From assembly GCA_037893245.1 (NCBI GenBank), contig JBAIAA010000606.1:372001-436000 (forward strand): a DNA stretch of 64,000 nt, given 5' to 3'. The notes under the pieces are model-generated. The model saw nothing but the letters and a program-made list of their open reading frames with translations, was not told where the DNA came from and made no database searches. Positions 1-64,000 of the stretch are shown one piece after another. Made by a program: the position numbers and the translations under genes. Source of the DNA: Crossaster papposus. Its lineage: Eukaryota; Echinodermata; Asteroidea; Velatida; Solasteridae. Every line of letters starts with the position of its first letter. The stretch's first letter is position 1.

Positions 1-2167
1 ACCAGCTCGACATCGGAGCCAAAATATTGCCAAATTTCTCAATAGAAAGAACCCAAACTGTGAGACTCATGCGTCAGGGCACTGGCGACATAGGCCTATG
101 CGGCAATACACGTGTACATAGATACACATAAGAAAACATTGCTGCGAATGAGGATAATGTTCTCGACTTATATTTGAGCTGCGAACCTCAACGTTGTTCG
201 AGAATGAAGAGACACTCACCAGCTCGACATCGGAGCCAAAATATTGCCAAATTTCTCAATAGAAAGAACCCAAACTGTGAGACTCATGCGTCAGGGCACT
301 GGCGACATAGGCCTATGCGGCAATACACGTGTACATAGATACACATAAGAAAACATGGCTGCGAATGAGGATAATGTTCTCGACTTATATTTGAGCTGCG
401 AACCTCAACGTTGTTCGAGAATGAAGAGACACTCACCAGCTCGACATCTGAGCAAAAATATTGCCAAACTTCTCACTGGAAAATACCCAAACCGTGAGAC
501 CCATGTGTCAGGGCACTGACGGCATAGGCCTATGCGGCAATACAAGTGTACAAACATACACATCAGAAAAGGTGGGTGCGAATGAGGATAATTTTCTCGA
601 CTTATATTTGAGCTGCGAACCTCAACGTTGTTCGAGAATGAAGAGACACTCACCAGCTCGACATCTGAGCCAAAATATTGCCAAACTTCTCACTGGAAAA
701 AAACCCAAACCGTGAGACCCATGTGTCAGGGCACTGACGGCATAGGCCTATGCGGCAATACAAGTGTACAAACATACACATCAGAAAAGGTGCGTGCGAA
801 TGAGGATAATTTTCTCGACTTATATTTGAGCTGCGAACCTCAACGTTGTTCGAGAATGAAGAGAAACTCACCAGCTCGACATCTGAGCCAAAATATTGCC
901 AAACTTCTCACTGTAAAAAAACCAAACCGTGAAACTCATGCGTCAGGGCACTGGCGACATAGGCCTATGCGGCAATACACGTGTACATAGATACACATAA
1001 GAAAATATGGCTGCGAATGAGGATAATTTTCTCGACTTATATTTGAGCTGCGAACCTCAACGTTGTTCGAGAATGAAGAGACACTCACCAGCTCGACATC
1101 GGAGCCAAAATATTGCCAAATTTCTCAATAGAAAGAACCCAAACTGTGAGACTCATGCGTCAGGGCACTGGCGACATAGGCCTATGCGGCAATACACGTG
1201 TACATAGATACACATAAGAAAACATGGCTGCGAATGAGGATAATTTTCTAGACTTATATCTGAGCTGCGAACCTCAACGTTGTTCGAGAATGAAGAGACA
1301 CTCACCAGCTCGACATCTGAGCCAAAATATTGCCAAACTTCTCACTGGAAAAAAACCCAAACCGTGAGACCCATGTGTCAGGGCACTGACGGCATAGGCC
1401 TATGCGGCAATACAAGTGTACAAACATACACATCAGAAAAGGTGTGTGCGAATGAAGATAATTTTCTCGACTTATTTTTGAGCTGCGAACCTCAACGTTG
1501 TTCGAGAATGAAGAGACACTCACCAGCTCGACATCGGAGCCAAAATATTGCCAAATTTCTCAATAGAAAGAACCCAAACTGTGAGACTCATGCGTCAGGG
1601 CACTGGCGACATAGGCCTATGCGGCAATACACGTGTACATAGATACACATAAGAAAACATTGCTGCGAATGAGGATAATGTTCTCGACTTATATTTGAGC
1701 TGCGAACCTCAACGTTGTTCGAGAATGAAGAGACACTCACCAGCTCGACATCGGAGCCAAAATATTGCCAAATTTCTTAATAGAAAGAACCCAAACTGTG
1801 AGACTCATGCGTCAGGGCACTGGCGACCTAGGCCAATGCGGCAATACACGTGTACATAGATACACATAAGAAAACATGGCTGCGAATGAGGATAATTTTC
1901 TAGACTTATATCTGAGCTGCGAACCTCAACGTTGTTCGAGAATGAAGAGACACTCACCAGCTCGACATCTGAGCCAAAATATTGCCAAACTTCTCACTGG
2001 AAAAAACCCAAACCGTGAGACCCATGTGTCAGGGCACTGACGGCATAGGCCTATGCGGCAATACAAGTGTACAAACATACACATCAGAAAAGGTGGGTGC
2101 GAATGAGGATAATTTTCTCGACTTATATTTGAGCTGCGAACCTCAACGTTGTTCGAGAATGAAGAGA
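1..2167 (+). repeat. Block I: forward satellite array, about 10 monomers
   Basis: Forward-oriented monomers continue from beyond the window edge to the inversion at 2167. Type 1 and type 2 monomers are interspersed. Several type 2 copies carry GGTGGGTGCG where most of the array has GGTGGCTGCG (near 572 and 2092), with private variants GGTGCGTGCG near 790 and GGTGTGTGCG near 1441. The GGTGGGTGCG form is otherwise concentrated at about 21.9-25.5 kb and in its mirror copies, so this block most resembles that part of block B. It is not the mirror image of the start of block A. Confidence 0.9.
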
Positions 2168-2194
2168 GCTGGTGAGTGTCTCTTCATTCTCGAA
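2152..2194. repeat. Fold-back junction 1 (forward to reverse)
   Basis: The array turns round within a few bases. TTCGAGAATGAAGAGA at 2152-2167 is followed, after 11 bases (2168-2178), by its exact reverse complement at 2179-2194. Forward monomer sequence runs to 2167. Reverse monomer sequence (GAGCTGGTGAG) can be traced from 2166. The two overlap by GA at 2166-2167, a 2-bp microhomology. No foreign bases are inserted. The short hairpin is a local result of the inversion. The flanks beyond it are not allelic mirror images, because the reverse side belongs to block A. Confidence 0.9.
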
Positions 2195-5100
2195 CAACGA
2201 TGAGGTTCGCAGCTCAAATAAAAGTCGAGAAAATTATCCTCATTCGCAGCCACCTTTTCTGATGTGTATGTTTGTACACGTGTATTGCCGCATAGGCCTA
2301 TGCCGCCAGTGGCCTGATGCATGAGTCTCACGGTTTGGGTTTTTTCCAGTGAGAAGTTTTGCAATATTTTGGCTCAGATGTCGAGCTGGTGAGTGTCTCT
2401 TCATTCTCGAACAACGTTGAGGTTCGCAGCTCAGATATAAGTCTAGAAAATTATCGTCATTCGCAGCCATGTTTTCTTATGTGTATCTATGTACACGTGT
2501 TTTGCCGCATTGGCCTATGTCGCCAGTGCCCTGACGCATGAGTCTCACAGTTTGGGTCCTTTCCATTGAGAAAGTTGGCAATATTTTGGATCAGATGTCG
2601 AGCTGGTGAGTGTCTCTTCATTCTCGAACAACGTTGAGGTTCGCAGCTCAAATATAAGTCGAGAAAATTATCCTCATTCGCAGCCATGTTTTCTTATGTG
2701 TATCTATGTACACGTGTATTGCCGCATTGGCCTATGTAGCCAGTGCCCTGACGCATGAGTCTTATGTGTATCTATGTACACGTGTATTGCCGCATTGGCC
2801 TATGTAGCCAATGCCCTGACGCATGAGTCTCACAGTTTGGGTTCTTTCTATTGAGAAATTTGGCAATATTTTGGCTCCGATGTCGAGCTGGTGAGTGTCT
2901 CTTCATTCTCGAACAACGATGAGGTTCGCAGCTCAAATAAAAGTCGAGAAAATTATCCTCATTCGCAGCCACCTTTTCTGATGTGTATGTTTGTACACGT
3001 GTATTGCCGCATAGGCCTATGCCGCCAGTGGCCTGATGCATGAGTCTCACGGTTTGGGTTTTTTCCAGTGAGAAGTTTGGCAATATTTTGGCTCAGATGT
3101 CGAGCTGGTGAGTGTCTCTTCATTCTCGAACAACGTTGAGGTTCGCAGCTCAGATATAAGTCTAGAAAATTATCGTCATTCGCAGCCATGTTTTCTTATG
3201 TGTATCTATGTACACGTGTTTTGCCGCATTGGCCTATGTCGCCAGTGCCCTGACGCATGAGTCTCACAGTTTGGGTCCTTTCCATTGAGAAAGTTGGCAA
3301 TATTTTGGATCAGATGTCGAGCTGGTGAGTGTCTCTTCATTCTCGAACAACGTTGAGGTTCGCAACTCAAATATAAGTCGAGAAAATTATCCTCATTCGC
3401 AGCCATGTTTTCTTATGTGTATCTATGTACACGTGTATTGCCGCATTGGCCTATGTAGCCAGTGCCCTGACGCATGAGTCTTATGTGTATCTATGTACAC
3501 GTGTATTGCCGCATTGGCCTATGTAGCCAATGCCCTGACGCATGAGTCTCACAGTTTGGGTTCTTTCCATTTCGAAATTTGGCAATAATTTGGCTCAGAT
3601 GTCGAGATGGTGAGTGTCTCTTCATTCTCGAACAACGTTGAGGTTCGCAGCTAAGATATAAGTCGAAATAATTATCCTCATTCGCCGCCACCTTTTCTTA
3701 TGTGTATGTTTGTACACGTGTATTGCCGCATAGGCCTATGCCGCCAGTGGCCTGACGCATGAGTCTCACGGTTTGGGTTTTTTCCAGTGAGAAGTTTGGC
3801 AATATTTTGGCTCAGATGTCGAGCTGGTGAGTGTCTCTTCATTCTCGGTTCGCAGCTCAAATATAAGTCGAGAAAATTATCCTCATTCGCAGCCATGTTT
3901 TCTGATGTGTATGTTTGTACATTGTATTGTCGCATAGGCCTATGCCGTCAGTGCCCTGACACATGGGTCTCACGGTTTGGGTTTTTTTCCAGTGAGAAGT
4001 TTGGCAATATTTTGGCTCAGATGTCGAGCTGGTGAGTGTCTCTTCATTCTCGAACAACATTGAGGTTCGCAGCTCAAATATAAGTCGAGAACATTATCCT
4101 CATTCGCAGCCATGTTTTCTTATGTGTATCTATGTACACGTGTATTGCCACATAGGCCTATGTCGCCAGTGCCCTGACGCATGAGTTTCACAGTTTGGGT
4201 TCTTTCTATTGAGAAATTTGGCAATATTTTGGCTCCGATGTCGAGCTGGTGAGTGTCTCTTCATTCTCGAACAACGTTGAGGTTCGCAGCTCAGATATAA
4301 GTCTAGAAAATTATCCTCATTCGCAGCCATGTTTTCTTATGTGTATCTATGTACACGTGTATTGCCGCGTAGGCCTATGCCGTCAGTGCCCTGACGCAAG
4401 AGTCTCACAGTTTGGGTTCTTTCTATTGAGAAATTTGGCAATATTTTGGCCCCGATGTCGAGCTGGTGAGTGTCTCTTCATTCTCGAACAACGTTGAGGT
4501 TCGCAGCTCAAATATAAGTCGAGAACATTATCCTCATTCGCAGCTATGTTTTCTTATGTGTATCTATGTACACGTGTATTGCCGCATAGGCCTATGTCGC
4601 CAGTCCCCTCACGCATGAGTCTCACAGTTTGGGTTCTTTCTATTGAGAAATTTGGCAATATTTTGGCTCCGATGTCGAGCTGGTGAGTGTCTCTTCATTC
4701 TCGAACAACGTTGAGGTTCGCAGCTCAAATATAAGTCGAGAACATTATCCTCATTCGCAGCAATGTTTTCTTATGTGTATCTATGTACACGTGTATTGCC
4801 GCATAGGCCTATGTCGCCAGTGCCCTGACGCATGAGTCTCACAGTTTGGGTTCCTTATATTGAGAAATTTGGCAATATTTTGGCTCCGATGTCGAGCTGG
4901 TGAGTGTCTCTTCATTCTCGAACAACATTGAGGTTCGCAGCTCAAATATAAGTCGAGAACATTATCCTCATTCGCAGCCATGTTTTCTTATGTGTATCTA
5001 TGTACACTTGTATTGCCGCATATGCCTATGTCGCCAGTGCCCTGACGCATGAGTTTCACAGTTTGGGTTCTTTCTATTGAGAAATTTGGCAATATTTTGG

Positions 5101-6250
5101 CTCCGATGTCGAGCTGGTGAGTGTCTCTTCATTCTCGAACAACGATGAGGTTCGCAGCTCAAATAAAAGTCGAGAAAATTATCCTCATTCACAGCCACCT
5201 TTTCTGATGTGTATGTTTGTACACGTGTATTGCCGCATAGGCCTATGCCGCCAGTGGCCTGATGCATGAGTCTCACGGTTTGGGTTTTTTCCAGTGAGAA
5301 GTTTGGCAATATTTTGGCTCAGATGTCGAGCTGGTGAGTGTCTCTTCATTCTCGAACAACGTTGAGGTTCGCAGCTCAGATATAAGTCTAGAAAATTATC
5401 GTCATTCGCAGCCATGTTTTCTTATGTGTATATATGTACACGTGTATTGCCGCATTGGCCTATGTCGCCAGTGCCCTGACGCATGAGTCTCACAGTTTGG
5501 GTCCTTTCCATTGAGAAAGTTGGCAATATTTTGGATCAGATGTCGAGCTGGTGAGTGTCTCTTCATTCTCGAACAACGTTGAGGTTCGCAGCTCAAATAT
5601 AAGTCGAGAAAATTATCCTCATTCGCAGCCATGTTTTCTTATGTGTATCTATGTACACGTGTATTGCCGCATTGGCCTATGTAGCCAGTGCCCTGACGCA
5701 TGAGTCTTATGTGTATCTATGTACACGTGTATTGCCGCATTGGCCTATGTAGCCAATGCCCTGACGCATGAGTCTCACAGTTTGGGTTCTTTCCATTTCG
5801 AAATTTGGCAATAATTTGGCTCAGATGTCGAGATGGTGAGTGTCTCTTCATTCTCGAACAACGTTGAGGTTCGCAGCTAAGATATAAGTCGAAATAATTA
5901 TCCTCATTCGCCGCCACCTTTTCTTATGTGTATGTTTGTACACGTGTATTGCCGCATAGGCCTATGCCGCCAGTGGCCTGACGCATGAGTCTCACGGTTT
6001 GGGTTTTTTCCAGTGAGAAGTTTGGCAATATTTTGGCTCAGATGTCGAGCTGGTGAGTGTCTCTTCATTCTCGAACAACGTTGAGGTTCGCAGCTCAAAT
6101 ATAAGTCGAGAAAATTATCCTCATTCGCAGCCATGTTTTCTGATGTGTATGTTTGTACATTGTATTGTCGCATAGGCCTATGCCGTCAGTGCCCTGACAC
6201 ATGGGTCTCACGGTTTGGGTTTTTTTCCAGTGAGAAGTTTGGCAATATTT
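2168..6250 (-). repeat. Block A segment 1, mirror of about 26417-30499
   Basis: This segment pairs with B at coordinate sum 32667. Diagnostic shared variants include TTTTGCAATATTTTGG at about 2357 (B: ATATTGCAAAAC at about 30300), TTGCGAAC versus GCTGCGAAC at 3364 and 29302, three 68-bp duplications, and the 12-bp deletion at about 3847 (B about 28820). One private difference is A at 5191, where B and C carry the G-equivalent. Confidence 0.88.
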
Positions 6251-9200
6251 TGGCTCAGATGTCGAGCTGGTGAGTGTCTCTTCATTCTCGAACAACGTTG
6301 AGGTTCGCAGCTCAAATATAAGTCGAGAAAATTATCCTCATTCGCACCCACCTTTTCTGATGTGTATGTTTGTACAGTTGTATTGCCGCGTAGGCCTATG
6401 CCGTCAGTGCCCTGACGCAAGAGTCTCACAGTTTGGGTTCTTTCTATTGAGAAATTTGGCAATATTTTGGCTCCGATGTCGAGCTGGTGAGTGTCTCTTC
6501 ATTCTCGAACAACGTTGAGGTTCGCAGCCCAAATATAAGTCGAGAACATTATCCTCATTCGCAGCCATGTTTTCTTATGTGTATCTATGTACACGTGTAT
6601 TGCCGCATAGGCCTATGTTGCCAGTGCCCTGACGCATGAGTTTCACGGTTTGGGTTTTTTCCAGTGAGAAGTTTGGCAATATTTTGGCTCAGATGTCGAG
6701 CTGGTGAGTGTCTCTTCATTCTCGAACAACGTTGAGGTTCGCAGCTCAAATATAAGTCGAGAAAATTATCCTCATTCGCACCCACCTTTTCTGATGTGTA
6801 TCTATGTACACGTGTATTGCCGCATTGGCCTAGGTCGCCAGTGCCCTGACGCATGAGTCTCACAGTTTGGGTTCTTTCTATTGAGAAATTTGGCAATATT
6901 TTGGCTCCGATGTCGAGCTGGTGAGTGTCTCTTCATTCTCGAACAACGTTGAGGTTCGCAGCTCAAATATAAGTCGAGAACATTATCCTCATTCGCAGCT
7001 ATGTTTTCTTATGTGTATCTATGTACACGTGTATTGCCGCATAGGCCTATGTCGCCAGTCCCCTCACGCATGAGTCTCACAGTTTGGGTTCTTTCTATTG
7101 AGAAATTTGGCAATATTTTGGCTCAGATGTCGAGCTGGTGAGTGTCTCTTCATTCTCGAACAACGTTGAGGTTCGCAGCTCAAATATAAGTCGAGAACAT
7201 TATCCTCATTCGCAGCAATGTTTTCTTATGTGTATCTATGTACACGTGTATTGCCGCATAGGCCTATGTCGCCAGTGCCCTGACGCATGAGTCTCACAGT
7301 TTGGGTCCTTTCCATTGAGAAAGTTGGCAATATTTTGGCTCCGATGTCGAGCTGGTGAGTGTCTCTTCATTCTCGAACAACGTTGAGGTTCGCAGCTCAA
7401 ATATAAGTCGAGAACATTATCCTCATTCGCAGCAATGTTTTCTTATGTGTATCTATGTACACGTGTATTGCCGCATAGGCCTATGTCGCCAGTGCCCTGA
7501 CGCATGAGTCTCACAGTTTGGGTCCTTTCCATTGAGAAAGTTGGCAATATTTTGGCTCCGATGTCGAGCTGGTGAGTGTCTCTTCATTCTCGAACAACGT
7601 TGAGGTTCGCAGCTCAAATATAAGTCGAGAACATTATCCTCATTCGCAGCAATGTTTTCTTATGTGTATCTATGTACACGTGTATTGCCGCATAGGCCTA
7701 TGTCGCCAGTGCCCTGACGCATGAGTCTCACAGTTTGGGTTCCTTATATTGAGAAATTTGGCAATATTTTGGCTCAGATGTCGAGCTGGTGAGTGTCTCT
7801 TCATTCTCGAACAACGTTGAGGTTCGCAGCTCAAATATAAGTCGAGAAAATTATCCTCATTCGCACCCACCTTTTCTGATGTGTATGTTTGTACAGTTGT
7901 ATTGCCGCGTAGGCCTATGCCGTCAGTGCCCTGACGCAAGAGTCTCACAGTTTGGGTTCTTTCTATTGAGAAATTTGGCAATATTTTTGCTCCGATGTCG
8001 AGCTGGTGAGTGTCTCTTCATTCTCGAACAACGTTGAGGTTCGCAGCCCAAATATAAGTCGAGAACATTATCCTCATTCGCAGCCATGTTTTCTTATGTG
8101 TATCTATGTACACGTGTATTGCCGCATAGGCCTATGTCGCCAGTGCCCTGACGCTTGAGTTTCACGGTTTAGGTTTTTTCCAGTGAGAAGTTTGGCAATA
8201 TTTTGGCTCAGATGTCGAGCTGGTGAGTGTCTCTTCATTCTCGAACAACGTTGAGGTTCGCAGCTCAAATATAAGTCGAGAAAATTATCCTCATTCGCAC
8301 CCACCTTTTCTGATGTGTATCTATGTACACGTGTATTGCCGCATTGGCCTAGGTCGCCAGTGCCCTGACGCATGAGTCTCACAGTTTGGGTTCTTTCTAT
8401 TGAGAAATTTGGCAATATTTTGGCTCAGATGTCGAGCTGGTGAGTGTCTCTTCATTCTCGAACAACGTTGAGGTTCGCAGCTCAAATATAAGTCTAGAAA
8501 ATTATGCTCATTCGCAGCCATGTTTTCTTATGTGTATCTATGTACACGTGTATTGCCGCATTGGCCTAGGTCGCCAGTGCCCTGACGCATGAGTCTCACA
8601 GTTTGGGTTCTTTCTATTGAGAAATTTGGCAATATTTTGGCTCCGATGTCGAGCTGGTGAGTGTCTCTTCATTCTCGAACAACGTTGAGGTTCGCAGCTC
8701 AAATATAAGTCGAGAACATTATCCTCATTCGCAGCTATGTTTTCTTATGTGTATCTATGTACACGTGCATTGCCGCATAGGCCTATGTCGCCAGTCCCCT
8801 CACGCATGAGTCTCACAGTTTGGGTTCTTTCTATTGAGAAATTTGGCAATATTTTGGCTCCGATGTCGAGCTGGTGAGTGTCTCTTCATTCTCGAACAAC
8901 GTTGAGGTTCGCAGCTCAAATATAAGTCGAGAACATTATCCTCATTCGCATCATGTTTTCTTATGTGTATCTATGTACACGTGTATTGCCGCATAGGCCT
9001 ATGTCGCCAGTGCCCTGACGCAAGAGTTTCACGGTTTGGGTTTTTTCCAGTGAGAAGTTTGGCAATATTTTGGCTCAGATGTCGAGCTGGTGAGTGTCTC
9101 TTCATTCTCGAACAACGTTGAGGTTCGCAGCTCAAATATAAGTCGAGAAAATTATCCTCATTCGCACCCACCTTTTCTGATGTGTATGTTTGTACACTTG

Positions 9201-12200
9201 TATTGCCGCGTAGGCCTATGCCGTCAGTGCCCTGACGCAAGAGTCTCACAGTTTGGGTTCTTTCTATTGAGAAATTTGGCAATATTTTGGCTCCGATGTC
9301 GAGCTGGTGAGTGTCTCTTCATTCTCGAACAACGTTGAGGTTCGCAGCTCAAATATAAGTCGAGAACATTATCCTCATTCGCAGCCATGTTTTCTTATGT
9401 GTATCTATGTACACGTGTATTGCCGCATAGGCCTATGTCGCCAGTGCCCTGACGCATGAGTTTCACGGTTTGGGTTTTTTCCGGTGGGAAGTTTGGCAAT
9501 ATTTTGGCTCAGATGTCGAGCTGGTGAGTGTCTCTTCATTCTCGAACAACGTTGAGGTTCGCAGCTCAAATATAAGTCGAGAAAATTATCCTCATTCGCA
9601 CCCACCTTTTCTGATGTGTATGTTTGTACACTTGTATTGCCGCATAGGCCTATGCCGTCAGTGCCCTGACACATAGGTCTCACGGTTTGGGTTTTTTCCA
9701 GTGAGAAGTTTGGCAATATTTTGGCTCAGATGTCGAGCTGGTGAGTGTCTCTTCATTCTCGAACAACGTTGAGGTTCGCAGCTCAGATATAAGTCTAGAA
9801 AATTATCCTCATTCGCAGCCATGTTTTCTTATGTGTATCTATGTACACGTGTATTGCCGCATTGGCCTAGGTCGCCAGTGCCCTGACGCATGAGTCTCAC
9901 AGTTTGGGTTCGTTTTATTGAGAAATTTGGCAATATTTTGGCTCCGATGTCGAGCTGGTGAGTGTCTCTTCATTCTCGAACAACGTTGAGGTTCGCAGCT
10001 CAAATATAAGTCGAGAACATTATCCTCATTCGCAGCTATGTTTTCTTATGTGTATCTATGTACACGTGTATTGCCGCATAGGCCTATGTCGCCAGTGCCC
10101 TGACGCATGAGTCTCACAGTTTGGGTTCCTTATATTGAGAAATTTGGCAATATTTTGGCTCCGATGTCGAGCTGGTGAGTGTCTCTTCATTCTCGAACAA
10201 CATTGAGGTTCGCAGCTCAAATATAAGTCGAGAACATTAACCTCATTCGCAGCCATGTTTTCTTATGTGTATCTATGTACACGTGTATTGCCGCATAGGC
10301 CTATGTCGCCAGTGCCCTGACGCATGAGTCTCACAGTTTGGGTCCTTTCCATTGAGAAAGTTGGCAATATTTTGGCTCCGATGTCGAGCTGGTGAGTGTC
10401 TCTACATTCTCGAACAACGTTGAGGTTCGCAGCTCAGATATAAGTCTAGAAAATTATCCTCATTCGCAGCCATGTTTTCTTATGTGTATGTTTGTACACG
10501 TGTATTGCCGCATTGGCCTATGTCGCCAGTGCCCAGTCGCATGAGTCTCACGGTTTGGTTTTTTTACAGTGAGAAATTTGGCAATATTTTGGCTCCGATG
10601 TCGAGCTGCTGAGTGTCTCTTCATTCTCGAACAACGTTGAGGTTCGCAGCTCAAATATAAGTCGAGAAAATTATCCTCATTCGCAGCCATGTTTTCTTAT
10701 GTGTATCTATGTACACGTGTATTGCCGCATTGGCCTATGTAGCCAGTGCCCTGACGCATGAGTCTTATGTGTATCTATGTACACGTGTATTGCCGCATTG
10801 GCCTATGTAGCCAGTGCCCTGACGCATGAGTCTCACAGTTTGGGTTCTTTCCATTTCGAAATTTGGCAATAATTTGGCTCAGATGTCGAGATGGTGAGTG
10901 TCTCTTCATTCTCGAACAACGTTGAGGTTCGCAGCTAAGATATAAGTCGAAATAATTATCACCATTCGCCGCCACCTTTTCTTATGTGTATGTTTGTACA
11001 CGTGTATTGCCGCATAGGCCTATGCCGCCAGTGGCCTGACGCATGAGTCTCACGGTTTGGTTTTTTTCCAGTGAGAAATTTGGCAATATTTTGGCTCAGA
11101 TGTCGAGCTGGTGAGTGTCTCTTCATTCTCGAACAACGTTGAGGTTCGCAGCTCAAATATAAGTCGAGAAAATTATCCTCATTCGCAGCCACCTTTTCTG
11201 ATGTGTATGTTTGTACACTTGTATTGCCGCATAGGCCTATGCCGTCAGTGCCCTGACACATGGGTCTCACGGTTTGGGTTTTTTCCAGTGGGAAATTTGG
11301 CAATATTTTGGCTGAGATGTCCAGCTGGTGAGTGTCTCTTCATTCTCGAACAACGTTGAGGTTCGCAGCTCAAATATAAGTCGAGAAAATTATCCTCATT
11401 CGCAGCCATGTTTTTTTATGTGTATCTATGTACACATGTATTGCCGCACTGGCCTATGTCGCCAGTGCCCTGACTCATGAGTCTCACAGTTTGGGTTCTT
11501 TCCTTTGAGGAATTTGGCAATATTTTGGCTCAGATGTCGAGCTGGAGAGTGTCTCTTCATTCTCGAACAACGTTGAGGTTCGCAGCTCAGATACAAGTCG
11601 AAAAAATTATCCTCATTCGCAGCCATGTTTTCTTATGTGTATCTATGTACACGTGTATTGCCGCATAGGCATATGTCGCCAGTGCCCTGATACATGAGTC
11701 TCACAGTTTGGGTTCTTTCTATTGAGAAATTTGGCAATATTTTGACTCAGATGTCGAGCTGGTGAGTGTCTCTACATTATCGAACAACGTTGAGGTTCGC
11801 AGCTCAGATATAAGTCTAGAAAATTATCCTCATTCGCAGCCATGTTTTCTTATGTGTATGTTTGTACACGTGTATTGCCGCATTGGCCTATGTCGCCAGT
11901 GCCCAGACGCATGAGTCTCACGGTTTGGTTTTTTTCCAGTGAGAAATTTGGCAATATTTTGGCTCAGATGTTGAGCTGGTGAGTGTCTCTTCATTTTCAA
12001 ACAACGTTGAGGTTTGCAGCTAAGATATAAGTCGAGAAAATTATCCTCATTCGCAGCCACCTTTTCTGATGTGTATCTATGTACACGTGTATTGCCGCAC
12101 TGGCCTATGTCGCCAATGCCCTGACTCATGAGTCTCACAGTTTGGGTTCTTTCCATTGAGAAATTTGGCAATATTTTGGCTCAGATGTCGAGCTGCTGAG

Positions 12201-12419
12201 TGTCTCTTCATTCTCGAACAACGTTGAGGTTCGCAGCTCAAATATAAGTCGAGAAAATTATCCTCATTCGCAGCCATGTTTTCTTATGTGTATCTATGTA
12301 CACGTGTATTGCCGCATTGGCCTATGTAGCCAGTGCCCTGACGCATGAGTCTTATGTGTATCTATGTACACGTGTATTGCCGCATTGGCCTATGTAGCCA
12401 GTGCCCTGACGCATGAGTC
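2694..12419 (-). repeat. 285-bp monomers with a 68-bp tandem duplication, block A set (5 copies)
   Basis: The span covers the set. Copies: 2694-2829, 3413-3548, 5639-5774, 10697-10832, 12284-12419. Each is the mirror of a B copy (29838-29973, 29119-29254, 26893-27028, 20967-21102 and 19380-19515 respectively), which makes them good anchors for aligning the arms. Confidence 0.9.
6250..8940 (-). repeat. Block A segment 2, mirror of about 22850-25540; four monomers lost at its left edge
   Basis: The coordinate sum with B steps from 32667 to 31799 between about 6240 and 6300, so A lacks 868 bp (exactly four monomers) that B has at about 25530-26400 and that C also has. The breakpoint lies inside sequence common to both flanking monomers and cannot be placed to the base. 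Shared variants in this segment include AATATTTTTGCTCCG at about 7980 (C about 57311), GACGCTTGAGTT at about 8151 and ATTATGCTCATT at about 8502. Confidence 0.85.
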
Positions 12420-15288
12420 TCACAGTTTGGGTTCTTTCCATTTCGAAATTTGGCAATAATTTGGCTCAGATGTCGAGATGGTGAGTGTCTCTTCATTCTC
12501 GAACAACGTTGAGGTTCGCAGCTAAGATATAAGTCGAAATAATTATCATCATTCGCCGCCACCTTTTCTTATGTGTATGTTTGTACACGTGTATTGCCGC
12601 ATAGGCCTATGCCGCCAGTGGCCTGACGCATGAGTCTCACGGTTTGGTTTTTTTCCAGTGAGAAGTTTGGCAATATTTTGGCTCAGATGTCGAGCTGGTG
12701 AGTGTCTCTTCATTCTCGAACAACGTTGAGGTTCGCAGCTCAAATATAAGTCGAGAAAATTATCCTCATTCGCAGCCACCTTTTCTGATGTGTATGTTTG
12801 TAAACGTGTATTGCCGCATAGGCCTATGCCGCCAGTGGCCTGACGCATGTGTCTCATGGTTTGGGTTTTTTCCAGTGAGAAATCTGGCAATATTTTGGCT
12901 CAGATGTCGAGCTGGTGAGTGTCTCTTCATTCTCGAACAAAGTTGAGTTTCGCAGCTCAGATATAAGTCGAGAAAATAATCCTCATTCGCAGCAATGTTT
13001 TCTTATGTGTATCTATGTACACGTGTATTGCCGCACTGGCCTATGTCGCCAGTGCCCTGACTCATGAGTCTCACAGTTTTGGTTCTTTCCATTGAGAAAT
13101 TTGGCAATATTTTGGCTCAGATGTCGAGCTGGAGAGTGTCTCTTCATTCTCGAACAACGTTGAGGTTCGCAGCTCAATAATAAGTCGAGAAAATTATCCT
13201 CATTCGCAGCCATGTTTTCTTATGTGTATCTATGTACACGTGTATTGCCGCATAGGCCTATGTCGCCAGTGCCCTGACGCATGAGTCTCACGGTTTGGTT
13301 TTTTCCAGTGAGAAGTTTGGCAATATTTTGGCTCAGATGTCGAGCTGGTGAGTGTCTCTTCATTCTCGAACAACGTTGAGGTTCGCAGCTCAAATATAAG
13401 TCGAGAAAATTATCCTCATTCGCAGCCACCTTTTCTGATGTGTATGTTTGTACACTTGTATTGCCACATTGGCCTATGTCGCCAGTGCCCTGACGCATGA
13501 GTCTCACAGTTTGGGTCCTTTCCATTGAGAAAGTTGGCAATATTTTGGCTCCGATGTCGAGCTGGTGAGTGTCTCTTCATTCTCCAACAACGTTGAGGTT
13601 CGCAGCTCAAATATAAGTCGAGAACATTATCCTCATTCGCAGCCATGTTTTCTTATGTGTATCTATGTACATGTGTATTGCCGCATAGGCCTATGTCGCC
13701 AGTGCCCTGACGCATGAGTCTCACAGCTTGGGTTCTTTCTATTGAGAAATTTGGCAATATTCTGGCTTCGATGTCGAGCTGGTGAGTGTCTCTTCATTCT
13801 CGAACAACGTTGAGGTTCGCAGCTCAAATATAAGTCGAGAAAATTATTGGCTCAGATGTCGAGCTGGTGAGTGTCTCTTCATTCTCGGACAACGTTGACG
13901 TTCGCAGCTCAAATAAAAGTCCAGAAAATTATCCTCATTCGCAGCCACCTTTTCTGATGTGTATGTTTGTACACTTGTATTGCCGCATAGGCCTATGCCG
14001 TCAGTGCCCTGACACATGGGTCTCACGGTTTGGGTTTTTTCCAGTGAGAACTTTGGCAATATTTTGGCTCAGATGTCGAGCTGGTGAGTGTCTCTTCATT
14101 CTTGAACAACGTTGAGGTTCGCAGCTCAGATAAAAGTCTAGAAAATTATCCTCATTCGCAGCCATGTTTTCTTATGTGTATCTATGTACACGTGTATTGC
14201 CGCATTGGCCTATGTCGCCAGTGCCCTGACGCATGAGTCTCACAGTTTGGGTCCTTTCCATTGAGAAAGTTGGCAATATTTTGGCTCAGATGTCGAGCTG
14301 GTGAGTGTCTCTTCATTCTCGAACAACGTTGAGGTTCGCAGCTCAAATATAAGTCGAGAAAATTATCCTCATTCGCAGCCACCTTTTCTGATGTGTATGT
14401 TTGTACACGTGTATTGCCGCATAGGCCTATGCCGCCAGTGGCCTGACGCATGAGTCTCATGGTTTGGGTTTTTTCCAGTGAGAAATTTGGCAATATTTTG
14501 GCTCAGATGTCGAGTTGGTGAGTGTCTTTTCATTCTCGGACAACGTTGAGTTTCGCAGCTCAGATATAAGTCGAGAAAATTATCCTCATTCGCAGCCATG
14601 TTTTTTTATGTGTATCTATGTACACGTGTATTGCCGCATTGGCCTAGGTCGCCAGTGCCCTGACGCATGAGTCTCACAGTTTGGGTTCTTTCTATTGAGA
14701 AATTTGGCAATATTTTGGCTCAGATGTCGAGCTGGTGAGTGTCTCTTCATTCTTGAACAACGTTGAGGTTCGCAGCTCAGATAAAAGTCTAGAAAATTAT
14801 CCTCATTCGCAGCCATGTTTTCTTATGTGTATCTATGTACACGTGTATTGCCGCATTGGCCTATGTCGCCAGTGCCCTGACGCATGAGTCTCACAGTTTG
14901 GGTCCTTTCCATTGAGAAAGTTGGCAATATTTTGGCTCAGATGTCGAGCTGGTGAGTGTCTCTTCATTCTCGAACAACGTTGAGGTTCGCAGCTCAAATA
15001 TAAGTCGAGAAAATTATCCTCATTCGCAGCCACCTTTTCTGATGTGTATGTTTGTACACGTGTATTGCCGCATAGGCCTATGCCGCCAGTGGCCTGACGC
15101 ATGAGTCTCATGCTTTGGGTTTTTTCCAGTGAGAAATTTGGCAATATTTTGGCTCAGATGTCGAGTTGGTGAGTGTCTTTTCATTCTCGGACAACGTTGA
15201 GTTTCGCAGCTCAGATATAAGTCGAGAAAATTATCCTCATTCGCAGCCATGTTTTTTTATGTGTATCTATGTACACGTGTATTGCCGC
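8940..15288 (-). repeat. Block A segment 3, mirror of about 16511-22640
   Basis: A lacks one monomer near 8880-8950, which is present in B at about 22630-22850 and in C at about 58264-58500. It keeps one monomer (about 10040-10256, with ATTAACCTC at its end) that B has lost near 21540 and that C retains at about 59587-59803. The segment holds two 68-bp duplications and the 133-bp-deleted monomer. Private changes include A at 9023 (CGCAAGAG instead of CGCATGAG) and A at 11779 (CATTATCG instead of CATTCTCG). Confidence 0.85.
13836..13860 (-). repeat. 133-bp deletion monomer, block A copy
   Basis: AAGTCGAGAAAATTATTGGCTCAG joins two monomer positions that are normally 133 bp further apart. The landmark spacing in the mirror copy is 301 instead of 434. 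The same junction occurs at about 17951 (B) and about 63393 (C), and nowhere else I noticed, so it marks one ancestral position carried into all three arms. Confidence 0.85.
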
Positions 15289-15316
15289 TGCGAAACTCAA
15301 GGTTGTCCGAGAATGA
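15201..15316. repeat. Fold-back junction 2 (reverse to forward)
   Basis: Reverse sequence ATTGCCGC ends at 15288 and forward sequence GCTGCGAAACTC starts at 15287, overlapping by GC at 15287-15288. The forward side lacks the part of the monomer before GCTGCGAAACTC. Locally, GTTTCGCAGC at 15201-15210 faces its reverse complement at 15287-15296 across a loop of about 76 bp. The long-range symmetry of A with B is about a point near 15900, so this junction sits at the inner end of arm A, beside the spacer. Confidence 0.88.
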
Positions 15317-16065
15317 AGAGACACTCACCAGCTCGACATCGGAGCCAAAATATTGCCAAATTTCTCACTGGAACAAAACCAAACCATGAGACTCATGCGT
15401 CAGGCCACTGGCGGCATAGGCCTATGCGGCAATACACGTGTACAAACATACACATCAGAAAAGGTGGCTGCGAATGAGGATAATTTTCTCGACTTATATC
15501 TGAGCTGCGAACCTCAACGTTGTTCGAGAATGAAGAGACACTCACCAGCTCGACATCGGAGCCAAAATATTGCCGAATTTTTCAATAGAAAGAACCCAAA
15601 CTGTGAGACTCATGCGTCAGGGCACTGGCGACCTAGGCCAATGCGGCAATACACGTGTACATATATACACATAAGAAAACATGGCTGCGAATGAGGATAA
15701 TTTTCTCGACTTATATTTGAGCTGCGAAACTCAACGTTGTCCGAGAATGAAGAGACACTCACCAGCTCGACATCTGAGCCAAAATATTGCCAAATTTCTC
15801 ACTGGAAAGAACCCAAACCATGAGACTCATGCGTCAGGCCACTGGCGGCATAGGCCTATGTGGCAATACACGTGTACAAACATACACATCAGAAAAGGTG
15901 GCTGCGAATGAGGATAATTTTCTCGACTTATATTTGAGCTGCGAACCTCAACGTTGTTCGAGAATGAAGAGACACTCACCAGCTCGACATCGGAGCCAAA
16001 ATATTGCCAAATTTCTCAATAGAAAGAACCCAAACTGTGAGACTCATGCGTCAGGGCACTGGCGA

Positions 16066-16093
16066 CATAGGCCTATGCGGCAATACACGTGTA
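16066..16093 (+). other. Paired short palindromes in the monomer: CATAGGCCTATG and TACACGTGTA
   Basis: CATAGGCCTATG at 16066-16077 is a perfect 12-bp palindrome. After six bases (CGGCAA), TACACGTGTA at 16084-16093 is a perfect 10-bp palindrome holding CACGTG. The pair recurs in most monomers of both types. A large subset has CATAGGCCAATG, which removes the first palindrome only. Binding or hairpin function is inference; no protein is identified. Confidence 0.7.
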
Positions 16094-16331
16094 CATAGAT
16101 ACACATAAGAAAACATTGCTGCGAATGAGGATAATGTTCTCAACTTATATTTGAGCTGCGAACCTCAACGTTGTTCGAGAATGAAGAGACACTCACCAGC
16201 TCGACATCGGAGCCAAAATATTGCCAAATTTCTCAATAGAAAGAACCCAAACTGTGAGACTCATGCGTCAGGGCACTGGCGACATAGGCCTATGCGGCAA
16301 TACACGTATACATAGATACACATAAGAAAAC

Positions 16332-16548
16332 ATGGCTGCGAATGAGGATAATGTTCTCGACTTATATTTGAGCTGCGAACCTCAACGTTGTTCGAGAATG
16401 AAGAGACACTCACCAGCTCGACATCTGAGCCAAAATATTGCCAAATTTCTCAATAGAAAGAACCCAAACTGTGAGACTCATGCGTCAGGGCACTGGCGAC
16501 CTAGGCCAATGCGGCAATACACGTGTACATAGATACACATAAAAAAAC
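16332..16548 (+). repeat. Example type 1 monomer (217 bp)
   Basis: This is one complete monomer in the phase chosen here, starting ATGGCTGCGAATGAGGATAA. Type 1 copies carry CTCAATAGAAAGAACCC in the middle and end ACATAGATACACATAAGAAAAC or close variants. This copy holds CAACGTTG at 16383-16390. Its second dyad site is in the altered form CCTAGGCCAATG, which breaks CATAGGCCTATG. Confidence 0.9.
16383..16390 (+). other. CAACGTTG palindrome of the monomer
   Basis: A perfect 8-bp palindrome within CCTCAACGTTGTTCGAG is found in most monomers. It is lost in copies reading CCTCATCGTTG (a type 2-associated substitution, e.g. about 27520) and in the 12-bp deletion variant. Conservation may simply reflect homogenisation of the array. 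Confidence 0.6.
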
Positions 16549-16765
16549 ATGGCTGCGAATGAGGATAATTTTCTCGACTTATATCTGAGCTGCGAAACTC
16601 AACGTTGTCCGAGAATGAAAAGACACTCACCAACTCGACATCTGAGCCAAAATATTGCCAAATTTCTCACTGGAAAAAACCCAAAGCATGAGACTCATGC
16701 GTCAGGCCACTGGCGGCATAGGCCTATGCGGCAATACACGTGTACAAACATACACATCAGAAAAG
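16549..16765 (+). repeat. Example type 2 monomer (217 bp)
   Basis: Type 2 copies carry CTCACTGGAAAAAACCC in the middle and end ACAAACATACACATCAGAAAAGGT, so the next monomer begins GTGGCTGCG instead of ATGGCTGCG. Middle and end types are not always coupled: type 2 middles occur with type 1 ends, as at about 22500-22630. This suggests exchange inside monomers. Confidence 0.85.
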
Positions 16766-17940
16766 GTGGCTGCGAATGAGGATAATTTTCTCGACTTATA
16801 TTTGAGCTGCGAACCTCAACGTTGTTCGAGAATGAAGAGACACTCACCAGCTCGACATCTGAGCCAAAATATTGCCAACTTTCTCAATGGAAAGGACCCA
16901 AACTGTGAGACTCATGCGTCAGGGCACTGGCGACATAGGCCAATGCGGCAATACACGTGTACATAGATACACATAAGAAAACATGGCTGCGAATGAGGAT
17001 AATTTTCTAGACTTTTATCTGAGCTGCGAACCTCAACGTTGTTCAAGAATGAAGAGACACTCACCAGCTCGACATCTGAGCCAAAATATTGCCAAATTTC
17101 TCAATAGAAAGAACCCAAACTGTGAGACTCATGCGTCAGGGCACTGGCGACCTAGGCCAATGCGGCAATACACGTGTACATAGATACACATAAATAAACA
17201 TGGCTGCGAATGAGGATAATTTTCTCGACTTATATCTGAGCTGCGAAACTCAACGTTGTCCGAGAATGAAAAGACACTCACCAACTCGACATCTGAGCCA
17301 AAATATTGCCAAATTTCTCACTGGAAAAAACCCAAACCATGAGACTCATGCGTCAGGCCACTGGCGGCATAGGCCTATGCGGCAATACACGTGTACAAAC
17401 ATACACATCAGAAAAGGTGGCTGCGAATGAGGATAATTTTCTCGACTTATATTTGAGCTGCGAACCTCAACGTTGTTCGAGAATGAAGAGACACTCACCA
17501 GCTCGACATCTGAGCCAAAATATTGCCAACTTTCTCAATGGAAAGGACCCAAACTGTGAGACTCATGCGTCAGGGCACTGGCGACATAGGCCAATGCGGC
17601 AATACACGTGTACATAGATACACATAAGAAAACATGGCTGCGAATGAGGATAATTTTCTAGACTTTTATCTGAGCTGCGAACCTCAACGTTGTTCAAGAA
17701 TGAAGAGACACTCACCAGCTCGACATCTGAGCCAAAATATTGCCAAAGTTCTCACTGGAAAAAACCCAAACCGTGAGACCCATGTGTCAGGGCACTGACG
17801 GCATAGGCCTATGCGGCAATACAAGTGTACAAACATACACATCAGAAAAGGTGGCTGCGAATGAGGATAATTTTCTGGACTTTTATTTGAGCTGCGAACG
17901 TCAACGTTGTCCGAGAATGAAGAGACACTCACCAGCTCGA

Positions 17941-17965
17941 CATCTGAGCCAATAATTTTCTCGAC
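17941..17965 (+). repeat. 133-bp deletion monomer, block B copy
   Basis: GAGCCA is joined directly to ATAATTTTCTCGAC. It is the mirror of the copies at about 13847 and about 63393. The upstream neighbour carries the rare GTCAACGTTGTCCGAG in all three arms. Confidence 0.85.
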
Positions 17966-20900
17966 TTATATTTGAGCTGCGAACCTCAACGTTGTTCGAG
18001 AATGAAGAGACACTCACCAGCTCGACATCGAAGCCAGAATATTGCCAAATTTCTCAATAGAAAGAACCCAAGCTGTGAGACTCATGCGTCAGGGCACTGG
18101 CGACATAGGCCTATGCGGCAATACACATGTACATAGATACACATAAGAAAACATGGCTGCGAATGAGGATAATGTTCTCGACTTATATTTGAGCTGCGAA
18201 CCTCAACGTTGTTGGAGAATGAAGAGACACTCACCAGCTCGACATCGGAGCCAAAATATTGCCAACTTTCTCAATGGAAAGGACCCAAACTGTGAGACTC
18301 ATGCGTCAGGGCACTGGCGACATAGGCCAATGTGGCAATACAAGTGTACAAACATACACATCAGAAAAGGTGGCTGCGAATGAGGATAATTTTCTCGACT
18401 TATATTTGAGCTGCGAACCTCAACGTTGTTCGAGAATGAAGAGACACTCACCAGCTCGACATCTGAGCCAAAATATTGCCAAACTTCTCACTGGAAAAAA
18501 CCAAACCGTGAGACTCATGCGTCAGGGCACTGGCGACATAGGCCTATGCGGCAATACACGTGTACATAGATACACATAAGAAAACATGGCTGCGAATGAG
18601 GATAATTTTCTCGACTTATTATTGAGCTGCGAACCTCAACGTTGTTCGAGAATGAAGAGACACTCTCCAGCTCGACATCTGAGCCAAAATATTGCCAAAT
18701 TTCTCAATGGAAAGAACCAAAACTGTGAGACTCATGAGTCAGGGCACTGGCGACATAGGCCAGTGCGGCAATACACGTGTACATAGATACACATAAGAAA
18801 ACATTGCTGCGAATGAGGATTATTTTCTCGACTTATATCTGAGCTGCGAAACTCAACTTTGTTCGAGAATGAAGAGACACTCACCAGCTCGACATCTGAG
18901 CCAAAATATTGCCAGATTTCTCACTGGAAAAAACCCAAACCATGAGACACATGCGTCAGGCCACTGGCGGCATAGGCCTATGCGGCAATACACGTTTACA
19001 AACATACACATCAGAAAAGGTGGCTGCGAATGAGGATAATTTTCTCGACTTATATTTGAGCTGCGAACCTCAACGTTGTTCGAGAATGAAGAGACACTCA
19101 CCAGCTCGACATCTGAGCCAAAATATTGCCAAACTTCTCACTGGAAAAAAACCAAACCGTGAGACTCATGCGTCAGGCCACTGGCGGCATAGGCCTATGC
19201 GGCAATACACGTGTACAAACATACACATAAGAAAAGGTGGCGGCGAATGATGATAATTATTTCGACTTATATCTTAGCTGCGAACCTCAACGTTGTTCGA
19301 GAATGAAGAGACACTCACCATCTCGACATCTGAGCCAAATTATTGCCAAATTTCGAAATGGAAAGAACCCAAACTGTGAGACTCATGCGTCAGGGCACTG
19401 GCTACATAGGCCAATGCGGCAATACACGTGTACATAGATACACATAAGACTCATGCGTCAGGGCACTGGCTACATAGGCCAATGCGGCAATACACGTGTA
19501 CATAGATACACATAAGAAAACATGGCTGCGAATGAGGATAATTTTCTCGACTTATATTTGAGCTGCGAACCTCAACGTTGTTCGAGAATGAAGAGACACT
19601 CAGCAGCTCGACATCTGAGCCAAAATATTGCCAAATTTCTCAATGGAAAGAACCCAAACTGTGAGACTCATGAGTCAGGGCATTGGCGACATAGGCCAGT
19701 GCGGCAATACACGTGTACATAGATACACATCAGAAAAGGTGGCTGCGAATGAGGATAATTTTCTCGACTTATATCTTAGCTGCAAACCTCAACGTTGTTT
19801 GAAAATGAAGAGACACTCACCAGCTCAACATCTGAGCCAAAATATTGCCAAATTTCTCACTGGAAAAAAACCAAACCGTGAGACTCATGCGTCTGGGCAC
19901 TGGCGACATAGGCCAATGCGGCAATACACGTGTACAAACATACACATAAGAAAACATGGCTGCGAATGAGGATAATTTTCTAGACTTATATCTGAGCTGC
20001 GAACCTCAACGTTGTTCGAGAATGTAGAGACACTCACCAGCTCGACATCTGAGTCAAAATATTGCCAAATTTCTCAATAGAAAGAACCCAAACTGTGAGA
20101 CTCATGTATCAGGGCACTGGCGACATATGCCTATGCGGCAATACACGTGTACATAGATACACATAAGAAAACATGGCTGCGAATGAGGATAATTTTTTCG
20201 ACTTGTATCTGAGCTGCGAACCTCAACGTTGTTCGAGAATGAAGAGACACTCTCCAGCTCGACATCTGAGCCAAAATATTGCCAAATTCCTCAAAGGAAA
20301 GAACCCAAACTGTGAGACTCATGAGTCAGGGCACTGGCGACATAGGCCAGTGCGGCAATACATGTGTACATAGATACACATAAAAAAACATGGCTGCGAA
20401 TGAGGATAATTTTCTCGACTTATATTTGAGCTGCGAACCTCAACGTTGTTCGAGAATGAAGAGACACTCACCAGCTGGACATCTCAGCCAAAATATTGCC
20501 AAATTTCCCACTGGAAAAAACCCAAACCGTGAGACCCATGTGTCAGGGCACTGACGGCATAGGCCTATGCGGCAATACAAGTGTACAAACATACACATCA
20601 GAAAAGGTGGCTGCGAATGAGGATAATTTTCTCGACTTATATTTGAGCTGCGAACCTCAACGTTGTTCGAGAATGAAGAGACACTCACCAGCTCGACATC
20701 TGAGCCAAAATATTGCCAAATTTCTCACTGGAAAAAAACCAAACCGTGAGACTCATGCGTCAGGCCACTGGCGGCATAGGCCTATGCGGCAATACACGTG
20801 TACAAACATACACATAAGAAAAGGTGGCGGCGAATGGTGATAATTATTTCGACTTATATCTTAGCTGCGAACCTCAACGTTGTTCGAGAATGAAGAGACA

Positions 20901-21539
20901 CTCACCATCTCGACATCTGAGCCAAATTATTGCCAAATTTCGAAATGGAAAGAACCCAAACTGTGAGACTCATGCGTCAGGGCACTGGCTACATAGGCCA
21001 ATGCGGCAATACACGTGTACATAGATACACATAAGACTCATGCGTCAGGGCACTGGCTACATAGGCCAATGCGGCAATACACGTGTACATAGATACACAT
21101 AAGAAAACATGGCTGCGAATGAGGATAATTTTCTCGACTTATATTTGAGCTGCGAACCTCAACGTTGTTCGAGAATGAAGAGACACTCAGCAGCTCGACA
21201 TCGGAGCCAAAATATTGCCAAATTTCTCACTGTAAAAAAACCAAACCGTGAGACTCATGCGACTGGGCACTGGCGACATAGGCCAATGCGGCAATACACG
21301 TGTACAAACATACACATAAGAAAACATGGCTGCGAATGAGGATAATTTTCTAGACTTATATCTGAGCTGCGAACCTCAACGTTGTTCGAGAATGTAGAGA
21401 CACTCACCAGCTCGACATCGGAGCCAAAATATTGCCAACTTTCTCAATGGAAAGGACCCAAACTGTGAGACTCATGCGTCAGGGCACTGGCGACATAGGC
21501 CTATGCGGCAATACACGTGTACATAGATACACATAAGAA

Positions 21540-24500
21540 AACATAGCTGCGAATGAGGATAATGTTCTCGACTTATATTTGAGCTGCGAACCTCAACGTT
21601 GTTCGAGAATGAAGAGACACTCACCAGCTCGACATCGGAGCCAAAATATTGCCAAATTTCTCAATAAAACGAACCCAAACTGTGAGACTCATGCGTCAGG
21701 GCACTGGCGACCTAGGCCAATGCGGCAATACACGTGTACATAGATACACATAAGAAAACATGGCTGCGAATGAGGATAATTTTCTAGACTTATATCTGAG
21801 CTGCGAACCTCAACGTTGTTCGAGAATGAAGAGACACTCACCAGCTCGACATCTGAGCCAAAATATTGCCAAACTTCTCACTGGAAAAAACCCAAACCGT
21901 GAGACCTATGTGTCAGGGCACTGACGGCATAGGCCTATGCGGCAATACAAGTGTACAAACATACACATCAGAAAAGGTGGGTGCGAATGAGGATAATTTT
22001 CTCGACTTATATTTGAGCTGCGAACCTCAACGTTGTTCGAGAATGAAGAGACACTCACCAGCTCGACATCTGAGCCAAAATATTGCCAAACTTCCCACCG
22101 GAAAAAACCCAAACCGTGAAACTCATGCGTCAGGGCACTGGCGACATAGGCCTATGCGGCAATACACGTGTACATAGATACACATAAGAAAACATGGCTG
22201 CGAATGAGGATAATGTTCTCGACTTATATTTGAGCTGCGAACCTCAACGTTGTTCGAGAATGAAGAGACACTCACCAGCTCGACATCGGAGCCAAAATAT
22301 TGCCAAATTTCTCAATAGAAAGAACCCAAACTGTGAGACTCTTGCGTCAGGGCACTGACGGCATAGGCCTACGCGGCAATACAAGTGTACAAACATACAC
22401 ATCAGAAAAGGTGGGTGCGAATGAGGATAATTTTCTCGACTTATATTTGAGCTGCGAACCTCAACGTTGTTCGAGAATGAAGAGACACTCACCAGCTCGA
22501 CATCTGAGCCAAAATATTGCCAAACTTCTCACTGGAAAAAACCCAAACCGTGAAACTCATGCGTCAGGGCACTGGCGACATAGGCCTATGCGGCAATACA
22601 CGTGTACATAGATACACATAAGAAAACATGATGCGAATGAGGATAATGTTCTCGACTTATATTTGAGCTGCGAACCTCAATGTTGTTCGAGAATGAAGAG
22701 ACACTCACCAGCTCGACATCGGAGCCAAAATATTGCCAAATTTCTCAATATAAGGAACCCAAACTGTGAGACTCATGCGTCAGGGCACTGGCGACATAGG
22801 CCTATGCGGCAATACACGTGTACATAGATACACATAAGAAAACATTGCTGCGAATGAGGATAATGTTCTCGACTTATATTTGAGCTGCGAACCTCAACGT
22901 TGTTCGAGAATGAAGAGACACTCACCAGCTCGACATCGGAGCCAAAATATTGCCAAATTTCTCAATAGAAAGAACCCAAACTGTGATACTCATGCGTGAG
23001 GGGACTGGCGACATAGGCCTATGCGGCAATGCACGTGTACATAGATACACATAAGAAAACATAGCTGCGAATGAGGATAATGTTCTCGACTTATATTTGA
23101 GCTGCGAACCTCAACGTTGTTCGAGAATGAAGAGACACTCACCAGCTCGACATCGGAGCCAAAATATTGCCAAATTTCTCAATAGAAAGAACCCAAACTG
23201 TGAGACTCATGCGTCAGGGCACTGGCGACCTAGGCCAATGCGGCAATACACGTGTACATAGATACACATAAGAAAACATGGCTGCGAATGAGCATAATTT
23301 TCTAGACTTATATTTGAGCTGCGAACCTCAACGTTGTTCGAGAATGAAGAGACACTCACCAGCTCGACATCTGAGCCAAAATATTGCCAAATTTCTCAAT
23401 AGAAAGAACCCAAACTGTGAGACTCATGCGTCAGGGCACTGGCGACCTAGGCCAATGCGGCAATACACGTGTACATAGATACACATCAGAAAAGGTGGGT
23501 GCGAATGAGGATAATTTTCTCGACTTATATTTGAGCTGCGAACCTCAACGTTGTTCGAGAATGAAGAGACACTCACCAGCTCGACATCTGAGCCAAAATA
23601 TTGCCAAACTTCTCACTGGAAAAAACCTAAACCGTGAAACTCAAGCGTCAGGGCACTGGCGACATAGGCCTATGCGGCAATACACGTGTACATAGATACA
23701 CATAAGAAAACATGGCTGCGAATGAGGATAATGTTCTCGACTTATATTTGGGCTGCGAACCTCAACGTTGTTCGAGAATGAAGAGACACTCACCAGCTCG
23801 ACATCGGAGCAAAAATATTGCCAAATTTCTCAATAGAAAGAACCCAAACTGTGAGACTCTTGCGTCAGGGCACTGACGGCATAGGCCTACGCGGCAATAC
23901 AACTGTACAAACATACACATCAGAAAAGGTGGGTGCGAATGAGGATAATTTTCTCGACTTATATTTGAGCTGCGAACCTCAACGTTGTTCGAGAATGAAG
24001 AGACACTCACCAGCTCGACATCTGAGCCAAAATATTGCCAAATTTCTCAATATAAGGAACCCAAACTGTGAGACTCATGCGTCAGGGCACTGGCGACATA
24101 GGCCTATGCGGCAATACACGTGTACATAGATACACATAAGAAAACATTGCTGCGAATGAGGATAATGTTCTCGACTTATATTTGAGCTGCGAACCTCAAC
24201 GTTGTTCGAGAATGAAGAGACACTCACCAGCTCGACATCGGAGCCAAAATATTGCCAACTTTCTCAATGGAAAGGACCCAAACTGTGAGACTCATGCGTC
24301 AGGGCACTGGCGACATAGGCCTATGCGGCAATACACGTGTACATAGATACACATAAGAAAACATTGCTGCGAATGAGGATAATGTTCTCGACTTATATTT
24401 GAGCTGCGAACCTCAACGTTGTTCGAGAATGAAGAGACACTCACCAGCTCGACATCGGAGCCAAAATATTGCCAACTTTCTCAATGGAAAGGACCCAAAC

Positions 24501-27500
24501 TGTGAGACTCATGCGTCAGGGCACTGGCGACATAGGCCTATGCGGCAATACACGTGTACATAGATACACATAAGAAAACATTGCTGCGAATGAGGATAAT
24601 GTTCTCGACTTATATTTGAGCTGCGAACCTCAACGTTGTTCGAGAATGAAGAGACACTCACCAGCTCGACATCTGAGCCAAAATATTGCCAAATTTCTCA
24701 ATAGAAAGAACCCAAACTGTGAGACTCATGCGTGAGGGGACTGGCGACATAGGCCTATGCGGCAATACACGTGTACATAGATACACATAAGAAAACATAG
24801 CTGCGAATGAGGATAATGTTCTCGACTTATATTTGAGCTGCGAACCTCAACGTTGTTCGAGAATGAAGAGACACTCACCAGCTCGACATCGGAGCCAAAA
24901 TATTGCCAAATTTCTCAATAGAAAGAACCCAAACTGTGAGACTCATGCGTCAGGGCACTGGCGACCTAGGCCAATGCGGCAATACACGTGTACATAGATA
25001 CACATCAGAAAAGGTGGGTGCGAATGAGGATAATTTTCTCGACTTATATTTGAGCTGCGAACCTCAACGTTGTTCGAGAATGAAGAGACACTCACCAGCT
25101 CGACATCTGAGCCAAAATATTGCTAAACTTCTCACTGGAAAAAACCCAAACCGTGAAACTCATGCGTCAGGGCACTGGCAACATAGGCCTATGCGGCAAT
25201 ACACGTGTACATAGATACACATAAGAAAACATGGCTGCGAATGAGGATAATGTTCTCGACTTATATTTGGGCTGCGAACCTCAACGTTGTTCGAGAATGA
25301 AGAGACACTCACCAGCTCGACATCGGAGCCAAAATATTGCCAAATTTCTCAATAGAAAGAACCCAAACTGTGAGACTCTTGCGTCAGGGCACTGACGGCA
25401 TAGGCCTACGCGGCAATACAACTGTACAAACATACACATCAGAAAAGGTGGGTGCGAATGAGGATAATTTTCTCGACTTATATTTGAGCTGCGAACCTCA
25501 ACGTTGTTCGAGAATGAAGAGACACTCACCAGCTCGACATCTGAGCCAAAATATTGCCAAACTTCTCACTGGAAAAAACCCAAACCGTGAAACTCATGCG
25601 TCAGGGCACTGGCGACATAGGCCTATGCGGCAATACACGTGTACATAGATACACATAAGAAAACATGGCTGCGAATGAGGATAATGTTCTCGACTTATAT
25701 TTGAGCTGCGAACCTCAATGTTGTTCGAGAATGAAGAGACACTCACCAGCTCGACATCGGAGCCAAAATATTGCCAAATTTCTCAATATAAGGAACCCAA
25801 ACTGTGAGACTCATGCGTCAGGGCACTGGCGACATAGGCCTATGCGGCAATACACGTGTACATAGATACACATAAGAAAACATTGCTGCGAATGAGGATA
25901 ATGTTCTCGACTTATATTTGAGCTGCGAACCTCAACGTTGTTCGAGAATGAAGAGACACTCACCAGCTCGACATCGGAGCCAAAATATTGCCAAATTTCT
26001 CAATAGAAAGAACCCAAACTGTGAGACTCATGCGTGAGGGGACTGGCGACATAGGCCTATGCGGCAATACACGTGTACATAGATACACATAAGAAAACAT
26101 AGCTGCGAATGAGGATAATGTTCTCGACTTATATTTGAGCTGCGAACCTCAACGTTGTTCGAGAATGAAGAGACACTCACCAGCTCGACATCGGGGCCAA
26201 AATATTGCCAAATTTCTCAATAGAAAGAACCCAAACTGTGAGACTCTTGCGTCAGGGCACTGACGGCATAGGCCTACGCGGCAATACACGTGTACATAGA
26301 TACACATAAGAAAACATGGCTGCGAATGAGGATAATTTTCTAGACTTATATCTGAGCTGCGAACCTCAACGTTGTTCGAGAATGAAGAGACACTCACCAG
26401 CTCGACATCTGAGCCAAAATATTGCCAAACTTCTCACTGGAAAAAAACCCAAACCGTGAGACCCATGTGTCAGGGCACTGACGGCATAGGCCTATGCGAC
26501 AATACAATGTACAAACATACACATCAGAAAACATGGCTGCGAATGAGGATAATTTTCTCGACTTATATTTGAGCTGCGAACCTCAACGTTGTTCGAGAAT
26601 GAAGAGACACTCACCAGCTCGACATCTGAGCCAAAATATTGCCAAACTTCTCACTGGAAAAAACCCAAACCGTGAGACTCATGCGTCAGGCCACTGGCGG
26701 CATAGGCCTATGCGGCAATACACGTGTACAAACATACACATAAGAAAAGGTGGCGGCGAATGAGGATAATTATTTCGACTTATATCTTAGCTGCGAACCT
26801 CAACGTTGTTCGAGAATGAAGAGACACTCACCATCTCGACATCTGAGCCAAATTATTGCCAAATTTCGAAATGGAAAGAACCCAAACTGTGAGACTCATG
26901 CGTCAGGGCATTGGCTACATAGGCCAATGCGGCAATACACGTGTACATAGATACACATAAGACTCATGCGTCAGGGCACTGGCTACATAGGCCAATGCGG
27001 CAATACACGTGTACATAGATACACATAAGAAAACATGGCTGCGAATGAGGATAATTTTCTCGACTTATATTTGAGCTGCGAACCTCAACGTTGTTCGAGA
27101 ATGAAGAGACACTCACCAGCTCGACATCTGATCCAAAATATTGCCAACTTTCTCAATGGAAAGGACCCAAACTGTGAGACTCATGCGTCAGGGCACTGGC
27201 GACATAGGCCAATGCGGCAATACACGTGTACATATATACACATAAGAAAACATGGCTGCGAATGACGATAATTTTCTAGACTTATATCTGAGCTGCGAAC
27301 CTCAACGTTGTTCGAGAATGAAGAGACACTCACCAGCTCGACATCTGAGCCAAAATATTGCCAAACTTCTCACTGGAAAAAACCCAAACCGTGAGACTCA
27401 TGCATCAGGCCACTGGCGGCATAGGCCTATGCGGCAATACACGTGTACAAACATACACATCAGAAAAGGTGGCTGCGAATGAGGATAATTTTCTCGACTT

Positions 27501-28600
27501 TTATTTGAGCTGCGAACCTCATCGTTGTTCGAGAATGAAGAGACACTCACCAGCTCGACATCGGAGCCAAAATATTGCCAAATTTCTCAATAGAAAGAAC
27601 CCAAACTGTGAAACTCATGCGTCAGGGCACTGGCGACATAGGCATATGCGGCAATACAAGTGTACATAGATACACATAAGAAAACATGGCTGCGAATGAG
27701 GATAATGTTCTCGACTTATATTTGAGCTGCGAACCTCAATGTTGTTCGAGAATGAAGAGACACTCACCAGCTCGACATCGGAGCCAAAATATTGCCAAAT
27801 TTCTCAATATAAGGAACCCAAACTGTGAGACTCATGCGTCAGGGCACTGGCGACATAGGCCTATGCGGCAATACACGTGTACATAGATACACATAAGAAA
27901 ACATTGCTGCGAATGAGGATAATGTTCTCGACTTATATTTGAGCTGCAAACCTCAACGTTGTTCGAGAATGAAGAGACACTCACCAGCTCGACATCGGAG
28001 CCAAAATATTGCCAAATTTCTCAATAGAAAGAACCCAAACTGTGAGACTCATGCGTGAGGGGACTGGCGACATAGGCCTATGCGGCAATACACGTGTACA
28101 TAGATACACATAAGAAAACATAGCTGCGAATGAGGATAATGTTCTCGACTTATATTTGAGCTGCGAACCTCAACGTTGTTCGAGAATGAAGAGACACTCA
28201 CCAGCTCGACATCGGGGCCAAAATATTGCCAAATTTCTCAATAGAAAGAACCCAAACTGTGAGACTCTTGCGTCAGGGCACTGACGGCATAGGCCTACGC
28301 GGCAATACACGTGTACATAGATACACATAAGAAAACATGGCTGCGAATGAGGATAATTTTCTAGACTTATATCTGAGCTGCGAACCTCAACGTTGTTCGA
28401 GAATGAAGAGACACTCACCAGCTCGACATCGGAGCCAAAATATTGCCAAATTTCTCAATAGAAAGAACCCAAACTGTGAAACTCATGCGTCAGGGCACTG
28501 GCGACATAGGCCTATGTGGCAATACACGTGTACATAGATACACATAAGAAAACATGGCTGCGAATGAGGATAATGTTCTCGACTTATATTTGAGCTGCGA
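21540..28600 (+). repeat. Block B segment 2, mirror of A about 4060-10040 and of C about 52530-59590
   Basis: The sum with C is constant at 81129 from 21866 to about 28537, meaning 6.7 kb with no net indel between B and C. With A it steps through 31582, 31799 and 32667. Type 2 monomers with GGTGGGTGCG dominate about 21.9-25.5 kb. Rare shared variants include AACATGATGCG at about 22625, AATGCACGTG at about 23029 and GACATCGGGGCC at about 26188 and 28212. Confidence 0.85.
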
Positions 28601-28810
28601 ACCTCAATGTTGTTCGAGAATGAAGAGACACTCACCAGCTCGACATCTGAGCCAAAATATTGCCAAACTTCTCACTGGAAAAAAACCCAAACCGTGAGAC
28701 CCATGTGTCAGGGCACTGACGGCATAGGCCTATGCGACAATACAATGTACAAACATACACATCAGAAAACATGGCTGCGAATGAGGATAATTTTCTCGAC
28801 TTATATTTGA

Positions 28811-28830
28811 GCTGCGAACCGAGAATGAAG
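28811..28830 (+). repeat. 12-bp deletion monomer variant (205 bp), 10 copies in the window
   Basis: Here GCGAACC runs straight into GAGAATGAAG, removing 12 bases that include CAACGTTG. The other copies are at about 31331 (forward) and about 3847, 45531, 46387, 48681, 49605, 51180, 52104 and 52309 (reverse). The excess in block C follows from its local amplifications. The 856-bp and 1129-bp unit lengths require one and two of these shortened monomers respectively. Confidence 0.85.
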
Positions 28831-30302
28831 AGACACTCACCAGCTCGACATCTGAGCCAAAATATTGCCAAACTTCTCACTGGAAAAAACCCAAACCGTG
28901 AGACTCATGCGTCAGGCCACTGGCGGCATAGGCCTATGCGGCAATACACGTGTACAAACATACACATAAGAAAAGGTGGCGGCGAATGAGGATAATTATT
29001 TCGACTTATATCTTAGCTGCGAACCTCAACGTTGTTCGAGAATGAAGAGACACTCACCATCTCGACATCTGAGCCAAATTATTGCCAAATTTCGAAATGG
29101 AAAGAACCCAAACTGTGAGACTCATGCGTCAGGGCATTGGCTACATAGGCCAATGCGGCAATACACGTGTACATAGATACACATAAGACTCATGCGTCAG
29201 GGCACTGGCTACATAGGCCAATGCGGCAATACACGTGTACATAGATACACATAAGAAAACATGGCTGCGAATGAGGATAATTTTCTCGACTTATATTTGA
29301 GTTGCGAACCTCAACGTTGTTCGAGAATGAAGAGACACTCACCAGCTCGACATCTGATCCAAAATATTGCCAACTTTCTCAATGGAAAGGACCCAAACTG
29401 TGAGACTCATGCGTCAGGGCACTGGCGACATAGGCCAATGCGGCAAAACACGTGTACATAGATACACATAAGAAAACATGGCTGCGAATGACGATAATTT
29501 TCTAGACTTATATCTGAGCTGCGAACCTCAACGTTGTTCGAGAATGAAGAGACACTCACCAGCTCGACATCTGAGCCAAAATATTGCCAAACTTCTCACT
29601 GGAAAAAACCCAAACCGTGAGACTCATGCATCAGGCCACTGGCGGCATAGGCCTATGCGGCAATACACGTGTACAAACATACACATCAGAAAAGGTGGCT
29701 GCGAATGAGGATAATTTTCTCGACTTTTATTTGAGCTGCGAACCTCATCGTTGTTCGAGAATGAAGAGACACTCACCAGCTCGACATCGGAGCCAAAATA
29801 TTGCCAAATTTCTCAATAGAAAGAACCCAAACTGTGAGACTCATGCGTCAGGGCATTGGCTACATAGGCCAATGCGGCAATACACGTGTACATAGATACA
29901 CATAAGACTCATGCGTCAGGGCACTGGCTACATAGGCCAATGCGGCAATACACGTGTACATAGATACACATAAGAAAACATGGCTGCGAATGAGGATAAT
30001 TTTCTCGACTTATATTTGAGCTGCGAACCTCAACGTTGTTCGAGAATGAAGAGACACTCACCAGCTCGACATCTGATCCAAAATATTGCCAACTTTCTCA
30101 ATGGAAAGGACCCAAACTGTGAGACTCATGCGTCAGGGCACTGGCGACATAGGCCAATGCGGCAAAACACGTGTACATAGATACACATAAGAAAACATGG
30201 CTGCGAATGACGATAATTTTCTAGACTTATATCTGAGCTGCGAACCTCAACGTTGTTCGAGAATGAAGAGACACTCACCAGCTCGACATCTGAGCCAAAA
30301 TA

Positions 30303-30736
30303 TTGCAAAACTTCTCACTGGAAAAAACCCAAACCGTGAGACTCATGCATCAGGCCACTGGCGGCATAGGCCTATGCGGCAATACACGTGTACAAACATA
30401 CACATCAGAAAAGGTGGCTGCGAATGAGGATAATTTTCTCGACTTTTATTTGAGCTGCGAACCTCATCGTTGTTCGAGAATGAAGAGACACTCACCAGCT
30501 CGACATCTGAGCCAAAATATTGCAAAACTTCTCACTGGAAAAAACCCAAACCGTGAGACTCATGCATCAGGCCACTGGCGGCATAGGCCTATGCGGCAAT
30601 ACACGTGTACAAACATACACATCAGAAAAGGTGGCTGCGAATGAGGATAATTTTCTCGACTTTTATTTGAGCTGCGAACCTCATCGTTGTTCGAGAATGA
30701 AGAGACACTCACCAGCTCGACATCGGAGCCAAAATA
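30303..30736 (+). repeat. Local doubling of one type 2 monomer (217 bp x 2)
   Basis: Two adjacent monomers carry the same rare combination: ATATTGCAAAAC, CATGCATCAGGCC and CCTCATCGTTG. The mirror positions in block C (e.g. 46125-46342 and 46981-47198) have one copy each, and the coordinate-sum change is accounted for by this extra 217 bp. This is a single-monomer gain in B or a loss in C. Confidence 0.75.
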
Positions 30737-32490
30737 TTGCCAAATTTCTCAATAGAAAGAACCCAAACTGTGAGACTCATGCGTCAGGGCACTGGCGACA
30801 TAGGCCTATGCGGAAATACACGTGTACATAGATACACATACGAAAACATGGCTGCGAATGAGGATAATGTTCTCGACTTATATTTGAGCTGCGAACCTCA
30901 ACGTTGTTCGAGAATGAAGAGACACTCACCAGCTCGACATCGGAGCCAAAATATTGCCAAATTTCTCAATAGAAAGAACCCAAACTGTGAGACTCATGCG
31001 TCAGGGCACTGGCGACATAGGCCTTTGCGGAAATACACGTGTACATAGATACACATAAGAAAACATGGCTGCGAATGAGGATAATGTTCTCGACTTATAT
31101 TTGAGCTGCGAACCTCAACGTTGTTCGAGAATGAAGAGACACTCACCAGCTCGACATCGGAGCCAAAATATTGCCAATTTTCTCAATGGAAAGGACCCAA
31201 ACTGTGAGACTCATGCGTCAGGGCACTGGCGACATAGGCCAATGTGGCAATATAAGTGTACAAACATACACATCAGAAAAGGTGGCTGCGAATGAGGATA
31301 ATTTTCTCGACTTATATTTGAGCTGCGAACCGAGAATGAAGAGACACTCACCAGCTCGACATCTGAGCCAAAATATTGCCAAACTTCTCACTGGAAAAAA
31401 CCCAAACCGTGAGACTCATGCGTCAGGCCACTGGCGGCATAGGCCTATGCGGCAATACACGTGTACAAACATACACATAAGAAAAGGTGGCGGCGAATGA
31501 GGATAATTATTTCGACTTATATCTTAGCTGCGAACCTCAACGTTGTTCGAGAATGAAGAAACACTCACCATCTCGACATCTGAGCCAAATTATTGCCAAA
31601 TTTCGAAATGGAAAGAACCCAAACTGTGAGACTCATGCGTCAGGGCATTGGCTACATAGGCCAATGCGGCAATACACGTGTACATAGATACACATAAGAC
31701 TCATGCGTCAGGGCACTGGCTACATAGGCCAATGCGGCAATACACGTGTACATAGATACACATAAGAAAACATGGCTGCGAATGAGGATAATTTTCTCGA
31801 CTTATATTTGAGCTGCGAACCTCAACGTTGTTCGAGAATGAAGAGACACTCACCAGCTCGACATCTGATCCAAAATATTGCCAACTTTCTCAATGGAAAG
31901 GACCCAAACTGTGAGACTCATGCGTCAGGGCACTGGCGACATAGGCCAATGCGGCAAAACACGTGTACATAGATACACATAAGAAAACATGGCTGCGAAT
32001 GACGATAATTTTCTAGACTTATATCTGAGCTGCGAACCTCAACGTTGTTCGAGAATGAAGAGACACTCACCAGCTCGACATCTGAGCCAAAATATTGCCA
32101 AACTTCTCACTGGAAAAAACCCAAACCGTGAGACTCATGCATCAGGCCACTGGCGGCATAGGCCTATGCGGCAATACACGTGTACAACCATACACATCAG
32201 AAAAGGTGGCTGCGAATGAGGATAATTTTCTCGACTTTTATTTGAGCTGCGAACCTCATCGTTGTTCGAGAATGAAGAGACACTCACCAGCTCGACATCG
32301 GAGCCAAAATATTGCCAAATTTCTCAATAGAAAGAACCCAAACTGTGAGACTCATGCGTCAGGGCATTGGCTACATAGGCCAATGCGGCAATACACGTGT
32401 ACATAGATACACATAAGACTCATGCGTCAGGGCACTGGCTACATAGGCCAATGCGGCAATACACGTGTACATAGATACACATAAGAAAAC

Positions 32491-35400
32491 ATGGCTGCGA
32501 ATGAGGATAATTTTCTCGACTTATATTTGAGCTGCGAACCTCAACGTTGTTCGAGAATGAAGAGACACTCACCAGCTCGACATCTGATCCAAAATATTGC
32601 CAACTTTCTCAATGGAAAGGACCCAAACTGTGAGACTCATGCGTCAGGGCACTGGCGACATAGGCCAATGCGGCAAAACACGTGTACATAGATACACATA
32701 AGAAAACATGGCTGCGAATGACGATAATTTTCTAGACTTATATCTGAGCTGCGAACCTCAACGTTGTTCGAGAATGAAGAGACACTCACCAGCTCGACAT
32801 CGGAGCCAAAATATTGCCAAATTTCTCAATAGAAAGAACCCAAACTGTGAGACTCATGCGTCAGGGCACTGGCGACATAGGCCTATGCGGAAATACACGT
32901 GTACATAGATACACATAAGAAAACATGGCTGCGAATGAGGATAATGTTCTCGACTTATATTTGAGCTGCGAACCTCAACGTTGTTCGAGAATGAAGAGAC
33001 ACTCACCAGCTCGACATCGGAGCCAAAATATTGCCAAATTTCTCAATAGAAAGAACCCAAACTGTGAGACTCATGCGTCAGGGCACTGGCGACATAGGCC
33101 AATGTGGCAATATAAGTGTACAAACATACACATCAGAAAAGGTGGCTGCGAATGAGGATAATTTTCTCGACTTATATTTGAGCTGCGAACCTCAACGTTG
33201 TTCGAGAATGAAGAGACACTCACCAGCTCGACATCTGAGCCGAAATATTGCCAAATTTTTCAATGGAAAGAACCCAAACTGTGAGACTCATGAGTCAGGG
33301 TACTGGCGACATAGGCCAGTGCGGCAATACACGTGTACATAGATACACATAAGAAAACATTGCTGCGAATGAGGATTATTTTCTCGACTTATATCTGAGC
33401 TGCGAAACTCAACTTTGTTCGAGAATGAAGAGACACTCACCAGCTCGACATCTGAGCCAAAATATTTCCAAATTTCTCACTGGAAAAAACCCAAACCATG
33501 AGACACATGCGTCAGGCCACTGGCGGCATAGGCCTATGCGGCAATACACGTGTACAAAAATACACATCAGAAAAGGTGGCTGCGAATGAGGATAATTTTC
33601 TCGACTTATATTTGAGCTGCGAAACTCAACGTTGTTCGAGAATGAATAGACACTCACCAGCTCGACATCGGAGCCAAAATATTGCCAAATTTCTCAATAG
33701 AAAGAACCCAAACTGTGAGGCTCATGTGTCAGGGCACTGGCGACATAGGCCTATGCGGCAATACACGTGTACATAGATACACATAAGAAAACATTGCTGC
33801 GAATGAGGATAATGTTCTCGACTTATATTTGAGCTGCGAAACTCAACGTTGTTCGAGAATGAATAGACACTCACCAGCTCGACATCGGAGCCAAAATATT
33901 GCCAAATTTCTCAATAGAAAGAACCCAAACTGTGAGACTCATGCGTCAGGGCATTGGCTACATAGGCCAATGCGGCAATACACGTGTACATAGATACACA
34001 TAAGACTCATGCGTCAGGGCACTGGCTACATAGGCCAATGCGGCAATACACGTGTACATAGATACACATAAGAAAACATGGCTGCGAATGAGGATAATTT
34101 TCTCGACTTATATTTGAGCTGCGAACCTCAACGTTGTTCGAGAATGAAGAGACACTCACCAGCTCGACATCTGATCCAAAATATTGCCAACTTTCTCAAT
34201 GGAAAGGACCCAAACTGTGAGACTCATGCGTCAGGGCACTGGCGACATAGGCCAATGCGGCAAAACACGTGTACATAGATACACATAAGAAAACATGGCT
34301 GCGAATGACGATAATTTTCTAGACTTATATCTGAGCTGCGAACCTCAACGTTGTTCGAGAATGAAGAGACACTCACCAGCTCGACATCTGAGCCAAAATA
34401 TTGCCAAACTTCTCACTGGAAAAAACCCAAACCGTGAGACTCATGCATCAGGCCACTGGCGGCATAGGCCTATGCGGCAATACACGTGTACAAACATACA
34501 CATCAGAAAAGGTGGCTGCGAATGAGGATAATTTTCTCGACTTTTATTTGAGCTGCGAACCTCATCGTTGTTCGAGAATGAAGAGACACTCACCAGCTCG
34601 ACATCGGAGCCAAAATATTGCCAAATTTCTCAATAGAAAGAACCCAAACTGTGAGACTCATGCGTCAGGGCATTGGCTACATAGGCCAATGCGGCAATAC
34701 ACGTGTACATAGATACACATAAGACTCATGCGTCAGGGCACTGGCTACATAGGCCAATGCGGCAATACACGTGTACATAGATACACATAAGAAAACATGG
34801 CTGCGAATGAGGATAATTTTCTCGACTTATATTTGAGCTGCGAACCTCAACGTTGTTCGAGAATGAAGAGACACTCACCAGCTCGACATCTGATCCAAAA
34901 TATTGCCAACTTTCTCAATGGAAAGGACCCAAACTGTGAGACTCATGCGTCAGGGCACTGGCGACATAGGCCAATGCGGCAAAACACGTGTACATAGATA
35001 CACATAAGAAAACATGGCTGCGAATGACGATAATTTTCTAGACTTATATCTGAGCTGCGAACCTCAACGTTGTTCGAGAATGAAGAGACACTCACCAGCT
35101 CGACATCTGAGCCAAAATATTGCAAAACTTCTCACTGGAAAAAACCCAAACCGTGAGACTCATGCATCAGGCCACTGGCGGCATAGGCCTATGCGGCAAT
35201 ACACGTGTACAAACATACACATCAGAAAAGGTGGCTGCGAATGAGGATAATTTTCTCGACTTTTATTTGAGCTGCGAACCTCATCGTTGTTCGAGAATGA
35301 AGAGACACTCACCAGCTCGACATCGGAGCCAAAATATTGCCAAATTTCTCAATAGAAAGAACCCAAACTGTGAGACTCATGCGTCAGGGCACTGGCGACA

Positions 35401-37970
35401 TAGGCCAATGTGGCAATATAAGTGTACAAACATACACATCAGAAAAGGTGGCTGCGAATGAGGATAATTTTCTCGACTTATATTTGAGCTGCGAACCTCA
35501 ACGTTGTTCGAGAATGAAGAGACACTCACCAGCTCGACATCTGAGCCGAAATATTGCCAAATTTTTCAATGGAAAGAACCCAAACTGTGAGACTCATGAG
35601 TCAGGGTACTGGCGACATAGGCCAGTGCGGCAATACACGTGTACATAGATACACATAAGAAAACATTGCTGCGAATGAGGATTATTTTCTCGACTTATAT
35701 CTGAGCTGCGAAACTCAACTTTGTTCGAGAATGAAGAGACACTCACCAGCTCGACATCTGAGCCAAAATATTTCCAAATTTCTCACTGGAAAAAACCCAA
35801 ACCATGAGACACATGCGTCAGGCCACTGGCGGCATAGGCCTATGCGGCAATACACGTGTACAAAAATACACATCAGAAAAGGTGGCTGCGAATGAGGATA
35901 ATTTTCTCGACTTATATTTGAGCTGCGAAACTCAACGTTGTTCGAGAATGAATAGACACTCACCAGCTCGACATCGGAGCCAAAATATTGCCAAATTTCT
36001 CAATAGAAAGAACCCAAACTGTGAGGCTCATGTGTCAGGGCACTGGCGACATAGGCCTATGCGGCAATACACGTGTACATAGATACACATAAGAAAACAT
36101 TGCTGCGAATGAGGATAATGTTCTCGACTTATATTTGAGCTGCGAAACTCAACGTTGTTCGAGAATGAATAGACACTCACCAGCTCGACATCGGAGCCAA
36201 AATATTGCCAAATTTCTCAATAGAAAGAACCCAAACTGTGAGACTCATGCGTCAGGGCATTGGCTACATAGGCCAATGCGGCAATACACGTGTACATAGA
36301 TACACATAAGACTCATGCGTCAGGGCACTGGCTACATAGGCCAATGCGGCAATACACGTGTACATAGATACACATAAGAAAACATGGCTGCGAATGAGGA
36401 TAATTTTCTCGACTTATATTTGAGCTGCGAACCTCAACGTTGTTCGAGAATGAAGAGACACTCACCAGCTCGACATCTGATCCAAAATATTGCCAACTTT
36501 CTCAATGGAAAGGACCCAAACTGTGAGACTCATGCGTCAGGGCACTGGCGACATAGGCCAATGCGGCAAAACACGTGTACATAGATACACATAAGAAAAC
36601 ATGGCTGCGAATGACGATAATTTTCTAGACTTATATCTGAGCTGCGAACCTCAACGTTGTTCGAGAATGAAGAGACACTCACCAGCTCGACATCTGAGCC
36701 AAAATATTGCAAAACTTCTCACTGGAAAAAACCCAAACCGTGAGACTCATGCATCAGGCCACTGGCGGCATAGGCCTATGCGGCAATACACGTGTACAAA
36801 CATACACATCAGAAAAGGTGGCTGCGAATGAGGATAATTTTCTCGACTTTTATTTGAGCTGCGAACCTCATCGTTGTTCGAGAATGAAGAGACACTCACC
36901 AGCTCGACATCGGAGCCAAAATATTGCCAAATTTCTCAATAGAAAGAACCCAAACTGTGAGACTCATGCGTCAGGGCACTGGCGACATAGGCCAATGTGG
37001 CAATATAAGTGTACAAACATACACATCAGAAAAGGTGGCTGCGAATGAGGATAATTTTCTCGACTTATATTTGAGCTGCGAACCTCAACGTTGTTCGAGA
37101 ATGAAGAGACACTCACCAGCTCGACATCTGAGCCGAAATATTGCCAAATTTTTCAATGGAAAGAACCCAAACTGTGAGACTCATGAGTCAGGGTACTGGC
37201 GACATAGGCCAGTGCGGCAATACACGTGTACATAGATACACATAAGAAAACATTGCTGCGAATGAGGATTATTTTCTCGACTTATATCTGAGCTGCGAAA
37301 CTCAACTTTGTTCGAGAATGAAGAGACACTCACCAGCTCGACATCTGAGCCAAAATATTTCCAAATTTCTCACTGGAAAAAACCCAAACCATGAGACACA
37401 TGCGTCAGGCCACTGGCGGCATAGGCCTATGCGGCAATACACGTGTACAAAAATACACATCAGAAAAGGTGGCTGCGAATGAGGATAATTTTCTCGACTT
37501 ATATTTGAGCTGCGAAACTCAACGTTGTTCGAGAATGAATAGACACTCACCAGCTCGACATCGGAGCCAAAATATTGCCAAATTTCTCAATAGAAAGAAC
37601 CCAAACTGTGAGGCTCATGTGTCAGGGCACTGGCGACATAGGCCTATGCGGCAATACACGTGTACATAGATACACATAAGAAAACATTGCTGCGAATGAG
37701 GATAATGTTCTCGACTTATATTTGAGCTGCGAAACTCAACGTTGTTCGAGAATGAATAGACACTCACCAGCTCGACATCGGAGCCAAAATATTGCCAAAT
37801 TTCTCAATAGAAAGAACCCAAACTGTGAGACTCATGCGTCAGGGCATTGGCTACATAGGCCAATGCGGCAATACACGTGTACATAGATACACATAAGACT
37901 CATGCGTCAGGGCACTGGCTACATAGGCCAATGCGGCAATACACGTGTACATAGATACACATAAGAAAAC
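32491..37970 (+). repeat. Higher-order repeat units of 1587 bp and 719 bp
   Basis: The same series of variant monomers repeats at 1587 bp: 34797, 36384 and 37971 begin equivalent units, and 32491 to 34078 is a related but partly different unit. A 719-bp unit (285+217+217) lies between 34078 and 34797 and recurs after 37971. 1587 equals six 217-bp monomers plus one 285-bp monomer. Marker variants within the 1587-bp unit are AATATTTCCAAATTTC (about 33464, 35770, 37357), GGTACTGGCGAC and ACAAAAATACAC. Adjacent copies look almost identical, implying recent amplification. Confidence 0.85.
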
Positions 37971-39528
37971 ATGGCTGCGAATGAGGATAATTTTCTCGAC
38001 TTATATTTGAGCTGCGAACCTCAACGTTGTTCGAGAATGAAGAGACACTCACCAGCTCGACATCTGATCCAAAATATTGCCAACTTTCTCAATGGAAAGG
38101 ACCCAAACTGTGAGACTCATGCGTCAGGGCACTGGCGACATAGGCCAATGCGGCAAAACACGTGTACATAGATACACATAAGAAAACATGGCTGCGAATG
38201 ACGATAATTTTCTAGACTTATATCTGAGCTGCGAACCTCAACGTTGTTCGAGAATGAAGAGACACTCACCAGCTCGACATCTGAGCCAAAATATTGCCAA
38301 ACTTCTCACTGGAAAAAACCCAAACCGTGAGACTCATGCATCAGGCCACTGGCGGCATAGGCCTATGCGGCAATACACGTGTACAAACATACACATCAGA
38401 AAAGGTGGCTGCGAATGAGGATAATTTTCTCGACTTTTATTTGAGCTGCGAACCTCATCGTTGTTCGAGAATGAAGAGACACTCACCAGCTCGACATCGG
38501 AGCCAAAATATTGCCAAATTTCTCAATAGAAAGAACCCAAACTGTGAGACTCATGCGTCAGGGCATTGGCTACATAGGCCAATGCGGCAATACACGTGTA
38601 CATAGATACACATAAGACTCATGCGTCAGGGCACTGGCTACATAGGCCAATGCGGCAATACACGTGTACATAGATACACATAAGAAAACATGGCTGCGAA
38701 TGAGGATAATTTTCTCGACTTATATTTGAGCTGCGAACCTCAACGTTGTTCGAGAATGAAGAGACACTCACCAGCTCGACATCTGATCCAAAATATTGCC
38801 AACTTTCTCAATGGAAAGGACCCAAACTGTGAGACTCATGCGTCAGGGCACTGGCGACATAGGCCAATGCGGCAAAACACGTGTACATAGATACACATAA
38901 GAAAACATGGCTGCGAATGACGATAATTTTCTAGACTTATATCTGAGCTGCGAACCTCAACGTTGTTCGAGAATGAAGAGACACTCACCAGCTCGACATC
39001 TGAGCCAAAATATTGCAAAACTTCTCACTGGAAAAAACCCAAACCGTGAGACTCATGCATCAGGCCACTGGCGGCATAGGCCTATGCGGCAATACACGTG
39101 TACAAACATACACATCAGAAAAGGTGGCTGCGAATGAGGATAATTTTCTCGACTTTTATTTGAGCTGCGAACCTCATCGTTGTTCGAGAATGAAGAGACA
39201 CTCACCAGCTCGACATCGGAGCCAAAATATTGCCAAATTTCTCAATAGAAAGAACCCAAACTGTGAGACTCATGCGTCAGGGCACTGGCGACATAGGCCT
39301 ATGCGGAAATACACGTGTACATAGATACACATAAGAAAACATGGCTGCGAATGAGGATAATGTTCTCGACTTATATTTGAGCTGCGAACCTCAACGTTGT
39401 TCGAGAATGAAGAGACACTCACCAGCTCGACATCGGAGCCAAAATATTGCCAAATTTCTCAATAGAAAGAACCCAAACTGTGAGACTCATGCGTCAGGGC
39501 ACTGGCGACATAGGCCTTTGCGGAAATA

Positions 39529-39574
39529 TCCCTACTACTACATATTCTCGAGTACACATTGGCCTATTCTCGAG
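39529..39574. other. Palindrome apex: 46-bp non-satellite insert at the B/C turn
   Basis: Forward satellite ends with CGGAAATA at 39528 and reverse satellite resumes with TGCCACATTGG at 39575. The 46 bases between begin TCCCTACTACTACAT, which I see nowhere else in the window. They then give TATTCTCGAGT twice, at 39543-39553 and 39565-39575, 22 bp apart. Each copy is followed shortly by ACATTGGCCTAT, a satellite motif, so part of the insert looks templated from flanking repeat. The centre of arm symmetry (sum 79100, point 39550) falls inside the insert, next to CTCGAG at 39547-39552. Filler DNA from end joining or template switching fits; this is inference. Confidence 0.85.
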
Positions 39575-42500
39575 TGCCACATTGGCCTATGTCGCCAGTG
39601 CCCTGACGCATGAGTCTCACAGTTTGGGTCCTTTCCATTGAGAAAATTGGCAATATTTTGGCTCCGATGTCGAGCTGGTGAGTGTCTCTTCATTCTCGAA
39701 CAACGTTGAGGTTCGCAGCTCAAATATAAGTCGAGAACATTATCCTCATTCGCAGCCATGTTTTCTTATGTGTATCTATGTACACGTGTATTTCCGCAAA
39801 GGCCTATGTCGCCAGTGCCCTGACGCATGAGTCTCACAGTTTGGGTTCTTTCTATTGAGAAATTTGGCAATATTTTGGCTCCGATGTCGAGCTGGTGAGT
39901 GTCTCTTCATTCTCGAACAACGATGAGGTTCGCAGCTCAAATAAAAGTCGAGAAAATTATCCTCATTCGCAGCCACCTTTTCTGATGTGTATGTTTGTAC
40001 ACGTGTATTGCCGCATAGGCCTATGCCGCCAGTGGCCTGATGCATGAGTCTCACGGTTTGGGTTTTTTCCAGTGAGAAGTTTTGCAATATTTTGGCTCAG
40101 ATGTCGAGCTGGTGAGTGTCTCTTCATTCTCGAACAACGTTGAGGTTCGCAGCTCAGATATAAGTCTAGAAAATTATCGTCATTCGCAGCCATGTTTTCT
40201 TATGTGTATCTATGTACACGTGTTTTGCCGCATTGGCCTATGTCGCCAGTGCCCTGACGCATGAGTCTCACAGTTTGGGTCCTTTCCATTGAGAAAGTTG
40301 GCAATATTTTGGATCAGATGTCGAGCTGGTGAGTGTCTCTTCATTCTCGAACAACGTTGAGGTTCGCAGCTCAAATATAAGTCGAGAAAATTATCCTCAT
40401 TCGCAGCCATGTTTTCTTATGTGTATCTATGTACACGTGTATTGCCGCATTGGCCTATGTAGCCAGTGCCCTGACGCATGAGTCTTATGTGTATCTATGT
40501 ACACGTGTATTGCCGCATTGGCCTATGTAGCCAATGCCCTGACGCATGAGTCTCACAGTTTGGGTTCTTTCTATTGAGAAATTTGGCAATATTTTGGCTC
40601 CGATGTCGAGCTGGTGAGTGTCTCTTCATTCTCGAACAACGATGAGGTTCGCAGCTCAAATAAAAGTCGAGAAAATTATCCTCATTCGCAGCCACCTTTT
40701 CTGATGTGTATGTTTGTACACGTGTATTGCCGCATAGGCCTATGCCGCCAGTGGCCTGATGCATGAGTCTCACGGTTTGGGTTTTTTCCAGTGAGAAGTT
40801 TGGCAATATTTTGGCTCAGATGTCGAGCTGGTGAGTGTCTCTTCATTCTCGAACAACGTTGAGGTTCGCAGCTCAGATATAAGTCTAGAAAATTATCGTC
40901 ATTCGCAGCCATGTTTTCTTATGTGTATCTATGTACACGTGTTTTGCCGCATTGGCCTATGTCGCCAGTGCCCTGACGCATGAGTCTCACAGTTTGGGTC
41001 CTTTCCATTGAGAAAGTTGGCAATATTTTGGATCAGATGTCGAGCTGGTGAGTGTCTCTTCATTCTCGAACAACGTTGAGGTTCGCAGCTCAAATATAAG
41101 TCGAGAAAATTATCCTCATTCGCAGCCATGTTTTCTTATGTGTATCTATGTACACGTGTATTGCCGCATTGGCCTATGTAGCCAGTGCCCTGACGCATGA
41201 GTCTTATGTGTATCTATGTACACGTGTATTGCCGCATTGGCCTATGTAGCCAATGCCCTGACGCATGAGTCTCACAGTTTGGGTTCTTTCTATTGAGAAA
41301 TTTGGCAATATTTTGGCTCCGATGTCGAGCTGGTGAGTGTCTATTCATTCTCGAACAACGTTGAGTTTCGCAGCTCAAATATAAGTCGAGAACATTATCC
41401 TCATTCGCAGCAATGTTTTCTTATGTGTATCTATGTACACGTGTATTGCCGCATAGGCCTATGTCGCCAGTGCCCTGACACATGAGCCTCACAGTTTGGG
41501 TTCTTTCTATTGAGAAATTTGGCAATATTTTGGCTCCGATGTCGAGCTGGTGAGTGTCTATTCATTCTCGAACAACGTTGAGTTTCGCAGCTCAAATATA
41601 AGTCGAGAAAATTATCCTCATTCGCAGCCACCTTTTCTGATGTGTATTTTTGTACACGTGTATTGCCGCATAGGCCTATGCCGCCAGTGGCCTGACGCAT
41701 GTGTCTCATGGTTTGGGTTTTTTCCAGTGAGAAATTTGGAAATATTTTGGCTCAGATGTCGAGCTGGTGAGTGTCTCTTCATTCTCGAACAAAGTTGAGT
41801 TTCGCAGCTCAGATATAAGTCGAGAAAATAATCCTCATTCGCAGCAATGTTTTCTTATGTGTATCTATGTACACGTGTATTGCCGCACTGGCCTATGTCG
41901 CCAGTACCCTGACTCATGAGTCTCACAGTTTGGGTTCTTTCCATTGAAAAATTTGGCAATATTTCGGCTCAGATGTCGAGCTGGTGAGTGTCTCTTCATT
42001 CTCGAACAACGTTGAGGTTCGCAGCTCAAATATAAGTCGAGAAAATTATCCTCATTCGCAGCCACCTTTTCTGATGTGTATGTTTGTACACTTATATTGC
42101 CACATTGGCCTATGTCGCCAGTGCCCTGACGCATGAGTCTCACAGTTTGGGTTCTTTCTATTGAGAAATTTGGCAATATTTTGGCTCCGATGTCGAGCTG
42201 GTGAGTGTCTCTTCATTCTCGAACAACGATGAGGTTCGCAGCTCAAATAAAAGTCGAGAAAATTATCCTCATTCGCAGCCACCTTTTCTGATGTGTATGT
42301 TTGTACACGTGTATTGCCGCATAGGCCTATGCCGCCAGTGGCCTGATGCATGAGTCTCACGGTTTGGGTTTTTTCCAGTGAGAAGTTTTGCAATATTTTG
42401 GCTCAGATGTCGAGCTGGTGAGTGTCTCTTCATTCTCGAACAACGTTGAGGTTCGCAGCTCAGATATAAGTCTAGAAAATTATCGTCATTCGCAGCCATG

Positions 42501-45500
42501 TTTTCTTATGTGTATCTATGTACACGTGTTTTGCCGCATTGGCCTATGTCGCCAGTGCCCTGACGCATGAGTCTCACAGTTTGGGTCCTTTCCATTGAGA
42601 AAGTTGGCAATATTTTGGATCAGATGTCGAGCTGGTGAGTGTCTCTTCATTCTCGAACAACGTTGAGGTTCGCAGCTCAAATATAAGTCGAGAAAATTAT
42701 CCTCATTCGCAGCCATGTTTTCTTATGTGTATCTATGTACACGTGTATTGCCGCATTGGCCTATGTAGCCAGTGCCCTGACGCATGAGTCTTATGTGTAT
42801 CTATGTACACGTGTATTGCCGCATTGGCCTATGTAGCCAATGCCCTGACGCATGAGTCTCACAGTTTGGGTTCTTTCTATTGAGAAATTTGGCAATATTT
42901 TGGCTCCGATGTCGAGCTGGTGAGTGTCTCTTCATTCTCGAACAACGATGAGGTTCGCAGCTCAAATAAAAGTCGAGAAAATTATCCTCATTCGCAGCCA
43001 CCTTTTCTGATGTGTATGTTTGTACACGTGTATTGCCGCATAGGCCTATGCCGCCAGTGGCCTGATGCATGAGTCTCACGGTTTGGGTTTTTTCCAGTGA
43101 GAAGTTTGGCAATATTTTGGCTCAGATGTCGAGCTGGTGAGTGTCTCTTCATTCTCGAACAACGTTGAGGTTCGCAGCTCAGATATAAGTCTAGAAAATT
43201 ATCGTCATTCGCAGCCATGTTTTCTTATGTGTATCTATGTACACGTGTTTTGCCGCATTGGCCTATGTCGCCAGTGCCCTGACGCATGAGTCTCACAGTT
43301 TGGGTCCTTTCCATTGAGAAAGTTGGCAATATTTTGGATCAGATGTCGAGCTGGTGAGTGTCTCTTCATTCTCGAACAACGTTGAGGTTCGCAGCTCAAA
43401 TATAAGTCGAGAAAATTATCCTCATTCGCAGCCATGTTTTCTTATGTGTATCTATGTACACGTGTATTGCCGCATTGGCCTATGTAGCCAGTGCCCTGAC
43501 GCATGAGTCTTATGTGTATCTATGTACACGTGTATTGCCGCATTGGCCTATGTAGCCAATGCCCTGACGCATGAGTCTCACAGTTTGGGTTCTTTCTATT
43601 GAGAAATTTGGCAATATTTTGGCTCCGATGTCGAGCTGGTGAGTGTCTATTCATTCTCGAACAACGTTGAGTTTCGCAGCTCAAATATAAGTCGAGAACA
43701 TTATCCTCATTCGCAGCAATGTTTTCTTATGTGTATCTATGTACACGTGTATTGCCGCATAGGCCTATGTCGCCAGTGCCCTGACACATGAGCCTCACAG
43801 TTTGGGTTCTTTCTATTGAGAAATTTGGCAATATTTTGGCTCCGATGTCGAGCTGGTGAGTGTCTCTTCATTCTCGAACAACGTTGAGGTTCGCAGCTCA
43901 AATATAAGTCGAGAACATTATCCTCATTCGCAGCCATGTTTTCTTATGTGTATCTATGTACACGTGTATTTCCGCATAGGCCTATGTCGCCAGTGCCCTG
44001 ACGCATGAGTCTCACAGTTTGGGTTCTTTCTATTGAGAAATTTGGCAATATTTTGGCTCCGATGTCGAGCTGGTGAGTGTCTCTTCATTCTCGAACAACG
44101 TTGAGGTTCGCAGCTCAGATATAAGTCTAGAAAATTATCGTCATTCGCAGCCATGTTTTCTTATGTGTATCTATGTACACGTGTTTTGCCGCATTGGCCT
44201 ATGTCGCCAGTGCCCTGACGCATGAGTCTCACAGTTTGGGTCCTTTCCATTGAGAAAGTTGGCAATATTTTGGATCAGATGTCGAGCTGGTGAGTGTCTC
44301 TTCATTCTCGAACAACGTTGAGGTTCGCAGCTCAAATATAAGTCGAGAAAATTATCCTCATTCGCAGCCATGTTTTCTTATGTGTATCTATGTACACGTG
44401 TATTGCCGCATTGGCCTATGTAGCCAGTGCCCTGACGCATGAGTCTTATGTGTATCTATGTACACGTGTATTGCCGCATTGGCCTATGTAGCCAATGCCC
44501 TGACGCATGAGTCTCACAGTTTGGGTTCTTTCTATTGAGAAATTTGGCAATATTTTGGCTCCGATGTCGAGCTGGTGAGTGTCTCTTCATTCTCGAACAA
44601 CGATGAGGTTCGCAGCTCAAATAAAAGTCGAGAAAATTATCCTCATTCGCAGCCACCTTTTCTGATGTGTATGTTTGTACACGTGTATTGCCGCATAGGC
44701 CTATGCCGCCAGTGGCCTGATGCATGAGTCTCACGGTTTGGGTTTTTTCCAGTGAGAAGTTTGGCAATATTTTGGCTCAGATGTCGAGCTGGTGAGTGTC
44801 TCTTCATTCTCGAACAACGTTGAGGTTCGCAGCTCAGATATAAGTCTAGAAAATTATCGTCATTCGCAGCCATGTTTTCTTATGTGTATCTATGTACACG
44901 TGTTTTGCCGCATTGGCCTATGTCGCCAGTGCCCTGACGCATGAGTCTCACAGTTTGGGTCCTTTCCATTGAGAAAGTTGGCAATATTTTGGATCAGATG
45001 TCGAGCTGGTGAGTGTCTCTTCATTCTCGAACAACGTTGAGGTTCGCAGCTCAAATATAAGTCGAGAAAATTATCCTCATTCGCAGCCATGTTTTCTTAT
45101 GTGTATCTATGTACACGTGTATTGCCGCATTGGCCTATGTAGCCAGTGCCCTGACGCATGAGTCTTATGTGTATCTATGTACACGTGTATTGCCGCATTG
45201 GCCTATGTAGCCAATGCCCTGACGCATGAGTCTCACAGTTTGGGTTCTTTCCATTTCGAAATTTGGCAATAATTTGGCTCAGATGTCGAGATGGTGAGTG
45301 TTTCTTCATTCTCGAACAACGTTGAGGTTCGCAGCTAAGATATAAGTCGAAATAATTATCCTCATTCGCCGCCACCTTTTCTTATGTGTATGTTTGTACA
45401 CGTGTATTGCCGCATAGGCCTATGCCGCCAGTGGCCTGACGCATGAGTCTCACGGTTTGGGTTTTTTCCAGTGAGAAGTTTGGCAATATTTTGGCTCAGA

Positions 45501-46342
45501 TGTCGAGCTGGTGAGTGTCTCTTCATTCTCGGTTCGCAGCTCAAATATAAGTCGAGAAAATTATCCTCATTCGCAGCCACCTTTTCTGATGTGTATGTTT
45601 GTACACTTATATTGCCACATTGGCCTATGTCGCCAGTGCCCTGACGCATGAGTCTCACAGTTTGGGTCCTTTCCATTGAGAAAATTGGCAATATTTTGGC
45701 TCCGATGTCGAGCTGGTGAGTGTCTCTTCATTCTCGAACAACGTTGAGGTTCGCAGCTCAAATATAAGTCGAGAACATTATCCTCATTCGCAGCCATGTT
45801 TTCTTATGTGTATCTATGTACACGTGTATTTCCGCAAAGGCCTATGTCGCCAGTGCCCTGACGCATGAGTCTCACAGTTTGGGTTCTTTCTATTGAGAAA
45901 TTTGGCAATATTTTGGCTCCGATGTCGAGCTGGTGAGTGTCTCTTCATTCTCGAACAACGTTGAGGTTCGCAGCTCAAATATAAGTCGAGAACATTATCC
46001 TCATTCGCAGCCATGTTTTCTTATGTGTATCTATGTACACGTGTATTTCCGCATAGGCCTATGTCGCCAGTGCCCTGACGCATGAGTCTCACAGTTTGGG
46101 TTCTTTCTATTGAGAAATTTGGCAATATTTTGGCTCCGATGTCGAGCTGGTGAGTGTCTCTTCATTCTCGAACAACGATGAGGTTCGCAGCTCAAATAAA
46201 AGTCGAGAAAATTATCCTCATTCGCAGCCACCTTTTCTGATGTGTATGTTTGTACACGTGTATTGCCGCATAGGCCTATGCCGCCAGTGGCCTGATGCAT
46301 GAGTCTCACGGTTTGGGTTTTTTCCAGTGAGAAGTTTTGCAA
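39575..46342 (-). repeat. Block C segment 1, mirror of about 30520-39525
   Basis: Compared with B, this segment lacks one 1587-bp higher-order unit (sum 79100 to 77513 at about 42716) and 651 bp, i.e. three monomers (77513 to 76862 at about 43945). The monomer nearest the apex differs in type from its partner in B (AAAATTGGCAATATT and TCCTTTCCATTGAG here, against a CTCAATAGAAAG form in B). The innermost base pairing is therefore between non-equivalent monomers; one monomer seems to have been removed next to the turn. Confidence 0.82.
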
Positions 46343-47073
46343 TATTTTGGCTCAGATGTCGAGCTGGTGAGTGTCTCTTCATTCTCGGTTCGCAGCTCAA
46401 ATATAAGTCGAGAAAATTATCCTCATTCGCAGCCACCTTTTCTGATGTGTATGTTTGTACACTTATATTGCCACATTGGCCTATGTCGCCAGTGCCCTGA
46501 CGCATGAGTCTCACAGTTTGGGTCCTTTCCATTGAGAAAATTGGCAATATTTTGGCTCCGATGTCGAGCTGGTGAGTGTCTCTTCATTCTCGAACAACGT
46601 TGAGGTTCGCAGCTCAAATATAAGTCGAGAACATTATCCTCATTCGCAGCCATGTTTTCTTATGTGTATCTATGTACACGTGTATTTCCGCAAAGGCCTA
46701 TGTCGCCAGTGCCCTGACGCATGAGTCTCACAGTTTGGGTTCTTTCTATTGAGAAATTTGGCAATATTTTGGCTCCGATGTCGAGCTGGTGAGTGTCTCT
46801 TCATTCTCGAACAACGTTGAGGTTCGCAGCTCAAATATAAGTCGAGAACATTATCCTCATTCGCAGCCATGTTTTCTTATGTGTATCTATGTACACGTGT
46901 ATTTCCGCATAGGCCTATGTCGCCAGTGCCCTGACGCATGAGTCTCACAGTTTGGGTTCTTTCTATTGAGAAATTTGGCAATATTTTGGCTCCGATGTCG
47001 AGCTGGTGAGTGTCTCTTCATTCTCGAACAACGATGAGGTTCGCAGCTCAAATAAAAGTCGAGAAAATTATCC
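45362..47073 (-). repeat. 856-bp tandem duplication in block C (two copies)
   Basis: The series at 45362-46217 is repeated at 46218-47073. Landmarks at 45567, 45814 and 46031 recur at 46423, 46670 and 46887, all at a spacing of 856. The unit is three 217-bp monomers plus one 205-bp monomer. Block B has one copy at the mirror position. The exact edges can slide within the repeat. Confidence 0.83.
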
Positions 47074-48324
47074 TCATTCGCAGCCACCTTTTCTGATGTG
47101 TATGTTTGTACACGTGTATTGCCGCATAGGCCTATGCCGCCAGTGGCCTGATGCATGAGTCTCACGGTTTGGGTTTTTTCCAGTGAGAAGTTTTGCAATA
47201 TTTTGGCTCAGATGTCGAGCTGGTGAGTGTCTCTTCATTCTCGAACAACGTTGAGGTTCGCAGCTCAGATATAAGTCTAGAAAATTATCGTCATTCGCAG
47301 CCATGTTTTCTTATGTGTATCTATGTACACGTGTTTTGCCGCATTGGCCTATGTCGCCAGTGCCCTGACGCATGAGTCTCACAGTTTGGGTCCTTTCCAT
47401 TGAGAAAGTTGGCAATATTTTGGATCAGATGTCGAGCTGGTGAGTGTCTCTTCATTCTCGAACAACGTTGAGGTTCGCAGCTCAAATATAAGTCGAGAAA
47501 ATTATCCTCATTCGCAGCCATGTTTTCTTATGTGTATCTATGTACACGTGTATTGCCGCATTGGCCTATGTAGCCAGTGCCCTGACGCATGAGTCTTATG
47601 TGTATCTATGTACACGTGTATTGCCGCATTGGCCTATGTAGCCAATGCCCTGACGCATGAGTCTCACAGTTTGGGTTCTTTCTATTGAGAAATTTGGCAA
47701 TATTTTGGCTCCGATGTCGAGCTGGTGAGTGTCTCTTCATTCTCGAACAACGATGAGGTTCGCAGCTCAAATAAAAGTCGAGAAAATTATCCTCATTCGC
47801 AGCCACCTTTTCTGATGTGTATGTTTGTACACGTGTATTGCCGCATAGGCCTATGCCGCCAGTGGCCTGATGCATGAGTCTCACGGTTTGGGTTTTTTCC
47901 AGTGAGAAGTTTGGCAATATTTTGGCTCAGATGTCGAGCTGGTGAGTGTCTCTTCATTCTCGAACAACGTTGAGGTTCGCAGCTCAGATATAAGTCTAGA
48001 AAATTATCGTCATTCGCAGCCATGTTTTCTTATGTGTATCTATGTACACGTGTTTTGCCGCATTGGCCTATGTCGCCAGTGCCCTGACGCATGAGTCTCA
48101 CAGTTTGGGTCCTTTCCATTGAGAAAGTTGGCAATATTTTGGATCAGATGTCGAGCTGGTGAGTGTCTCTTCATTCTCGAACAACGTTGAGGTTCGCAGC
48201 TCAAATATAAGTCGAGAAAATTATCCTCATTCGCAGCCATGTTTTCTTATGTGTATCTATGTACACGTGTATTGCCGCATTGGCCTATGTAGCCAGTGCC
48301 CTGACGCATGAGTCTTATGTGTAT

Positions 48325-51300
48325 CTATGTACACGTGTATTGCCGCATTGGCCTATGTAGCCAATGCCCTGACGCATGAGTCTCACAGTTTGGGTTCTTT
48401 CCATTTCGAAATTTGGCAATAATTTGGCTCAGATGTCGAGATGGTGAGTGTCTCTTCATTCTCGAACAACGTTGAGGTTCGCAGCTAAGATATAAGTCGA
48501 AATAATTATCCTCATTCGCCGCCACCTTTTCTTATGTGTATGTTTGTACACGTGTATTGCCGCATAGGCCTATGCCGCCAGTGGCCTGACGCATGAGTCT
48601 CACGGTTTGGGTTTTTTCCAGTGAGAAGTTTGGCAATATTTTGGCTCAGATGTCGAGCTGGTGAGTGTCTCTTCATTCTCGGTTCGCAGCTCAAATATAA
48701 GTCGAGAAAATTATCCTCATTCGCAGCCATGTTTTCTGATGTGTATGTTTGTACATTGTATTGTCGCATAGGCCTATGCCGTCAGTGCCCTGACACATGG
48801 GTCTCACGGTTTGGGTTTTTTTCCAGTGAGAAGTTTGGCAATATTTTGGCTCAGATGTCGAGCTGGTGAGTGTCTCTTCATTCTCGAACAACATTGAGGT
48901 TCGCAGCTCAAATATAAGTCGAGAACATTATCCTCATTCGCAGCCATGTTTTCTTATGTGTATCTATGTACACGTGTATTGCCACATAGGCCTATGTCGC
49001 CAGTGCCCTGACGCATGAGTCTCACAGTTTGGGTCCTTTCCATTGAGAAAGTTGGCAATATTTTGGATCAGATGTCGAGCTGGTGAGTGTCTCTTCATTC
49101 TCGAACAACGTTGAGGTTCGCAGCTCAAATATAAGTCGAGAAAATTATCCTCATTCGCAGCCATGTTTTCTTATGTGTATCTATGTACACGTGTATTGCC
49201 GCATTGGCCTATGTAGCCAGTGCCCTGACGCATGAGTCTTATGTGTATCTATGTACACGTGTATTGCCGCATTGGCCTATGTAGCCAATGCCCTGACGCA
49301 TGAGTCTCACAGTTTGGGTTCTTTCCATTTCGAAATTTGGCAATAATTTGGCTCAGATGTCGAGATGGTGAGTGTCTCTTCATTCTCGAACAACGTTGAG
49401 GTTCGCAGCTAAGATATAAGTCGAAATAATTATCCTCATTCGCCGCCACCTTTTCTTATGTGTATGTTTGTACACGTGTATTGCCGCATAGGCCTATGCC
49501 GCCAGTGGCCTGACGCATGAGTCTCACGGTTTGGGTTTTTTCCAGTGAGAAGTTTGGCAATATTTTGGCTCAGATGTCGAGCTGGTGAGTGTCTCTTCAT
49601 TCTCGGTTCGCAGCTCAAATATAAGTCGAGAAAATTATCCTCATTCGCAGCCACCTTTTCTGATGTGTATGTTTGTACACTTATATTGCCACATTGGCCT
49701 ATGTCGCCAGTGCCCTGACGCATGAGTCTCACAGTTTGGGTCCTTTCCATTGAGAAAATTGGCAATATTTTGGCTCCGATGTCGAGCTGGTGAGTGTCTC
49801 TTCATTCTCGAACAACGTTGAGGTTCGCAGCTCAAATATAAGTCGAGAACATTATCCTCATTCGCAGCCATGTTTTCTTATGTGTATCTATGTACACGTG
49901 TATTTCCGCAAAGGCCTATGTCGCCAGTGCCCTGACGCATGAGTCTCACAGTTTGGGTTCTTTCTATTGAGAAATTTGGCAATATTTTGGCTCCGATGTC
50001 GAGCTGGTGAGTGTCTCTTCATTCTCGAACAACGTTGAGGTTCGCAGCTCAAATATAAGTCGAGAACATTATCCTCATTCGCAGCCATGTTTTCTTATGT
50101 GTATCTATGTACACGTGTATTTCCGCATAGGCCTATGTCGCCAGTGCCCTGACGCATGAGTCTCACAGTTTGGGTTCTTTCTATTGAGAAATTTGGCAAT
50201 ATTTTGGCTCCGATGTCGAGCTGGTGAGTGTCTCTTCATTCTCGAACAACGATGAGGTTCGCAGCTCAAATAAAAGTCGAGAAAATTATCCTCATTCGCA
50301 GCCACCTTTTCTGATGTGTATGTTTGTACACGTGTATTGCCGCATAGGCCTATGCCGCCAGTGGCCTGATGCATGAGTCTCACGGTTTGGGTTTTTTCCA
50401 GTGAGAAGTTTTGCAATATTTTGGCTCAGATGTCGAGCTGGTGAGTGTCTCTTCATTCTCGAACAACGTTGAGGTTCGCAGCTCAGATATAAGTCTAGAA
50501 AATTATCGTCATTCGCAGCCATGTTTTCTTATGTGTATCTATGTACACGTGTTTTGCCGCATTGGCCTATGTCGCCAGTGCCCTGACGCATGAGTCTCAC
50601 AGTTTGGGTCCTTTCCATTGAGAAAGTTGGCAATATTTTGGATCAGATGTCGAGCTGGTGAGTGTCTCTTCATTCTCGAACAACGTTGAGGTTCGCAGCT
50701 CAAATATAAGTCGAGAAAATTATCCTCATTCGCAGCCATGTTTTCTTATGTGTATCTATGTACACGTGTATTGCCGCATTGGCCTATGTAGCCAGTGCCC
50801 TGACGCATGAGTCTTATGTGTATCTATGTACACGTGTATTGCCGCATTGGCCTATGTAGCCAATGCCCTGACGCATGAGTCTCACAGTTTGGGTTCTTTC
50901 CATTTCGAAATTTGGCAATAATTTGGCTCAGATGTCGAGATGGTGAGTGTCTCTTCATTCTCGAACAACGTTGAGGTTCGCAGCTAAGATATAAGTCGAA
51001 ATAATTATCCTCATTCGCCGCCACCTTTTCTTATGTGTATGTTTGTACACGTGTATTGCCGCATAGGCCTATGCCGCCAGTGGCCTGACGCATGAGTCTC
51101 ACGGTTTGGGTTTTTTCCAGTGAGAAGTTTGGCAATATTTTGGCTCAGATGTCGAGCTGGTGAGTGTCTCTTCATTCTCGGTTCGCAGCTCAAATATAAG
51201 TCGAGAAAATTATCCTCATTCGCAGCCATGTTTTCTGATGTGTATGTTTGTACATTGTATTGTCGCATAGGCCTATGCCGTCAGTGCCCTGACACATGGG

Positions 51301-52590
51301 TCTCACGGTTTGGGTTTTTTTCCAGTGAGAAGTTTGGCAATATTTTGGCTCAGATGTCGAGCTGGTGAGTGTCTCTTCATTCTCGAACAACATTGAGGTT
51401 CGCAGCTCAAATATAAGTCGAGAACATTATCCTCATTCGCAGCCATGTTTTCTTATGTGTATCTATGTACACGTGTATTGCCACATAGGCCTATGTCGCC
51501 AGTGCCCTGACGCATGAGTCTCACAGTTTGGGTCCTTTCCATTGAGAAAGTTGGCAATATTTTGGATCAGATGTCGAGCTGGTGAGTGTCTCTTCATTCT
51601 CGAACAACGTTGAGGTTCGCAGCTCAAATATAAGTCGAGAAAATTATCCTCATTCGCAGCCATGTTTTCTTATGTGTATCTATGTACACGTGTATTGCCG
51701 CATTGGCCTATGTAGCCAGTGCCCTGACGCATGAGTCTTATGTGTATCTATGTTCACGTGTATTGCCGCATTGGCCTATGTAGCCAATGCCCTGACGCAT
51801 GAGTCTCACAGTTTGGGTTCTTTCCATTTCGAAATTTGGCAATAATTTGGCTCAGATGTCGAGATGGTGAGTGTCTCTTCATTCTCGAACAACGTTGAGG
51901 TTCGCAGCTAAGATATAAGTCGAAATAATTATCCTCATTCGCCGCCACCTTTTCTTATGTGTATGTTTGTACACGTGTATTGCCGCATAGGCCTATGCCG
52001 CCAGTGGCCTGACGCATGAGTCTCACGGTTTGGGTTTTTTCCAGTGAGAAGTTTGGCAATATTTTGGCTCAGATGTCGAGCTGGTGAGTGTCTCTTCATT
52101 CTCGGTTCGCAGCTCAAATATAAGTCGAGAAAATTATCCTCATTCGCAGCCACCTTTTCTGATGTGTATGTTTGTACACTTATATTGTCACATTGGCCTA
52201 TGTCGCCAGTGCCCTGACGCATGAGTCTCACAGTTTGGGTTTTTTCCAGTGAGAAGTTTGGCAATATTTTGGCTCAGATGTCGAGCTGGTGAGTGTCTCT
52301 TCATTCTCGGTTCGCAGCTCAAATATAAGTCGAGAAAATTATCCTCATTCGCAGCCATGTTTTCTGATGTGTATGTTTGTACATTGTATTGTCGCATAGG
52401 CCTATGCCGTCAGTGCCCTGACACATGGGTCTCACGGTTTGGGTTTTTTTCCAGTGAGAAGTTTGGCAATATTTTGGCTCAGATGTCGAGCTGGTGAGTG
52501 TCTCTTCATTCTCGAACAACATTGAGGTTCGCAGCTCAAATATAAGTCGAGAACATTATCCTCATTCGCAGCCATGTTTTCTTATGTGTA
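48325..52590 (-). repeat. Local amplification in block C: 2499-bp tandem repeat plus an 1129-bp partial copy
   Basis: Landmarks at 48325, 48512, 48621, 48964 and 49436 recur at 50824, 51011, 51120, 51463 and 51935 (spacing 2499). Those at 51120, 51190 and 51463 recur at 52249, 52319 and 52592 (spacing 1129). Together these give the 3628 bp by which C exceeds B here (sum 77501 to 81129). A wider 3218-bp relation (47074 to 50292, i.e. 2499+719) ties the unit to sequence just left of it. Confidence 0.83.
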
Positions 52591-52591
52591 T

Positions 52592-55500
52592 CTATGTACA
52601 CGTGTATTGCCACATAGGCCTATGTCGCCAGTGCCCTGACGCATGAGTTTCACAGTTTGGGTTCTTTCTATTGAGAAATTTGGCAATATTTTGGCTCCGA
52701 TGTCGAGCTGGTGAGTGTCTCTTCATTCTCGAACAACGTTGAGGTTCGCAGCTCAGATATAAGTCTAGAAAATTATCCTCATTCGCAGCCATGTTTTCTT
52801 ATGTGTATCTATGTACACGTGTATTGCCGCGTAGGCCTATGCCGTCAGTGCCCTGACGCAAGAGTCTCACAGTTTGGGTTCTTTCTATTGAGAAATTTGG
52901 CAATATTTTGGCCCCGATGTCGAGCTGGTGAGTGTCTCTTCATTCTCGAACAACGTTGAGGTTCGCAGCTCAAATATAAGTCGAGAACATTATCCTCATT
53001 CGCAGCTATGTTTTCTTATGTGTATCTATGTACACGTGTATTGCCGCATAGGCCTATGTCGCCAGTCCCCTCACGCATGAGTCTCACAGTTTGGGTTCTT
53101 TCTATTGAGAAATTTGGCAATATTTTGGCTCCGATGTCGAGCTGGTGAGTGTCTCTTCATTCTCGAACAACGTTGAGGTTCGCAGCTCAAATATAAGTCG
53201 AGAACATTATCCTCATTCGCAGCAATGTTTTCTTATGTGTATCTATGTACACGTGTATTGCCGCATAGGCCTATGTCGCCAGTGCCCTGACGCATGAGTC
53301 TCACAGTTTGGGTTCCTTATATTGAGAAATTTGGCAATATTTTGGCTCCGATGTCGAGCTGGTGAGTGTCTCTTCATTCTCGAACAACATTGAGGTTCGC
53401 AGCTCAAATATAAGTCGAGAACATTATCCTCATTCGCAGCCATGTTTTCTTATGTGTATCTATGTACACTTGTATTGCCGCATATGCCTATGTCGCCAGT
53501 GCCCTGACGCATGAGTTTCACAGTTTGGGTTCTTTCTATTGAGAAATTTGGCAATATTTTGGCTCCGATGTCGAGCTGGTGAGTGTCTCTTCATTCTCGA
53601 ACAACGATGAGGTTCGCAGCTCAAATAAAAGTCGAGAAAATTATCCTCATTCGCAGCCACCTTTTCTGATGTGTATGTTTGTACACGTGTATTGCCGCAT
53701 AGGCCTATGCCGCCAGTGGCCTGATGCATGAGTCTCACGGTTTGGGTTTTTTCCAGTGAGAAGTTTGGCAATATTTTGGCTCAGATGTCGAGCTGGTGAG
53801 TGTCTCTTCATTCTCGAACAACGTTGAGGTTCGCAGCTCAGATATAAGTCTAGAAAATTATCGTCATTCGCAGCCATGTTTTCTTATGTGTATATATGTA
53901 CACGTGTATTGCCGCATTGGCCTATGTCGCCAGTGCCCTGACGCATGAGTCTCACAGTTTGGGTCCTTTCCATTGAGAAAGTTGGCAATATTTTGGATCA
54001 GATGTCGAGCTGGTGAGTGTCTCTTCATTCTCGAACAACGTTGAGGTTCGCAGCTCAAATATAAGTCGAGAAAATTATCCTCATTCGCAGCCATGTTTTC
54101 TTATGTGTATCTATGTACACGTGTATTGCCGCATTGGCCTATGTAGCCAGTGCCCTGACGCATGAGTCTTATGTGTATCTATGTACACGTGTATTGCCGC
54201 ATTGGCCTATGTAGCCAATGCCCTGACGCATGAGTCTCACAGTTTGGGTTCTTTCCATTTCGAAATTTGGCAATAATTTGGCTCAGATGTCGAGATGGTG
54301 AGTGTCTCTTCATTCTCGAACAACGTTGAGGTTCGCAGCTAAGATATAAGTCGAAATAATTATCCTCATTCGCCGCCACCTTTTCTTATGTGTATGTTTG
54401 TACACGTGTATTGCCGCATAGGCCTATGCCGCCAGTGGCCTGACGCATGAGTCTCACGGTTTGGGTTTTTTCCAGTGAGAAGTTTGGCAATATTTTGGCT
54501 CAGATGTCGAGCTGGTGAGTGTCTCTTCATTCTCGAACAACGTTGAGGTTCGCAGCTCAAATATAAGTCGAGAAAATTATCCTCATTCGCAGCCATGTTT
54601 TCTGATGTGTATGTTTGTACATTGTATTGTCGCATAGGCCTATGCCGTCAGTGCCCTGACACATGGGTCTCACGGTTTGGGTTTTTTTCCAGTGAGAAGT
54701 TTGGCAATATTTTGGCTCAGATGTCGAGCTGGTGAGTGTCTCTTCATTCTCGAACAACGTTGAGGTTCGCAGCTCAGATATAAGTCTAGAAAATTATCCT
54801 CATTCGCAGCCATGTTTTCTTATGTGTATCTATGTACACGTGTATTGCCGCGTAGGCCTATGCCGTCAGTGCCCTGACGCAAGAGTCTCACAGTTTGGGT
54901 TCTTTCTATTGAGAAATTTGGCAATATTTTGGCCCCGATGTCGAGCTGGTGAGTGTCTCTTCATTCTCGAACAACGTTGAGGTTCGCAGCTCAAATATAA
55001 GTCGAGAACATTATCCTCATTCGCAGCTATGTTTTCTTATGTGTATCTATGTACACGTGTATTGCCGCATAGGCCTATGTCGCCAGTCCCCTCACGCATG
55101 AGTCTCACAGTTTGGGTTCTTTCTATTGAGAAATTTGGCAATATTTTGGCTCCGATGTCGAGCTGGTGAGTGTCTCTTCATTCTCGAACAACGTTGAGGT
55201 TCGCAGCTCAAATATAAGTCGAGAACATTATCCTCATTCGCAGCAATGTTTTCTTATGTGTATCTATGTACACGTGTATTGCCGCATAGGCCTATGTCGC
55301 CAGTGCCCTGACGCATGAGTCTCACAGTTTGGGTTCCTTATATTGAGAAATTTGGCAATATTTTGGCTCCGATGTCGAGCTGGTGAGTGTCTCTTCATTC
55401 TCGAACAACATTGAGGTTCGCAGCTCAAATATAAGTCGAGAACATTATCCTCATTCGCAGCCATGTTTTCTTATGTGTATCTATGTACACGTGTATTGCC

Positions 55501-58500
55501 GCATAGGCCTATGTCGCCAGTGCCCTGACGCATGAGTTTCACGGTTTGGGTTTTTTCCAGTGAGAAGTTTGGCAATATTTTGGCTCAGATGTCGAGCTGG
55601 TGAGTGTCTCTTCATTCTCGAACAACGTTGAGGTTCGCAGCTCAAATATAAGTCGAGAAAATTATCCTCATTCGCACCCACCTTTTCTGATGTGTATGTT
55701 TGTACAGTTGTATTGCCGCGTAGGCCTATGCCGTCAGTGCCCTGACGCAAGAGTCTCACAGTTTGGGTTCTTTCTATTGAGAAATTTGGCAATATTTTGG
55801 CTCCGATGTCGAGCTGGTGAGTGTCTCTTCATTCTCGAACAACGTTGAGGTTCGCAGCCCAAATATAAGTCGAGAACATTATCCTCATTCGCAGCCATGT
55901 TTTCTTATGTGTATCTATGTACACGTGTATTGCCGCATAGGCCTATGTTGCCAGTGCCCTGACGCATGAGTTTCACGGTTTGGGTTTTTTCCAGTGAGAA
56001 GTTTGGCAATATTTTGGCTCAGATGTCGAGCTGGTGAGTGTCTCTTCATTCTCGAACAACGTTGAGGTTCGCAGCTCAAATATAAGTCGAGAAAATTATC
56101 CTCATTCGCACCCACCTTTTCTGATGTGTATCTATGTACACGTGTATTGCCGCATTGGCCTAGGTCGCCAGTGCCCTGACGCATGAGTCTCACAGTTTGG
56201 GTTCTTTCTATTGAGAAATTTGGCAATATTTTGGCTCCGATGTCGAGCTGGTGAGTGTCTCTTCATTCTCGAACAACGTTGAGGTTCGCAGCTCAAATAT
56301 AAGTCGAGAACATTATCCTCATTCGCAGCTATGTTTTCTTATGTGTATCTATGTACACGTGTATTGCCGCATAGGCCTATGTCGCCAGTCCCCTCACGCA
56401 TGAGTCTCACAGTTTGGGTTCTTTCTATTGAGAAATTTGGCAATATTTTGGCTCAGATGTCGAGCTGGTGAGTGTCTCTTCATTCTCGAACAACGTTGAG
56501 GTTCGCAGCTCAAATATAAGTCGAGAACATTATCCTCATTCGCAGCAATGTTTTCTTATGTGTATCTATGTACACGTGTATTGCCGCATAGGCCTATGTC
56601 GCCAGTGCCCTGACGCATGAGTCTCACAGTTTGGGTCCTTTCCATTGAGAAAGTTGGCAATATTTTGGCTCCGATGTCGAGCTGGTGAGTGTCTCTTCAT
56701 TCTCGAACAACGTTGAGGTTCGCAGCTCAAATATAAGTCGAGAACATTATCCTCATTCGCAGCAATGTTTTCTTATGTGTATCTATGTACACGTGTATTG
56801 CCGCATAGGCCTATGTCGCCAGTGCCCTGACGCATGAGTCTCACAGTTTGGGTCCTTTCCATTGAGAAAGTTGGCAATATTTTGGCTCCGATGTCGAGCT
56901 GGTGAGTGTCTCTTCATTCTCGAACAACGTTGAGGTTCGCAGCTCAAATATAAGTCGAGAACATTATCCTCATTCGCAGCAATGTTTTCTTATGTGTATC
57001 TATGTACACGTGTATTGCCGCATAGGCCTATGTCGCCAGTGCCCTGACGCATGAGTCTCACAGTTTGGGTTCCTTATATTGAGAAATTTGGCAATATTTT
57101 GGCTCAGATGTCGAGCTGGTGAGTGTCTCTTCATTCTCGAACAACGTTGAGGTTCGCAGCTCAAATATAAGTCGAGAAAATTATCCTCATTCGCACCCAC
57201 CTTTTCTGATGTGTATGTTTGTACAGTTGTATTGCCGCGTAGGCCTATGCCGTCAGTGCCCTGACGCAAGAGTCTCACAGTTTGGGTTCTTTCTATTGAG
57301 AAATTTGGCAATATTTTTGCTCCGATGTCGAGCTGGTGAGTGTCTCTTCATTCTCGAACAACGTTGAGGTTCGCAGCCCAAATATAAGTCGAGAACATTA
57401 TCCTCATTCGCAGCCATGTTTTCTTATGTGTATCTATGTACACGTGTATTGCCGCATAGGCCTATGTCGCCAGTGCCCTGACGCTTGAGTTTCACGGTTT
57501 AGGTTTTTTCCAGTGAGAAGTTTGGCAATATTTTGGCTCAGATGTCGAGCTGGTGAGTGTCTCTTCATTCTCGAACAACGTTGAGGTTCGCAGCTCAAAT
57601 ATAAGTCGAGAAAATTATCCTCATTCGCACCCACCTTTTCTGATGTGTATCTATGTACACGTGTATTGCCGCATTGGCCTAGGTCGCCAGTGCCCTGACG
57701 CATGAGTCTCACAGTTTGGGTTCTTTCTATTGAGAAATTTGGCAATATTTTGGCTCAGATGTCGAGCTGGTGAGTGTCTCTTCATTCTCGAACAACGTTG
57801 AGGTTCGCAGCTCAAATATAAGTCTAGAAAATTATGCTCATTCGCAGCCATGTTTTCTTATGTGTATCTATGTACACGTGTATTGCCGCATTGGCCTAGG
57901 TCGCCAGTGCCCTGACGCATGAGTCTCACAGTTTGGGTTCTTTCTATTGAGAAATTTGGCAATATTTTGGCTCCGATGTCGAGCTGGTGAGTGTCTCTTC
58001 ATTCTCGAACAACGTTGAGGTTCGCAGCTCAAATATAAGTCGAGAACATTATCCTCATTCGCAGCTATGTTTTCTTATGTGTATCTATGTACACGTGCAT
58101 TGCCGCATAGGCCTATGTCGCCAGTCCCCTCACGCATGAGTCTCACAGTTTGGGTTCTTTCTATTGAGAAATTTGGCAATATTTTGGCTCCGATGTCGAG
58201 CTGGTGAGTGTCTCTTCATTCTCGAACAACGTTGAGGTTCGCAGCTCAAATATAAGTCGAGAACATTATCCTCATTCGCAGCAATGTTTTCTTATGTGTA
58301 TCTATGTACACGTGTATTGCCGCATAGGCCTATGTCGCCAGTGCCCTGACGCATGAGTCTCACAGTTTGGGTTCCTTATATTGAGAAATTTGGCAATATT
58401 TTGGCTCCGATGTCGAGCTGGTGAGTGTCTCTTCATTCTCGAACAACATTGAGGTTCGCAGCTCAAATATAAGTCGAGAACATTATCCTCATTCGCATCA

Positions 58501-59590
58501 TGTTTTCTTATGTGTATCTATGTACACGTGTATTGCCGCATAGGCCTATGTCGCCAGTGCCCTGACGCATGAGTTTCACGGTTTGGGTTTTTTCCAGTGA
58601 GAAGTTTGGCAATATTTTGGCTCAGATGTCGAGCTGGTGAGTGTCTCTTCATTCTCGAACAACGTTGAGGTTCGCAGCTCAAATATAAGTCGAGAAAATT
58701 ATCCTCATTCGCACCCACCTTTTCTGATGTGTATGTTTGTACACTTGTATTGCCGCGTAGGCCTATGCCGTCAGTGCCCTGACGCAAGAGTCTCACAGTT
58801 TGGGTTCTTTCTATTGAGAAATTTGGCAATATTTTGGCTCCGATGTCGAGCTGGTGAGTGTCTCTTCATTCTCGAACAACGTTGAGGTTCGCAGCTCAAA
58901 TATAAGTCGAGAACATTATCCTCATTCGCAGCCATGTTTTCTTATGTGTATCTATGTACACGTGTATTGCCGCATAGGCCTATGTCGCCAGTGCCCTGAC
59001 GCATGAGTTTCACGGTTTGGGTTTTTTCCGGTGGGAAGTTTGGCAATATTTTGGCTCAGATGTCGAGCTGGTGAGTGTCTCTTCATTCTCGAACAACGTT
59101 GAGGTTCGCAGCTCAAATATAAGTCGAGAAAATTATCCTCATTCGCACCCACCTTTTCTGATGTGTATGTTTGTACACTTGTATTGCCGCATAGGCCTAT
59201 GCCGTCAGTGCCCTGACACATAGGTCTCACGGTTTGGGTTTTTTCCAGTGAGAAGTTTGGCAATATTTTGGCTCAGATGTCGAGCTGGTGAGTGTCTCTT
59301 CATTCTCGAACAACGTTGAGGTTCGCAGCTCAGATATAAGTCTAGAAAATTATCCTCATTCGCAGCCATGTTTTCTTATGTGTATCTATGTACACGTGTA
59401 TTGCCGCATTGGCCTAGGTCGCCAGTGCCCTGACGCATGAGTCTCACAGTTTGGGTTCGTTTTATTGAGAAATTTGGCAATATTTTGGCTCCGATGTCGA
59501 GCTGGTGAGTGTCTCTTCATTCTCGAACAACGTTGAGGTTCGCAGCTCAAATATAAGTCGAGAACATTATCCTCATTCGCAGCTATGTTT
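52592..59590 (-). repeat. Block C segment 3, mirror of B 21540-28537 and direct repeat of A about 4130-10040
   Basis: About 6.7 kb is collinear with B without net length change. Relative to A it has the four monomers that A lost near 6250 and the one A lost near 8900. Shared rare variants include CAGTTGTATTGCC at about 55705 and 57224 (A: 6375 and 7893) and GGTTTAGGTTTT at about 57496 (A about 8166). Confidence 0.85.
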
Positions 59591-62500
59591 TCTTATGTGT
59601 ATCTATGTACACGTGTATTGCCGCATAGGCCTATGTCGCCAGTGCCCTGACGCATGAGTCTCACAGTTTGGGTTCCTTATATTGAGAAATTTGGCAATAT
59701 TTTGGCTCCGATGTCGAGCTGGTGAGTGTCTCTTCATTCTCGAACAACATTGAGGTTCGCAGCTCAAATATAAGTCGAGAACATTAACCTCATTCGCAGC
59801 CATGTTTTCTTATGTGTATCTATGTACACGTGTATTGCCGCATAGGCCTATGTCGCCAGTGCCCTGACGCATGAGTCTCACAGTTTGGGTCCTTTCCATT
59901 GAGAAAGTTGGCAATATTTTGGCTCCGATGTCGAGCTGGTGAGTGTCTCTACATTCTCGAACAACGTTGAGGTTCGCAGCTCAGATATAAGTCTAGAAAA
60001 TTATCCTCATTCGCAGCCATGTTTTCTTATGTGTATGTTTGTACACGTGTATTGCCGCATTGGCCTATGTCGCCAGTGCCCAGTCGCATGAGTCTCACGG
60101 TTTGGTTTTTTTACAGTGAGAAATTTGGCAATATTTTGGCTCCGATGTCGAGCTGCTGAGTGTCTCTTCATTCTCGAACAACGTTGAGGTTCGCAGCTCA
60201 AATATAAGTCGAGAAAATTATCCTCATTCGCAGCCATGTTTTCTTATGTGTATCTATGTACACGTGTATTGCCGCATTGGCCTATGTAGCCAGTGCCCTG
60301 ACGCATGAGTCTTATGTGTATCTATGTACACGTGTATTGCCGCATTGGCCTATGTAGCCAGTGCCCTGACGCATGAGTCTCACAGTTTGGGTTCTTTCCA
60401 TTTCGAAATTTGGCAATAATTTGGCTCAGATGTCGAGATGGTGAGTGTCTCTTCATTCTCGAACAACGTTGAGGTTCGCAGCTAAGATATAAGTCGAAAT
60501 AATTATCACCATTCGCCGCCACCTTTTCTTATGTGTATGTTTGTACACGTGTATTGCCGCATAGGCCTATGCCGCCAGTGGCCTGACGCATGAGTCTCAC
60601 GGTTTGGTTTTTTTCCAGTGAGAAATTTGGCAATATTTTGGCTCAGATGTCGAGCTGGTGAGTGTCTCTTCATTCTCGAACAACGTTGAGGTTCGCAGCT
60701 CAAATATAAGTCGAGAAAATTATCCTCATTCGCAGCCACCTTTTCTGATGTGTATGTTTGTACACTTGTATTGCCGCATAGGCCTATGCCGTCAGTGCCC
60801 TGACACATGGGTCTCACGGTTTGGGTTTTTTCCAGTGGGAAATTTGGCAATATTTTGGCTGAGATGTCCAGCTGGTGAGTGTCTCTTCATTCTCGAACAA
60901 CGTTGAGGTTCGCAGCTCAAATATAAGTCGAGAAAATTATCCTCATTCGCAGCCATGTTTTTTTATGTGTATCTATGTACACATGTATTGCCGCACTGGC
61001 CTATGTCGCCAGTGCCCTGACTCATGAGTCTCACAGTTTGGGTTCTTTCCTTTGAGGAATTTGGCAATATTTTGGCTCAGATGTCGAGCTGGAGAGTGTC
61101 TCTTCATTCTCGAACAACGTTGAGGTTCGCAGCTCAGATACAAGTCGAAAAAATTATCCTCATTCGCAGCCATGTTTTCTTATGTGTATCTATGTACACG
61201 TGTATTGCCGCATAGGCATATGTCGCCAGTGCCCTGATACATGAGTCTCACAGTTTGGGTTCTTTCTATTGAGAAATTTGGCAATATTTTGACTCAGATG
61301 TCGAGCTGGTGAGTGTCTCTACATTCTCGAACAACGTTGAGGTTCGCAGCTCAGATATAAGTCTAGAAAATTATCCTCATTCGCAGCCATGTTTTCTTAT
61401 GTGTATGTTTGTACACGTGTATTGCCGCATTGGCCTATGTCGCCAGTGCCCAGACGCATGAGTCTCACGGTTTGGTTTTTTTCCAGTGAGAAATTTGGCA
61501 ATATTTTGGCTCAGATGTTGAGCTGGTGAGTGTCTCTTCATTTTCAAACAACGTTGAGGTTTGCAGCTAAGATATAAGTCGAGAAAATTATCCTCATTCG
61601 CAGCCACCTTTTCTGATGTGTATCTATGTACACGTGTATTGCCGCACTGGCCTATGTCGCCAATGCCCTGACTCATGAGTCTCACAGTTTGGGTTCTTTC
61701 CATTGAGAAATTTGGCAATATTTTGGCTCAGATGTCGAGCTGCTGAGTGTCTCTTCATTCTCGAACAACGTTGAGGTTCGCAGCTCAAATATAAGTCGAG
61801 AAAATTATCCTCATTCGCAGCCATGTTTTCTTATGTGTATCTATGTACACGTGTATTGCCGCATTGGCCTATGTAGCCAGTGCCCTGACGCATGAGTCTT
61901 ATGTGTATCTATGTACACGTGTATTGCCGCATTGGCCTATGTAGCCAGTGCCCTGACGCATGAGTCTCACAGTTTGGGTTCTTTCCATTTCGAAATTTGG
62001 CAATAATTTGGCTCAGATGTCGAGATGGTGAGTGTCTCTTCATTCTCGAACAACGTTGAGGTTCGCAGCTAAGATATAAGTCGAAATAATTATCATCATT
62101 CGCCGCCACCTTTTCTTATGTGTATGTTTGTACACGTGTATTGCCGCATAGGCCTATGCCGCCAGTGGCCTGACGCATGAGTCTCACGGTTTGGTTTTTT
62201 TCCAGTGAGAAGTTTGGCAATATTTTGGCTCAGATGTCGAGCTGGTGAGTGTCTCTTCATTCTCGAACAACGTTGAGGTTCGCAGCTCAAATATAAGTCG
62301 AGAAAATTATCCTCATTCGCAGCCACCTTTTCTGATGTGTATGTTTGTAAACGTGTATTGCCGCATAGGCCTATGCCGCCAGTGGCCTGACGCATGTGTC
62401 TCATGGTTTGGGTTTTTTCCAGTGAGAAATCTGGCAATATTTTGGCTCAGATGTCGAGCTGGTGAGTGTCTCTTCATTCTCGAACAAAGTTGAGTTTCGC

Positions 62501-64000
62501 AGCTCAGATATAAGTCGAGAAAATAATCCTCATTCGCAGCAATGTTTTCTTATGTGTATCTATGTACACGTGTATTGCCGCACTGGCCTATGTCGCCAGT
62601 GCCCTGACTCATGAGTCTCACAGTTTTGGTTCTTTCCATTGAGAAATTTGGCAATATTTTGGCTCAGATGTCGAGCTGGAGAGTGTCTCTTCATTCTCGA
62701 ACAACGTTGAGGTTCGCAGCTCAATAATAAGTCGAGAAAATTATCCTCATTCGCAGCCATGTTTTCTTATGTGTATCTATGTACACGTGTATTGCCGCAT
62801 AGGCCTATGTCGCCAGTGCCCTGACGCATGAGTCTCACGGTTTGGTTTTTTCCAGTGAGAAGTTTGGCAATATTTTGGCTCAGATGTCGAGCTGGTGAGT
62901 GTCTCTTCATTCTCGAACAACGTTGAGGTTCGCAGCTCAAATATAAGTCGAGAAAATTATCCTCATTCGCAGCCACCTTTTCTGATGTGTATGTTTGTAC
63001 ACTTGTATTGCCACATTGGCCTATGTCGCCAGTGCCCTGACGCATGAGTCTCACAGTTTGGGTCCTTTCCATTGAGAAAGTTGGCAATATTTTGGCTCCG
63101 ATGTCGAGCTGGTGAGTGTCTCTTCATTCTCCAACAACGTTGAGGTTCGCAGCTCAAATATAAGTCGAGAACATTATCCTCATTCGCAGCCATGTTTTCT
63201 TATGTGTATCTATGTACATGTGTATTGCCGCATAGGCCTATGTCGCCAGTGCCCTGACGCATGAGTCTCACAGCTTGGGTTCTTTCTATTGAGAAATTTG
63301 GCAATATTCTGGCTTCGATGTCGAGCTGGTGAGTGTCTCTTCATTCTCGAACAACGTTGAGGTTCGCAGCTCAAATATAAGTCGAGAAAATTATTGGCTC
63401 AGATGTCGAGCTGGTGAGTGTCTCTTCATTCTCGGACAACGTTGACGTTCGCAGCTCAAATAAAAGTCAAGAAAATTATCCTCATTCGCAGCCACCTTTT
63501 CTGATGTGTATGTTTGTACACTTGTATTGCCGCATAGGCCTATGCCGTCAGTGCCCTGACACATGGGTCTCACGGTTTGGGTTTTTTCCAGTGAGAACTT
63601 TGGCAATATTTTGGCTCAGATGTCGAGCTGGTGAGTGTCTCTTCATTCTTGAACAACGTTGAGGTTCGCAGCTCAGATAAAAGTCTAGAAAATTATCCTC
63701 ATTCGCAGCCATGTTTTCTTATGTGTATCTATGTACACGTGTATTGCCGCATTGGCCTATGTCGCCAGTGCCCTGACGCATGAGTCTCACAGTTTGGGTC
63801 CTTTCCATTGAGAAAGTTGGCAATATTTTGGCTCAGATGTCGAGCTGGTGAGTGTCTCTTCATTCTCGAACAACGTTGAGGTTCGCAGCTCAAATATAAG
63901 TCGAGAAAATTATCCTCATTCGCAGCCACCTTTTCTGATGTGTATGTTTGTACACGTGTATTGCCGCATAGGCCTATGCCGCCAGTGGCCTGACGCATGA
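59590..64000 (-). repeat. Block C segment 4, direct repeat of A about 10040-14453
   Basis: Offset to A is 49547 throughout. It includes the monomer ending ATTAACCTC that B lacks. Known single-base differences are 61326 (C in C, A at 11779 in A) and 63469 (A in C, C at 13922 in A). By eye this is a nearly identical 4.4-kb copy; I did not compute a percentage. Confidence 0.85.
63383..63407 (-). repeat. 133-bp deletion monomer, block C copy
   Basis: The same junction as at about 13847, at an offset of 49547. Nearby, A at 63469 (AGTCAAG) is private to this copy; A (13922) and B have AGTCCAG or its complement. Confidence 0.85.

Follow-up and report, generated by a model that had tools for sequence, protein, structure and literature searches.

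How does a satellite array that otherwise runs in one direction come to contain a palindrome of tens of kilobases, and what do the turns of such a structure suggest of its making? The stretch analyzed here (the window, 64,000 nucleotides of a contig of the sea star Crossaster papposus) belongs to a genome of 1.02 Gb and, as fetched flanking sequence reveals, sits inside an array of a 217-bp satellite that extends for at least 264 kb. Throughout these 264 kb, which contain no N's, the satellite keeps a single orientation save in B (24.2 kb) and A0 (~4 kb), which form reversed islands, and four changes of orientation fall inside 42 kb. By extrapolation, the same satellite may total ~14 Mb of the genome, or ~1.4%. 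Its exact pattern returned no match in viral_contigs and none in genome_contigs, and among the papers listed on 217-bp satellites, which concern Physcomitrella and Hedysarum, and on sea urchin and echinoderm satellites, no repeat was recognized as this 217-bp one.

An initial annotation of the window had described a giant palindrome whose arms, here B and C, face each other across a 46-bp loop. The assembled sequence bears this out, with the loop placed correctly to the base, and the palindrome is larger than described there; C mirrors all of B. To its left stands a further arm, and A(+), B(−) and C(+) are three near-identical satellite copies of ~13, 24 and 26 kb that run forward, backward and forward (Table 1). 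With flanking sequence included, C measures 26.5 kb against 24.2 kb for B: it ends at contig 438059 (window-equivalent 66059), 2.06 kb beyond the window end, where the one-directional array takes over, and the mirror of the outer 2.06 kb of B (15289–17345) is found only there. C is contiguous with the right-hand array, and the array is in the + orientation on both sides of the triplet. The left copy, A, is truncated at hinge J1 and there joined to A0, which is no near-identical mirror of A; the best collinear matches of A0 are 1.6–1.9% divergent over 4–10 units, and 606 bp of the left flank (contig 368732–369337) match it exactly in inverted orientation.

Table 1. Arms, hinges and unit blocks of the satellite triplet (window coordinates unless stated otherwise)
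Feature	Position	Strand	Basis or remark
A0, right part of ~4-kb reversed island	1..2166; island contig C606 ~369.8-374.2 kb	-	orientation runs
Hinge J1 (A0/A), short hairpin	2157..2180		2-bp overlap, by eye; 284/300 local inverted register
Arm A, 13.1 kb	2167..15288	+	near-identical to part of B (inverted) and part of C (direct)
Hinge J2 (A/B), tail to tail	15277..15302		2-bp overlap GC; 1,224-bp asymmetry
Arm B, 24.24 kb, reversed island	15289..39528	-	whole length mirrored by C, part by A
Three-unit block in B, missing from C, 651 bp	33069..33719 (edges approximate)	-	holds 43 of 52 walked mismatches
Filler at hinge J3 (B/C), 46 bp	39529..39574		satellite of B ends 39528, of C starts 39575
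214 bp of C lying farther out than the end of B	39575..39788	+	hinge-end matching (hinge units matched by sequence)
Arm C, in-window portion	39575..64000	+	orientation runs, unit alignment
Three-unit block in C, missing from B	46356..46993 (edges approximate)	+	sum shift 76862 to 77501
16-unit block in C, missing from A and B, ~3.63 kb	48606..52232 (edges approximate)	+	sum 77501 to 81129, shift 44834 to 48462

The arms differ by substitutions at 0.04–0.09% and by gains or losses of 1 to 16 units. When B was reverse-complemented and aligned with C unit by unit inside the window, 90 units paired with their order kept (score 73.4, against 2.3 for the best of 20 shuffles of the C units and 0.7 for C in reversed order), in agreement with the ordered series of variant monomers that the initial annotation had traced both ways from the apex. 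The coordinate sums it had listed (79100, 81129, and 81346) are all among the 40 strongest inverted sums in the window, and three further sums, 77513, 76862 and 77501, lie between them. With the flank included, B and C form 99 unit pairs with five gap events and a mean unit divergence of 0.0006, while A pairs 59 units with B (0.0009) and 60 with C (0.0005). Walked base by base, B and C mismatch at 52 of 24,240 bases, 43 of which were discounted, as they lie in a block of B without a counterpart in C; nine substitutions are left beside the five gap events, and the alignment of B with the reverse complement of C that had been suggested does bring out arm-specific variants in the assembly. The corresponding walks gave 5 mismatches in 13,122 bases for A and C, and 12 in 13,122 for A and B, 5 of these adjoining a unit that is missing in B. 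Exact inverted matches extend no farther than 3,667 bp, and the arms are therefore not exact copies. Seven substitutions between hinge-side partial units were not counted as arm divergence, as these are different units, one step apart; BLAST percentages (94–99%) were likewise abandoned as a measure of arm identity in favor of the unit-order alignment, because many of the matches were listed out of register.

Direct copies occur at this locus as well. Those local to B and C are exact over at most 2,428 bp, and a direct duplication at contig 535–543 kb is exact over 3,712 bp, which exceeds any exact inverted match; direct copies as young as the triplet thus exist. Four direct duplications in the flanks, chosen by eye from the match list, have mean unit divergences of 0.0015–0.0064 by unit alignment. 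The idea that the triplet is the youngest duplication of the locus was dropped, the four measured copies being more diverged but hand-picked.

Which arm, then, descends from which? The span common to all three arms holds nine variable sites, four of them changed in B only, three in A only (one adjoining a unit lost from A) and two at which A equals B and C differs; at none of the nine, which are compatible with a simple tree, is a rare letter shared by C and just one other arm. At the first of the two sites that join A and B, the shared letter is carried by 7 of 1,217 lettered units and the letter of C by the other 1,210, and at the second, three different letters distinguish A/B, C, and the majority of units. 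That A and B share a rare letter absent from C suggests two steps of copying. Two arm-specific letters (window 22987 and 17195) each occur in one unit only among 1,222. Arm-specific variants include 22987, 25124 and 27948 in B and 5191 and 11779 in A, and the corresponding positions 3365, 29302 and 48199 set A and B apart from C.

The hinges provide a second record. The J3 filler contains one 13-base satellite match and three 8-base ones, the shorter of which may be due to chance. A search of the genome with the first 36 bases of the filler found a single occurrence, and the filler matches none of three sequencing adapters better than shuffles do. J3 is in addition asymmetric by 214 bp, the hinge end of B matching C at contig 411789 (window 39789), and its two hinge ends lie 214 bp apart again at three other places in C. 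At J2, A stops at C-equivalent 436835 and B starts at C-equivalent 438059, with a 2-bp overlap (GC); at J3, any inverted microhomology is obscured by the filler. The J2 sequence has a single genome match at up to two mismatches, and the J1 sequence a single one at up to one mismatch. Surveys of the assembly for hinge patterns, covering one spacing band for tail-to-tail turns and two for head-to-head turns, found at least eight of the former and, in the two latter bands, at least six (two of them J1) and at least four, all of which are lower bounds because exact 14-mers were needed on both sides and the spacing bands were limited. The hinge stretch had no match among phages. Its predicted hairpin fold (z −15.6) only restates the inverted repeat.

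We lean toward an origin in two successive fold-back or template-switch inverted duplications, from C to B to A, followed by gain and loss of units. A strand ending at the present left end of C would have turned back at J3 and used C as template for the reversed copy B, the patchwork filler marking the turn. In a later step, the outer end of B would have folded back at J2 onto sequence ~1.2 kb farther in, with ~2 bp as primer, and a second reversed copying, now of B, would have yielded A in the original direction; this copy may have stopped early and become joined to the array on its left via another reversed scrap, A0. Afterward, each arm would have gained or lost units and unit blocks, such events being roughly half as frequent as point differences (five versus nine for B and C). 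The initial annotation had envisaged one fold-back copy of more than 20 kb with local gain and loss of units, which fits the data well except that the palindrome does not stand alone: B stands between two + arms in a + − + triplet, with J2 as a second fold-back-like junction. As counterweights, the grouping of A with B rests on two sites, and the 2-bp overlap at J2 is weak: in a cited simulation, overlaps of at least 2 bp arose in 134 of 1,000 random spacers (PMC3907307). Given that A is truncated and A0 mostly 1.6–1.9% off its possible sources, no single model accounts cleanly for the left side.

Alternatively, one complex replication event with at least two template switches (MMBIR, or ODIRA-like switching between leading and lagging strands) may have made A, B, and C at once, a course to which we give limited but real credence. 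The + − + order, the joining of C to a normal right flank and the patchwork filler at J3 all speak for it, whereas the rare letter common to A and B and missing in C points to two steps. Triplications of the ODIRA or template-switch family as a rule need both flanks intact, and here the right flank is continuous but the left copy is truncated at J1 and joined to A0. ODIRA is known in yeast to yield interstitial inverted triplications, with the same + − + alternation inside a chromosome, from hinges at 2–14 bp inverted repeats with a preferred spacing of 40–80 bp (PMC10766183). The hinge spacings here, 1,224 bp and 214 bp plus filler, lie outside that preference, although 3 of 92 yeast junctions exceed 1 kb, an excess attributed to later deletion (PMC10766183). 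Could the turns instead stem from the assembly, either through a head-to-head join of allelic or sister copies of one array or through reads that were chimeric or folded back? The triplet is read from assembled sequence, where a misjoin may have crept in, four orientation changes crowd into 42 kb, and substitutions at 0.04–0.09% together with unit indels would also be plausible for two haplotypes of one array. However, the near-identical copies number three rather than two, they carry arm-specific letters, two of them each confined to a single unit, and the J3 filler matches the three adapters no better than shuffles do. A fold-back read would yield exact complements save for read errors, not five whole-unit indel events and arm-specific substitutions, and with exact inverted matches of no more than 3.7 kb, long reads of ordinary length should tell the arms apart. 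A simple hairpin-read artefact is thus unlikely, and artefact in general, which the initial annotation had set against its own reading, is weakened further by the lack of N's in 264 kb but retains a small share of the probability.

The initial annotation had drawn an analogy with large near-identical inverted repeats that gene conversion keeps alike on some sex chromosomes, and the high identity of the arms is what conversion would produce; differences of 1 to 16 units have nevertheless not been evened out, and none of the nine sites, which fit a simple tree, unites C with either A or B through a rare letter, leaving the analogy little support and an old palindrome maintained in this way very improbable. 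We attach as little weight to a functional macro-dyad symmetry selected for the formation of large hairpins, as proposed for Tribolium (peri)centromeres, where inverted satellite subarrays are of comparable scale, from a few kilobases to 75 kb (PMC13081366). The inversion sites of T. madens exist in thousands of near-identical copies, while the loop, J2 and J1 occur once each in this assembly, and few hinges were found in three partial pattern surveys.

The triplet belongs among known structures: it offers a clear view of array rearrangement rather than a DNA structure of a new kind. Its closest known counterparts, the macro-dyad symmetries in satellites of Tribolium, have conserved inversion sites that the triplet lacks. 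In T. madens, monomers of TmSat1 and TmSat2, which together constitute ~38% of the genome, switch orientation within the array at conserved inversion sites that number in the thousands, and the resulting palindromes reach tens of kilobases, a phenomenon that according to its authors is documented only in Tribolium (PMC13081366). Multi-kilobase inverted satellite subarrays occur here too (B with 24.2 kb, C with 26.5 kb), but the host is an echinoderm, the satellite amounts to an extrapolated ~1.4% of the genome, and in place of multi-copy inversion sites there are three hinges of one occurrence each. In a paper on Edessa bugs, the phrase macro-dyad symmetry is confined to the reference list. 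Fold-back inverted duplications of human chromosomes share the inverted copy with a spacer, of a few kilobases there, where 13 sequenced junctions have 2–8 bp of inverted microhomology (Hermetz et al., 2014; PMC3907307), and of 1,224 bp at J2 and 214 bp plus the 46-bp filler at J3; those cases, however, adjoin terminal deletions, translocations or ring junctions, and the triplet is interstitial, made of satellite, and doubled. Human pericentromeres, for example that of chromosome 1, likewise change orientation within satellite DNA, but these polymorphic changes are described as inversions rather than as near-identical inverted copies (PMC10150506).

A broader, decidedly speculative and rather improbable idea is that serial fold-back can enlarge the satellite arrays of this lineage, each arm being a reverse copy of the last in a shortening ladder (C 26, B 24, A 13 kb). 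Reversed arms would normally disappear again, which would leave arrays with a one-directional look, and the window would then have caught a ladder before its clean-up. The turnover of satellite arrays is usually inferred from direct repeats. Here the copies are tagged by their orientation, and the order of duplication and the ratio of unit indels to point mutations (5 events to 9 remaining substitutions between B and C) can consequently be read from a single locus. Provided that the assembly is correct, the triplet also shows that no repeated, conserved inversion site is required for a satellite palindrome tens of kilobases long, a point of relevance to functional interpretations of similar palindromes elsewhere.

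Except for a 46-bp filler, the 64-kb window (G000:C606:372001-436000) consists of tandem copies of a 217-bp unit (GC about 45%; median divergence between units 6.9%), in which variants of 285, 205, 216 and 85 bp serve as markers among the units. Pattern matching across the assembly (1,023,315,904 bases in 1,841 contigs) located one 26-base piece of this unit, matched exactly, 25,051 times in forward and 19,452 times in reverse orientation; given 824 copies of this piece against 1,222 units in the 264 kb around the window, the genome may carry about 66,000 units, or about 14 Mb, assuming that the piece has an equal share everywhere. These 264 kb, comprising the window and 20 adjoining stretches without any N, span 292–556 kb of contig C606, and the units run in + orientation throughout except in two reversed islands, A0 and B. 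On contig C1841 of the assembly (G000), a COX1 carries 13 internal TGA codons. Translating its AAA codons as Asn (genetic-code tables 9 and 14) puts Asn at positions where asparagine is conserved, whereas tables 4 and 5 put Lys there. The protein's best PDB match scores 924 bits, and the bovine entry 1occ 916. Table 9 is used by echinoderms and flatworms, and given such closeness to a mammalian protein the source is probably an echinoderm. The same assembly also includes contig C8 (>5.2 Mb), with COX1-family matches that are stop-free and lie in long open frames (G000:C8:5208663-5210009 and 2872001-2873343); C8 may come from a bacterial symbiont or represent contamination.

The initial annotation had described a giant palindrome in which the same unit series runs outward from 39550 in both directions, through segment B on one side and C on the other. 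With B (reverse-complemented) and C split into units, labelled by sequence cluster and compared in order, this mirror is borne out in the assembled sequence: the window holds 90 B–C unit pairs, and the unit-order score is 73.4, while none of 20 shuffles scored above 2.3. The constant coordinate sums of paired positions that it had listed (79100, 81129, 81346) all recur within a fuller series, 79100, 77513, 76862, 77501, 81129 and 81346, whose successive changes correspond to blocks of 7, 3, 3, 16 and 1 units. Over the 264 kb, C matches B up to B's outer end: 99 unit pairs align with 5 gap events and a mean divergence of 0.0006, and the C arm extends to contig position 438059. The palindrome is, moreover, part of a larger figure. 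Segment A (+), which sits between the two islands, matches B in inverted orientation over 59 unit pairs (divergence 0.0009) and C directly over 60 (divergence 0.0005), and the locus is thus a + - + triplet whose C arm continues into the right-hand array.

Reversed islands and hinges of the triplet locus
Feature	Position	Orientation	Basis or junction
A0	C606 369,811-373,938	-	unit anchors
B	C606 387,309-411,403	-	unit anchors
J1 (A0|A)			short hairpin
J2 (A|B)	A tracks C to 436835; B tracks C inverted from 438059		overlap GC
J3 (B|C)	satellite of B stops at 39528, satellite of C starts at 39575 (window)		46 bases between

The differences among the arms bear both on their authenticity and on their descent. 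The base walk of B against C yields 52 mismatches in 24,240 bases, 43 of them inside a three-unit block absent from C and 9 elsewhere; A differs from C at 5 of 13,122 bases, and from B at 12 of 13,122, five of which adjoin a unit absent from B. A fold-back read would yield exact complements, whereas between these arms there are indels of whole units as well as letters specific to one arm, two such letters occurring in just one of the 1,222 units; exact inverted matches, moreover, reach at most 3,667 bp, within ordinary long-read reach. Compared with three adapter sequences, the filler scored no better than shuffles. It is possible instead that haplotypes were misjoined in assembly, considering that alleles might likewise show 0.04–0.09% divergence and unit indels, but such a misjoin would need to account for three copies.

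The span common to A, B and C contains nine variable sites, at four of which B alone differs and at three A alone, one of the latter adjoining a unit lost from A. At the remaining two, A and B agree against C: the first carries the A/B letter in 7 units and the C letter in 1,210 across the 264 kb, so the A/B letter is most simply derived, and the second has three different letters in A/B, in C and in the majority of units. None of the nine sites has a rare letter that would pair C with either of the other arms. The sites thus lend support, if thin, to the arm tree ((A,B),C).

Together with these A/B-shared variants, the arm order, asymmetric hinges, short overlap, filler and continuity of C with the array agree with two fold-back copies made in succession, in which C would have been copied into B and B, by a second fold-back, into A, followed by gain and loss of units; the copying process was presumably replication. 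The fold-back copying and unit turnover proposed initially fit the data, but B and C belong to a triplet with A, which would have taken two successive copies rather than one event. The main rival to successive copying is a single complex template-switch event that would have made the triplet at once, and inverted triplications are described as arising by template switching (PMC10766183). Fold-back junctions elsewhere are reported to have 2–8 bp of inverted homology, and their spacers to span a few kb (PMC3907307).

At J3, the ends of B and C that face the hinge are found again at three other places in C, always 214 bp apart, which shows that C begins 214 bp further out than B's end. Within the filler, CACATTGGCCTAT matches the satellite over 13 bases, and there are three further matches of 8 bases (ATTCTCGA twice, GTACACAT), these short ones possibly by chance; the filler's first ~14 bases have no match of at least 8 within the window, save one straddling the filler edge. 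A near-tandem 23-bp repeat (2.6 copies, window 39543-39602) runs from the filler into the C arm and resembles the patchwork of end-joining scars.

Recent copying of large segments, mostly in direct orientation, is common in this region. Direct segmental duplications in the same array (G000:C606:299000-363300, 441500-475600 and 533700-550500) have shifts of about 3.7, 10.9, 20-22, 26.5 and 38.7 kb; the four flank duplications that we picked for measurement contain unit indels and diverge by 0.0015–0.0064 (0.15–0.64%), above the triplet's values. Another direct duplication, at 535-543 kb, is, however, exact over 3,712 bp, so the triplet is not the only young copy. The reversed island of A0 (~4 kb, C606 about 369.8-374.2 kb; window 1-2166) contains 606 bp that match the left flank (368,732-369,337) exactly in inverted orientation, its best collinear matches otherwise being 1.6–1.9% off.

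Three junction surveys, run in limited spacing bands and covering part of the assembly's turns, returned 8 tail-to-tail places, 6 head-to-head (two being J1) and, in the third survey, 4 head-to-head; on this partial basis, large reversed islands may be uncommon. Contig C646 has head-to-head junctions at 450339, 911867-912337, 914455-914925 and 922721-923191, three of the four with a tail-to-tail junction ~218 bp away, and these pairs look like single reversed units, apparently amplified together. Further orientation changes of the satellite lie at C146:4570127, 4571641, 4617101, 4617567 and 5352134, C149:1631728 and C174:2028806.

In shape, the locus recalls the Tribolium satellite palindromes, which reach tens of kilobases, with thousands of conserved inversion sites, and whose authors describe such symmetries as documented in Tribolium only (PMC13081366). 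Unlike those sites, each hinge pattern tested here matches once in the assembly (J3 loop, 36 bases, at most 3 mismatches; J2, 26 bases, at most 2; J1, 24 bases, at most 1), which places the locus outside that conserved system. Human alpha-satellite arrays are reported to maintain one orientation, exceptions being few (PMC9859433), and human satellite-rich pericentromeric inversions to be polymorphic (PMC10150506). We rate the locus as an inverted duplication inside a satellite array, a type already known, with a history that is unusually legible.
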